From: Branchiostoma floridae
Taxonomy: Eukaryota; Chordata; Leptocardii; Amphioxiformes; Branchiostomatidae
Length of the DNA: 64,000 nt
Direction: 5' to 3'
NCBI RefSeq assembly: GCF_000003815.2
Contig: NC_049980.1
Span: 31,325,470 to 31,389,469 of the forward strand
Each line of letters starts with the position of its first letter. Position 1 is the stretch's first letter. The notes under the pieces are model-generated. The model was given only the letters and a program-made list of their open reading frames with translations. It ran no database searches and was not told the origin of the DNA. Of the stretch, positions 1-64,000 are shown piece after piece. A program made the translations under genes and the position numbers.

Positions 1-1387
1 CTAGCGTACGGTGAGCTGTGCAGTAAGCAGGCCGAGGCCATCAGCATATACAAAGAGTGGTACACCAGGGACAGGAAGTTCCAGAACTTCATCAAGGTAT
101 GTCCAGAAAACCTTAAACATATAATTACTGTAAAACTACTCTATGTCATACCTGTGTCGCAAAAACGTTCGATACGGGTGTTCCGGACCGGGCCATAACT
201 TCCGTATCGCACAGGTTCGAAAGGCGTATCACACAGGCTTTCTTCGAGTAAATCGAACCATTTCGAACGGGCCGAGTGTGGCATGGTTGGCAATGGGAAT
301 ACCTGATTCGGACGTTGGAACATTGCTGTTGCAACACTTTTTGCTCGAGGGCACCAAATTTGTTCAACTTCTGGCGCATTTCGCATCAAAACATGGGTTT
401 TCTTAGGTGGGTATGACATAAATAAAATACAACACGGTGTATTCCGCATCACCCTCCGTCCCAGCCCTCCCTCGGGTGATACGGAATACACCGTGTTGTA
501 TTCTATATGTATAGTACCAGTTACTGTTTTTGCATGTACTAGACTAAAACCTAGTGGGCTTAGAGGAGTATGTTTGCCTTGTATTCAGGAGGTCAGAAGT
601 ACAAAATATATATCAGTCCCAGCCATATCATGCCAAAGACTTTAAAAACTGGCACATGCTGCCTTCTCTGGTGAGCACTTAGCACTTAAGAGAAAGAGTA
701 TGGGGGGACATATTACCACACTCCACTACCAAATGATTTAAAGAAAGAAGAGCAGAAAGATTTGCCATGTCTTACCAACTCCCCTACCTACACTCAAATG
801 GTCGACTGTCCAACTCCAGTCTTTCTCTACAAGGAACTAGCAACCCAACACCCCTGTGATTATCAAGTCACAAGTCAAATATGTTCTGCATAATGTGACG
901 TCACAGAAGAGTGCTTATTCCTTGACAAAGATTCGAGTTGGACTGTTGAATACTGTAAATGCAGAAATGTTTGTGGTGGATTGATGTTCGCGGTTTTCGC
1001 GGTGACCACTTCACCGCAAACTTAAAACCACTGCGAACATTTTTCTATTATGGTATTAGACTGCAGTCTATGGTCTAAAGTCCCTTTTCCCGCTACCGCG
1101 AAATTAAATCCCCGCGAACTTAAATGCATTTACAGTATTTGGGTAAGTTTTTGTGTATGGAAATGACATTTCAACTTTGCTTCAAAGCAATTTCTACAAC
1201 CCCTAAGTTGAACTTAAATTGAAATTTTCAAGCTAAATACTTCAATTGTTGTTTTCCTTGGTCCTGTAGAAGTGCAGCCACATCCCCCTGTGCAGAAGGT
1301 TTGGGGTTCCCGAGCACATCCGTCTGGTGTCCCAGCGCATCACCCAGTATCCGCTAGTCATTGATGCAATCATCAAGAGAACCAAAG
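1..1387 (+). CDS. RhoGEF exons encoding the C-terminal part of the DH domain
   Basis: Two exons, 1-96 and 1270-1387. The first is open from base 1 and reads LAYGELCSKQAEAISIYKEW and onward. The second contains IPLCRRFGVPEHIRL followed by QRITQYPLV, the conserved last long helix of Dbl-homology domains that contacts the GTPase. The intron 97-1269 carries two MITEs (142-420 and 953-1135), a perfect hairpin at 425-504 and a SINE tail near 600-720, and no other gene. Confidence 0.88.
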
Positions 1388-4300
1388 GTCAGTCAAGCAT
1401 CTAATGTCATCTCACATAATTCCACCAGGCACCCTTATAGACAGCTAGATATGCTGCATTCAGTTGAGGGGTCTTGAATGTTTCATTTTTTCCCCCCAGC
1501 GCTTTTGGTCTTTGGATACCCGGTGGAATTATGAGAATTTATGTTAATACCAGATAAATAACGCCTGCTCAGAAAAGAACAAGAAATAGTCATGCCTTTA
1601 AGTACAAAAACTATCAACCCAGTGGATTGAGGTGTTTTTGACTCTCTGTAGTTAATTTGACAACATCTTATCATCTTCTTTCCAGAATCTAAACCTGACC
1701 ATGAGCCACTGAAACAGTCAAGACAACTAGTAGTGGTAAGGAGTTCTTTATGCTAGCATATGTATCTGCAAACTCTTCATCAGTTGTGATTGTACTTAAC
1801 TCAGTGGGTTTTCTGCTATGGCCACCATTGGTCAGTAGGGTACTGCCACATTGTGCACATCTGTAAGCTGACTCAGGTCTGTTGCGAAGTCCTTTTCACA
1901 GGATGCCCTTTTCTTGGGCATCAGTCTGGCTTCTGGACAGTGTGCATGTCCAGCTTAATCTGTCATTCACCCAGTATATATTATGTGCTTCATGTAATAG
2001 TATGCTCTTCATTCATTCATCATCATCCCCATCTTCTCCTGTACCCCAGGACCTGTTGAACAGAGTGGATGAGATGGTTGATGATTACAACAGACAACAG
2101 AAGCTACTGGAGATTTACAACAAGCTGGAGAAGGGTCATGCAACATTCAAGAACGGCAGGAAATTCAGGGTAAGGATACAACCCACTGTGTATTTGATCA
2201 AGTAATAATTGCTTCAAAGCATTTAAGTGGCCTCCAAGCTTTTAAGACCTTCTAAAGATACAAGAACACTTACCAGCTATGAGCCATAGATAAGCCACTG
2301 AACTGGAGCACTTTTTTGTGGCTAGGATTCACTACTGTAACAGAATTTTATTTCAGAAAAAAAGAACTTTCAACAAGAAATAGCGCATCAAATTTTTGAC
2401 TGTCCTTTTGCAGTCTCCCTCAGAATGCAAGATACTAGACAAGGCCTTACAGACATGTGACGTCCGCATTGCTATAATAAATGCCAGGAAGTTTACACTT
2501 TAGAGTGCATATACACCAACACATCTTAAAAATTTTTCCACAGAGAGATGACTTGCTCCATAACCACCGCAAGCTGATACATGAAGGAGTTGTTGGGTGG
2601 AAGAATGCGAGAGGAACTGTCAAAGGTAACATCACGATTTTGACCTAGATATCTAACTTGATACACCATCAGTAACGCGCATAGTCTAGTGGTTAGCAAC
2701 TTGTGCTTCTGGACATAGAGGTTTGGACTGTTCTTCAGTCACCCACTGGGACTACTGTAAAGATTATTTGTGTTCACCTCTTCCCAGTCAACATAGGACA
2801 GAGAACATTATTCATTGTATTTATCAAAAAAGGCTGGGGGAATTTCCCTGGTACAATGGACCTGTAAATGTATTTATTCCGTCTGTCTTCTCTGTAACGA
2901 CTTGATAAGGAATAGTTCTTCAGTGACCTAAATTGGTTCAAATTGCTTTCATTTTTTCACTTTCACAATAATTATTGATCAGTATATATCAGAAGAATAT
3001 TACTAGACTAAGCGTCATTGCATTGTGTCAGTCCTGCTGTTTTAAACTTGTCCTTGTCATGTGTTGTTTCAGAGGTGACAGCCGTGGTGCTATCTGACAT
3101 GCTGCTCTTCCTACACGAGAACAACCAGAGATATTCCTTCTACTCGCAGGACCAAAAGGTAAGAATCCAAATGGCTTTAGGATTGCTTTTCTATTAAAGG
3201 CTCATTGAGCTTTTAGTTTTAAAATGATACGGCATTGCAGAGGCCACTGTTAGGGGTTCTGAGTTGTACTGTCAGTCAGTCACATGGGTGGTGCCCATCT
3301 CTGTTTCAGTAGCCCTGGGCCACACAACTTTGTACAATCACTACAGCAGGGGGCTAGTCCACTGGTAGTGGTGTGTGTTTAACTTCCATACTCTTTCCCA
3401 AATGCTGAGTGCTAAGCAAAGAAAGCAACATGTTCCATTTTTAAAGTCTTGCACTGCACTGGTGCAGGTAACATTGAAAATTACCTGCACCAGACAAATT
3501 TTACCTGCACCACTCTGAATTAAGGAAGTATGGATCATACTAAAATTGTTCAGGAACCATTGCTATCTTTTCTTTTATACTTCGAGTATTTTGAGCCCTG
3601 AGTAACAGCGTCCGTGTCTATTGCAGTCCGCTGTAATTCCACTATTCAAGCTGCTGGTGCGAGAAGTTGCAAACGAGGAGCGCAGCCTGTTCCTGATCTC
3701 AGCAAACACAGTCGAGATGTACGAGATCATGTGTGTGGACGGGAAGGAGCGCGAGACCTGGATGAAGATCGTCCGAGAAGCGGTCAACAACTGTCCCGAG
3801 GAGGAAGGTACGGGAACAGTAACTGTTACCATCTCTGTGCTTCTGTAGTCTGTATGCACTGTTTGAAACATTGTTACAAACAACTTGAACAGATACAATG
3901 ATTATAATTGAAGAACATACAGTGTAGGGAAATAAACAATGTTATTCTGAATCAGTGTTTGTCAGAATCAAAGTCTTCATAATATTAGGAAAAGTTAGGA
4001 AAAACATCAGCATAACAACTTGCAATATGGCTTTATCCAATCTTTGACACGCTGGAGTTTGTAATATTTTAAGTAATACTATAAATTTTGTATATTGTCT
4101 TTTATGCTCATACTTTTTTTCTTAAGCATATTGTATGTTTGGTTGAATCAGATAAAGGTCTGGAATAAAGATAGACATAAAAAGATAAATAAAAAGAGTT
4201 TGTATGATCTAAAGTTGTGTTCTTTGCTGACATATACCTGATACAATCCAACTGATTGAGATGTTTCTGGTTGCTGTAGATGAAGGCATGAAGAGTGAAA

Positions 4301-7300
4301 CAGAGGAGGAGAGAAAAATCACAGAGGCCAGGACAGCCAAGATGAACCAGCTCATAGGTATAGTTCATGTCACCTCATAATTTGATCACATTTGATAAAC
4401 TTGTACCTAGTCTAATTTCTAGTAAAATCTTCAAAATGTCTGATAAACTGGTGGACAAACATGTACCCACTGCTTGGTCTAAGTACATCTAGTATCTGCT
4501 CAGAAAAATGAAAATAGTCATGCCCTCAAGTGCTGTGTATCAAGTTGAACCTAGAATTGATGTTTATATTGAGTTTTTTCCACTCGTAGAACCATCATCA
4601 TAGATTTCATTGCCCATTGCCATCAAGTACAGTTGGAGCATCCACTCTAGATACAGCCAGATGTGCAAAGGTTAGGTTTGACAAGTCGTTTAGTGTAATA
4701 TAACCAGCTGCAAAGCTGGTTTGTTACACTGAAGAGTGGTTATACCAGCTATAAAGATACAGTTAGCCATTAGATCTCTTTTGAGCAAAATACATGTAAA
4801 TTAGCCTGTTAAACCTTGTTTGTACAGATGAGATGACCAACAGAGATCGTGAGGTCAACCATCACCTACAGGAGAAGATGAAGGCGCTGGCAGGGCTGAC
4901 TGTACGTTCTTACACCTCTTCAGTCTGTCATGTTGTTAATGTTAAAGCTTTGATGGGAGGCCTGTACACCCTTTTATAAAGTACTAGTATGTATCTACAC
5001 CTCACTGGATTATTCTGGGGGATAGATGATGATGAAAATGTGGCCCAAAATGCTTTACTCATGCACACAATGGTTTAGTCGCTGGCGATAGCACCTATAG
5101 AAGGCATTATGTCAGTACTGTGTATACTGTATATACCTCGGGGTTGGAAATTAACCCTTCAGTGTTTCCTCTCATATGGAACTGTAGTTATGTACCAGTA
5201 GATGCCATGCTTTGTACCTTGTACAATTGTTGCATTATAATTGATGTAATAACTGTTTTCTAGGAGCTGATTGGGAGAGAAGATATTGCCCAACAGGTAG
5301 GACATTATTCAAGCTTAGAGTTGTACATATTTGATATATCTGTATCTATATATGGGACATTGCAAACAAAGAACAACCATGCAGACTTTATCAGATGTAC
5401 TGAATTTTTACTGTTACAGTAGTGATGGGAGGATTATAGGATGTCTTGTCCTCACTTTAAGTTGTCCCTCTAAAGTTGCTAAACTTGCAAAACATTCTTT
5501 GTCATTCACAACTAAAGCCATGGATAATGGTCTTTCATTCAACCTGATGAGCCTAATGTAACTAAGGCTTTCTTCTTCTCATGGTTGCTATGATAACAAA
5601 AACATTCATTCTCTGTACTGTGATTCCTCCCCAGTTGAAGCCCACGTACCCCATGGCCATAGACACAGGCGAGGAGCTGCAAGCAAAGAAATGGCTGCAG
5701 GCGGCCATTCAAGAAGGTAAATGTCTTAGCCATTAGAAATAGATAGGAGTAGATTCAGAATTACATGCTACATATTGACTCCTTCAGCCTGTTCATTCTA
5801 ATGATGCTAAAGAAGACTGATGGGTCTTATCGAAACCTACAAAACTGTTTTTCATTGTTTTTAAATACAACTTCACATGCATGTCAGTATGGCTATAGTA
5901 CATGTATAGCAGCCATTGTACTTGTAAAGCATTGGAGATTAAGATGGTATGAAAGGAATGTTTGATATCTTGATAATATCTTCTCCTAAAATTTTAGGTT
6001 TGTTGTGTACTGAAACACAGGGATACCTCAATGACAACTTGATGTAATTTAAAGTGAAAAGTCAAACAATGATGTTTTGTATTGACAGCTGAGAATCTGA
6101 AGAACACGCTGTACGGCCCTGGTGGCCATCTCAGTCGCAGTGTCAGCAGTGTAGGGGAGCACGGCAGTGGGTCCCACCTCTCACCCGTCTTACCCAAACG
6201 GAACAAGACCTTCGGAGGGTTCGACACGAAGGAGGAGTCGACCAACGGCGGAAGAGGTGTGTTACAGTATCAACTTCTGTCTAACTATCTAGGGTTGTGA
6301 GTGGTTCAAGCTCAAAACTTATTTATTTATTTATTTATTGGTTTGGCTGTTCAGGACACACAGCCAAGGCTGCCCAACTAGCCTATGGCTATTACAAAGG
6401 GCTAGCCCTGCTGACAAACACAGAGACAATACATATGGATTTGGACAGGATACTTATCAGTAACAATTTTCTAAGTTCATAAAGGATAGGAATGAAAACA
6501 AAAAAAAGAACATAAATATAATTATATACATGGTGTAGGATGACATACAAATCATCTATAATGGACTATAAAACATCACTTGTCAACAAGCTCAAAACTT
6601 ACAGTCCAATGGCTGCACCTGGGTCATTTACTGTCGTATTTAGCACCTGAGTTATTGCCAGATGGCAGCCGCACCATGCGACTTATCCCACCAATTGTAT
6701 GCTCCTCGCATTTCAGCCGCTGGCTGCAAAAAGAGTACTTACCGGTAGTCTAGTAGTTGGAATAATGAAAAATAATACTAATAATAATGATGATGATAAT
6801 AATAATAAATAAAATTTGTCCAGCACCTTAGATAAATACTAGTTAGATTATGCAATTGCACCTAGTAACTCAAGATTCTTTTATGAATTGTAATGAATTT
6901 TGGTATATGGGTAGTATTAGATCTCTGATTTCTTGGTCCCTGCTGTTCTTATACAAGTTGTTGTCTCATAACAAGTTCATCAGAGTTAAGTTGCCTTGTT
7001 ACCTTATTTACAGGACATTATTGGGAATACGTTCTACATAAAGGTACATGGCTGTTTAAGGAATGACTTAAAAAGCTGAAATGCAGGGTGTCTGGATAGG
7101 ATAAAAAAAGTTAGGCCACATTCAGCTCGGGTTTGCTTAGCGAAGTTAAATTGTTGGATAAAAAAGGTTTCAATGACTTGATACTGTACAATCTTTTAAT
7201 TTCAATTGGCCTTGTAGTTGTACGCTTCAAAGGTTTTTAGTCTTCATGGTGGCACAATAGATATACAGTGTACAAATGTTGTACGAATCTCATCTCCTAG

Positions 7301-10300
7301 ATTGCAAATCCAATGTAGATCTTTCATTTTTAAATCTTGATAAAACCATTGCCATTCTTTTCTGCTGGTACATTGATGGCCAAGGGGGTAGAGTGGTTGG
7401 CTTGCATAAGGAAGGTTTATACTAGACTTTTAAAAAAAGGCACAGACTTGTTTTGCTGCTTGGCACTGAGCACATACTGAGAAAGAGTATGGGAGTTGAA
7501 CACACATCGCTATCTGTGGACTAGTCCCCCGCTGTACAATGTATTGGTCTGTGTGGCACAAGGGCCATATAAAAGAAGATGGGTACTGCCCCTTGTATAT
7601 ACACCACTGCCAGTGGACTAGTACCCTGCTGTAGTAGCCTGTGTGGTTCAAGTTCTATGGAAAATAGACATAGCCACTGCCCCTATAGATACATGTTCAC
7701 TGCAAGTGGACTAGTCCCCTGCTGTAGTGGTTTGTGTAGCCCAAGGCCTATAGAAAAGAAGATGGTCGCCATCCTTGTGTGCCAAAATTTAGAGGGAGGA
7801 TTAATATTTTAAACTAATAAGTTAACTTGATCATTCCCTGCTAGGTTCCTTTAAGAAGCGTTACCCCGTCTCCACCCTGAACGATGCAGAACAGCAGAGC
7901 AGCAGTTCACCCGACCTGCCCAGCAGGGTGGGAGGGGCCAGTGGTGACAGACAGCAGCTGTCACACAGCAAGTCTGACAGCGTCAGTCCCACCGAACAGG
8001 AACACAGGTCGTTCAAGGTACGTCTACATCTTGTTTTCTTGTCTTACAATTGTAAAAGCTATCGGGGAGTGGCAGCTAGGAATATTTCTAACTCGAAAGG
8101 AGCCTGGCAGCGGGTACAGACAGCAGTTGTCACACAGCAAGTCTGACAGCGTCAGTCCCACCGAACAGGAACACAGGTCGTTCAAGGTGCGTGTGCATCC
8201 TAGGTATTCCTGTCTTACGTGTACGTTGCAAAAGCTATTGGAGAGTGGCAGATGGGAATATTTCTAACTTGAATAAGTCCACCGGTAACACTGAAAACAA
8301 GTGTCACACTGCAAGTCTGACAGTATCAGTCCCACCGAGCAGGAACACAGGTCGTTCAAGGTGCGTGTGGATTTTGGAAGATCGGAGTAGACTCTACATG
8401 TTTAGCCTCTACCAGACTTTGTTGATTGAACAGTTGATCTGACTTTACGATATATATGAGGTTCTCTCTGCTAGTGTACTCGTAAGAATGCACATGACAC
8501 ATGATGTCTTAGTGATCCCTCCCACTACAATGCTGTATACCTTGAGTATTTCTTTGCTGCCATTGCTCTCTTGTTTCTCTATGTTATTAACCTTTAAGAA
8601 ATGCAAGCTTTGTATGCACCACGTTTTGGTCTCCATTTTGCCAAGGTGATTGTAAATCCTTCAGCTAATGTGTTAAATGACAGTAGATAATCAAATACAT
8701 GTAGATAGACATTATAAAATAATTTCATGAAAGAAAAATTGTTTGAAGTTCCAGGGTTTGTATTTGTACGAGGGCTCTGATTGGTCCCGTCCGGGTAGTA
8801 GCTTGCTCCTATGTTTGCTTCTTCTAACCAAGAAACTTGAAATGGTTAACTGATTGCTGTATCCCAGCATCTGATTGCTAGAATCCATTCCTTAATCCAC
8901 TCATTAACTAACGTCACCACCAAAAGATTTGAATATACAGTTCTCCAAATGTGTAGCAGAAACAAACATAGGAGCAAACTTCTACCTGCATGGTGCCCAG
9001 GCTATGTAGATCCTGGTTGTGAAAGTTGCTATCCAGTCATTTTCCAATCCAATGAAATTATTCATTATACTTTCTCAATGATCGCACTACTATACTGCCT
9101 TTTTCATGACTTCATGTGCTATATAGTCTTTTCATGGTTATATCCTGCTGGCTGTGTGATGATATTTTCCTGCACATGTGTTTGACTGAAGACTGTTGCT
9201 CGGTGGCCTTTCCTCCGTAGCTGCCAACCTGATGAAATTATTCACTATATTTAGACAATGATTGCACTATTCTATGATACTGCCTTTTTCATGGCTTCAT
9301 GTAACGCTAGTTCACCTTTATCCGTAGTATATCCATTGTTTTTAAAAACGGTATGTAGGCATATCAAGTCGACAGGTGGTAGTTTTGAACTGCAATATCC
9401 TGAATTATCCTAAAATACGTCTGTCAATGTGCTATCCCCAAATACACTGTTTTCAAAAGTTTTGAAGCAACGGATATAGGTTACCCACCGGATGAAGGTG
9501 AACTAGGGTTAGTCATTTCACGATGATCTTGCTACCTGTGTGATGATATTTTCCTGCACCTGTGATTGATGTTGCTCGGTGGCCTTTCCTCCACAGCTGT
9601 CGCTGGCTCTCCTCCAGGCTTTCTCTCTCATCCCCCTGCGCCCCATCCTCAGTCTCCCTCCCAAGGTAGAGTAGCCACGCCCGGACACACCCACCTTTCC
9701 ACACCCTGCTCTTAGGGCCGGTTTACACCAGGCAAAAAAATGACTTGTCCTAACAATGTCTTAAGCCCCCTTTACAAATCAAGAGTTTAGCTCGGCCGAG
9801 TTGTCAGCGNNNNNNNNNNNNNNNNNNNNNNNNNNNNNNNNNNNNNNNNNNNNNNNNNNNNNNNNNNNNNNNNNNNNNNNNNNNNNNNNNNNNNNNNNNN
9901 NNNNNNNNNNNNNNNNNNNNNNNNNNNNNNNNNNNNNNAATGGCAGAGTTTCTTCGTCAGCATCAGGGTCATACCTTCTCGTAATTCAGATCTCGGTGCC
10001 AACTCGGCCGAGCTAAATTCTTGATTTGTAAAGGGGGCTTTATGACGTTCGACGCGCAGAACGTGTCCCAGGACGCTTTTTTTGCTCGTGACAAAAAGGA
10101 AAATGACGTGCTGTGGCGTGTCGCATTGTGGCGCATGGTGGAGGTGCCACACTGCGGCGCGCCCCAGCACGTCATTTCTATTTTTATCTGGACAAAAAAG
10201 CGTCCTAGGACACACGCCACGCGTCGAATGTCATAGGACATTGTTAGGACAAGCCATTTTTTTGCCTCGTGTAAATCGGCCCTTACACTACAACTCTTGC

Positions 10301-13300
10301 AAGGTGGTCCCCAGGGCATTTGAGCATAAAAAAGTCTCCAAGGCTGTCACCAGTAAAGATGATGCTGTGATTTGGGCCCCTATGCTGTCTTTCAATCAGC
10401 GTAGGGGCCTAGGAAATATTGTCTGCTTAGACTAAGTTAGAGGGTCTCAAAATTTTCATTGCTTGCTGTGTGGCTTAGCCTGGATGCCAGACTGTTTCCA
10501 GGGTCTGCACAGACTAGCTCCTATGAGCTAGACCCTGAACAAGGTCTAACTCAGGGACCCTGTTGTAAAATTTCTTTGGGGAAATATTGGCCCTAGAGCC
10601 AAGGAGTCGTGCAAGCCCTGGAAACAGTCTGGCATTCAAGCTATTTGTGGTTATGAGTATGACTACACCAAGTTGACCCTCTGTACCTGACCCTTACGCT
10701 CTGAAAATACCCTGGGAACCACCCTGGAACATGGGAAAATGATGTTGCTGACTGTGACACAACCTAGAGGAAATTTGTCCGGCCAATGTGTGAATAACTC
10801 CCCAGCTAGCTTCCTTCCATAGGGCCTGAAGAGTTTACTCCTCCTTGCTTCATAAAGACAAAAGACCAATCACATCCGAGGAGTGTACATGTAGCTAGTG
10901 AAACTTTGTCCATGTGAATTTCTGCTCTATTGGTTGCCTGGTATCCAGCTGTATTATAGCTCCTGAGTCTCTTCTGTCCTCTTCGCAATTGGATGGAAAT
11001 CGGCGATAATATTGCCCAGATACGCAACAAAACCAATTCGACCATCCTGCAAAATTGTGCAAGCTTCGTGACCTTTGTTCCAAAGAGCACCAGCTAAGAG
11101 CGCATCTCATGCATATTTATTAGCTACTAGCGACTTAGTGATGTAACGGGAAATCGGTTTGAAATCAACCAAGCCAGACGTTTTTGCGAAGAGGACAGAA
11201 GAGACTTGGGAGTTATAATACGGCTGGATACCAGGCTGCTGTATTGGCTCACAAGAACATCATTTTCCTTGTTTCAACCTACCAATCCAATGAAACTATC
11301 AATGGAACTCTTGACATATCCTGCCAATTATTTTAGCACAACTTTTTGCTGTTTTAGCAAATTTCATATTCACTCCATGATGCCCAATTCCAGTAGACGT
11401 ACAATGTCACGTACATGCAGAAAGTTACTTGAAGCCCACTGACACACTGTGCGCATGCTCCCCCTAGTGTGAGAATGTTGTACTGCATGTCTTGCCCAAA
11501 TCTTAAGACTTCTAATGAAATTGTCAAACAGTATTTTCTTTCTTTGTATTGTATTATGTTCGACATTGGATTCATGAAACATTTGTTAGTTTACATCTTG
11601 CACATTCCTGTCTAGAAAGCCTTAGGCCACAGCAAGTAAATTTTATGGATGACATCCTCTGCAGACTGCAAAAATAGTGCGATAGGGCGGAAAAAAAATA
11701 AGATGGGTGAAAAAAACAAGATGGCTACATTTTCAAAAGTAGGCACCATAAAGTTGTGATGAATGTTGTAACAAGAATTAAAGGGACAAAACATGGTATC
11801 AGAGCCAACAAGGCATTCATTCCTGTATTCAAGACATGTACTGGTGTGGTAAAAGTGACACTAGTGTGGTAGACTGGCATCACCAACAAAGTTGGTAACC
11901 ACACTCATGACTTTTACAACTATCCAATAAGTTTCAATTATACAACTACAGCCCTGGATACCTCGCAAGTGTCACTTCTACAAGTACAATTATTATGCGA
12001 CAATACAACATATTTGGTCATTTTGGTACTTTATCGTCATGTTGACCATCCCTGCAGAAGAAAAAGATTCTTGTTTTTTTCTTCTGAAATCAGGCGAAAA
12101 TTAATGCGTGCCCTAATGTCATCCATAAAATTTACTTGCTGTGGCCTTACATGTAACCATCAATACAGGGGCTAGGGGTTTTCCCTTTTTCCATAACCAA
12201 AGCAGTTGTTGGCCGGGTCTAATGTTACATGATGATCATAACGTAGAAGGGAGAGAAAAAATGTTTCAATGGACGTCACCGTTGTCGTTATATCTCTGCG
12301 CCATGATTTGATGAATGTTGTGAGAAGGTGTTGGTACTGATGTCCCGTTGTGGTGTGGCAGGTCGGACTGGACCGGCGCGGCAGCAGCGGGAGTCGGAAG
12401 GTGCACATGGAAGAGGACGGGCAACAGACGTCAAGTGAACACAGCTCTCAAGGTAGGGGGTTGTTTGTTTTATTTGTTTGTTTGTTTCAACAACCATTCT
12501 CTAGCTAGAGTATGTGGGTCGTGCACTGAGGTTATAATTACACTCTATGCATCCACTAAGTTCATGACATTTGTACCAATTATGCTGTAAGTAGAATACA
12601 CAACTTCTAATTAAACTTGATGTTAAATTTGAGCAGTCTCAATAGGATATTATGTTGATAAACTCAGAATCTATTGAACTATGTCAAATTTGTCTTCACC
12701 ACTTTTGCATATGAATTCACAGTTATGAAAAGTTGTGGATGCTACCGGAAACATTTGACCATTTCCAAAATCATATTCAGTAGCTTGAGTAACTGCTATT
12801 TTGCAAGTCTGGCTACGAATTAAGTGGAATTAGAACGTTTGACTGCACTCTTTGAGAAAAGGCACGCGGTCCCCTTGTACAGATGTTAGCAGTTACCACT
12901 CCCCACCATGTGTGGATTAAGTCAATCTGTACTTCAACCTGAAAGGATCTCACGCTTTTAAGCTTCTGTGTTGATTATAGAAGTCGTGCTTATATTTATG
13001 TATGTTGTAAGGTGAAAAAAGTATTAAAAAAAGTCCCCAGACTGCAGGCATCCTGAAGTCACAATTTAACAATTGCAGAGGAAGACAATGAACAAGTTTC
13101 CATATTTTCATGATCGGTAAAGGGGGGTCTGCATGGGGGGATCCCTGACAATGCCATATGCTAGATTCAAAATGACCATTGCAGTCAGAAAAGAAACTAT
13201 GGCAGCTATGGAAGCTTGCGATGAACAGGACAGTCAGTGAAGAAATTTTAAGAAAGACTGACTGCAGTTGCAGGGTGTCTAGACCACTGCAGCAACAGAG

Positions 13301-16300
13301 CACAGTAGTGGACTACTAGATTCAGAACCACCCCCTATAGGTATTACATGTACACACTAAAATCAAGGAAGGCGACAAAGGAAACTCAAAATAGGCTGCA
13401 GACGCCTTACAGATGCAGCCTCTCGTAAAGTACAGTCACGGGATGAAGGCAGTCGTAAAAATTGTGCAAATGAGCTAGTAGATCAGAGTAGACCTGTGGA
13501 GGTGGGGTGATTAGGATAATGAGGGATCCAGACAACGCTTTACGCTAAATTCGGGATAGCTGACTACGTTTAATGTTAAATTTACGAAAGCTACTAACGC
13601 TTTACGCTTCATCCCAGTACAAATTACGTATTAGCTTCCCTACGAATTACGGGAAATTGAAAAGGCGTGCCTACGCTTTACGGAAAAGAGCATGCAGACC
13701 CTTTGGGGTGATTAGGATAATGGGACCTGAGTCTTGCCAACTACGTTGCCAGGAATGTCTACAGGTACATCTGTTCTCACTTAATTAAGGTTGATTAGGA
13801 AGTTCTCCGTCATCATTAAGGTTCCCTTTGCACTAGACAGCGATCCTGGGTGAGGGCCTGCACAGGTACTGAAACTGGACTTCTGTGAACCTTGGCTTCA
13901 TAATCAGAATGTGATCCAAGGTGTTGAAGTACATTTTGTATGATATGAAAAAAAGATTACAACAAAAACAAAAACTATAGATCCTTCACATGACTACAAA
14001 AAAGAGTATAAAAATACTACAAACACATAAAGCGTAAGAAAATTTGCTGTTAATATATGAAATTCGTTCATCGATCTGTCAAATCTTTACTAGTTCAGTA
14101 TATGGTCACAGCTTCTAGTGAAAAGGCTTGGGTGTAATGGACTGAAGATACACGTTGGACCAAAGATTTTGAGTTCCCTTTTGCTTCCACAAGGGATCCT
14201 GCATGTTGTTTTACGTAGAGCGTATAATGAAGAACAATGTACTTAATATGTAGTCTATTACACAAGACTATTTTAGTCTAGAAAATAACTCAAAGTCTTT
14301 GAGTTATTTTCTTTATAGACTTAAAGTACCTATAAGTACTTCTGATAGGGTTGTCTCCAGCTAAGACCTTTTTTTTTGTCCCACTCATTTTGTGGTACAT
14401 GTCATGAAGTTCAGATTTTTTAAAGCGATGGGGTGAAATTTTATGTCACAACAGCCAAACTTCTGTCTGGGGATGGAAGAACTTGACCTAGACCCTTGCG
14501 ACTTAGCAACAGGTCCATCTAGGTAAACCCTACTTATTGGCTTAAAGAATACAAGTATTGCATTTCCCTTGATAATCTTGTTGTTACTTGCTTTGACATT
14601 CTTTGCCAAGCAAAATTGCTGTGAAATATAGATTCTTTAAGGTTGCGTTCATTCCCCTTATCAAGGTACATTGTATTTCAATCATATCCATGCATAGTGC
14701 ACACGTTAAACTATGTCAGGAAGAAATTTATTTTTATTTGTCAGAAAAAAAAGCTGACAAGGATGTCTCTACCAGACCTATAGATTACAATGACTGTGGT
14801 CTTGCAATTTATTTTTATCTGTTGAAGAAAAAGCTCTCCCAGACCTATAGATTACAATGTGGTCTTGCATTTTTGCTTTCGCTCTCCCTGACCCACGAAC
14901 AAGAGCCACTTGATCCTTACTTTTTCCTGACATTAGAGATAACATTTCCATGACTCACTCCTGCACACACATGTACCACATGTGATTCCCATTGGCGAGG
15001 TCTTCTCTCTCCAGATGAAAGGTCCCCCCAGGCCCTAATTTAGCCCCTCTGTTTGGACTGTGCAGATGGGATTTTCATTGGAGACTTGTTAGGTGGGATT
15101 GCTGAGGAGATATTTCAGTGGTAGTGTTACTGCAGACTCAGCAGGTGCTGTCAGTGTGAGGTGGTCAGGAGCAGGGTGGGATGTCACAGGGCAGGGCACA
15201 GGGGGATGACTCATTGGGGCCAGGATTTTAACGGGGAGGGGGGGGGGGGGGGTTGGCTGGTTCTGGGCAGAATAGAATACTGTAAATGCAGAAATGTTCG
15301 CGGTGGATTAATGTTCACGGTTTTCGCGGGGACCGCAAACTTAAAACCACCGCAAATATATTATGTTATTAGACTGCAGTCTATGGTGTTACTGCAAAAT
15401 TAAATCCACCGCGAAAAGTCCTTTTTCCCGCTACCGCAAAATTAAATCCCCGCAAACTTAAATGCATTTACAGTAGAATTTTTTGGATAGGANNNNNNNN
15501 NNNNNNNNNNNNNNNNNNNNNNNNNNNNNNNNNNNNNNNNNNNNNNNNNNNNNNNNNNNNNNNNNNNNNNNNNNNNNNNNNNNNNNNNNNNNGATACTGC
15601 ATACAGGAAATAAGGTGTCCGCACTGTCTTTGCTTGTTTCACATGTTGGTTGCAATTGTAGGAGAAAATATTTGAAAAAGAAACCTTTTTTGCTGTGCAA
15701 TGTTGATGATTATCACGGTGGTGAAATCTGATGGACAAAACCACTTCCAAGAATGTTATAGTCATTATAGTCAGCATGTGTCTGCCTATGTCAGCAGTAT
15801 AGCATGTGTAAGTTTAGTCTCGTTGCCAGATTTTTTATTCAGGGCCTTCAGTGCACAAGCTAGCTCTCTTCAGCTTTGTGGCCAAGTCATGCCCCAAAGG
15901 AAATTTTTACCACAGACTATAGCCTGTCTGGCACCCAGGCTCGCCTGTCTGGGCCCTGGAAACAGTCTGGCATACAGGCTACCCCTTGTGGGCCCTGGAA
16001 ACAGTCTGGCGTACAGGCTACCCCTTGTAGGCCCTTTAGACAGTCTGGCATCCAGGCTAGTGTAGTTGTGACTGAAGGCCAAACTAATGTTGTTGTGTTA
16101 GCAGTGCCTAACTGCATTCAGGACATTCCCCCTGACTGTGGGATGTTTCTGTTGGGACCTAATTGTCACATACCTAGGGTGTAGGAATTGGAAGCAGGCT
16201 GCTGAAAGGATGCTTGCATAGACAAAGCAGTCTGACGATGTTTGGGGTAGCCTGGTCGCCATTCTCCTCTGGTCGGCTTAGGGGTGTTTTACCTGGCCCA

Positions 16301-19300
16301 GTCTGCTAAGCATCGCCCTTTTTCTGTCAGCCTATCTTTTTTTGCTGGACTTTTGAGTTTTCGCTGTAAATTAAACCAATCCCATAAATTTCTTCCCCGG
16401 CATGCACTTATGACCTGGGCAGGCTTGATAGTACACTCCCAGCGCCATAGACATAGCAGCGAGCTCCTGATGGTATGGTTACCGGGCCTTGTTTTGGCCA
16501 ACATGCTTTTAATAGTATGAAGTGCTGTATATACTTGTATGTTGGCATAAAAATGTATGACAGTGTATGAAAGTTTTTCAAGAGGGCACCTTCAAAGTCA
16601 CAACTGAATTTCAACTTTTAAAGAAATTTGAAAGGTCAGCATTTTTCTCAACATAGAGAAAATGTCATCATTGATGATGATTTGATGAAACAATGACAAG
16701 GCATTATTTTAGTCTTGGGACCTTCCCTGCGTTGAACTTGTCTAAGAAATTGTGTCCCTTCCAAGTTTTCATTTCAGCCCACAACTCTCTATTAGTCATG
16801 TCACAGGAAGTCCAAGCAGGAACAGAAACACGTACATACAAGGAAGAAAACAAGGTCGAAAGCTATGGTCATAAAGATATAGTCATATGAAGTCTGAATA
16901 CACTCGCTACCGTAAAAAAAAAGAAGAGTTTCCCCGGTTGTAATCAGATGGGTAACCCACATACCCAGGCTACCTTAAACTTGAAGATAGAGAACTTCCA
17001 GGTGCCATCCATGTAAGGGGAGGATGACAAGAAACATAAGTCATAAGCTAATCTCCAGGCAGATCATTTGTTGGCAAGATTGTCATGGTTTCTGACTGCC
17101 TGCCAAGATATCACACATATATATATTAACCCCTTTAAATAGATCTTGGTTGTCAGTCAGAGACTGTGACAGTCATGATTTTGCTTCCAAAGATCTGCTT
17201 CGAATTGGAGATACATGTAAATGTAGAAATGTGGGCAGTGGTTTTATGTTTACAGTTTTCGCAGTGGCCACTTCACTGCGAGTTTAAAACCACTGCAAAA
17301 ATTTATCCACGGTAGTAAGAAACTACAGTGCATGGTCCTATCGGGAACTAAAAACCGCCGCAAACAGTTCTTTTTCCCGCTACTGCGAAGTTATCTTAAG
17401 AGGAATAGGACTGGGGGTTTTCCTTGGTGATTCATATGTGAGTTTCCCAGGAAAACAGACAGCTTAATATTCCAGACCCCATGTATGAGGCAGTGTGACA
17501 GGATGTGACGATCAGCATTACTACTGGTTTATACAACAGGAAACTGATCCATGACTTTACTTTCTTCTCTTCCCTCCCAGGGGACATCTCAGGAAGAGGC
17601 TCGCCACCCCCGTACTCATTGGTACCACCCAGCTCAGATGTAAGTACCAGATGTGTGGACCTTGTGGGCTAAACCATTTTTGGGGGGTGGTATACTGGTG
17701 TGTTGTATGCTGTACTTGGCAGGGTGACAGACTAGCACCAGGGTTATCTAAACCTGTCACTCCCACTAGCAACTTCTCAGTTCAGGAGAGGATCGTTTGC
17801 TGACAGATCTGGGGACTGACGCAAGGTCTTTGCAGAACTATTTAAAGTAAGACTTACTAAGAGGAAATGAAGGAAAAGGGATGTTATAATAAGAGGTTTA
17901 CAAGATCAAGATCAGGTTTATACAAATGCTGAAATTCTAGGCTATTGGCATATATTACATGAAGGTACGGTATTTTTTTATTCTTTTGTCTCCTTTCAAC
18001 CTTTTGTGTAAATAGTACGTTAACTTTTCATTGTACCTCTCCTTACGAAGGATTTGCCATTAACTTCTTTGTGTCAAGCTCTTTTCTTTGTACGTGTGAA
18101 TCAGTAACCAGGGACTTATTGTAAAAAGTCAAAAGAAACTTTGGTCATTATTTTTCTGAACAATGTACAGTACTCTTACTTGTATCTAACAGGTACAGTA
18201 CTACCTGACTATTTAAAAATAACAGGAACCAAAATGTGGAGTATAGTTTCGCAAGAGTTTTTAAGGGGCTGTAAAGACATGCAAGTTATACTACTGTAGG
18301 CCATGTTCATTATCACACTGACAGGTGCTACACTTGTGTTACCCTGTCACCACCCCTGTCCTTGCCTCTTTCTTTATATGTGTGAATCAGTAACCAGGGA
18401 CTTATTGTTAAAAGTCCAAAGAAACTTCAGTCCTTATTTTTACTGAACAATGTACAGCACTACCTGACATAGTGACTAGGTAAAAATAACAGGATCCAAA
18501 ATGTTGAGTGTAGTTTTTCAAGACTTTGGTAGAGTAGTGATGGTAGTTGTTAGGAGAAGTACAACATATTATAATGGGCCATGTCAATTATCACACTGAC
18601 AGGCGCTACACTTGTGCTACCCTGTCACCACCCCAGTCCTTGCCTCCCAGGTAGTGTACCCCCCTCTCCCCTGCCTGTCCTATTGACCCAGCAGTGGTCC
18701 TGTCTGTAACTCATTACCAGCTCATGAGCCCAGGCGCTGGGCAGACTTGTTAATTCTCTCACCACCATATATGGCTGGGTGCTATAACTGTGCCCATCCT
18801 GTCCAGTGGCCCAGCCCCTCACAGTTGTACAGTACATACATGTAGAGGCAGGGTCTGGTGGTGGCTGGTGCTGGGAGTACTGTGTGCTGGGGATTAAGTA
18901 TGTGTGTTCAGGGGATACATAAGTCTGCTTAGATCTTGGTTGTATGTTGATCAAGTTTATTTTTTCCAAACTTGAACTCTTTATTTGCAAGTTGCATGAC
19001 ATTTCTTTCAAAGTAGGCTTTTTGGCATTGCTATGGCATACACATGTACTGTACCTTATGTGTTCAGGGGATATAGTCTACTAAGTTTGGTTGTATGTTG
19101 ATCAAGATTTTTTTTACGAACTCTTTGTTGTATGGCTTTTGTTTAGTTTAGACAATTTTATGGCATATTCTCTGCATAATTTGTGTTCTTTGGATGTGGT
19201 TTACTTTAGGTTAGCTTCTACATGTACATGTGTGTACAAAGTTTAGCAAGATTTTTTTTAAATTTCTTTCAAACAGAAATGCTTTGTTGCATGGCTTTTT

Positions 19301-22300
19301 TTTCAAAACTGTATAAGAGTAAGATATTTAAAAGAAAGGCAAAGAGTAAGACATGCTCATGTACTGTATCTCGTCTTAGGTTATCTGGGATTGATTTAAT
19401 CATTGCATTGCAGAGTATTTTCTTATCATGATAGGGATACAGCATAAATGAAGACATTGTTTTCGTTGGCCTTTGTATATGTCTAACCTCAGTTTTTTCC
19501 ACAATGTCATTTACCAACTCAGACGAACTTTCGTGTCTAACCTCAGTTTTTGTTCCCACAGCACATTTCCTCTGTCACCAACTTGATCGACTACTTGTGT
19601 CGCCTCCAGGTAAGAAGTTAATGGTTTTCATTTCCTTTCACTGAAACTTGATATGATAAGTGTAAGGGGACATCCTGGTACATTTCATCTCCCTGATTTC
19701 TTTGGCCCTGCATTTGACAACATTTTAACAAGAATGCCCAACTTAATTGCACAAAAGTCAAAATTTAGTCTCTTTCAGTCTTTGGTTTCCCTGAGAAGTA
19801 CAGTTGATGAATATAAGGCTTACTAAAATTTTCAAAAAGAAAAAACTTTCTGATTCAATACCTTTAACTGAAATATAGGCTACCAGTTTTCCATTGGTTA
19901 CAGGGTTAGGCACTAGGGGGTCCCTTCCAAGCAGAGGTTCGGCTCTGGCTGTTTTACGTGTTTTTAGCCGTTTTTATTGGGCTTTCTATTCATTAGGCTT
20001 TCTATTTTGTATCGTTTTCTTTACGTCTTGCGGCCAACCATGTTTGCATGTCAAGAAAACGGTACAAAATAGAAAGCCAGATAAAAATGGCTAAAAACAA
20101 GAAAGAAAAAACAGGAGCTAAACCTCTGAGAGTAGCAAGGGGATGGTTGATATCCTTCCCCCGAAATGATAACTCTACAAGCAGAGGTTAGGCTCCTGCT
20201 TTTTTTTTTTTTAGTTTTTTTTGTTGTCATTTTTTGGGGGCTTTCTGTTTTGTTATGTTTCTTAATGTCCGCCAGCCTAACCTGTGTGGGGACTGACCCC
20301 AGAGCGGACATCAAGAGGCATATCAAAGTAGAAAGCCAGATAAATATGACTAAAAAAACGTCAAAAAACAGCCGAAGCCTAACCTCTACTTGAAGAGTAA
20401 GAGAAAGGGGAAGAAACTCCATCTGATAAGTGTATAGGGAGCAGTTTTAATCCTGTGCTGGGTCAGAGCTAGCCTGGAGGAGTGTGTAGATCATGTGTCT
20501 CAGCTAAAAATGACAAAAAAACATCTTAAAAATAGCCGGAGCCAAACCTCTGCTTGGAGAGTAACTCCACATGATACTTAGTGTATAGGGAGCAGTTTTA
20601 ATCCTGTGCTGGGTCAGTGCTAGCCTGGAGGAGTGAGTAGATCATGTGTCCCAGCTGTGCAGGAGAGGGGAGAGAATGTACAGATAAGCAGGGATGTCTG
20701 CAGGGGATGACATGATGTGGGAAGACGTGGGGAGCACTGTAAAACTCGAAACGTTCGCGGCAGTTTTATTTACACGTTTTAGCTCCTCTGGGAATTCACA
20801 ACACCCCAAATATCCGTCTCACATGCATTACACAATTGTTTCAACAGCTAAACTTGAAATACCACGAAAACCTCCTTTTTGCCTTCTACGGAGAAGTTGA
20901 ACCATCGCGAAAGTAAATGAATTTACAGTAAGACAGGGGAAGTAAGATGTTGAAGGGCATCCCTGGTGTGGAGAGGCAGATTTCCTGTTACAGCTTCTCA
21001 AGTTTCTGAGATTACCTTCAAAAGGTGTTGTTCTCTTCCAGAAGGCTTTTCTTCTGTACTTGGGTACATGTCGACATGCAACTTTTGAAGAAAGTGTTTG
21101 TTTTGTTACTTCTGACAGTAGTCTCTTTGTTTTTCAGTCATGTTTTGTAAGTTGTAGTGAAAGTGTTATTAATTGACTTTTCCTTTCATTTGTCCCTACA
21201 GTCCACCATCTCACAGCAGGACACTGCATTAGAAAGGTGAGCTTCTTTTTTCCTTTATGGGGATTACTACATAGCCTGGTTACCAAACCCCAGCCCGATC
21301 TCAAGTATCTATCGTGCAGGGGTCTGGCCGGATGGGATAGGAACTCTTCTCAATTTTGCACCTTATAGTGGGCAAAAAACCCCACCAATAGAACAACACA
21401 GGATCAGCAGGAGGTAATTACACCTCTGCCATGATTGGTTAAAGACCCCCAACTGTACTATTTGAATCCATAACGTAGCTGATTCGCTACTGTGATAGCC
21501 TGCTGACCAACTGTGGTGTGTTGTAGCTGGCTACCTGTGGTGAGAGTGGTCATCAATCCTAGGTTCTCCTCCCACTGATCAACGGGCCTTCAAGAACCTT
21601 TCTACAGCCATGTTGCCAGACCCCAACACGAAAGATATATCTTGAGGTTGGGGTATGGAATCCAGGCTAATTACTACATTGTGTACATTTTTATTGATTT
21701 TCTTGTCCTAAGCAAACTGGGTCATTTGGCTGGAGATCTTCACATCTTCGCGGAGATAAGGTAAAGCTACAAGCTGTAGCATACCTAATCTCCAAGCAGA
21801 TGTAAGGATCCTACTCATTCTTGATCTAGGTTTCCAAGTCATTTAGTGCTATCACTTTCCGTAGTATTGGATCTTTTGATAGGTCACTTTTTACTGAAAC
21901 ATAAAGGTCTAAAAGCTCTGAAACAACTTACAGTTGTGACCCAAGAAGACTTAGGCTTAGTAAACTCAGGTGACAGGTCTCAATGATCCTTGATGCTTGT
22001 GTTAACCAATAAATGGGAAAAAAAATCATTTAGAGGGCCACAAAAAAGGGGTCACATTGGCAAGGTGGTTCTAATGTAAAGGTGCTCAATTATTAAGATT
22101 TGGTTGTATTCCGGGGCAAAAGCTGCTTGAAATACAATGAATGAAGTCTCTACAAATTTAAACTTGGGGCTATCACAATGTTAATGTTCCCTACAGTACA
22201 AATGTAGGTTCTGATCAAAGAAGACTGAATTCTTCAGAGATCTCTCTAGAGTTTAATAGAAGTCTCTGTAATTATGTTGTTTCCTGGGGCATACAGTCGT

Positions 22301-25300
22301 TCGGTCTAGTTTATTTGTTAGGGGAAATTTGCTGGCCGGCGTTCACACCTCCAAGGGTTTCCTGGCAGCTCCTTGTGAAGTCCTGAGGTCCATGTGTGGG
22401 ACCCTGGCCTCCCACAGCTGTGCTGTCACTCAGGTTTGCTCAGGACCCAAATCCAAGTCTGTCCGTGAGAACTGGTGTGCTCACGGGGAGGTGCGAAGTT
22501 CACATGTAAATACCATCATAAGGGCTGCGAAGTGGAGTCCTGTGTGGCTTTATGAAGGATTGAAGAAACAAGTCTGTGACTGACATAAAAAATCATCTCG
22601 CTTTCGTAGTAGGAACAACCAAAGGATTTATTCTAAGTTCAAGGACAGTTTTTCTTTTCTATTTGCTTTTGGACAGACGAGGACAATGTGGCACTGCACT
22701 CAAGTTTGAAACTTATATTAACTTATATTATATACACGGTACAGACAGAAGGTAAAGGTAGTCTTTTACCTCCCCGACCGAAGTCAGGTACCATTACACC
22801 TGGTGAAGTGAGGAAAGTCGTGTAGAGTGCCTTTCCCAAGGGCACGTCGGGGGCACATGTAAACACAATCGTAAGGGCTGCGAAGTGGAGAGTCTAGTGT
22901 CTTTATGAAGGATTTGAACAAGGAGGTTGATTTGAAGAAACAAGTCTGTGACTGTCATCAAAAATCATCTCAATATGGCAGTGAGAAAAGTCAAAGGATT
23001 ATTCCAAGTTCAACGGCAGTTCAAGATGTCTATCGTCGCATTATTGCAATGAGAACAAAAAAGGAATACTCCCATCATTATTACTTGCTTGTGAACTTGA
23101 TGTGTCTATGAAAAGGGTACTAGTAGTTCGCTGACAGGACTCTGCTTTAGGCCTTCAAGTACATCTGTGCGAGAAGTGCTGAGTGTCATATAAAACATCA
23201 AAACTCATCGCCTTTTTATTGGGGTGAAGGATTATTCCAAAATGTTGCATGACCTACTTCTAGTTATGTTGTTAAAATAACCCTGATAAAACTGTTCCCA
23301 CCACAATGATAAGGTGATGAGTTTTTATGTTTAATTGACACTCAGCACTTTTTTTGATGGGTTCGATTATGGTCAGCAGTTTTTGCACAGATTTGTTTAT
23401 TATCAAGGCCCAGACCCAGAGTTGTGTCATCAAGAACCTGTTTGTTCATAAAGACATGTGAAGTTCACAAGTCAGTACCATGGGGTTAATCTTTTTATCT
23501 GTTTTGCGCGTTATCACCACATTGACAACTTTTGAAAATGGACAGAAACTTTGCGCAGGAGTCCTGTGCTTCCATTGTGGAATGAGTTTGAAAATAGTGC
23601 CAAAATTCATTTTCTATCATTTTCATCCATGTTTGCCCAGCTCAGTTTTCCTGTCACTGCTTTGCAGTGGGGCCCTATGGCAATGTTGACAGAAGACTTG
23701 TTTATTGTTTCCTTTTTAACCAATTGATTGTGTGCAGCAAGAAGCTGTAAACTTTAGTGAAACAAAAACAATCTCATTCTTTGGCACCCATCAAAGCTAA
23801 TATCTCTACATTACAGTCCTCAACTTTGTGTTCAGTATTTTAAAAGTTGATACTTCTGCTAGTACTCTTAGTCTATATGTTAGGTTCATCGGTTTAGGTT
23901 GTCCACAGCTTTCACTCGTCACATTAATCCCAGATGAAGCCCTTTACGCAAGAACATTCCAAGACACAAGGACATATGAAGGTCGTGTATCTGTCAGAAG
24001 ATATGTGTCAAGTTCACAGGCGACCACATCCCTCCAATATCTCCATGGAAACATGCAGTCTGCAGTTACCAACTGTTACGTAATTGATCCTTCAAGGCCA
24101 CATCGTTGTCCTTTATTGGTTCTCGCCGTATCTCGTATGTTATAAAATGCTGATAACCTGCAAGATCACTGAAAAATCAATGTGGAGGTGGTCCTTATGT
24201 AGAGGTTTGACTGTATATCAATGGCCAGGCGGTCCTTATGTAGAGGTGGTCACTTGTACAGGTTTGACTGTATATCAATGGCCAGGCGGTCCTTATGTAG
24301 AGGTGGTCACTAGTACAGGTTTGACTGTATTTTGATTACCAGGTGGTCCTTCTGGTTTGACTGTATGTCAGTGTTCATATTCATTGTGGTCCTTATGTAG
24401 AGGTGGTTACTTACATGTTAAAGGTTTGGCTGTATATCAATGGTCAGGTGGTCCTTATGTAGGGGTGGTTACTAGTACATGATTGACTGTATATCAATGA
24501 CCAGATGATCCTTTAATATGTAGAGGTGGTCACTTGAACAGGTTTGACTGTTTCCCCAAACATGAGCCCTAGTTGTTATCTGCGTGTGTTGTCTATCTGT
24601 GTTGTAGAGGTGGTCACTTGAAAGTTGTTTGACTGTATACATGTCAATAAGTTGTTCCTTGTGTGAGGAAGTCAGTTGTACAGGCTTGACTGTATATCAA
24701 TGGCCAGGTGGTCCTAATGGCAGAGGTGCATGGTCACTTGTACAGGTTTGACTGTTTTCCCAAACATGGGCCCTAGTTTTTATCCGCGTGTGTTGTCTAT
24801 CTGTGTTGGTAAGCCTGACCCATCTGTCAGCATCTGACTGCTGTGGGCTCGCCCTAGCCAACCTGTCAGGACAAATTTCCTGTCTTAACACCAGCTGTCA
24901 GTCGAACAGCATCTTTTCTTAAGTCTTAGAATCAGAGGGCTTTTCTTAGGTCTTAAGCAGGGCTGTCTCCAAGACCCGTCCTTCCGGCCCGAAAATTTGC
25001 TTCTTGGGAAGGACAAAGTTTCACCCTGTTTATCCAGAAAAGTTCAACTTCAGCCCACTCGATTGAAACATTATCATATCAAAACTTAATATGCTAGCCC
25101 GTATTGTTAGTTTTTAGCAATTAGGATGTTAAGTTTGAATCTATACATTTATTTTGTTCTTTGTATAATAGTTGCTGCCACACATTGTTTTGTGTACAAT
25201 TGTTGTTCAATAATCCAAGGAAGTTCATTCATTCACTGGCAAGAAACTGATGAAAATGCGCCAAGATAAGGCCATATGTCACCCCTGGTAAAATAAGATA

Positions 25301-28300
25301 AAAACAAACAAACAAACAAAATGTATATGTTCATAAGCTCAAAATGACAGATTTGGCAACGAAAAGTGAAACCAAACAATGAGTGGGATGGAAAAAATTG
25401 AAAGCTTGTGACAGCCCTGGTCTTCAGATTGGTTTCATCCTGACTACGATATCGCATGGGTGTCGTATTTGTTGACATTCCATTCACGTGAAGAGAAAAA
25501 CATTTGCCTAGACGACAACATTCATACCAGTCCTATAGTCCCAGGGAGTCCTTGTTTATGTTGGTGTCAATGTTTTTGCCTGCGGCAGTGGAGGAATAGT
25601 AGTATATTAAAGCAGCATCGGTAGCACTGTGCACCAAATGTAACTGTCCGTTATGTCACCTCGCATTTTCTGTAAGTCCCCAGCTGTAAATTTTCTCCCA
25701 CTGATTCCTTAGAAGCCAGTGTACATGTTGTTGATTTTTGTTGTCATTGTAAGTTGAAGAATTCAGTTTCATGTCACGAACTTCAGATTTTTTGGATGGA
25801 CATCAAGCAAATTTTTGCCTTGGAAGGGAAGGACGGGTGCTGGAGACAACCCTGATACAAGGACCGGAAGCTAAATTGAAAAAGTCTTGATAAAAAAAAC
25901 TTAAAGCATCCAGAGCACTTTGCACCGATGTAACAATTCAGTTTCATGTCACGAACTTCAGATTTTTTGGATGGACATCAAGAAAATTTTTGTCTCGGAA
26001 GGGAAGGACGGGTGCTGGAGACAACCCTGATATTACAAGGACTTGAAAAAGTCTTGTAAAAAGTCTTAGATCATCGGGAGCACTTTGCACTGATGTAACA
26101 GTGATGTCGCCTCATATTTTCTGTAGGGACAAGGTTCAGGCCAAACCGGTGCAATGGCCTAGTGGTTAGAGTGTTCGCCTTGCATTCTGTACTCAGGTCG
26201 TGAGTTCGATCCCCGGCCGAGTCATACCAAAGACTTTAAAAATGGTACATGCTGCTTTCTCTGCTTAGCACTCAGCACTAATGAGGAAGAGTATGGAAGT
26301 TAAACACACATCACTACCAGCGGACCAGCCCCCTGCTGTAGTGACTTGCACATGTGTGGCCCAAGGGCTACAGAAATGGAGATGGGCGCCACGCCACCCC
26401 TACGCATCTGTTACTGATGTACGGGCAACTTTAACTTTAACAAGGTTCAGCCTTCAGAAGCTAACTTGAGAAAGTCTTTTAAACAAGTTTTAAAGCTTTG
26501 TGAGCACTTTGCACTGATGTAACCGTGATGTCGCGTTGTGTTTCTGTAGGTACAAGGTTCAGTTGATGGAACCTAACTTGAGAAAGTCTTTATAAAAAAA
26601 GACTTAAAGCATCTGGTCCAGGAGTACTCTGCACTGATGTAACGGTTAAGTCACGTTGTGTTTTCTGTAGGTACAAGGTTCAGTTGCTGGAAGCCAAATT
26701 GAGAAAGTTGATGGAAGCTAACTTGAGAAAATCTTTTATAAAAAGTCTCAAAGCATGTGGTCCAGGAGTACAGTACTTTGCAGTGATGTAACCGTGATGT
26801 CGCCTTGTGTTTCCTGTAGGTACAAGGTTCAGCCGTTGGAAGCTAACTTGAGAAAGTCTTTTAATAAAAGTCTTACAGCTTCGAGAGCACTTTGCACTGA
26901 TATAACCATGAAGTCACCTTGTGTTTTTTGTAGGTATACAACAAGTTTCAGCTGCTGGAAACTACTAGTAACTTTAGAAAGTCTTTTCAAAAAAGCACTT
27001 TGCACTGATGTAACCGTGATATCACTCTCGTCGTGTTTTCTGTAGGTACAAGGTTCAGTTGCTGGAAGCCAAATTGAGAAAGTCTTTTATAAAATGTCTT
27101 AAAGCACGTGGACCAGGAGTACAGTACTTTGCACTGATGTAACCGTGATGTCGCTTTGTGTTTTCTGTAGGTACAAGGTTCAGTTGCTGGAAGGAACTTA
27201 AGAAAGTCTTTCAAAAGTCTTAAAGCATTGGGAGGAAACGTGATATCACCTTGTGTTTTTTGTAGGTACAAGGTTCAGTTGCTGGAAGCGAACGAGCGGA
27301 TATCCAAGTACCAGCAGGTCCAGGAGAAGGAGAGTAAACGGAGCGTGGAGAAACAACTGGAGGAACTCAGACAACTCCAGGTAAGGAGTGCTCATTCTCA
27401 CCTTTTTAGCAATGGCACATTCTGTGGTGTATTTAAACAATTCATCGAGCCCCTGCCAGACATCCATCCTACTATTTTGCAGAGGAAAATGTTGAGGAAA
27501 ACTTTAACCTACATTTTGTTTATTATGGATTAGAACTATTTGTTTTGTCAGATACCTGTAAGAATTAACTTGATTCAGGCTTGTAGATTGTTTAAGATAA
27601 TTTTTACAACCAGTCTTCAAGCTTTGATTTTGAATAAGAAATGACTGATTGATTGCATTGGCAATAGTGTCATTACATCTGTCATCCTTACTATGAATGC
27701 AATCTTGTATCATTGTATCCTGAACTGTTTAATGAAATTAGTGTACAGTTCTTAAGAAAAACTGTAATCAAACCTATAAGCAAAAGTATAGTTCTGTTAC
27801 GGAGAATGTCTCATTCAGTGATTTTCCCCCCTGCAGGACCAGTTGAGTCGAGAGCGGCACCAGTGGGAGAAGCAGAAGAAGAGGAAGGAGCGGGAACTGC
27901 AGAAGGAGGTGGAGTCCCTGGAGGAGGAGCGGTCCGAGTTCCAGCGCGAGAGAGAACACTTCCGTGTGAACGCGCACCACCACCACCACTCCACCAGAGA
28001 CATGGGGAACAGTGGTTCGCAGGGACAGTACCGGTCGGTGTCCAGCGCCAGCTACGGCGAGGAGGATATCTGGATTGTAAGGACTACCGGCGAGGGGAGC
28101 GACAACGACGGATCTTCTTCCAGTGCCTTCTACCCGAGCCCGGTTTCCGACAGCGGACTGTCAAACGAGACGCCGCCGGGCACGCTCGAGAGGCACAGCT
28201 CGACGGCCTCCCTCTCGCGCAAGACGAGCTCCAAACACATCCACGAAGTGCCTCCGCATCTCATGAGCGCCACCAACCAGGAAGCAATACGGCAGCGGCC

Positions 28301-28769
28301 GAAGAGCCCCCCCTTCAAGCAGCAGCTTCCCCTGAAGCTGGCCAGTCACAGCAACCTGCAGCAGCCGCTGGTGACCAACAACAACGTGCGGCCGCAGAGC
28401 GTCAGTCCGGGACAGCAGCAGATGATACCAAAGAAACTCTCCAACAACAGCGGGTCGAGCCTGCACTCCGGCGGCTCGGGGTCTAGTCTACATTCCACCG
28501 GAAGCTCCCAAACGAGCCCCAACCGGGGGCCATCACAGAGAAACTCTCCTCCGGGTTCTACCCAGAGACATTCTCCCCCACAGGAGCAGCAACAGCAGGT
28601 TATCCCGGGAAAGCTGGTGTCCAGCACGACCGTAGTGGCGCACAGTCGGACTCACAGCCTCCCGGCATACTCGCATTACGACCAGCACAGCCCGCCCCCA
28701 CACAACAACAACGAGGAACCGCCGGTTACCACGCCCACCTCCCCGGAACAGAAGGTCATCTACTTCTGA
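1..28769 (+). CDS. Dbl-family Rho guanine nucleotide exchange factor (Lbc/ARHGEF2-ARHGEF18 type), 5' end outside window
   Basis: Catalyses GDP/GTP exchange on Rho GTPases. Exons by my reading: 1-96, 1270-1387, 1686-1735, 2050-2169, 2544-2625, 3073-3158, 3627-3807, 4280-4357, 4828-4901, 5264-5296, 5635-5716, 6089-6256, 7845-8017, 9597-9665 (likely cassette), 12362-12452, 17581-17639, 19562-19609, 21202-21236, 27266-27380, 27837-28769. All have AG/GT borders, all phases agree, and they sum to 2691 nt (896 residues plus stop). Residues 1-72 are the end of the DH domain (QRITQYP motif), about 125-245 a PH domain (HEGVVGWKN ... WMKIVREAV), about 548-630 a charged coiled coil, and 630-896 a Ser/Pro/Gln-rich disordered tail ending KVIYF. 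The order DH-PH-coiled coil fits the Lbc subfamily. Which vertebrate paralogue is closest cannot be settled here, and the N-terminus lies left of the window. Confidence 0.9.
142..420. mobile_element. MITE with TATGTCATACC ends
   Basis: TATGTCATACC at 142-152 and GGTATGACATA at 410-420; more inward pairing is imperfect. Sits in RhoGEF intron 1. The long open frames here are chance frames through the element. Confidence 0.6.
425..504. repeat. Near-perfect 80-bp hairpin
   Basis: Arms of about 33 bp (AATACAACACGGTGTATTCC and GGAATACACCGTGTTGTATT at their outer parts) around a short pyrimidine-rich loop. It follows the MITE at 142-420 directly and may be part of it or a tiny separate foldback element. 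Confidence 0.75.
953..1135. mobile_element. CTGTAAATGCA-family MITE, copy 1
   Basis: Ends CTGTAAATGCA at 953 and TGCATTTACAG at 1135, flanked by TA on each side. Interior has GTTCGCGGTTTTCGCGG and CCGCTACCGCGAAATTAAAT blocks shared by all members. No coding sequence. Confidence 0.88.
2544..3807 (+). CDS. RhoGEF exons encoding the PH domain
   Basis: Exons 2544-2625, 3073-3158 and 3627-3807. The translation runs from RKLIHEGVVGWKN through VTAVVLSDMLLFLHEN and IPLFKLLVREV to ERETWMKIVREAVNNC. This is the PH fold order: a first strand containing the HEG motif, the LSD-LLFL core, and the closing helix with its invariant Trp. In Lbc-type RhoGEFs the PH domain packs against DH and can bind active Rho (family knowledge). 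The intron 3159-3626 holds a reversed SINE tail (about 3260-3450) and a fragment of the ACCTGCACC-rich element (3430-3610). Confidence 0.88.
7930..8362 (+). repeat. Tandem copies of a RhoGEF exon 3' edge
   Basis: The last about 80 bp of exon 7845-8017 with its donor are repeated at about 8110-8188 and 8293-8361, with intervening copies of the first 80 bp of intron (AAAGCTATYGGRGAGTGGCA). Copies keep AAG/GTGCGTG donors but are not needed for the frame. Confidence 0.85.
9307..9506. mobile_element. MITE with CTAGTTCACCTT ends
   Basis: CTAGTTCACCTTTATCCG at the left and CGGATGAAGGTGAACTAG at the right. The next 25 bp inward also pair imperfectly (TATATCCATTGTTTTTAAAA). It splits a locally duplicated stretch (9050-9180 and 9235-9305/9535-9590). 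Confidence 0.7.
9597..9665 (+). CDS. Probable in-frame cassette exon of the RhoGEF
   Basis: A 69-nt stretch with acceptor TTTCCTCCACAG and donor AAG/GTAGAG that reads LSLALLQAFSLIPLRPILSL plus PPK in the gene's frame. Both neighbouring exons join in phase 0 (7845-8017 ends and 12362-12452 starts on a codon boundary), so inclusion or skipping keeps the frame. It is hydrophobic and unlike the Ser-rich exons around it. The reading is plausible but unsupported by transcript data. A copy of its acceptor tract (GGCCTTTCCTCCGTAG) lies at about 9206 in a locally duplicated stretch. Confidence 0.5.
9715..10282. mobile_element. PIF/Harbinger-like MITE with a second element nested inside
   Basis: Ends GGGCCGGTTTACACCAGGCA at 9715 and the complement TGCCTCGTGTAAATCGGCCC at 10282, flanked by TTA on both sides (9712-9714, 10283-10285). 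Inside, AGCCCCCTTTACAAATCAAG near 9765 and its complement near 10040 are the ends of another element that includes the N run 9810-9938. The remaining right arm (10041-10240) folds back on itself: ATGACGTTCGACGCG at one end and its complement near 10235. Confidence 0.75.
10477..10641. mobile_element. MITE with GCCTGGATGCCAGACTGTTT ends
   Basis: GCCTGGATGCCAGACTGTTT at 10477 and AAACAGTCTGGCATTCAAGC at 10641, flanked by TA. Related ends recur at 15927-16060, 32699-32850 and 60728-61206. Confidence 0.75.
10936..11235. mobile_element. Foldback element with inverted repeats of about 50 bp
   Basis: CCTGGTATCCAGCTGTATTA and CTTCTGTCCTCTTCGC at the left pair with GCGAAGAGGACAGAAG and TAATACGGCTGGATACCAGG at the right. 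Interior about 200 bp without coding sequence. Confidence 0.75.
11625..12146. mobile_element. PIF/Harbinger-like MITE, 522 bp, TTA duplication
   Basis: Terminal inverted repeats of about 31 bp starting GGCCACAGCAAGTAAATTTT at 11625 and ending with the exact complement at 12146, flanked by TTA (11622-11624 and 12147-12149). The interior is AT-rich with no coding sequence. Confidence 0.85.
15280..15473. mobile_element. CTGTAAATGCA-family MITE, copy 2
   Basis: Same ends and internal blocks as the member at 953-1135, flanked by TA (15278-15279, 15474-15475). It contains an extra internal repeat of the ATTAAATCCACCGCG block and abuts the N run starting at 15493. Confidence 0.88.
15927..16060. repeat. 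Three tandem 50-bp units of a MITE end
   Basis: Units GGGCCCTGGAAACAGTCTGG followed by CATACAGGCTACCCCTTGTG. This is the same end sequence as the MITE at 10477-10641. Open frames across it are repeat translations. Confidence 0.75.
17217..17397. mobile_element. Degenerate CTGTAAATGCA-family MITE
   Basis: Recognisable by TGTAAATGTAGAAATGT at the left, TTTTCGCAGTGGCCACTTCA and TTTTTCCCGCTACTGCGAAG inside. The right end is lost or replaced, so the element is old or truncated. Confidence 0.65.
18060..18640. repeat. Direct duplication of about 300 bp in a RhoGEF intron
   Basis: GTGAATCAGTAACCAGGGAC occurs at about 18096 and 18382, and ATTATCACACTGACAGG at about 18309 and 18588, with colinear sequence between. 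Non-coding. Confidence 0.75.
19925..20660. repeat. Tandem hairpin-forming repeats
   Basis: Two adjacent foldback units, about 19937-20140 and 20175-20396. Each opens with AAGCAGAGGTTCGGCTC or its variant and closes with the complement. Each holds a GGCTTTCTATTTTGTATCGT-type stem. A half unit follows, and an 80-bp stretch containing GGGAGCAGTTTTAATCCTGT is repeated at 20437 and 20591. Confidence 0.65.
20737..20928. mobile_element. Diverged CTGTAAATGCA-family MITE
   Basis: Starts CTGTAAAACTCGAAACGTTC and ends GAATTTACAG/TA, with the CGTTCGCGGCAGTTTTATTT and CCATCGCGAAAGTAAAT blocks. Several CG sites are changed. Confidence 0.65.
22490..22970. repeat. Direct repeat with a dispersed lancelet-type repeat between
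   Basis: AAGGGCTGCGAAGTGGAG and GAAGAAACAAGTCTGTGACT occur at about 22521/22562 and 22874/22935. Between them is GTGAGGAAAGTCGTGTAGAG ... CTTTCCCAAGGGCACG, a dispersed motif also seen in variant form near 37560 and 44140. Confidence 0.65.
24175..24755 (+). repeat. Minisatellite, unit about 60 bp
   Basis: About nine imperfect units of ACAGGTTTGACTGTATATCA and GGTGGTCCTTATGTAGAGGT. The motif matches the ends of the MITE at 50584-51068. No coding potential. Confidence 0.85.
24957..25855. mobile_element. Inverted-repeat element with CAGGGCTGTCTCC ends, right end tandemly repeated
   Basis: CAGGGCTGTCTCCAAGACCC at 24957 pairs with GGTGCTGGAGACAACCCTG near 25850. The last 105 bp of the element recur at about 25925-26030. 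CAGGG ends suggest hAT, but no 8-bp target duplication is visible. A related end lies at about 14348. Confidence 0.55.
26120..27290 (+). repeat. Tandem array of a RhoGEF exon 5' edge
   Basis: About eight units, 100-150 bp each, contain TTTTCTGTAGGTACAAGGTT followed by CAGTTGCTGGAAGC-like sequence, that is the acceptor and first 25 bp of exon 27266-27380. They are separated by AACTTGAGAAAGTCTTTT and GCACTTTGCACTGATGTAAC. Only the last unit continues into the real exon. A SINE splits the first unit. Confidence 0.88.
26143..26439 (+). mobile_element. tRNA-derived SINE with target-site duplication
   Basis: 5' tRNA-like part with A box TGGCCTAGTGGTTAGAG (26155-26171) and B box GGTCGTGAGTTCGATCC (about 26196-26212). 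The body begins CCAAAGACTTTAAAAATGG. Flanked by ACAAGGTTCAG on both sides (26129-26139 and 26440-26450). It is inserted into one unit of the exon-edge array. Body fragments of the same family lie at about 600-720, 3260-3450 (reverse) and 7380-7600. Confidence 0.85.
27266..28769 (+). CDS. RhoGEF 3' exons: coiled coil and disordered tail
   Basis: Exons 27266-27380 and 27837-28769. The first reads RYKVQLLEANERISKYQQ and continues as a Lys/Glu/Gln helix. The second continues the coil (WEKQKKRKERELQKEVESLE), has a run of five His at about residue 630, then a Ser/Pro/Gln/Asn-rich tail with several SP and TSP sites that could be phosphorylated (inference), and stops at TGA 28767-28769. GC is clearly higher than in the flanking introns, as expected of coding sequence. 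The other frames of this exon are also open for 100-250 codons, but they are shadows. Confidence 0.9.
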
Positions 28770-30985
28770 TTGAACAAGTCATGATTGAGTGTAAGTAACC
28801 TCAGCTTCTCCTGTTGAATCAGTTAGTTCTAACTTTTCATATCCTCTTTCCACTAGGACGGCGCTCTCGCCGCGCTGTCTGCGACCTAAAAGTTGTCAGA
28901 TCGCTCAACGAATTGTGTAGAAAAGAAACAAATCTTTTTACACTTTGTGTGTTTTGTTGTCTTCTTAGTCACTTTTATTACGTTTTGTATGAAGGTTACA
29001 CATATCCTATTAAGGTCGCAGTGGGAGCGCAGCGCAATCGCTGTCTAGTGGAAAGGTGACTAGTAATTTCAAGTTTGTCTCCAGCATTGAAGTTTTTGTC
29101 TTTGGGAGAAGAGATGCTGTCCCAGTCACTAACCTTGAAGTGGCCTTTGAGCCTCGTTATGTAGTGAAATTGACTAAGAGAAAAAACGAAATCACTTCCA
29201 CGTGTTTTGGGGCTCTGACATGACCATTCAGTTTCTGTCCTCCTTTGAAATTCCGGAATAAGCAAAGTGGACTTATTACGTTTATTACGTTTTAGATCAT
29301 TACATTGTCATTTAATGGTGAACTGTACATGTAAAGCTTTATCATTTATTAAATGTAAAGAAAAAAGTTGTAGTGCTTTGGTATGTTTCAATCATCTTTA
29401 TCAGTCATTTATCTCTTTGGTACAGCTTTTCAGTATTACATTTGGCAGAACTCACGGTGCACTACTTACATACATTTTATTGAACCCATGCCAACAATTA
29501 TGTCATTGTTTCTCTACAGGATCTGCAGCCAGACAAGTGTTGCATCCACCTGCAATATGCATCATACCTGCTAGAGGGCTCTGCTGTCCTTGGAGATATG
29601 CAAAGATTGTAGTATGGCCAAAGCAAAATGAAAAATGGCAAAAGCTTCTTAGTGTTACTCCAATATTGTATCAAAATAATCACTTAGAGATGTGATATTC
29701 TTTAGAGATGTAAATAATTTCGAAGTTATATAGTCTAAAAGTTATACTGATTGTATTTTACTATATTCATCATTCTTCTTGTTGATATGATTTTTTCGTT
29801 GTTGGATTTGATATGTAAATCATTGCAAGTCCCTGCCTTATTGTTTGTATTTCTGTCGTGTAAGACATGTAAGCCCAGTAGAGCTACTTATTATAAGTCA
29901 AAACCAAGTGTAATGGCAACTGACTGCAGAGGCTAGTTTTTATGCTTAATAAGTTATCATTTAATGGGATTTAGTCTGTCCAAAAAACTTCAGCGTATGT
30001 GGTTCTACTTCCGTACCATATTATATCCCAGTGGAACCATATTGGGTATATCCTTGGATGAGCAAGGATTGCCACATGCTTAGCTTGTGTATTTCAACTT
30101 CTATGTGCCCCATATTACTACCGACAAATTTGATACCAAGTATACATGTAGGTCCATAGATACCAAAGTATTATGTACACTTCCGTTTAATTTAATACTT
30201 CACCGCAAAGACGAGGAGCGATTTTAGTTTTCAAGTTCGTAGCGTAAAATAATGATGCTTAAAGCTGCTGAAAAGTGTGTTAGTTTTGAACTTGTACTAG
30301 TTGATGCTGCCAAATGTACAATGTACATTCGCCCCAAAACAACTATAATACTGAGAGGTGTGCAGCTTGTGATGCTTCCAACATAGGTCGAGGTTTACTT
30401 TTAGCTGGTTGCCATTTCTCAGTAAATTACATTGGAGAAATTCAGCATATTACAGACAAATATAAAACTTAGATGTGCTCAGACCTCTTGTTGTTTCTTC
30501 TGATGACATGATATGTTAGAAATATACTCTGGGAGTAAGTAACAAGAGTCAGACTCGGGTTCAAAGGATAAAGGTCATACGTTGTATTGACCTGTGATCG
30601 TATACATGTACGTGAAGGCACATGTATCCTCTGACATCATTATTTACAGTGATGTTTCCGCAAATATTTGTGTAAACATTTACGATATACTGCTAGTCCC
30701 TAGGACAGGAGACAAACAATAAGTGCTACTTAGTCTCGATTTGTAGCTATGATGAAATCTTGTACCCGAATGTCTAGAGCAATGCTGAGGGATTACTACA
30801 CCACCAGTGCCAATAGCACACTGGATGGCGGCAACGTAAACTCGGACCATTCCATTGTGAATATAGTAAAAAAACCTAGGTGCTCCCGGTCTGTATGATA
30901 CTGTAATTTACAAGGTAATTATTTGCTTGTGTGCTGACTGAAGGAAAATCGCATAGAGGACGACAACTTGGATTGATTAAATTCC
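28770..30985. other. Shared 3' flank between convergent RhoGEF and MCM3AP genes
   Basis: No coding sequence is supported here. The RhoGEF 3' UTR must begin at 28770; an ATTAAA lies near 29347 but the cleavage site cannot be fixed. A short inverted-repeat element at about 28848-29057 sits just after the stop codon. From about 30800 onward the sequence is duplicated at 58230, marking the limit of the MCM3AP segmental duplication. Confidence 0.6.
28848..29057. mobile_element. Foldback element just after the RhoGEF stop codon
   Basis: TTTCCACTAGGACGGCGCTC at the left, and TTTCCACTAGACAGCGATTG on the opposite strand at the right. CGCGCTGTCTGCGACC pairs with the complement of GGTCGCAGTGGGAGCG. A related end occurs near 13825. 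Confidence 0.65.
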
Positions 30986-30988
30986 ACC

Positions 30989-30994
30989 TTTATT
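30989..30994 (-). promoter_or_regulatory. Candidate polyadenylation signal for MCM3AP copy A
   Basis: AATAAA on the minus strand, 0.83 kb beyond the stop. The same signal in the same context (AGATGAAATAAAGGTGG) is conserved in copy B at 58413-58418. The conserved homology between the two copies continues only about 200 bp beyond it. No transcript evidence is available here. Confidence 0.4.
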
Positions 30995-31824
30995 TCATCT
31001 TCCTGTGTGTTTGTGCTTTGTACTTATTTTTTAGGTACCCCAATCTAATCTCTTGGTTCATGAACAGGCCTGCTTCATTTTTCTTGATTTAAAAAAAATG
31101 TCCATGTATTGGAAACATTAAATGGTTGAGGAAAATCCTAGATACATGTATTAAAATTTTGCCATTTTTAAATGCACTTACTGTTTAATTTTAGTCTCCA
31201 CTGTCGTTTAGTTCCTCTGCTTAGTCATATTCTGTATAGACTGACAGTACTAGAACCTGTAATGTTCAAAACTAAAGAAACATTAAACAAGCTTAGCATG
31301 CAATTTTTGAGGCTCCAGTTGCAGCATTTGGATCCAGCACAGGATTCCAGTTCTGTACTTTTTCTCTAGTATTTCCTGTAGAAATCCAAGAAATTAAATT
31401 GTTGTGCCCTTTTTCCTTACAAAGCAGACAATATTTCATCTAATGTACAGTCATGTAGTTTTCTATGAACAAGAGAAATCAATTAACTTTTCTTCCATAA
31501 TCTTCTAAAATGAAAATTCATCTAATAGTATGATAATCAGAATGGACTCTTCCACTGTTTGCAAGTACTGATGAACTAAATCATTGCCTTAGACAATGGT
31601 CACAATTCTCACAAACCAGTACTCAGCCACTTTTTGCAAAAAATTAGTATCTAATACAGATTGTTTTGTACACAAATACGTTTGTGACTAATTTTTTTCC
31701 TTAAATCTGTAGTGTGTCTTGCATTTAATACTTTTCCACCAACTGCCCGACGGGGCCCCAGTTTACAAATGTGACTCTAGCATTACTGGTGGAACATTTC
31801 ATGGCTGTGGCTGTGATAACTTTT

Positions 31825-32025
31825 TCATGAGTACTGGAAGTGTTTGGCTTGGAAGTCCCCCATGTCCAACAGGGAGTTCAGTCTGAGCTCCGACAAGCGG
31901 AAGTCTCTCTTCCCGGCAGCGATTCTCCATCTCAACTCCTCCAGATTCTCCTCCAGGGACAGTCTTCGGGGCTGGGCAGTCAGATCCAGGCGGTCTGGAC
32001 CGGGGGGGCTCGGCGGTGGGTCTCT
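31825..32025 (-). CDS. MCM3AP: MCM3AP copy A terminal exon
   Basis: 201 nt, phase 0, reads RDPPPSPPGPDRLDLTAQPR ... LEENLEELRWRIAAGKRDFR ... LNSLLDMGDFQAKHFQYS, stop TGA at 31827-31825. The short helix with LxELRWRI and LNSLLDM corresponds to the last helix of vertebrate GANP. The copy B counterpart (59762-59962) has the same length and an identical last 39 residues. Confidence 0.9.
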   Translation of the reverse strand, partial: RDPPPSPPGPDRLDLTAQPRRLSLEENLEELRWRIAAGKRDFRLSELRLNSLLDMGDFQAKHFQYS

Positions 32026-35000
32026 CTGGAAGGAGAAAGATCATGGGGGTACATTTTTGAGTCAATGTTTTAGATTAGTATTAGAAGTCCTCTTACTATC
32101 ACCGGGCAGGCTGCATACTTTTTTTACAACTTTTGTTTTTGTAATTGCCTGTACTTGTATAATACGTATCAAACTTAACTGTCTGGAAGGAGATGTTTAA
32201 AAGAACACCTGCAGATACATGTATACCAAATGTGCAAAAGTTATGTTTGACAGGTTGTTCAGTGTAATATAACCAGCTGCTGCAGTGCTGTTGTGTTATG
32301 CCTGGAGGCTGTTAAACCAGCTATAAAATGTATATAGATACAGATACACACAGAAATCCTCTCAATGTCACCATTTCTCAATATTAATGTCACTATCTTT
32401 ATGCCTGTACTTAACAGGTTAATATAGGCTATTCATCATCGTTAAAAACACAATCTTTATGGGGCAACACCCACCATGTCCTCTGGTGAACTGAAAGGAG
32501 AGACCCCTGGTGGCTGGTGCTGGTACTGCCCATCCTCCACATAAACCTGCAGCTGGTCTTCATAGCTGGGGAGAATAACAGAGAAACATTGGAAGGGGAG
32601 CTTGACAACAATTACCAGTACGGATGTAAAACTAAACCTGAAGGCAGCTAATCTTCAACACAAAGAGCATGTCAACTGTACATTGTACATCTGACACCTG
32701 GATGCCAGACTGTCTACACAGGCTGGTGCATCTGCTTTTCTCAGAATGTTTTAAACTTGGGGGGCTGTTGTAAAATTTCCTTGGGTGCATGTTGGCACTG
32801 GAGCCCAGAAGCTGGCCTGTGTAGGCCCTGGAAACAGACATCTATAGGCTATACTTCTGATTGTATCTCCTGTCGTTTACAGATCTGCAGTTATAGTACA
32901 TTGTTGGTTAGTAACAGGCATAGTATGCATATAATGTACCTTTGTATCAGACATCAATGATGCTTTTAGTTCTATCACCTTTTTGTCTGCACCCTCTCCT
33001 GAGCAATTTTCTTCCTGAGTTCCTCTGCCTTCCTGATGAGTGCAGATACTGCAGGGGACAACTTGTCCTCCAGCTTCAGGTCTCCATCTAATAGGGAGAA
33101 CCACTCAGTGAAATATAAAAGTCACCTCGAACAAGTTAGCGCCGATACATTCAACTACAACGTACATTCAATCCTTGAGCAAGATTGGATAAGTTTTCTA
33201 AAATTCACTTGTCCAAACCAACTTGTCCGGACATTGACCAATGCTTGATGCTATGACTGTGAAAGGTGACAAGTATATCAAAATTTCTCTCAATATGGAA
33301 AAATCTTACTTGCCCGATCCGACAAATGGGGTAGGAGATGCACTTGCCCAGTCAGCACTTTCATTTGTCTTGGACAATTGGGCTAACAGGCTTGTCCGAC
33401 CCTGCCTTGAGAAACAAAATAATAACATCTACATGGGTATGAATAATTCCATTGTTTAAACCGACATATATTTGTAGGCCACTGACCTGTGGTGTCTGCT
33501 GTACTAGTATCTGTGGTCTCCACTCTGGACAGCTCCTGATGTTTCTTCCTCACACTCTGCTGTGTTGCAACAACCAAACTATACAGAAATACAAAATAAC
33601 AGTTATTCCAACACACACCATTGAATCATAAACAGGGCATACATTTCTATGAATTGTATTGGCATTGACACATTCACACATAATATATTATATATATTAA
33701 TGTAGTCTATAGTATGATTCAGTCTTTGATCCACTGTCAATCATTTAGGAGCAAGAATCTGATTTACATTTTGGAGTCAAGTTGGGAAAAAAGCTTCAAA
33801 CATGAAAAGTTTTGAAAGAAGGCATTTTTTTACAGAACAGTAATGTTAAGGTTAAGTTCTCTCAGTAGCTTTCTAACAAAACATCAAGGTTGTTGCGCCG
33901 CAAATGCACACACATGTGCAACAACACAATTGTAGCGCACCGCAGGACTAGGGTTAAGGTTAAGTTCTCTCAGTATCTTTCCAACAAAACATCAAGGTTT
34001 TTGAACGTTATATATGAGATATGCAGCAGCATACAGCCCAGCTTACCTGTGTGGCTGCTCCAGTACTTCAGCTGAAGTGTTCCCCACTGCAGCCCTCCAC
34101 TCCGGGGGCTGGGTGAAGCCTGACAGCTCCTCGGGGAGGTAGTGTACAGTCAGCACACTGCCGTCTGGGGAGCAACAATGGAAGGGCCATTCTGTTAATA
34201 GTTTGATTGTTTTCGAAAACAGGGCATTAAGGGATATGAAGTTGATGGGGGATGGTTTCATATTGAAACCACTAGCGTCAACATGATATCCTTGAAAAAA
34301 CAACAACATACAGACATAGGTAATACTGTAATTCCTGATTTTTTCAATGTACTGTTATGTTCACGGTTTTCACTGTGACGACTGTAACGTGAACTTATCA
34401 TTACCGATAACAAATAATTCACAGACTTTTTTTATGTGCCCTTGCCACGACAGTGAGCATTTAGTTCCGAGAACAAGTTAAATTTTCTCAGACCGTGAAA
34501 GTTTGGTACCGAGAAGACAAAGTGAATTACAGTACCCTGCGGATAAAAATTAACTACATAATTTTCTAACGACATTTCTGTGACTGCCTGATCTTTCTCT
34601 GGACAAAGCTGATTAAGTTTATATGCCCCGTCATAACGGTTCACTCGTTGGATTAAAGTGAAGTGAGTGAATAGATAAAAAAATCTACTCCAGTCACAAA
34701 CCGTGATGAGGGAGATATAAACTCAGTCACACATGGCAACTTATATTACTTGAATGTACAGTAACTGTTATTAAAACAAGAAAGCTGAATGCTAAGAGAT
34801 CAGGCTACCCTACCTTCCCCCACCCAGTCCAGTCTCTGCACCATGTGGCTCACACACATCTCCACCAGGCGAGTCCAGGGGACGTGAGCAGCCGTGGGCT
34901 CACAGTTAGGGACATCATAGTCCAGGTAACAGGTGTCCTCAAACTCTGTCTGTACTCTGTTTAACAGCCACCGCAGTCTGGGAAGAGAGAGAGAAAAGGT

Positions 35001-38000
35001 TACTTCACATCTTTGTCTTATACAGTATATGTAGAGTTAACAACAGTTAGGGACATCATAGTCCAGGTAACAGGTGTCCTCAAACTCGGTCTGTACTCTG
35101 TCTAATAGCCATCGCAGTCTGGGAAGAGAGAGAGAGAAGACATCTTTGTCTTATATATATAAAACTATATGTATACAAACTTTTAAGGTAGAGTTAACAA
35201 CAGTTCAGTGCACATTATACAATGTAGTCCAGGTAACACGTGTCCTCAAACTCTGTCTGTACTCTGTCTAATAGCCACCGTAGCCTAGGAAGAACAAAAG
35301 GGTTACTTTTTTTGTCTCACAAAAGTAGAGCAGTTGGGCACATCATACAGTCATGTAGCCAGGTCTGTATTACTGACATGTGTCCTCAAACTCAAAGCTG
35401 TGTTCTAATTACAACCACTAACTGCAGTCTGAGGAGAGACAAGGGTTTCCTTTACATCTTTGTCTCACAAAAAGAGGTCTAGTTGACAACAGCTGTGCAC
35501 ATCATACATGTACAACGTAGTCCAGATAACGTGTCCTCAAACTACGTCTGTATCAGGGCTGTCCCTAGCTTTAGATTTTATTCCGTCCTCCACCGATGTT
35601 TGAAAGCCTATGTTTGTTGGTTTTTATTGTTAAAACTGTCATTTTAAGCTGATGAAAATGCAATGAAGTTGCTCACCTTGTCAGAAGCACAGTTTGCTCT
35701 TTGGAGTCAGCAGGCAGAGACAAGACGTAATCTGCACAGTACTGGCACACTGATGACCAATCCTCTGTCAACACAGAAACACAAGATACTCATACATACA
35801 ATGGTGGGGGCAATAGGGGCATCAACATTTTTTTCTTCTGAATGTTTGCTTTTTATGCATGTACAATATTTTCCGTGTAATAAGTTCTTGTATATACCGG
35901 GTATGTCAGAGATTGCAATCAACCAGAATGGCAGTTTTTGCTGATAGAGATTCTGATTGGAATCTGTTAATTTAAATACATTCTTACAAAACTTTGATTC
36001 AGGTCAGTTTAGATCAATATCTTAAAAATTAAGATTCCTCCACAGTCCCATTCTGATCTGTACTTTTATTCTTTTATTTATTCAGTTTTACCACATTTGT
36101 GGAAGGATGTAAGATGTCAACCCAGAAACCAGATGGGATCTACACCTGTCCAGTAAAATGGGCAACTCTGCTGGATCGCCAGATTCTATCCTTTCATATA
36201 CATGCAACATACACATCCAAAATCACCACTTATGAATCTTTTAATCTGTTGGCTACAGAGGCGAAAATTTCTGGCTACAAGCACCTTCTCCATCTATGTA
36301 GGGTACAGGGGGCAGACGCAGGGCCAGGATTCGCTCCTGTAGCAACATCAGCTGGGTCTCACTGTTCCACTCCAGGGAGAGAAGGTCTGGAGAGAGACAT
36401 TTTCTTAGGATTATGTACATTGTATATTCAAAGGAGACATGTGGTGCAAGTCATGATCACATCTCACTTTCATTCCACTGTAATCAAGAATGAGTCACAA
36501 TAATATTAGTTACATGTATATGCTGTGCATGGTATACTTCATATACAGGAAATAACAGATGATAGATACGCACTCGTTCGTATCATGCATGGATGAACTG
36601 AACTGAGCTTTCAAGAAATATGCATTTCTGATGACTACTGTGTACTGCAGAATTGAGACCCCAGAAATCTCCTTTCCACCTATGCCACAAAGTCCCCACA
36701 AAAATAATAGAATCACAGTGCCTTTTCTGTGGCCAAACATCTAAAAGCACAGCTAAAGGCTGTTTACTGGCTATGCAAAACAAACAACTGTCCTCCAAGA
36801 TTACCAGACTGAATAAAACTTACCAGTTCTGTGTCCAGTCATGACAAACTCAGCGACAGGCCAGGACAAGGCTTGGAGGTTGTTGGAGCTGGCTACTCTG
36901 GCTAGGTGCTCCACTAGACTGTTGTACAGGCATACAATAGGACCAGGGGTCTGGAACAAAAAACATGGTTATCAGGTATTTATCTGTTAAGTGTTAAACT
37001 TAATATATAAAAAAAATTCCCCAAAATCTATCCTAAACAATACAAGATTAAAAATATATATGTGTTTAATAGGGGTTCAGTATGGAACATTCAGGACCAG
37101 TTCCAGGTAGTATCTTATCATTAAAAAAAATGTACCTTTGGGGCTAGACACGAGTGCAAATTTCAGTACATCTATTTCTAAGACACTGTGACATCATTTC
37201 CAGACAAGCATGTTACCTATTAGCATCATGGGCTACTACCTACTACCTACCCTTTCTTAATATTGTTCACTTCCAGAGGCCAGAGAACATTCTTTTAACA
37301 TCACACTGGAACATCATAGAGTCACCCCTGCCATCATAACTACCCCCCTTGAAAGGAAACTCTGTCTAGGTGACCCTTACATGTGAATGCACTGCACCAT
37401 GACCTATTGCTGTAGACATCACTGTAGATACCACTCTAGACACTTGCATGCCCCTACTCTTTTTCGAAAGGTGTGGTGGGGTTTGGCTCTCCCCAAACAC
37501 GGGACCTCCATTTAATGTCCTATCAGAGGGACAGACGAAGCTAGGTACTCATTTTCACGTGAGTGAAGTGACAAAAGTCACCTTTCCCTTGAAGGGCACA
37601 AGATGAAAAACCAAACACGCTGCCGATTATGCTGTGTGATCTCTAATAAATAAATTCACCTGTTGTGGAAGTCCTGCTTTCCTCCTCTGTGCTGCGTCCT
37701 GGTACACGACAGAGGAGAACTCTCCTGCCAGGCTGTTCTCTATGTAATCTCTCAGGGTCTCGGTCTCTAGGCACGGGGGGAGGGGGGCACGATCTCCCAA
37801 CCAACTCAGTCCCTCACATAGCTGTAACATACAGGGGGAAAACACATTAAGCATAATTATGAAGAAAATAACTCAAAACATTTTAAAGACTAGTGTGACA
37901 TTCTGAATGCCTTTAGCCAGACTGCAGAAAACAAGATTTCGAAAAGACATAAAAAACAATGCATTTGCTTATTTGAAGGTGAAGTAAAAAGTACCCAGTA

Positions 38001-41000
38001 CATATAGCAAAATCACTATGTGACTAAAAGTGCATACATTTCACTCACTCACTCACGGCACATTTATGGAAAACACTTAATGACAAAATTCTTCTTTGTA
38101 CACCGACTGTATTATTATCATAGTTGTCGTTTTGGTGACTGACTGGTTCTTATCCACACTCCAGTAGGTATTGCTGCTACAGTATGTAGAATGAGATCCC
38201 AAATATGATGGGTACACCTGGTTGTTTACTACAAATGAACAAAGAACTTTGTTACGTCAGTGATTTTAAAACTTGATGAAACCCTTCACAGATGTATAGT
38301 TACCTTCCTGCAAGTGTTGTCATCTTCCACATCGCTGCTGATGTCCACGACTCGACAGTCTGACACCAGCTCCCCTTCTGTCAGCCCTTGGATGTCTAGG
38401 TTCTCCTTGACGTCCTCCCCAGGGTCTGTGCCCCACCCCTGGGGCATCTCCCCAGGGTCTGTTCCCCACCCCAGGGGCAGGACCAGCAGGGGCACGCTGG
38501 GGTGGAGCGGCTTGGCCTGCAGAAGTCGCACCAGTCGCAGTTGGCTCTCTAACCAGTACGTCTGCCAGATACAACAAACAGGTAAATTTTTCTAGTGCAA
38601 TTTCCATTAAGAAATGTTTTGTCTCCTGTTAGTATGACATGAAATGATAGTTAATACACATCTTTACATCTGTATAGTTATAGTTAGACAGCCAACTGTA
38701 GCGTTCCAGTAGTCTCTTTTTAGAACAAAATTATCTCTTTTCATTGTTACATGATGTTTCTACCATGTACTTGAAATTAGCCTCCGGACATAAACTTGTA
38801 AATAAACTTTCTGTGACCCACCTCGAGACTGTCCTGGTCCACTGGTGGAGGAGGCAGAGCCAGTATAACAGCTGATGTACCCAGTAACATGTGTTCTCTC
38901 TCTACTTCATCTGTGTCCTCCTGTTGTAACAACCCCTGCACTGCCTGTAGTCAGGGACAAAGGAGCATTAGTTAGGACATCTTACTGCACTATGTACACT
39001 CAGAGCCAGGATAACAGCTGATGTGCCCAGTAACATGTGTTCTCTCTCTACTTCATCTGTGTCCTCCTGTTCTAACAACCCCTGCACTGTTTGTAGTCAG
39101 GGAAACAGGAGCATTTATTAGTCTTACAAAGTTTAGAATGTACACTCAGAACCAGGATGACAGCTGATGTACCCAGTAACATGTGTTCTCTCTCCACTTC
39201 ATCTGTGTCCTCCTGTTCTAACAACCCCTCCACTGCCTGTAGTCAGGGACAAAGGAGCATTTATTAGTGAGGACATCTTACAAAGATCAGTAATGTATAC
39301 TCAGAGCCAGGATAACAGCTGATGTGCCCAGTAACAATTGTGCTCACTCTCCACTTCATCTGTGTCCTCCTCTTCGAACAACCGGCCCTGCACTGCCTGT
39401 AGTCAGGGACACGGGAGCATTTATTAGAACATCTTACAAAGCTATGTACACTCAGAGCCAGTATAACAGCTGATGTACCCAGTAACATGTGTTCACTCTC
39501 CACCTCTTCTGTGTCATCCTGTTCTAACAACCCCTGCACTGCCTGCAGTCAGGGACAAAGGAGCGTTAGAACATCTTACAAAGCTATGTACACTCAGAGC
39601 CAGTATAACAGCTGATGTACCCAGTAACATGACTGTTCACTCTCCACTTCATCTGTGTCCTCCTGTTCTAACAACCCCTGCACTGCCTGTAGTCAGGGAC
39701 AAAGGAGCATTAGGAATCTTACAAAGCCATAAGTACATGCAAATGCCAAGGCTGAGACTTCCCAGGGTGGCACTTACAAGAAAAAGGAAAAGTTGGGGAC
39801 AAGCTATGACTTGGAAAAGAACAGTTTATTGGAAAATTGTTGGGATGGGCTGCAGTCGGGAGGGGGCTCAGTGGACAGCATAAAAAGAACAACAAGATTG
39901 GCAATAAAAATATTATTGCCATGACGACGATTGAGGGGAACAACAATACAGCTCAAATCAGAAATAGACTGGAACTTCCCTGTCGCACTATCCCTGGCAC
40001 AATATACGAGGTCTGCCAGTAACCTAAACCTACAGCTGAACACTACAGTGTGTAGTGGAGAATAAAAAATAAGGAAGAACCAACTGTTTTCAGCACTTCC
40101 GCCCTTGAATGACTTTCTTGCACCTAACTCACATGGCTGTCCTACTTCGTAACATTCCAGTCCTTGGATAGTATAATAAGGCCTTGAACAATTATATTTG
40201 GCTCTGAATATGATAACCATTTGGATGCCATCATTCAAGATCATGGCCTCTATATGAAGTATTTCCTGTCTGCCTGTGGCGTATGGCTTGAACAAGCTCT
40301 AGAAAAGAAAATGTATCCTTCATAACATAACATAACATAACATAACATAACAACCAAGACAACGTGATCCATTGTACAGAGTTTCCCTGTCTACCACTTA
40401 AGTTTCAAAGGACAAATTCCTCCAGGGACCCAGTGTGACCTACATTCCACCATTGCATACCAGAGATACATCTGGAACAGATTGGGGGGGGGGGTGCATA
40501 CCCAGCATACTGCATTCCTGTGGAAAAATTCCTGTGCAATTCCTAGAATTTTTGCAGACTGAATGCAATATATACCACTTGACGACTCCCCTGAGGCGTC
40601 GTCAAAAAACAGACTCTGAGGAAGTCAATGGTGGTCCGTCTCAGTGCAAGCATGGTGATAAAGATGATGATGATACTTTTTGTTACAGTAGTACACTTAG
40701 AAATGATCAAAGTTAAAATACAATGTAAGGAAAGTGCCAATGAAATGAAATTTCCTCCATCATTCATGTAAAAAATTTGTTATTTCTGAAAACAATTCCA
40801 ATAGTATGTAACCTTCAAATCAATTATTAACCCAGGCCTGTACTCTTCGGTGGGACAAATTAGCAATGGGAGGTGACATTAGGAGGGAATTCTTCCTGTG
40901 ATGTCACGACCCATTGCTGATAGAAATGACGAAAAAGTTTCCACTTGATGGAATGGAATGACTGAAACTTTGTCAGTCCCAAAAACAACTAACTGTGCCC

Positions 41001-44000
41001 AGGTATGGAGGAACGGATGCTGAAAACAGCATGCAACAGTTCACATGTTACTCTATGCTGTATAAATTATTATGCAGCTGATTTCTTGCCCATATTGCCT
41101 CATTTGAAAATATGCTTGTCGACATGAACAGTGACTAAAGTAGCACGGCTTACAACCACAGCATACAGGGCTGTCTAAATAAAGGCATCTACATTGTAAG
41201 CTTCCTGAAGGGTCTAAAGTTAAACATTGAACAACAAGTTAAACATTAACTATAATTTCCCGTATGTTGGACAAAATGTGATTGACAGCTTTGCAGGTCA
41301 ATGTACAACGTCAGCCATTGTTCCTATGCAGTTTCAGCACAGCTGGAAATTTTGCTTTAAACATCCAGAAAATTTAACCTAGTGTGGCAATTTCTGCTGA
41401 ACATTTTCCAAGAAAATGGCTGATGGGACAGCAAGGCAACCTCCAGCAGGTGGTCAAGACCAACAAGCCCCACCTGCAGCTGGGATGGAGGCACAAGAAC
41501 TGCAGCCTGGACAGGTGGGGAGGGGGGCATTCAACTGGGCCCACGTTACTTGGGAGTTTTTCTAAGACAAAATCGCACAGGATTGGAAGGGTGTGGGGCC
41601 ACAGCTTTCTTTGTGTGTGTGTGTGGGGGGGGTATTATGTATACTGTTATACTGTCACTGCTTAAGGGGGCACACACCAGTTTATTTGGGGTTTCAATTG
41701 GAGGCGGCATAACCTAAAGTCTAGCGACCAGCTCTACCAGGGAATTATCCTGAAGCAAAATAACTGCATATCTGGTGAAAGCATATTCCTTTAGCTACAA
41801 GACAAACTAAGTTTCGATCCTTCAACAGAGGGAAAAAACATTATTTTCGTGTAAAAAATAATGCAAAAAATCGGGCATTTTGGCATTGAAAGAAAAACAT
41901 GAAGATGATTTTTCCGGCAAACACGACTGATACTGTCAGAAAGAGGAAAACCTAACGAGTAATCCAGCTAATTATAAAGAAAATTCTAGTACTACAGTTT
42001 TTTTAATCATCCACGGCGCGCGGCATTACAACTAGGCTTAACACAGCGCTTCAGAGGTCAATCTAGGTCACGAGCCTAATCACATTCAGGCGTAGGAATA
42101 TCCCGGAAGTAAGGCGCGGACAAAAACACAATTTGCACCGAAAACACACCATTTCCTACGCTTTTCAGCCATGTAACCGTTGAATGTCATTTCGCAGGAA
42201 ATAATGAGAAATGTCAACTCAAACATGGACCCTCGGAAGCCTTTCGTCACTTTTTTCTCGCGCACTAGCTCGGACCCCTGTCGCGGAAGAACTGGTGTGT
42301 GCACCGTTAATATATGCAAATTATGATTATTATTGTCCATAACTTTAAAACGTTATACTCTATAGTCATGCCAAGTTTGAGTTGTGTGCCACTTTTCTTT
42401 CTCGAGTAACAGGTGGTTGAAAGTTGCGGTGTCGGAAGGTTGATTTTGCGCCTTCAGGCCAGTATACCATTCAATGCGCATAATAGCAATTACGTCACAA
42501 TAAGCTTGTCCTATGGAAGAGGTTTTAGGCCATTAATACGTGCTAAATGAAGAGGTTTGGTCGTGAGAAGGAAAGGCAAGGGGCCGCTCTTGCGATGGAG
42601 CACACTTTCCCTCTATTTCTAACTGGAATGAACAGTAGAAACCACCTAGAACGTAGTTGAGTTCGTGACGTCACAATGCCGGCCACTAGCCTATGTTTGA
42701 AAGTAAGAACGCTGCAGTTTTAAGTTCCGCACTTCAACGAGAAGCGCTTGAAATGTTATTTTTTGGTCATATCTGGTAGAGGATAGACCTAGCTTTCCCG
42801 TCCAAGCGTTTCCGTAGGCCGGGCTTCTTTCATTTCGTAGAAAAATGAAGTCATATGTTGTATCTTTGGTTAAGATGGAGGCCTATTCTGCATATCCTGC
42901 AGGTATGAACTTAAAAACGGGCATCTGCTAAGATAAGGCTGTGCAGTTTGGTGTCGGTCTCGGTGTAATAAACAAGCCTTGGGATGTATCTTCGGATTGG
43001 TGCAACTTACTTGTGCTAATGTCGAGAACTAGCGCCACGCCGAACTTAACACTTGATTTGCCAGGAAAGTGCGAAAATGACGTCAGCAGGGGCTTTTTTC
43101 ATTGAAAAACGCTTGCCGCTTGATGTACAAGCAACTGTGAAACGTGTAAATGCGATTTACAGGTGCCCCAGAGGTTGTGTAGCAGAAACAACACTGTTTC
43201 GGTAATTGTACATTCTCTCATATATTGCATGGCTTTAACTCACCTGTAGCTTGATATACACTTTGGTATAGATTGCAGTAGGTAAATGTGACTAAGCCTG
43301 GCCCAGTAGTCTTACGCCTTATTTTGCCTTACAGTGTACCTGTTACAATTTTGCAATAAAGTTTGACATTAATTTCAGCCTGTGCAGCATGGTGACCATC
43401 AACATGGCCAACAGGTGCTCCAGGCTCCGGGACAAGGAAACCAGGCCCCACCGCCAGCTGTGCAGATGTCTGTAGGTGCTTTCGGTGGAGCGACCATCAG
43501 GATCCAGGATCAAGCCCTCGCAGCAGGAGGCCTTGTGGCTGGAGCTTCTACTGCAGCTGCACTTGCAGCTGGCAGGGTTTGTTTGGCCGTTTTGTTTTGT
43601 TTGTTTCTCTTGCATATTAGCCAGTAAATTGCCAGGTTTGTACAATGCATTAATCTGCATAAGACTGGACTACAGTAACTAGACTGTAAGGTTTGATCAA
43701 CTCACACCTGGATTAACCCCTTAGGCTACTATTTTCAAGAAGTGTGTTGGGTTCTTAAACAAGCTCAAGGCTGTTCTGAAACACGGGACTTCCGGCTTTA
43801 CATGTATGTTCCATTTAAGACGACATCCCTTAAGGTGCACTCTCACCGGATGTGGGGCAAGCTTGCGGCATTGCTGCGTTCTTTCACTGCGTCACTGTTT
43901 TGTTTTTCCCCCCGATTCTTTATAATTCAGATATTTGCATAATACGTAAGAGTATGACATAGAAGATGACAAAATACACAACAAGGAAGTAAATTTGTTT

Positions 44001-47000
44001 TTTTATCTCTGAAATTCGTTGAGTATCTTTCGAACCCCACAATGCCGCAAGCGAGCCCCACGTCCGGTGAGAGTGCACCTTAACTGAAGAGGCATTTCTT
44101 CATGAGTCAGGCAGGGAAGTAAATTGTACATGTAAAGTGCCTTCCCCAAAAGCACAACTCTGAGGGCTGCTAAAGCCCCCTTTACAATCAAGNNNNNNNN
44201 NNNNNNNNNNNNNNNNNNNNNNNNNNNNNNNNNNNNNNNNNNNNNNNNNNNNNNNNNNNNNNNNNNNNNNNNNNNNNNNNNNNNNNNNNNNNNNNNNNNN
44301 NNNNNNNNNNNNNNNNNNNNNNNNNNNNNNNNNNNNNNNNNNNNNNNNNNNNNNNNNNNNNNNNNNNNNNNNNNNNNNNNNNNNNNNNNNNNNNNNNNNN
44401 NNNNNNNNNNNNNNNNNNNNNNNNNNNNNNNNNNNNNNNNNNNNNNNNNNNNNNNNNNNNNNNNNNNNNNNNNNNNNNNNNNNNNNNNNNNNNNNNNNNN
44501 NNNNNNNNNNNNNNNNNNNNNNNNNNNNNNNNNNNNNNNNNNNNNNNNNNNNNNNNNNNNNNNNNNNNNNNNNNNNNNNNNNNNNNNNNNNNNNNNNNNN
44601 NNNNNNNNNNNNNNNNNNNNNNNNNNNNNNNNNNNNNNNNNNNNNNNNNNNNNNNNNNNNNNNNNNNNNNNNNNNNNNNNNNNNNNNNNNNNNNNNNNNN
44701 NNNNNNNNNNNNNNNNNNNNNNNNNNNNNNNNNNNNNNNNNNNNNNNNNNNNNNNNNNNNNNNNNNNNNNNNNNNNNNNNNNNNNNNNNNNNNNNNNNNN
44801 NNNNNNNNNNNNNNNNNNNNNNNNNNNNNNNNNNNNNNNNNNNNNNNNNNNNNNNNNNNNNNNNNNNNNNNNNNNNNNNNNNNNNNNNNNNNNNNNNNNN
44901 NNNNNNNNNNNNNNNNNNNNNNNNNNNNNNNNNNNNNNNNNNNNNNNNNNNNNNNNNNNNNNNNNNNNNNNNNNNNNNNNNNNNNNNNNNNNNNNNNNNN
45001 NNNNNNNNNNNNNNNNNNNNNNNNNNNNNNNNNNNNNNNNNNNNNNNNNNTTTCTACTTGAGGTACAGGCAAGAAACAGAGGAAGCAATTCGCCGGACGT
45101 TGGAGCGAGAACGACATATCGAGCTAAAGAAGATAGAGAAAGGGTCACTTCTGGTGCAGGTCAAGTTTCTAACACTGGTAAGACACAGAACAATATGAAA
45201 CTTTTCTCATTACATTGTCATTGGCATATTGAGGACTGTTGAAAGAGACCTTGCGGAGATGGGTTGCACATGGGAGGGCGTGCAACAGCTAGCAGTGGAC
45301 AAAACAGCATGGCCAACAATGACGGCCCGCCTCAGTGACCAATACTAACATGCGGCGAAGATGATGATGATGATGATGAGCACATAGTGATTGGGGCACC
45401 CATTTTGGCTTCACCAGCTCTGCCCAGCTGTAAGGATTGATCAGTGCCTTGGGTGTAAAATATAGGAAATCATATGATCACTTCACTTTTTTTATTCCTG
45501 TTTTGTGCACTATGTTTTGTTGGTCATGTTATATACCACCACCAGCCACACTAAGGCACTATCTACACTCATCTATGCATAAGGGACCGTACGATATTTA
45601 TCGGGGGGGGGGAGGGCTGGTGCATTGGAAGTCGGATCAAAAAATTTTTTGATGGCCCTCCCCCCCATCTCAAAAAAATTTAACGTGACCCTCCCCCTCC
45701 ACCTAAAAAAAATCAACATGACCCTCCCCCCGACAGGCATCATCAAACAGGTAGAAAAACAACCGATAAAATAATCTTGATACAACATGTATAGACGTCA
45801 GGGCACAAGGGCGCCGGGCCGGGCCAGTGTTCTCGCCAGGATTTTTTCACAGCGTCGGGGCAGGGGTCTGGGGGCATGCTCCCCCGGGAAAATTTGGATT
45901 TTCAAACCCTCTAAAACAGAATTTCCTGCAACTTGAGAGGAAAATTATGCCCTTGAGATTGGATGCCGGTTGCCTTTTTTACTCCCGTTTTTCAGTAATC
46001 GACGTCCGCCCTCTCCCCAAAAATACGTTATAACTATAAGCTCGGGGAATCAGCAGTCCGTGATCTGGCCCGGGTATTATTTGTCCAGTCATGTCTATAT
46101 GAAAATTTTGGGGTTTTGATGCTTCCAAACAGGGCTCTAGCCAGTGAGTTCGTCAGCCCATGGAAAAATCCAGCCAATTTTTTTCCGGCATTGAATATTA
46201 AAAGAATGCCTACCTCGTGCGATCGATGTTGCGCCCTCCCGCATCAAATGCTAGTAGTTTTTCCAGAGGATAGAATAAACGGCGCCACCACACCTTGTGT
46301 TTTTTTTTCTATTTTGCCCGATGATTTTACTCAAATTTATCGAATCGGTCGGGTTTTACAAGGCCGCGACGTCATTTTCCACGAGCGTGCGTTTGTTTCG
46401 TGCGACCTCAGGTAACCCCGTTTTCGGCGTGAAATCTTTGGCTCACCGCTGGATTTCTTTTTACATAGAGTAGAGTAGACCAAGAACGTTATACATTATA
46501 CGAAGGAGGGCGATCTGCTGCGTCNNNNNNNNNNNNNNNNNNNNNNNNNNNNNNNNNNNNNNNNNNNNNNNNNNNNNNNNNNNNNNNNNNNNNNNNNNNN
46601 NNNNNNNNNNNNNNNNNNNNNNNNGACGTGCTGGGCGCTGCGATCGACAGTCCGTTTGGGGAGGGGGGCGTGCCGCGGCATGTGCTACGGACGCCAATGC
46701 CAGTGCACAGCCGACTCGATCGACACTTGACAACAATATTGCGGCCTTTTCTGCCGCAAATTTTGTCTTTTTGAAACAAAAGAAATGTTGTAAATAAAAA
46801 ATAAAGTGTATAGTTTTGGATTCTTCACGTATTTACCGTGCACCGCTTTTGTAACTTAAATGTTTTGGGAAACTCAGCCGAGCCGAGTGCGTCTTTCCAG
46901 AAAAAAATAAGTCTGTAGACGGAATGACGTATGCCTGTCGGGAACACTGGTCCAGGGCAGCGCCACTTTGGGGGGCCTAGGGGGGCAAAGCCCCCCGGAA

Positions 47001-50000
47001 GCTCTTGCATTTTAGGCTATTCAGAAGGCTTATTTTATCAGTTTTAGGGCCATGTCAAGATATCAAAACAAAAAGAGTATAAACAATTCTTTCAAAAAAA
47101 TTAACATGGCCCTCCCCCCCTATCTAAAAAAATTAACATGGCCCTCCCCCCACCTAAAAAAAAATTAACATGGCCCTCCCCCCCTAACGCACCAGCCCTC
47201 CCCCCCTGATAAATATCGTACAGTCCCTAAAGACAAACGAAAGGTTTTGTTTCCGTTCACTATTTCCCCAGGCTGGGTACTGGGTGATGCGCAGCCTGAA
47301 CGAGAGAATCCACGCGGGGACCGACCGCACCTGTCTGCAGCTGCTACTGGAGGATGAGCTGCAGAGGGTCGGCTGGACCGGACCGATCCAAGTGGGGCTG
47401 GAGGGGTGGTGGTTTGCTGAGGAGGAGGGACAGGAGGAGGAGGAGGCAGCAGGGACGGAGCAGGAGGAGAGATGGGAATGGGCAGGGATGGGGGACAAAC
47501 AGGTGGGCTGACAGATGCTTTGTTCTGATTGGATGATGAACTACTTGTATTTGCTGACTGACATTCTAGGTAGGTAGGTAGAATGGCTTTTTTTCTCAAT
47601 ATGTTTCCAAAGGAAAACATTTTGCTTTCACTGGCCTACTGGCCTGCGTTCTTTTTCTTTCTTCCATCGTCAGCCAATCAAAACTCAGTAGTGTAGTGTT
47701 GAAGTTGTGTAGTGTAGGTACAAGTAGCTCAGTCAGCAGTGCAATCGTTTATGATGCTCAAGGACGAAGGTTCATGTCCCACCTTGGAATATTTTAATCT
47801 ATTGTTCTATTTTTGATAATTGACTTTCAAATAATTTTTAATTAGCAATTAGCTGCCTAGTGTCCAAATTGTATTGTCTCTGTTGCAATTTGAATCAAGT
47901 CAAAGTCAAATCAATACAACGATAAGCTGTAAATAGTCAAAAGTGGGTAATGTATAAAATAATATATTATATAAAACTGGTGACTTGGATAGTAACTTAG
48001 TTAATAAATCCCCACTCTGTTAACACACTTATATTACAGTCAGTACCAGCCAGTGAGACAACAGAGGGAGACTCAGGCCTGCCTGAAGATGTGTCCTCTG
48101 TAGCAGCCATGTCCATCTCTTCAGCTGGAGAGGTGGAGGAGGCACCACTCAAGTGGCTGAGAGCCAGGCTACAGAAGCACAAGGACTCACCAACAGCACA
48201 ACATCGCATCGAGGCCTACAGGTCCTGGGAGGAAGGAGCAGAAATCCTGACCAACAGTGGGTATTCCGACATGGAGGGAGTGAAGGCCTTGGTACTGGGA
48301 TTCATGCAGCGTGACATGGTATCACCAGACAACACAAGTACAGTACTGTATGGACAGTCATGGCTAAACCTGAATAAAGCCCAACTGAAACAGCTAACGT
48401 CTTCCCAGCTACAAGTTGACCCCACGGACAGCACCTGTCTGCTGCTGACAGCCCTACAGCTTCCATATGGAGACAGCCGGGTGCAGACCCTGCAGCAGGT
48501 GGTTGCTGCCATCCTACAGCACGGACCTGGAGACTGGCTGTACCAACACCTGCACCTCATCTACTGCTACCTGGGGTGGGCCATATGGATGGCAAGCCCA
48601 TGGTCAAAAATGATATCAAAACTTTTCAAGGGGAGTGACTTGTCTGCTCTAGCCAAAGCCCTGTCTGCCATGGCTACCGTATATTCTCGAATAAAGTACG
48701 CACTTTTTTAACTTTTCAAAATTGAAAAGGTGCTGCAAGTTTTTGCCAAAGTTGGGGTGCGTACTTTATTTGAGGTTACTGCACAGAGAAATGGTAAAAA
48801 AAGCCTAAAATAAAGCAAGGTGGAGCTACACTTCTAGTAATGTTTCAAAACATACACATTGTTGTTGTCTTGTAGTTGTCTAAACATGAAACAAAGAAAT
48901 TGTCTAAACATGATTTACATAAGATTGGCATTTGCATATAATCCTTTTGAGTTAGTGACTTTGACTTGTACAACTGGTTTTCTACCAGTTCACAGTGATT
49001 TTTATAATTTGCAGTAGGCAATTCACAAGTTTATACAGACAATGACAGTGTAAATGCAGGTTATTTCATGCAAAATAACCTGGGGAAAACATCATAAATT
49101 TTAATTTATCCAGTTCAAGGTCTGTTCAAAATTGGTGGAGAAGGGGTGCGTACTTTATTTGAGTTTTTCCATTTTACCTTTCAGTCCCAAAGATCTGTCT
49201 AAGACTTGTCCAAAATCAGGGGTGCGTACTTTAATTGGGGTGCGTACTTTATTCGAGAATATACGGTAGTTCCCTTATGTACAAACAGGACCATTTGAAC
49301 ACTGTGTACTACACAGCGCGAATGTCTGAGGAAGTGTCTGAGACAGAAGCAATCAGACAGTTTGAGCACTACCTCAGGCTGGCACCAGAGTGTGATTTCC
49401 GTGTGCCACGTGCTCACTACCGCCTGGCCACCCTGTACGGACATCAGCAGGACAGGCAGAAGGTGATTCACCACTTCACCAGGGGGCAGCAGAGGGTCCA
49501 GACCAACAGGCTACCTGTGTTTGTTGAGGTCCCAAGATTCATCAAAGATCCTGCCAAAAAGGCATATGAACATTTTAACTGATGCTCTTTTCTGCCCAAA
49601 TTTACATATTGTATGACAGTGTAAAAGATCTTTCCTATGGCAGAATTCCATTTCAACATTCAATCACTAATCCAATTGACTTCCAAATTCAGTACATTAC
49701 ATTATCTACAAAATGTATTCAACATGTCACAAGTATAAAAATACAAGCTGTCTAAGGAAGTGTTTGAGATCTCATGTATAATGCAAATGACTGCCAGATT
49801 TACGTCGTAAGTTCAACTCTCTTACACATGTCATAAGCAGGAAATTCCAAATGTTACAGGGAATAAGAAAGCCTACAGCAAATTTAACATGGCATTAGTG
49901 TGATGACGTCACCTGATCCAAGTATAATTGTAATTGGTCACTATATAATTTAAATTGGATTAAAGCTAACTGAAAGCTTACAAGACTGGACTCCTGTACA

Positions 50001-53000
50001 GTGCTTATGACAAAAGTTATGTCAAAGTGGATGTCAATGGTATCTGCTTTGAAATTCTTTCTTTTAGCATTATACAATGCCTTGCAAGTCCTTCTTTAAA
50101 TAAAATAGATTGGAAAAGGGTCTATTGTTGTTGTTGTTGTTGTTGTTGTAAGTAGTTGTTGTTACCTGAAAAGCAGGTCGTAAGACCGGAGCAGTATCTG
50201 GCAAAACATAAAAGTGAAAGTAATATCTAAGTGATTAACAGAGGTAAAACCAAGGGGAGAAAAAGCAATGCTTTTAACGGTGCTAGACCTACACTAGCTG
50301 AGCCAAAACATTTACATCCCCGTGAATAAGTATTAATAAACTCTTCCGTTCACACTATGACCCTGAATGCCCTTTACTTCCTTCCACTATGTGTTGAAAT
50401 GTGCTGATATGTATACAGGTTATGGCAATAACTGCAGAAACAGGCAAACAGACACACTGAAAACAAAACTTTTGTACAAGGAGGTGACGTTACCAATGAA
50501 AAATCACAAACTTTATCCCAAAAGTATTGCAGACTTTACATCATGATAGCCTAGCCCATTCACACTCAGGCAGTAGACTTGTACAGTCAAACCTGCCCGA
50601 GCGACCACCTCTTCTCAGCGACCACCTGGCCATTTCGACCGCTTTTTCTCGGTCCCGATTTATTTTCCCATTGACATAAGCATTAAGCGACCTTTTCTCA
50701 ACGACCACCTGGCCAACGCGACCGCGACCGGCCCAAATTGGGACCTATAACGACCGCATCATTTTCAAGATTGAGGTTTTCATCGATTTTTTATGATAAT
50801 TAGCGCGATTTTGTGCCGAAATCGGCTAGCTTGCGTCGGATTTTGGGGTTAAATTTACAGTTTACGGTGTGCGTGTTGTATTTGACATTAAAGACCTCGC
50901 TTCTTTGCGTGCGTGCAGTGTGCTTGCTATTTGCCATTAAACACAACGGCAACCATTTATACTTTGCATCGGGCATGTTTTGAGTCGATACTCTTCTCAG
51001 CGACCACCTGTCCAAATCGACCGCTTTTTGCCGGTCCCCCGGGTGGTTGTCTTGGGCAGGTTTGACTGTAATTGACTCTACACACCAACATACCCATCAA
51101 TCATTTATCAATCATTATCGATTATCAGTCTAATATTATATATTGAGACATTTCATTTCAATATCTGGTTCAGAGTGCTCTAGGTTTAACTTTGAAGACG
51201 CTAACAGAACACACAAGAGACCCCACAGCTATATTTACCTGCTTGTATTATGGCAATGGAGCAGCATGGCTTACAACCATAGGAGCCTTATTAAGTTACA
51301 AGCATTTGTACTTTCTGAATAGTTTCAAGTTTCTGTATGCAAGGCAAAGTCAACAACTCTTTTGTGCAAACTCAGCCACTGTTAGTTCTTACAGGTTGAA
51401 CGCTGACGAAGATTTTGCTACAAGTACAAACACTGAAGTAATTTTGTGTGGTAGAACATCTAAGCAGTGAATATTTTCCAAGAAAATGGCAGATGGGACA
51501 GAAAGGCAACCACTGCCTGGTTCTGAAGGCCAGATTCCCCCTCCTGACCTTGAGATGGAAGCACAAGAACTGCAGCCTGGACAGGTGGGGGAGGGGGGCA
51601 GGCAGCCTGTGGTGCATGGCGATCATCACTATGAACAGATGGGCCAACTGTCTCTCCAGACTCCAGGACAAGGTAACCAGGTCCCACAGCAGACACCACC
51701 TGTACAGCATGGACAACTGGTGCCCCGGGTTCCCGTACAAGGCTACCCATTCCCACAGCAGGCACCATCTTTGCAGCATGGCGACCACCACTATAGACAG
51801 ACAGGAGTACTGCAGACACCACAGTTCCCTCAGCAGGCTGCACCACTGCAGCTGTACCATCCCAGTCAGCAAGGCTACAGTGCTCCAACAGCCATGATAC
51901 ATCGCTACCGGGGCTTCCCCATGGCTCCCCAACCAGCTGGGCAGGTGCACTACAATGTCCCACCTCCAGGCCCAGAGGCTGCAAACATTGGTGGGCCACC
52001 AGCTCTGCAGATGGGTGTAGGTGTAGGCCAAGTAGGGGGTGTTTTTGGTGGAGCAACCATCAGGATCCAGGATCAAGCCATCGCAAAAGGAGGCCTCGCC
52101 GGAGCCCTTGTTGGTGCAGCTGCTGCTGCAGGTGCATTTGCAGCTGGCAAGGTTTGTTTGTAGGTGCCTTTTCAGGTGAACCAAGCTGTGAGTACAAGCT
52201 GCATATGATTATAAGGTTTGACTCACTCTCACAGAGATGAAACCCTACTCTCTTCAATAACTGTGGTGGGTTAACATAGTCAAAGTTTGTCTCTCCTCAA
52301 ACATGGGGCCTCCAGCTTTACATGTTCGAGAGGATGTCCCTACCTGGAGCTAAAAGCTAGACACACATTTTCAACTGAGTCAAGTGGGAAAATATATTAA
52401 AGAAGGGTCTTCCATTGGGGCCTGATTCAAACCCAGAACCTTTATATTCTATTTAATTAAAGTCAACAAACCTACACAGGGCTCGAAATACCACCTGCAT
52501 ATGCAGGTTAGATTAGGTGCAGGTAAAATTGGAGCTGTATTTCTGGTGTCTACCTGCACCTAACCTGCACTGGTCCATGTACTGGGTTTATAATATACTT
52601 TATATATACATGACTATGACATATTTGTATGTGGATATTTCCAAGCTACATTGACTCTTACTGCCCATGATTACTATAAAGTATAAAAGAAATAATGGCA
52701 ATTGTTTCTGAACAGTTTAAGTGTGATAAAATACTTCCCAAACTCTGAGTGGTGCAGGTAAAATTTGTCTGGTGCAGGTAATTTCCCATGTTACCTGCCT
52801 GGTGCAGGTATGTAGAAAAAGGTATTTCGAGCCCTGCTACACAACAAGACCACCTTGCTACCTTTCAGGTTACAGAGTCCCCAGCAGCCATTGTTGGAGC
52901 AGGTCTGGCTGCAGGTGTGGCTACAGGACTTACGACCCTGGCAGCTTTCTACTTGAGCAACAAGCAACAAACAGAGGAGGCAATCCGCAGGGTGGTGGAG

Positions 53001-56000
53001 CGGGAACGACATGTACAAGTGGAGGGGATAGAGGAAGGGTCACTTCTTGTGCGAGTCAAGTTTCTAACACTGGTGAGACACAGAAGAATATCTAAGTTGT
53101 ATCACCGGACTGTAGAATTGTCATTGCAATATGATAGTTTCATCAGCAACCTACTCACATGTTGCATATGTTTCTCAGTATCAATAATCACTTGTGTTTA
53201 ACAGCAATGACAACCCATCCTTGTCATGATACAACACAGACAAAAATCACTTGCCCATTGGTTGATAAAGAAATATTTTATCTCGGAAAAATATGTTGGC
53301 TTGTTTGGTTTGGTTTTGGATCTCCATTAGTGATTAGCAATCACTATACTCTTCCTGGAGTCTGGGTGAATGATGTAAATACATATGTATGGCTGATACG
53401 GATGCATGGTCGCCAGGCCTGATGACTTTTGATTTATCACTGTTCCCCCAGGCTGGGTACTGGGTGATGCGCAGCTTGAACGAGAGAATCCACGCGGGGA
53501 CCGACCGCACCTGTCTGCAGCTGCTGCTGGAGGATGAGCTGCAGAGGGTCGGCTGGACCGGACCGATCCAAGTGGGGCTGGAGGGGTGGTGGTTTGCTGA
53601 GGAGGAGGGACAGGAAGAGGAGGAGGAGGCAGCAGGGATGGAGCAGGAGGAGAGATGGGAGTGGGCAGGGATGGAGCAGGAGGAGAGATGGGAGTGGGCA
53701 GAGATGGGGGACAAACAGGTGGGCTGACAGATGCTTTTGTTTTGATTTTTCTTATGAACTAATAATACTTGAATTGAATTTCACTACTTGACATTCTTCT
53801 CACAAATAATTGACTTTTAAATCAAAAGCTAGTTAACTGCCTAGTGTTCATACTATATTGCCCTTGTTGCAATTCGAATAAAGTCAAATCAATACAACTA
53901 GAAGCTGACAGTGTAAATAGTCAAAAGTGGATAATTCATACAATACATAAAACTGGTGAATTGGATAGTAAGAGTACTTAATTTCTCACTTTGTTTACAC
54001 TTATATAACAGCCTGTACCACCCAGTGTGACAACAGAAGGAGACTCAGGCCTGCCTGAAGACGTGTCCTCTGTAGCAGCCATGTCCATCTCTTCAGCTGG
54101 AGAGGTGGAGGACGGGCCACTCAAGCCGTACAGAGCCAGGCTACAGAAGCACAAGGACTCACCAACAGCACAACGTCTCATCAAGGCCTGCAGGTCCTGG
54201 GAGGAAGGAGCAGAAACCCTGACCAACAGTGGGTTTACAGACATGGCGGGAGTGAAGTCCTTGGTACTGGGATTCATGCAGCATGACATGGCAACACCAA
54301 GTTTCACAAATACAGTACTGTATGACCAGTCATGGTTGAACCTGAATAAAGACCAACTGAAACAGCTAACGGCCTCCCAGCTACAAGCTGATCCCACGGA
54401 CAGCACCTGTCTGCTGCTGACAGCCTTACAGCTGCCTTTTGGAGACAGCCGGGTGCAGACCCTGCAGCAGGTGGTTGATGCCGTCCTACAGCACGGACCT
54501 GGAGACTGGCTATACCAACACCTGCACTACATCTACCTCTACCTGGGGTGGGCCATATGGAAGGCATGCCCTCAAAGTCCTCAGCCAAAGCCAACAATGA
54601 TGTCAAAGCTTTTCAAGAGGTCTGACCTACCAACTACAAATCTGTCTGCTCTAGCCAAAGCTCTGTCTGCCACGGCTAGTTCCCTTATGTACAAACAGGA
54701 CCATTTGGACACTGTGTACTTAACAGCCCTACTGTCTAAGGAAGTGTCTGAGACAGAAGCAATCAGACAGTTTGAGCACTTCCTCAGGTTGGCACCAGAG
54801 TGTGATCTTGGTGTGCCACTTGCTCACTACCTCCTGGCCACCCTGTACGGACATCAGCAGGACAGGCAGAAGGTGATTCACCACTTCACCAGGGGGCAGC
54901 AGACGGAAGCCAACAGGCTACCTGTGTTTGTTCAAGTCTCCAGATCCATCAAAGATCCTGCTAGAAAGGCATATGACCCTTATAACTAACGGTCTACACT
55001 TAGATTCTACTCTTGATATCAGTGATTCATTCCTTCACCAGGCCTTACGTAACATACAACAAAATTCAACCTGTTAAGGGGCAGTTTTGACTGTAACAGT
55101 TTCTACCAACCTTAGTACAGATGCAGATCCTCCTGCCCGGAACCCCAGCCTCTGCATTGTACAGGGACAGGGTCTGTAGCTTGTGTGAATCTGTAGACAG
55201 AGAGGGCCCTAAGGTGTCTGGGATTGAGCCTTTCTTCAGCTTGGTTTGTAGCCAGTTACACAGTTGGGCAGTCGCTGGGGTCTCTTCCTCTGTGATAAAG
55301 AATAATATATTATATTAAACAGATTACTTTACTGCAAAACCATGCGCATAGGCTAGGGTAATTGTAAATAAAGCAAAACAGTTGTATAGTACAGAGTTGT
55401 CTACTTACCAAAGAAGAGAAATATATTAAGAGGGAATGACATCTATTCTACTTTAACTATTAATTATTAGGGGTTTGACTTCTAATAATGACTCTAAATC
55501 ATTGTAACAACAAAATATAACCTTTTTTCAACAATAAGAATTGTCACCAAAAGCAATGCAACATTACATATCATCCTAACAACTACACTATGTCATAGAG
55601 TGTGTATAAAGCAGATTTGAATATATCTTTAATTTTGACAATGCTAATAATGCAAAAATAGGTAACTACATAAAAGAGTGCTGTAGCATTATTAAGGTAC
55701 TGAAACCTAAGAATAGTCCTACCTGATTGTAACATGATGATATTTGTTCTTGTATTTATGTGAATTATCATTTGATGTATCATTATTATGATTTTGATAT
55801 GGCGGCTTTGAAAAGGTGTCCTTTGACACCTTTTTTTGCCATACCCTCCATTGTCATTGTAAATAAATAAATAAAAATAAATGATATACAGATTTACTTA
55901 TGCAAGGCTTAATTGCTTGCTTTAGGATAAGTAAAACATTAAGATTTGTTCTGTGTTTCTTTCTCTTATAGTTTGTAGTCTGTATCCAAGTTCTTTGGTC

Positions 56001-57818
56001 TTTTGTTCAGTCAATAAAGATTTGTTATACTTATAGACTTGTCTACCTTTATCTAAGGACAAACAAGACATGCTAGGATGAAGTATTGCATGCATCTGAT
56101 TAACAGAAATCCGCATGACCAACCTATATCTGGTAAAGACAACACCAGTTTCCAGTAGACATTGGTTTGTTGTCTGACGGCTGGTTTGGACTGGTTGGCT
56201 CGTGTCTTTGACAGCTGTTCTCCAACAAGGGCGGGCAGGTCGAGTGGAGCCCACGCCCGCTCCCTCCTAACCCTAGCCTGGAGTCTCCGCATGTCGATAG
56301 CGAGGGATGTTACCTCCCAACTCTTCACAAGACTGGGAGATAGAACAAAACATCTCCTATAGCAGTATAGAAATTGCTAAACTTTCTTTCCAACACTGAA
56401 TTAATATAGGGACTTACCCTAAATTTTCGGTCGAACTCCGTCGACCTTGTTCACAGAATGACCCTCTCTATCTCCAGCAGTGACGTCAGGAACACGCCAC
56501 TTTTGCAGGAGGGGGTCATAAGTATCAGAAAGTCTATGCCGCCCTCCCTATAGCAGGTCTAGATTTCAAAATTTTCCAGGGTAAGTATCCCCCCACCCCT
56601 CTAGGATTGTTGGGCCTTCAGGGCTCAACAAGATTTCCGAAATTAAAATCCAGGGGACAGAAAAAAAATCAGACTGGCTAGAACACTGGATAGGACCTTG
56701 TTTCCACAAAGGACACTAAGGGAATCCTCACTTGATAGCTTGCAACTATGTAGTTAGATGTGCACAGGCTATAGCTGCATGTATACAGATATAAATACAT
56801 CTATTTGTCCAAAAATCAGTTGACAATGGTGACGTTTACTCTCGTCAATACAAACTATAACATGATTTGGTAGCAAGTGCAAATATGCCTTTCAATGTAT
56901 GACTACTGTACTACAGAATTGTTTCAGCCCCAAACTTAAAATAATGACTGTGTAAACCTCCTTCCCTCTACTGCAAAATTAAGACTTAGGGAAAAATTAG
57001 ATTTACAGTACCTCATAGGACTGGCTACAGGTCTCTTCCTCCTGAAGAAGGCTTGGATTTTCTGCCAGGGGAGTCGCTGTGTGGGGGCGCTGCGGAACTC
57101 CAGCATGGAGTGGCGTAGGCACTTTCTCATCGCATAGCTGGTGCGCCACCTAGGGGAGCAAGAAAGCATTGCAGTTAAGGGAGGTCTGTCTATCTAAAAC
57201 TAGTTGAGTAGTATTTTAGTTGATGGCCTTCAAAAACTTCCACCACTGCAATTTATAAAATTAACCAATTTTGTTTTGATGAACTCTACAAAATTTAAAT
57301 ATTATGATTCTTTAGCCCAATACATTTCATATTTTCAGTTCCTAAATACCTGCACCTGCTGCACAACTAATGTGCTAAATTGCATGCACCGGACAAAAAA
57401 TAATCTTACCTGCACTACTCCGCTTGAAAAGAAAACTCACATCTAACTGAAACTTTCCACCTTTCACAGGTGATAACAAAAATCCACATCGACTCATCAT
57501 GTGCTCCAAACCTGGCTGGTGCAGGTAAAAAGAAATAAGAAATACCTGAACAACTCCTGAATAATATAATTATGCAGGTGGTATTTTTAACCCAATTGCA
57601 GCATTTACAATGCACTTGTTTTTTTATGCATGGGATACATGATAACATTGTCTCTTAAGAAAGAAAATGGCTACCTTTTCCAGAGCCTTGCAGTCTGCAT
57701 CAGCTGTACACACTGCTCCAGCTCAGCCAGGCGCTGATCCCTCAGCTCTTCAGCTGCCCTCACCACCTCCTGACATACATCCTGCTCACCCTCTACTACT
57801 ACCTCCTCCTGTACAGCT
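31825..57818 (-). CDS. MCM3AP: MCM3AP/GANP C-terminal half (copy A)
   Basis: Sixteen exons on the minus strand, listed 5' to 3': 57675-57818, 57012-57149, 56124-56332, 55111-55289, 38822-38944, 38304-38561, 37660-37821, 36824-36950, 36285-36386, 35677-35764, 34814-34977, 34047-34164, 33487-33578, 32979-33087, 32475-32565, 31825-32025. All phases agree, giving about 767 residues. Landmarks shared with vertebrate GANP: AWAPLDLPALV then VYWKLVLSLPD; LQTLSLYN; LLGTSAVILAL; YWLESQLRLVRLLQAKPLHP; DYIENSLAGEFSSVVYQD; LSWPVAEFV; YEDQLQ; and the terminus LNSLLDMGDFQAKHFQYS. This is the MCM3AP/GANP C-terminal region that follows the Sac3/PCI core. GANP scaffolds TREX-2 for mRNA export; the C-terminal region is reported to bind and acetylate MCM3. 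No Sac3 exons precede it in this window. Confidence 0.9.
34326..34532. mobile_element. Related CTGTAATTC-ended MITE in an MCM3AP copy A intron
   Basis: CTGTAATTC at 34326 and GAATTACAG at 34532 flanked by TA, with a TATGTTCACGGTTTTCACTG block like that of the main family. The equivalent intron of copy B lacks it, so it was inserted after the two copies separated. Confidence 0.6.
34908..35570 (-). repeat. Tandem array of an MCM3AP copy A exon 5' edge
   Basis: The real exon is 34814-34977. Its 5' part with acceptor (TAGTCCAGGTAACAGGTGTC on plus) recurs at about 35058-35120, 35225-35290, 35350-35440 and 35518-35560, with growing divergence away from the exon. One unit also recurs in copy B at 63945-64000, across the LINE insertion. 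Confidence 0.85.
38304..38561 (-). CDS. MCM3AP: MCM3AP copy A exon with internal GWGTDPGE duplication
   Basis: 258-nt exon that reads TYWLESQLRLVRLLQAKPLH, PSVPLLVLPL, then GWGTDPGE twice, then LTEGELVSDCRVVDISSDVE. The LLQAKPxxPxLPLxVL block is strongly conserved in animal GANP. The two GWGTDPGE units, separated by MPQ, come from a short in-frame tandem duplication in the DNA (CCCAGGGTCTGTKCCCCACC repeated at about 38420 and 38453). That part of the fold is probably a surface loop (inference). Confidence 0.88.
38822..39720 (-). repeat. Tandem array of MCM3AP copy A exon 38822-38944
   Basis: Five extra units of about 145-160 bp (starting near 39003, 39150, 39305, 39458, 39598) each contain the first about 30 codons of the exon plus its acceptor (GTAACATGTGTTCTCTCTCC ... 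CACTGCCTGTAGTCAGGGAC on plus). They lack the exon's 3' part and donor. Many keep the frame (QGLLEQEDTDEVE, LLGTSAVILAL). Confidence 0.9.
39721..41415. other. Intron stretch of MCM3AP copy A upstream of nested gene copy 1
   Basis: No supported exon. A 163-codon minus-strand frame at 39804-40295 has no family resemblance and no splice partner. About 250 bp before the start codon (from about 41150) the sequence begins to resemble the region before copy 2 (about 51260), with GGCTTACAACCA in both, suggesting the duplicated unit starts there. Confidence 0.5.
40318..40351. repeat. (CATAA)n microsatellite
   Basis: Six to seven CATAA units on plus, in the MCM3AP copy A intron. Confidence 0.9.
41666..42306. 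mobile_element. Short element with TTAA target duplication in intron 1 of nested gene copy 1
   Basis: Left end GGGGGCACACACCAGTT after TTAA (41662-41665). Right end AACTGGTGTGTGCACCG before TTAA (42307-42310). Ends match at 15 of 17 positions. A TTAA duplication is characteristic of piggyBac and Kolobok superfamilies; no transposase is encoded. Confidence 0.7.
43834..44079. mobile_element. 246-bp MITE with TTAA duplication
   Basis: Inverted repeats beginning GGTGCACTCTCACCGGATGT at 43834 and ending ACGTCCGGTGAGAGTGCACC at 44079, flanked by TTAA at 43830-43833 and 44080-44083. It splits an older dispersed repeat (CACGGGACTTCCGGCTTTAC ... GTAAAGTGCCTTCCCCAAAA) found elsewhere in the window, so it is a nested insertion. 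Confidence 0.85.
44193..45050. other. Sequence gap (N run) of 858 bp
   Basis: Falls in nested gene copy 1 and hides the 5' part of the exon ending at 45177 (the second hydrophobic segment). The 20 bp before it (AAAGCCCCCTTTACAATCAA) match the end of the inner element at 9764-10040, so the gap probably begins inside another such element. Open frames crossing it are artefacts. Confidence 0.95.
45583..47227. mobile_element. PIF/Harbinger-like non-autonomous element in intron of nested gene copy 1
   Basis: Terminal inverted repeats GGGACCGTACGATATTTATC at 45583 and the near-complement ending GATAAATATCGTACAGTCCC at 47227, flanked by TAA on both sides (45580-45582, 47228-47230). Next to each end are direct repeats of CATGGCCCTCCCCCC with A-rich spacers. 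Contains the 100-bp N run 46525-46624. No transposase frame is visible in what is sequenced. A 3-bp TWA duplication and GGG ends are typical of PIF/Harbinger. Confidence 0.75.
47570..47810. mobile_element. Insertion with tRNA-like A and B boxes, specific to nested gene copy 1
   Basis: Relative to the intron of copy 2 (53719-54011), copy 1 carries about 240 extra bp. These include TAGCTCAGTCAGCAGTGCAA and GGTTCATGTCCC, spaced like the internal promoter boxes of a tRNA. Probably a degenerate SINE. The structure is too imperfect to call a functional tRNA. Confidence 0.5.
48677..49266. mobile_element. MITE with perfect 27-bp terminal inverted repeats and TA duplication, inside a coding exon
   Basis: Left end 48677-48703 begins CCGTATATTCTCGAATAAAG. 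Right end 49240-49266 is its exact reverse complement. Both sides are flanked by TA (48675-48676, 49267-49268), and copy 2 of the gene has a single TA at the same point. The subterminal motif GTGCGTACTTTATT recurs at about 48755 and 49147. No transposase frame, so non-autonomous. The TA target fits Tc1/mariner-like mobilisation. Confidence 0.93.
50122..50150. repeat. (GTT)n microsatellite
   Basis: About nine GTT units between the two nested genes. Confidence 0.9.
50584..51068. mobile_element. 485-bp MITE with CAGTCAAACCTGCCC ends
   Basis: Inverted ends CAGTCAAACCTGCCCGAGCG at 50584 and TTGGGCAGGTTTGACTG at 51068, flanked by TA. The interior repeats GCGACCACCTGGCC-type motifs several times. 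It lies between the two nested genes. A minisatellite at 24175-24755 is built from this element's end sequence. Confidence 0.85.
51486..54989 (+). CDS. Nested gene copy 2: intact 704-residue Pro/Gln-rich, Gly/Ala hydrophobic, TPR-like protein
   Basis: Exons 51486-52151, 52869-53072, 53452-53718, 54012-54989, all joined in phase 0. Residues 1-175 are rich in Pro, Gln and His. Residues 180-270 contain GGATIRIQDQAIAKGGLAGA with a Gly/Ala-rich segment, then AIVGAGLAAGVATGLTTLAA FYL, which could be two membrane segments. Next come a charged helix (EEAIRRVVERERH), a conserved block YWVMRSLNERIHAGTDRTCL ... GWTGPIQVGLEGWWF, an acidic EEEG/EEERWEWA repeat, and a helical C-terminus. The last 110 residues look like one or two TPR units (AIRQFEHFLRLAPE, AHYLLATLYGHQQDRQKVIH). 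Family not recognised; function unknown. It lies antisense within an intron of MCM3AP copy A. Confidence 0.78.
52477..52836. mobile_element. 360-bp element with CAGGGCTCGAAATA ends
   Basis: Starts CAGGGCTCGAAATACC and ends GGTATTTCGAGCCCTG, flanked by CTACA on both sides (52472-52476, 52837-52841). Subterminal ACCTGCACC and GGTGCAGGTA repeats. It occupies most of intron 1 of nested gene copy 2, ending 32 bp before the acceptor. Fragments of the same element occur at about 3430-3610 and 57330-57600. Confidence 0.75.
54012..54989 (+). CDS. Nested gene copy 2, last exon (TPR-like region)
   Basis: 978 nt open to TAA 54987-54989. It starts PVPPSVTTEGDSGLPED after acceptor TTATATAACAG and aligns along its whole length with copy 1 exon 48040-49582 once the inserted element is ignored. 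Helix-forming blocks include RLQKHKDSPTAQRLIKACRS, LNLNKDQLKQLTASQLQADP, GDWLYQHLHYIYLYLGWAIW and the TPR-like FEHFLRLAPE ... HYLLATLYGHQQDRQKVIHH. The first part resembles a helical solenoid, though this is only an impression from residue patterns. Confidence 0.8.
   Translation, partial: PVPPSVTTEGDSGLPEDVSSVAAMSISSAGEVEDGPLKPYRARLQKHKDSPTAQRLIKACRSWEEGAETLTNSGFTDMAGVKSLVLGFMQHDMATPSFTNTVLYDQSWLNLNKDQLKQLTASQLQADPTDSTCLLLTALQLPFGDSRVQTLQQVVDAVLQHGPGDWLYQHLHYIYLYLGWAIWKACPQSPQPKPTMMSKLFKRSDLPTTNLSALAKALSATASSLMYKQDHLDTVYLTALLSKEVSETEAIRQFEHFLRLAPECDLGVPLAHYLLATLYGHQQDRQKVIHHFTRGQQTEANRLPVFVQVSRSIKDPARKAYDPYN
55111..57818 (-). CDS. MCM3AP: MCM3AP copy A, first four exons in window
   Basis: Exons 57675-57818 (helical, EEVVVEGEQDVCQEVVRAAE ... 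LWKR), 57012-57149 (WRTSYAMRKCLRHSMLEF), 56124-56332 (RRLQARVRRERAWAPLDLPA ... VYWKLVLSLPD) and 55111-55289 (LCNWLQTKLKKGSIPDTLGP ... LQTLSLYN). The order of a charged helix, an RRW-type basic stretch and the AWAxLDLP block matches the stretch of vertebrate GANP immediately after the Sac3 domain. The acceptor of 57675-57818 is weak (TTGAG/AGCTG), so its 5' limit is uncertain by a few bases. The next 400 bp upstream contain no exon and lead into the 3' flank of copy B. Confidence 0.85.
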
Positions 57819-57929
57819 CTCAATACAAAATGTACATATAGCAAAGATAGACAAAAATTAATGGATATAATCACATGTAAATCTAGCACACCTTTACCAA
57901 AGACAAACACAATGTCATATACTAAGTCT

Positions 57930-58228
57930 TTCAATCTACTTATGTCATGTCCAGACTACATATCTTCGCATTTAGGTCAGTACAATATGTAATGCCCTAA
58001 ACAAGAGAGAATCTATTGAACAGTAACAGACCGACCTGTTTAACTTGCATATTACACTATGTCAATACGCCATTTATGTTCACATTCCTGTACTATACAT
58101 GTATGTAGTTATAGACCTTAGACGAGTGTCATTGTATTAATTGACTTATCAATGTTGCCATACAATTGTAACCATGTACATATGTCGTGCAGTAATAAAG
58201 TTCATTCATTCATTCATTCATCCTTCAC
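57930..58228 (+). mobile_element. Probable LINE/SINE 3' tail with (ATTC)n at the duplication border
   Basis: Non-coding stretch ending in GTAATAAAGTTCATTCATTC with four or more ATTC units, like CR1-type 3' tails. It separates the first exon of MCM3AP copy A (57675-57818) from the 3' flank of copy B. A similar but shorter tail (TAAATAAATAAATAAA) is at about 55861-55876. Confidence 0.45.
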
Positions 58229-58229
58229 A

Positions 58230-59761
58230 ACCAGTGCCAATAGCACACTGGTTGGCAACAATGTAAACTCGGACCATTCCATTGTGGATATAGTACAAAA
58301 AACTAGGTGCTCCCGGTCTGTATGATACTGTAATTTAGAAGGTTAATTATTTGCCTGTGTGCTGAAGGAAAATCGCATAGAGGACGACAACTTGGATCGA
58401 TTAAATTCCACCTTTATTTCATCTTTCTGTGTGTTTCACTGTTTATGCTTTGTGTTTGCTTTTTGGGCCACCCCAATCTAATCTCCTGGTTCTTAGATAG
58501 GCCTGCTTCAGTTTTCCTGATTAAAAAAAAACTCCACGTTTTGGTTCAACCAATAGTTAAAGAAAGTCTTAGATACACGTATTAAAATTTTGCCATTTTA
58601 CAATGCACTTAATTTTAGTGTCCATTATCATTTAGTTCCTTTGCGTAGTCATAATCTGTATAGACTGACAGTACCAGTAGTAGTAATGTTCAAAACTAAA
58701 GAAACGTCAAACAAGCCAACTTCGAGGCTCTTGTAACATTTGGATCCACAGGATTCCTGTTCTGTACTTTTTTTTCTAGACTATAAGTAATATTTTCTGT
58801 ACAAATCCAAGAAATTAAATTGCTGTGCCCTTTTTCTTCACAAAGCAGACAAATATTTCATATAATGTACAGTCATGTAGTTTTCTATGAACAATAGAAA
58901 TCACTGAATTTTTCTTGTATGATCATCTAAATGGAAATTCATTAGAATGGACTCTTCCATTGTTTGCACAATGTCATACAGAATGAACTACAGCTTTACC
59001 TTAGGCAAGGGTCACATTTCCAAACCAGTGCCCAGCAAGAGTTTGTGGGAACGAAAAATAAAAGTCTAACACAGAAATATACTCAAGATATGCTCATGAC
59101 GAATTTTTTTCTTTAATCTTTGCTTTGCTGTCATACTTTTTGTTCCTGTAAACTGCCCAACCAGGCCCCAGTTTGGCAATGTGACTCTAGCATTACAGTG
59201 AACATTTCATGGCTGTGGCTCAACCCTTTATAAAACTCTGGAGTAAAATCCTAATCCCAGTGATAACTATTTCATGAGTACTGAAAGTGTTTGGCTTGGA
59301 AGTCCCCCATATCCAACAGGGAGTTCAGCAAAATCCTATACGCAGTGATTACTTTTTCATGAGTACTGGAAATGTTTGGCTTGGAAGTCCCCCATGTCCA
59401 ACAGGGAGTTCAGTCTGAGCTCCGACAAGCGGAAGTCCCTCTTCCCGGCAGCGATTCTCCATCTCAGCTCCTCCAAATAAAGGGTCACATTTCCAAACCA
59501 ATGCCCAGCCAGAGTTTGTGGGAATGAAACATAAAAGTGTCTAAAACACAAATGCTTGTGACCCCCTTTTTTTTTTCTCTTTAATCTTAAGTGTGTTTTC
59601 TTGTCTTTCATATCATACCGGGTACTTTTTATTCCCACCAACTACCTGACCGGACCCCAGTTTACAAATGTGACTCTAGCATTACTTGGAACATTTAATG
59701 GCTGTGGCTGAACCTTTTATAAAACTCTGGTATAAAATCCTAATCCCAGTGATAACTTTTT
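58230..59761 (-). other. 3' flank of MCM3AP copy B, homologous to 30800-31824
   Basis: Begins with CCAGTGCCAATAGCACACTG, also found at about 30803, and tracks the copy A flank through the polyadenylation signal to the stop codon. It is longer than the copy A flank because the end of the terminal exon and its flank are repeated inside it (59279-59335 and 59357-59480). No open gene. Confidence 0.8.
59279..59480 (-). repeat. Two partial copies of the MCM3AP copy B terminal exon
   Basis: 59279-59333 carries the last 18 codons and 59357-59475 the last 39 codons of the exon at 59762-59962 (GGCTTGGAAGTCCCCCATRT on plus). Each is followed by repeated 3' flank (ATGTGACTCTAGCATTAC). They lie downstream of the real stop, so they would be in the 3' UTR. 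Confidence 0.85.
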
Positions 59762-62700
59762 TCATGAGTACTGAAAGTGTTTGGCTTGGAAGTCCCCCAT
59801 ATCCAACAGGGAGTTGAGTCTGAGCTCCGACAAGCGGAAGTCCCTCTTCCCGGCAGCGATTCTCCATCGCAGCTCCTCCAGATTCTCCTCCAGGGACAGT
59901 CTTCTCGGCTGGGCGGTCAGATCCAGGAGGTCCGGGCCGGGGGGGCTCGGTAGTCGTTCTCTCTGGAAGAAGAAAGGTATTAGGGGGTACATTTTAGAAT
60001 CAATGTCTTAGATTAGAAGTCCTCTCAATACCACCCTGCATACTTTATTACAACTTTTGTATCTGTATGCCTGTACTTATATAATCCGTATCAAACTTAA
60101 CTGTCTGGAAGAAGAAAGGTATTAGGGGGTACATTTTAGAATCTATGTTTTAGATTAGTTAGAAGACATGCCTTCAAGTACCATAGTTACCAACCTAGGA
60201 TTGATGGTTTCAGATAATTCATATTTTCTTTCTAACTATCGTAGAGTAGAACTTGTTATCACCAAGCACAGCAGGGTCATTTTTGGTCAGTAGTTTTAAA
60301 GAACACTTGCAGATACATGTAGATGTGCAAAAGTTATGTTTGACTGGTCGTTCAGTGTAATATAACCAGCTACTGCCATGCCTGCAAAGCTGTTTAACCA
60401 GCTATATAGATACAGATGTCACCATTTCTCAATCTCATAATACTTAGACAGTTGATATAGGCTATCATCATCATTAAAACACAATCTTTATGGGGTAACA
60501 CACACCGTGTCCTCTGGTGAACTGAAAGGAGAGACCCCTGGTGGCTGATGCTGGTACTGCCCATCCTCAACATAAACTTGCAGCTGGTCTTCATAGCTGG
60601 GGAGACGAACAGAATAAACATTGGAAGGGGAGCTTGACAACAATTACCAGAACAGATGCAAAACTGAACCTGAATCAGGTATAATCTTCAACACAAAGAA
60701 CATGACTTTTGTACATTGTACATCTGACACTTGCATGGATGCTAGACTGTCTCCAGGGCATACACAGGCCAGTGCATCTGCTTTTCTCAGAATGTTTAAA
60801 AAACTTGGGGGGCTGTTGTAAAATTTCCTTGGGGGATGTTGGCACAAGAGCCCTGAAGCTAGCCTGTGTAGGCCATGGAAACAGTCAGGCTTTGGGTCTA
60901 ACTCAAGGGGGGCTGTGGTAATAGGTCCTTGGGGATACTGTAAATGCATTTAAGTTTGCGGGGATTTAATTTCGCGGTAGCGGGAAAAGGAAATTTTTGC
61001 GGTGGTTTTAATTTCGCGGTAGCACCACGCACTATAGTCTCTTACTGCCATGGAAAAATGTTTCCGGTGGTTTTAAGTTGGCGGTGAAGCGGCCACCGCA
61101 AAAAACGCGAACATTAACCATTTCTGCACTTACAGTATGTTGGCCATTGAGCCGAGGAGCTGGCCTGTGTAGGCCCTGGAAACAGTCTGGTATCCAGACT
61201 ATACATGTACCTCTGATGGTATCTCCTGTCGTTTACAGATCAGTTACAGTACATTGTGAGTGGTAACAGGCATAGTATATAATGTACATTTGTATCAGAC
61301 ATCAATGCTTTAAGTGCTGAACACAAGATTTACAGATCACCTTTTTGTCTGGACCCTCTCCTGAGCAATTTTCTTCCTGAGTTCCTCTGCCTTCCTGATG
61401 AGTGCTGACACTGCAGGGGACAGCTTGTCCTCCAGTTTCAGGTCTCCATCTAACACAAAGACGTGAAGAGTCGCTATGTGAAAAAGTTCCAAAGAGATCG
61501 CATTCATGTACACATGTAAGTAGACTTAACCATTGGGTTTAGTGAGAAAATGTGCACCTTTTACATTGTAAGACCAATAAAGGGTATTTCTAAACATCTT
61601 TTGCTTTCTACTTCAAGCCTACATATTTATCATTATCATTCCGAAAATCATCTCCAATGAAACAATACTAACATGATGTTTTATAACTGCACTTAACCAC
61701 TATCAGCAAGAGGCCCTCTCATGACTTCAGTGCCTGACTGCAGTAATTGGGGCAAGAAGGGCACACATTCGACCCATCGCTAAGATGTTGTCAATTTCCT
61801 AACTAAACCAGTCACCTCAAATACTCTATATATCACATATGACCAACCTAAACATACGTTTTTTGGACCTAAGTATTTTCAAGATTGGAGTAATAAAGGA
61901 ACAGGATCATAGTGGGATGTGACTGACATGTAGGCCACTGACCTGTTGTGTCTGCTGTACTAGTATCTATGGTCTCCACTCTGGACAGCTCCTGGTGCTT
62001 CTTCCTCACACTCTGCTGTGTTGCTACAACCAAACTATATAGGCAACAAAACAACACTTATGCCAACACACACCATTGAAACATAAACTGAACATACATA
62101 ATAAAATAAAGCACCAGGTCTATTGATGAATCGCATCACATTTGACATTGAATCTTATACATTGAACATAACATTTACATATCATAAAGCACATGTATAG
62201 ATTGTGTAGTCTTTGATCCACTGCAAAGTATCTATACGAGTAAATATCTCTTTTACACTGCGCAAGTCTGAGAAAAATGCTTAAAATTTTAAAGTTTTTA
62301 AAAGTGCACAGTTTTTTAATCAAAGAACATATGCATTGGTTTAATTCTAGCCTGACAGTTGGAAATCATCTCAAAAAGGTAGTTAGCAAGTGAAACTATT
62401 GAGCCAGTAGTCACAACGGAGGATGATACTCAAGCTAGTATAATTCTCTCAGAAGCTTTCTAAGGAAACATCAAGTCTTTTGAACATTGTACATGAGATA
62501 TGAAGCTGAAGACAGCCCAGTTTACCTGTGTGGCTGTTCCAGTACCTCAGCTGAAGTGTTCCCCACTGCAGCCCTCCACTCCGGGGGCTGGGTGAAGCCT
62601 GACAGCTCCTCGGGCAGGTAGTGTACAGTCAGCACACTGTCGTCTGGGGAAGCAACAATGGAAAAATCATTCGGTTAATAGTTTCATTGTTTTTAAAAAC

Positions 62701-63397
62701 TGGGGTCATTAAGGGATATGAAGTTGATGGAAGATGGTTTCAGTTTTGAAATCATTGTTGTCGACAAGTTATCCCCAAATAAAAAGCAACCATATACACT
62801 TAGGTATGTATAGGTTACATACCCTGCAGAGTGCGGATAAAGGTAATTACTATCTATAGTACATAATTTCCTGCCAACTTTTCAGTGACCACCTATCACC
62901 TTCCTGTAAGACATCCCCCGTCATCACAGTTCACTTGTTGGATTTAAGAGGCTGTATTACTATGAAAAGTATGAATAAGCGTTTATGGGGCTCCCCTGGT
63001 GATCAGCACAGACTGTAGCGCATGACAGACCCAGAAGGAAGAAAAAATTCATGGCCTTATGTCTCGCAAGGGATGAAAAGGACAAGTGAAGTGAATGAAT
63101 AAAAAAAATCTACTCCAGGCATGAACCGTGATGAGGGAGATATAAACTCAGTCACACATGGCAACCTATATTACTTGAATGTTAAGTTACTAAAACAAGA
63201 AAGCTGAATACAAAGACAAGCGGACCACCCTACCTTCCCCCGCCCAGTCCAGTCTCTGCACCATGTGGCTCACACACATCTCCACCAGGCGAGTCCAGGG
63301 GACGTGAGCAGCCGTGGGCTCACAGTTAGGGACATCGTAGTCCAGGTAACACGTGTCCTCAAACTCTGTCTGTACTCTGTCTAACAGCCATCGAAGT
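59762..63397 (-). CDS. MCM3AP: MCM3AP/GANP copy B, last six exons (gene continues right of window)
   Basis: Exons 63234-63397, 62526-62643, 61943-62034, 61341-61449, 60506-60596, 59762-59962. Every one has exactly the same length and phase as its copy A counterpart (164, 118, 92, 109, 91, 201 nt) and all are open, giving about 257 residues to the stop TGA at 59764-59762. Proteins are near-identical, with scattered substitutions such as RERLPSPPGPDLL against RDPPPSPPGPDRL. Introns align but differ by insertions: an extra MITE (60938-61135), a LINE piece (about 63470-63960) and repeated terminal-exon pieces (59279-59480). Either a true tandem duplicate or a second haplotype placed beside the first. 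Confidence 0.88.
60938..61135. mobile_element. CTGTAAATGCA-family MITE specific to MCM3AP copy B
   Basis: Reverse orientation member: CTGTAAATGCATTTAAGTTT at 60938, ending TTCTGCACTTACAG at 61135, TA on both sides. It is inserted within another dispersed repeat (ATGCTAGACTGTCTCCAGGG ... CCTGGAAACAGTCTGGTATC). Copy A has that repeat (32700-32850) without the insertion. Confidence 0.85.
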
Positions 63398-63469
63398 CTG
63401 GGGGATAGGAAAGGGGTATTTACTTTACATCATTGTGTAATACAAACTAGAGTTCACAACATACTTGTA

Positions 63470-63960
63470 CTAGTAAATGGTTTATTGATAAAAAAACAAC
63501 ATCGGCTTGGCAGTAAGAACTGAATTGCGCCGACTCATACAGTAAAATTAGCACAACGTTATCAATGATACATTTAACGGTTCACAGGATCACAATATTT
63601 ACAAATGACATCTACTAATTAACACAAAATATGGTGTTTTCGGACTATTGCTATTACAATTTATGTACAAGTCGGTCTCTGAACAAGTTTACTCGTACTG
63701 TCCAGTACACATAGTAGATCAGTTCTTTAGGTCCTCACTGAGTAGTTTAGCCAGTGTAGGCTTGGCGCTCGTCGTGTATCGCCTTGTGCCCTTGGGTTGA
63801 GGGTACAGACACGAGTTTCTGAGTTGTCTACCATGCTGTTCCCCTCGAGTTGGAGGCAACCAGGAACAGAAGCGTGGCGACTGTTGGACTTTCTTGGCAA
63901 AGTTCATGCAGAGGTCATGTCTGCGATCAGACAGTAACTGCAGTAGTCCAGGTAACATGC
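63470..63960 (-). mobile_element. Non-LTR retrotransposon 3' end (reverse-transcriptase C-terminus)
   Basis: Minus-strand frame 63958-63719 reads LLSDRRHDLCMNFAKKVQQS, then an HGRQLRNS block, RRYTTSAKPTLAKLLSEDLK and a stop. This is the typical extreme C-terminus of lancelet LINE polyproteins (RRDELC-FAKK ... RNS ... RY-SP-P-L--LL). 3' UTR follows to about 63470. The copy is 5'-truncated and interrupts the repeated exon pieces of MCM3AP copy B. Confidence 0.75.
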
Positions 63961-64000
63961 GTCCTCAAACACTGTCTGTACTCAACTGTACTAACAACCA

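Follow-up and report, generated by a model that had tools for sequence, protein, structure and literature searches.

Tandem arrays of exon edges and decoy splice sites in Branchiostoma floridae: anatomy, a small census and tests of placement and neutrality

The rows of exon-edge copies known in lancelets as "mirages" are likely to be tandem duplications across exon edges, which would be tolerated since exon definition would select the genuine splice site, the one proximal to the exon. We observed the anatomy of such arrays, their near-neutral decay and the lengthening of introns; copy number differed between paralogues, and similar arrays recurred among dynein genes and in an ABC gene. The analysis is based on a stretch of 64,000 nucleotides of Branchiostoma floridae DNA (the window), its flank and 37 sampled loci. 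Amphioxus exon-boundary arrays are already in print as mirages (PMC3087553, PMC3902484), in accounts that proceed gene by gene as far as these sources describe them; the present analysis is a small census, in which 13 of 419 splice edges in the 37 loci lay within edge arrays, together with a placement test and a neutrality test.

A preliminary description of the window had listed five arrays in which the edge of a real exon is repeated within the neighboring intron or flank, three at an acceptor, one at a donor and one at the end of a terminal exon. All five exist near the positions given there, and this division is correct (arrays 2, 3 and 4; array 1; and array 5, respectively), but the list was incomplete, as a sixth array (63337 onward) and 15 arrays away from exon edges had been overlooked. 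Array 1 (7939..8373, plus strand) consists of three copies (7939-8030, 8108-8199, and 8282-8373) of an exon end with its donor and intron; the genuine copy comes first, and decoy donors lie near 8187 and 8361. The last ~80 nt of its modelled genuine exon (7845..8017, plus strand) form part of copy 1. We read the corresponding gene as ARHGEF-like; it has a PH domain, encoded at 3606-3848 and likewise on the plus strand. Array 2 (26079..27303, plus strand) has eight copies of intron, acceptor and exon start, namely, seven decoys with upstream acceptors near 26127, 26550, 26671, 26820, 26934, 27046, and 27171, followed by the genuine exon (27266..27380; exon model), which begins YKVQLLEANERISKYQ.

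The other arrays are on the minus strand. Array 3 (34902..35552) contains four copies of an acceptor edge, including decoy acceptors near 35118 and 35284 and a partial copy at 35512-35552. Its genuine exon (34814..34977; exon model) is GANP/MCM3AP-like, begins LRWLLNRVQTEFED, has a Pfam match that is weak and falls short of the curated cut-off (E = 0.0069), and can be aligned to two tandem paralogues. Array 4 (38855..39711) comprises six copies of ~146 bp of the acceptor edge of a GANP-like exon (38822..38944) that begins AVQGLLQQEDTDEVE; its five decoys, four with an intact AG, lie near 39090, 39236, 39396, 39542, and 39686. Array 5 (59242..59865) has three copies (59758-59865, which is genuine, 59353-59460, and 59270-59328) of a terminal exon end, the stop codon and 3' flank. 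That exon (59762..59962), which includes the stop codon, is the terminal coding exon in the second of the GANP-like copies, and it aligns with positions 31813-32193 in the first. The sixth array, also in the second GANP-like copy, has two copies and extends from 63337 to 64000 and then 24 bases beyond the window; the start of its genuine exon (63234-63397) is copied in a single decoy (63944-64020).

Chance resemblance is excluded for the five arrays, because TRF gave 83-90% matching in four of the five array regions, the 97-nt copies of array 3 are 95% and 71% alike, and the decoy matches reached E-values as low as 3e-33. The window harbors 21 local repeat arrays, 6 of them located at the edge of an exon or the end of a transcript and 15 clear of any exon edge. 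Its splice-edge arrays comprise four at acceptors and one at a donor; the repeat units of arrays 1 to 4 and of the array at 63.3 kb span the exon-intron boundary, and those of array 5 the terminal exon end instead. Window decoys are partial exons, and decoys lie on the intron side in all 17 splice-edge arrays examined. The position of the real exon at one end of its array, which the preliminary description had proposed to check, follows from geometry, since only the end copy still joins the rest of the exon.

The copy numbers across three tandem GANP-like paralogues were 4/2/4, 6/1/5, and 1/3/2. These differences are the sole proxy here for the length instability, among alleles and in somatic cells, that characterizes known mirages. 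Introns with an edge array (n = 13) had a median length of 692 nt, and none was shorter than 250 nt. After subtraction of the decoys, array introns measured 385 nt, as compared to 359 nt in 163 other introns (P = 0.96); array-bearing introns are longer only by their decoys. By the same subtraction, 4 of the 13 would fall below 250 nt, a size at which intron definition would favor the decoys in young arrays, which counts against the tolerance model.

We propose that an exon edge would be copied by a local tandem duplication with one breakpoint in the exon and the other in the adjoining intron, and that unequal exchange or slippage would afterwards add or remove units. The real copy would be the only one still attached to the remainder of the exon, and the decoys would decay neutrally in the intron. 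The genuine site would always be the one closest to the splice site at the far end of the exon and would thus be favored by exon definition, whereas each added decoy would lengthen the intron and strengthen exon definition further; for both reasons, decoys may be tolerated. An exon-centric proximity rule is described as operating under exon definition (PMC9225289, as far as this source details it). The earlier suggestion of a shared process that creates decoy splice sites was right in substance, although already published for amphioxus; of the two processes then named, exon-boundary-seeded growth is possible, and replication slippage we only infer.

The sequence of the decoys was analyzed for signs of decay. 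Coding changes between decoy and genuine copies, obtained for 15 of 23 splice-edge arrays, amounted to 101 nonsynonymous (N), 88 synonymous (S) and 6 stop changes, as compared to 129, 56, and 9 expected if both sides were neutral. The N/S ratio of 1.15 fits the prediction for a neutral decoy branch and a purified genuine branch, according to our own arithmetic under the assumption of equal branches, and the coding parts of the decoys fit near-neutral decay. In the exon part, genuine copies and decoys had diverged about half as much as in the intron part (median over the 8 arrays, of 9, that were usable). A strong form of coding selection on decoys was suggested by exon parts being less diverged than intron parts in 15 of 15 arrays, but the windows used overran the units of the outermost decoys; it was rejected because, with these dropped, decoy-decoy divergence was only slightly lower in exon than in intron parts (ratio below 1 in 7 of 8 arrays, median about 0.8). 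Changes in the donor array of locus L028 were mostly synonymous (N 7, S 13), unlike those of a neutral decoy; like the residual decoy-decoy difference, this speaks against the favored reading. With regard to the polarity of growth, likeness to the genuine copy fell with distance in 7 of 9 arrays, nominally significantly in only one, which had 4 decoys, in windows that overran the outermost units. Trees of repeat units mostly lacked clear branching and did not date the arrays against the gene duplications.

Among the 37 loci, the array-bearing edges were distributed very unevenly between gene families, with 12 in dynein genes, 1 in an ABC gene, and 0 in myosin genes; mirage-like edge arrays thus recur in dynein genes and one ABC gene, at 7 acceptors and 6 donors. 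The 18 dynein loci were taken from a match list after its one array had been noticed, the 6 ABC loci were hand-picked among 82 matches for having exons close together, and the best 20 myosin matches yielded 15 loci after merging of overlaps and 13 after omission of L032 and L034, in which no exons were found. Exons are our own model predictions: at a threshold of 16, the finder detected 83 of the 116 dynein exons and called 22 additional ones, and for the window and flank region a threshold of 22 was combined with hand-curated exons. Decoy exons were struck from the edge lists in L028 (two) and L056 (one), as were eight weak or decoy exons in the flank.

Whether arrays are commoner at exon edges, as the preliminary description implied, depends on what is counted. 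By founder events, they are about twice as frequent there as under random placement: 23 of 70 repeat arrays extend across a splice edge (11.1 expected, P = 1.8e-4), as do 18 of 49 outside the window (8.85 expected, P = 0.001), 12 of 27 in the sampled loci (5.6 expected, P = 0.004), and 9 of 17 arrays with at least 3.5 copies (2.95 expected, P = 6e-4). By bases, in contrast, edges are less repetitive than introns (3.1% of edges versus 8.7% of intron bases; ratio 0.36, 95% interval 0.17-0.60), and the copy-number-normalized ratio is 1.95 with an interval (0.73-4.07) that includes 1. Two tests were discarded: an early event test of the flank (9 of 22 versus 3.4, P = 0.002) had counted weak exon predictions as well as the end of a transcript, its strict version giving 6 of 22 versus 3.2 (P = 0.08), and a circular-shift test (14 observed versus 20.6, P = 0.058 for depletion), since superseded, had taken decoy exons as edges and scored coverage instead of events.

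The twofold excess may call for more than chance placement. Exon edges could be true mutational hot spots, at which junction sequence, co-transcriptional structure or base composition seeds minisatellites, and the event counts argue for this; we nevertheless regard it as rather unlikely, given that base coverage points in the opposite direction, that the normalized ratio includes 1, that arrays at least 93% alike show no significant enrichment at edges (4 of 14 versus 2.3 expected), and that neither the window (P = 0.06) nor the right flank (P = 0.08) taken singly falls below 0.05. In the only two arrays whose founder junctions were compared, each shared a run of just 3 nt. Moreover, the genuine exon copy diverges slowly, and edge arrays therefore stay detectable longer; we infer that this could generate an up to ~twofold excess, enough to account for that observed. 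It is doubtful, in our judgment, that minisatellites arise preferentially at splice junctions beyond chance and detectability, with perhaps 3% of edges carrying decoy rows and arrays that silence themselves, every added unit extending the intron and so shifting site choice from intron definition, which would take decoys, to exon definition, which would take the real edge. If this were true, the genome would amount to a large series of natural experiments in splice-site competition.

Decoys might instead serve as alternative exons, vary protein length or control splicing, an explanation that we find improbable. It draws on the retention of AG/GT in 101 of the 103 decoys alignable across the edge (23 arrays) and on L026, a dynein donor array with 20 copies of 45 bp whose common unit is open in frame (translated by eye), so that splicing at a later donor would extend the protein by 15-residue repeats. 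Retention also exceeded that expected from neighboring dinucleotides, both in nonidentical decoys (56 of 58 versus 46.5, P = 2e-4) and when each array contributed a single decoy (21.5 of 22 versus 16.7, median P = 0.002), and the difference among decoys was least at the dinucleotide (0.017, versus 0.044 on the exon side and 0.145 on the intron side). To take this excess as a sign of function ignores that the genuine site is invariant at the time it gives rise to new units. Genuine-site constraint would largely explain the retention; with this allowed for, the excess would look small, and we claim no function. Against functional decoys stand also the N/S ratio and the six changes to stop, one GANP-like paralogue that manages with a single copy, and array 4, to which the donor check was confined: 2 of its 5 decoys have any donor scoring at least 5 within 200 nt (5.2 at 49 nt and 5.2 at 195 nt), as compared to 8.7 at 123 nt for the genuine acceptor. 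An array of mutually exclusive or cassette exons was rejected, since it needs whole exons with both splice sites and a conserved coding sequence, whereas window decoys are partial and coding change was neutral-like in 15 arrays. Less probable still is an assembly artefact by collapse or expansion of haplotypes. One globin mirage is reported as aberrantly assembled in the genome draft (PMC3087553), and the region contains runs of N (1287 in 164 kb), but the decoys average 76-98% likeness to the genuine edge with up to 19 per array, three paralogues differ in copy number, and mirages have been described in a number of lancelet genes, one of the accounts citing re-sequencing (PMC3087553, PMC3902484).

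With tolerated edge duplications as the favored reading, near-identical competing splice sites of which the real one is always exon-proximal allow the choice of the spliceosome between equal sites to be examined in a natural setting. Such a genome also tests whether introns and exons can originate from edge duplications. There was no genome-wide survey of mirages among the literature matches listed, a search that left out most subscription journals. In a potato gene (PMC4974935), a tandem genomic duplication carries splice signals, as here; the excerpted account has that gene gaining a new intron, whereas our arrays gave no sign of decoy recruitment. In amphioxus VCBP3 (PMC2632668), introns carry whole or partial copies of the adjacent exons with canonical splice sites, which resembles our arrays, although in the passages available the copies are not described as tandem edge arrays. 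Lancelet PGBD5 (PMC3902484) carries imperfect tandem repeats of 60 and 108 bp over its 5' and 3' splice sites; this is a single gene, presented there, as far as the excerpt goes, without a neutrality or placement test. Mirages are also cited for Adh3, retinol dehydrogenase, presenilin, and troponin C genes (PMC3902484), and RT-PCR results are described as suggestive of regular splicing (PMC3087553). As described in the sections available, published mirages share with our arrays tandem units over the exon-intron boundary, on the acceptor or donor side, a single real exon, and AG/GT kept in many units, the globin units measuring 150-160 bp. By the same accounts, the arrays analyzed here differ in residing in ARHGEF-like, GANP-like, dynein, and ABC genes, in one of them copying a terminal exon end, in having up to 19 decoys, and in being subjected to quantitative tests.

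Tandem Repeats Finder and direct-repeat searches recovered all five exon-edge arrays claimed in the preliminary description of the window (C2:31325470-31389469 within the 513-Mb genome). Array 1 (7939-8373, + strand) copies an exon end and its donor, with the genuine copy, still joined to the rest of its exon, reading …CGTTCAAG|GTACGT and two decoys reading |GTGCGT in transcript orientation. Array 2 (26079-27303, + strand) copies an acceptor, …TTTTTTGTAG|GTACAAGGTTCAG…, and its seven decoys all lie upstream of the genuine exon. Arrays 3 (34902-35552) and 4 (38855-39711) copy acceptor edges of a GANP/MCM3AP-like gene on the - strand, and array 5 (59242-59865, - strand) repeats the end of a terminal exon together with its stop codon and the adjoining 3' sequence. 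Beginning at 63337 is a sixth edge array, with two copies. The - strand gene matched MCM3AP_GANP at 37.6-37.9 kb (E 2.5e-7); the + strand gene contains a PH domain (PH_16, E 1.4e-13), and its translations read as ARHGEF-like.

Direct repeats within 1.5 kb of each other covered 10.6% of the window and grouped into 21 arrays; 6 of these reach an exon edge or the end of a transcript. Since some repeats lie away from exons, the exon-edge theme required a placement test. In the right flank, units of ~147 bp form a 1.7-kb array (98985-100720, numbered as in the window) touching weakly predicted exons only.

Edge arrays were also found in other gene families. A dynein AAA_6 profile search gave 110 matches, including three to one profile stretch spaced 142-146 bp apart. 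We analyzed 18 dynein loci of 5 kb, setting exons by similarity among paralogues and reading some arrays directly. Two of these loci carry an acceptor unit of 75-78 bp in 17 copies (L015) and a 70-bp unit in 10 copies (L021). In a third (L026, 3299-4223), a dynein exon is followed by 20 units, each about 45 bp long and in most cases carrying CAG|GTAAGA; the common unit, translated by eye, is open in frame (VRHMNHPAWKLKLVQ), so that splicing from later donors would give the protein 15-residue repeats in varying number. With 13 myosin and 6 ABC loci added, the census comprised 37 loci, 213 exons and 419 edges. Duplicated edges numbered 13, spread over 8 loci (dynein, 12/238; myosin, 0/123; ABC, 1/58). 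The rate in the window, where 5 of the 77 edges of our exon model are duplicated splice edges, resembles that in dyneins. Local repeat arrays occurred in 1 of 15 merged myosin loci (L032-L051) versus 10 of 18 dynein loci. In an ABC transporter region (C13:3143301-3160164, - strand), 11 matches to roughly one ABC_membrane stretch lie within 17 kb. The 5.5 kb read there (L058, C13:3154900-3160400, - strand) contain six whole-exon copies in tandem, of which three were modelled at 311 bp. Five of the six are open in frame from one usable splice site to the other, which makes the set a candidate for mutually exclusive exons.

Whether arrays are commoner at exon edges than in introns depended on the measure: counts of arrays gave a qualified yes, bases a no. 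Repeats occupied 8.7% of intron bases versus 3.1% of edges (ratio 0.36; 95% interval, 0.17-0.60), and the ratio was 1.95 (0.73-4.07) with each array collapsed to one unit. When arrays were counted and founder units dropped at random, 12 of 27 arrays in the 37 loci were at splice edges versus 5.6 expected (P=0.004), with corresponding values of 5/21 versus 2.25 in the window (P=0.06) and 6/22 versus 3.2 in the right flank, unseen in the preliminary description (P=0.08). Pooled, 23 of 70 arrays were at splice edges (11.1 expected; P=1.8e-4), and 18 of 49 without the window (8.85 expected; P=0.001). Enrichment was strongest for arrays of at least 3.5 copies (9/17 versus 2.95 expected), and was not significant for arrays at least 93% alike (4/14 versus 2.3 expected). 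Because one copy in an edge array is constrained, the units diverge about half as fast and remain visible longer, which alone could double the count.

The splice dinucleotide was kept in 101 of 103 decoys aligning across the edge, and many decoys score equal to the genuine site. In the coding parts of decoys from 15 arrays, distinct changes comprised 101 nonsynonymous, 88 synonymous and 6 stops, compared with 129, 56 and 9 expected if both sides were neutral. By our arithmetic, a neutral decoy branch and a purified genuine branch predict an N/S near 1.15, matching that observed. Decoy-genuine divergence in exon parts was about half of that in intron parts (median of 8 arrays). As a group, the decoys look unselected. 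An exception is the donor array at locus L028 (213-687): most differences between its two decoys and the genuine exon are synonymous (N 7, S 13), and the array may represent an exon copy that is older or was once in use.

Decoys were on the intron side in all 17 splice-edge arrays examined, as geometry demands. Of two rules outlined in a study of human data (PMC9225289), the classical intron-centric one would let decoys win, whereas the exon-centric one, valid for long introns, would favor the genuine site. Introns with an edge array (n=13) had a median of 692 nt, none under 250, compared with 359 nt and 40 under 250 for the other 163. Without decoys, they measured 385 nt (4/13 under 250), like other introns (P=0.96). 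Edge-array introns are thus long now and would otherwise be ordinary, which suggests that array growth may shift the junction into the regime favoring the genuine site.

The GANP-like C-terminal part occurs in three tandem copies inside and past the window, 79-96% alike in aligned pieces. Their unit counts differ, being 4, 2 and 4 for the array 3 exon, 6, 1 and 5 for the array 4 exon, and 1, 3 and 2 for the terminal exon, so arrays were gained and lost between paralogues; two of these three exons have a single-unit paralogue. Among predicted exons, + strand coding stretches (AGYWVMRSLNERIHAG..., AGEVEEGPLK...) recur at 47-55 kb in the window and in the flank as far as about 131 kb, between - strand GANP-like exons, apparently nested in the copies and duplicated along with these. 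Predicted exons also suggest the start of a fuller GANP-like gene near 143.5 kb.

Minisatellites across exon-intron boundaries have been named mirages in lancelets. As described in the amphioxus globin paper (PMC3087553), they occur at both 5' and 3' boundaries, with Adh3 and other genes cited; globin RT-PCR and Adh3 data suggest undisturbed splicing, and mirages are proposed as a path to new introns. PGBD5 appears as a further lancelet case in another report (PMC3902484). The arrays described here are additional members of this kind.
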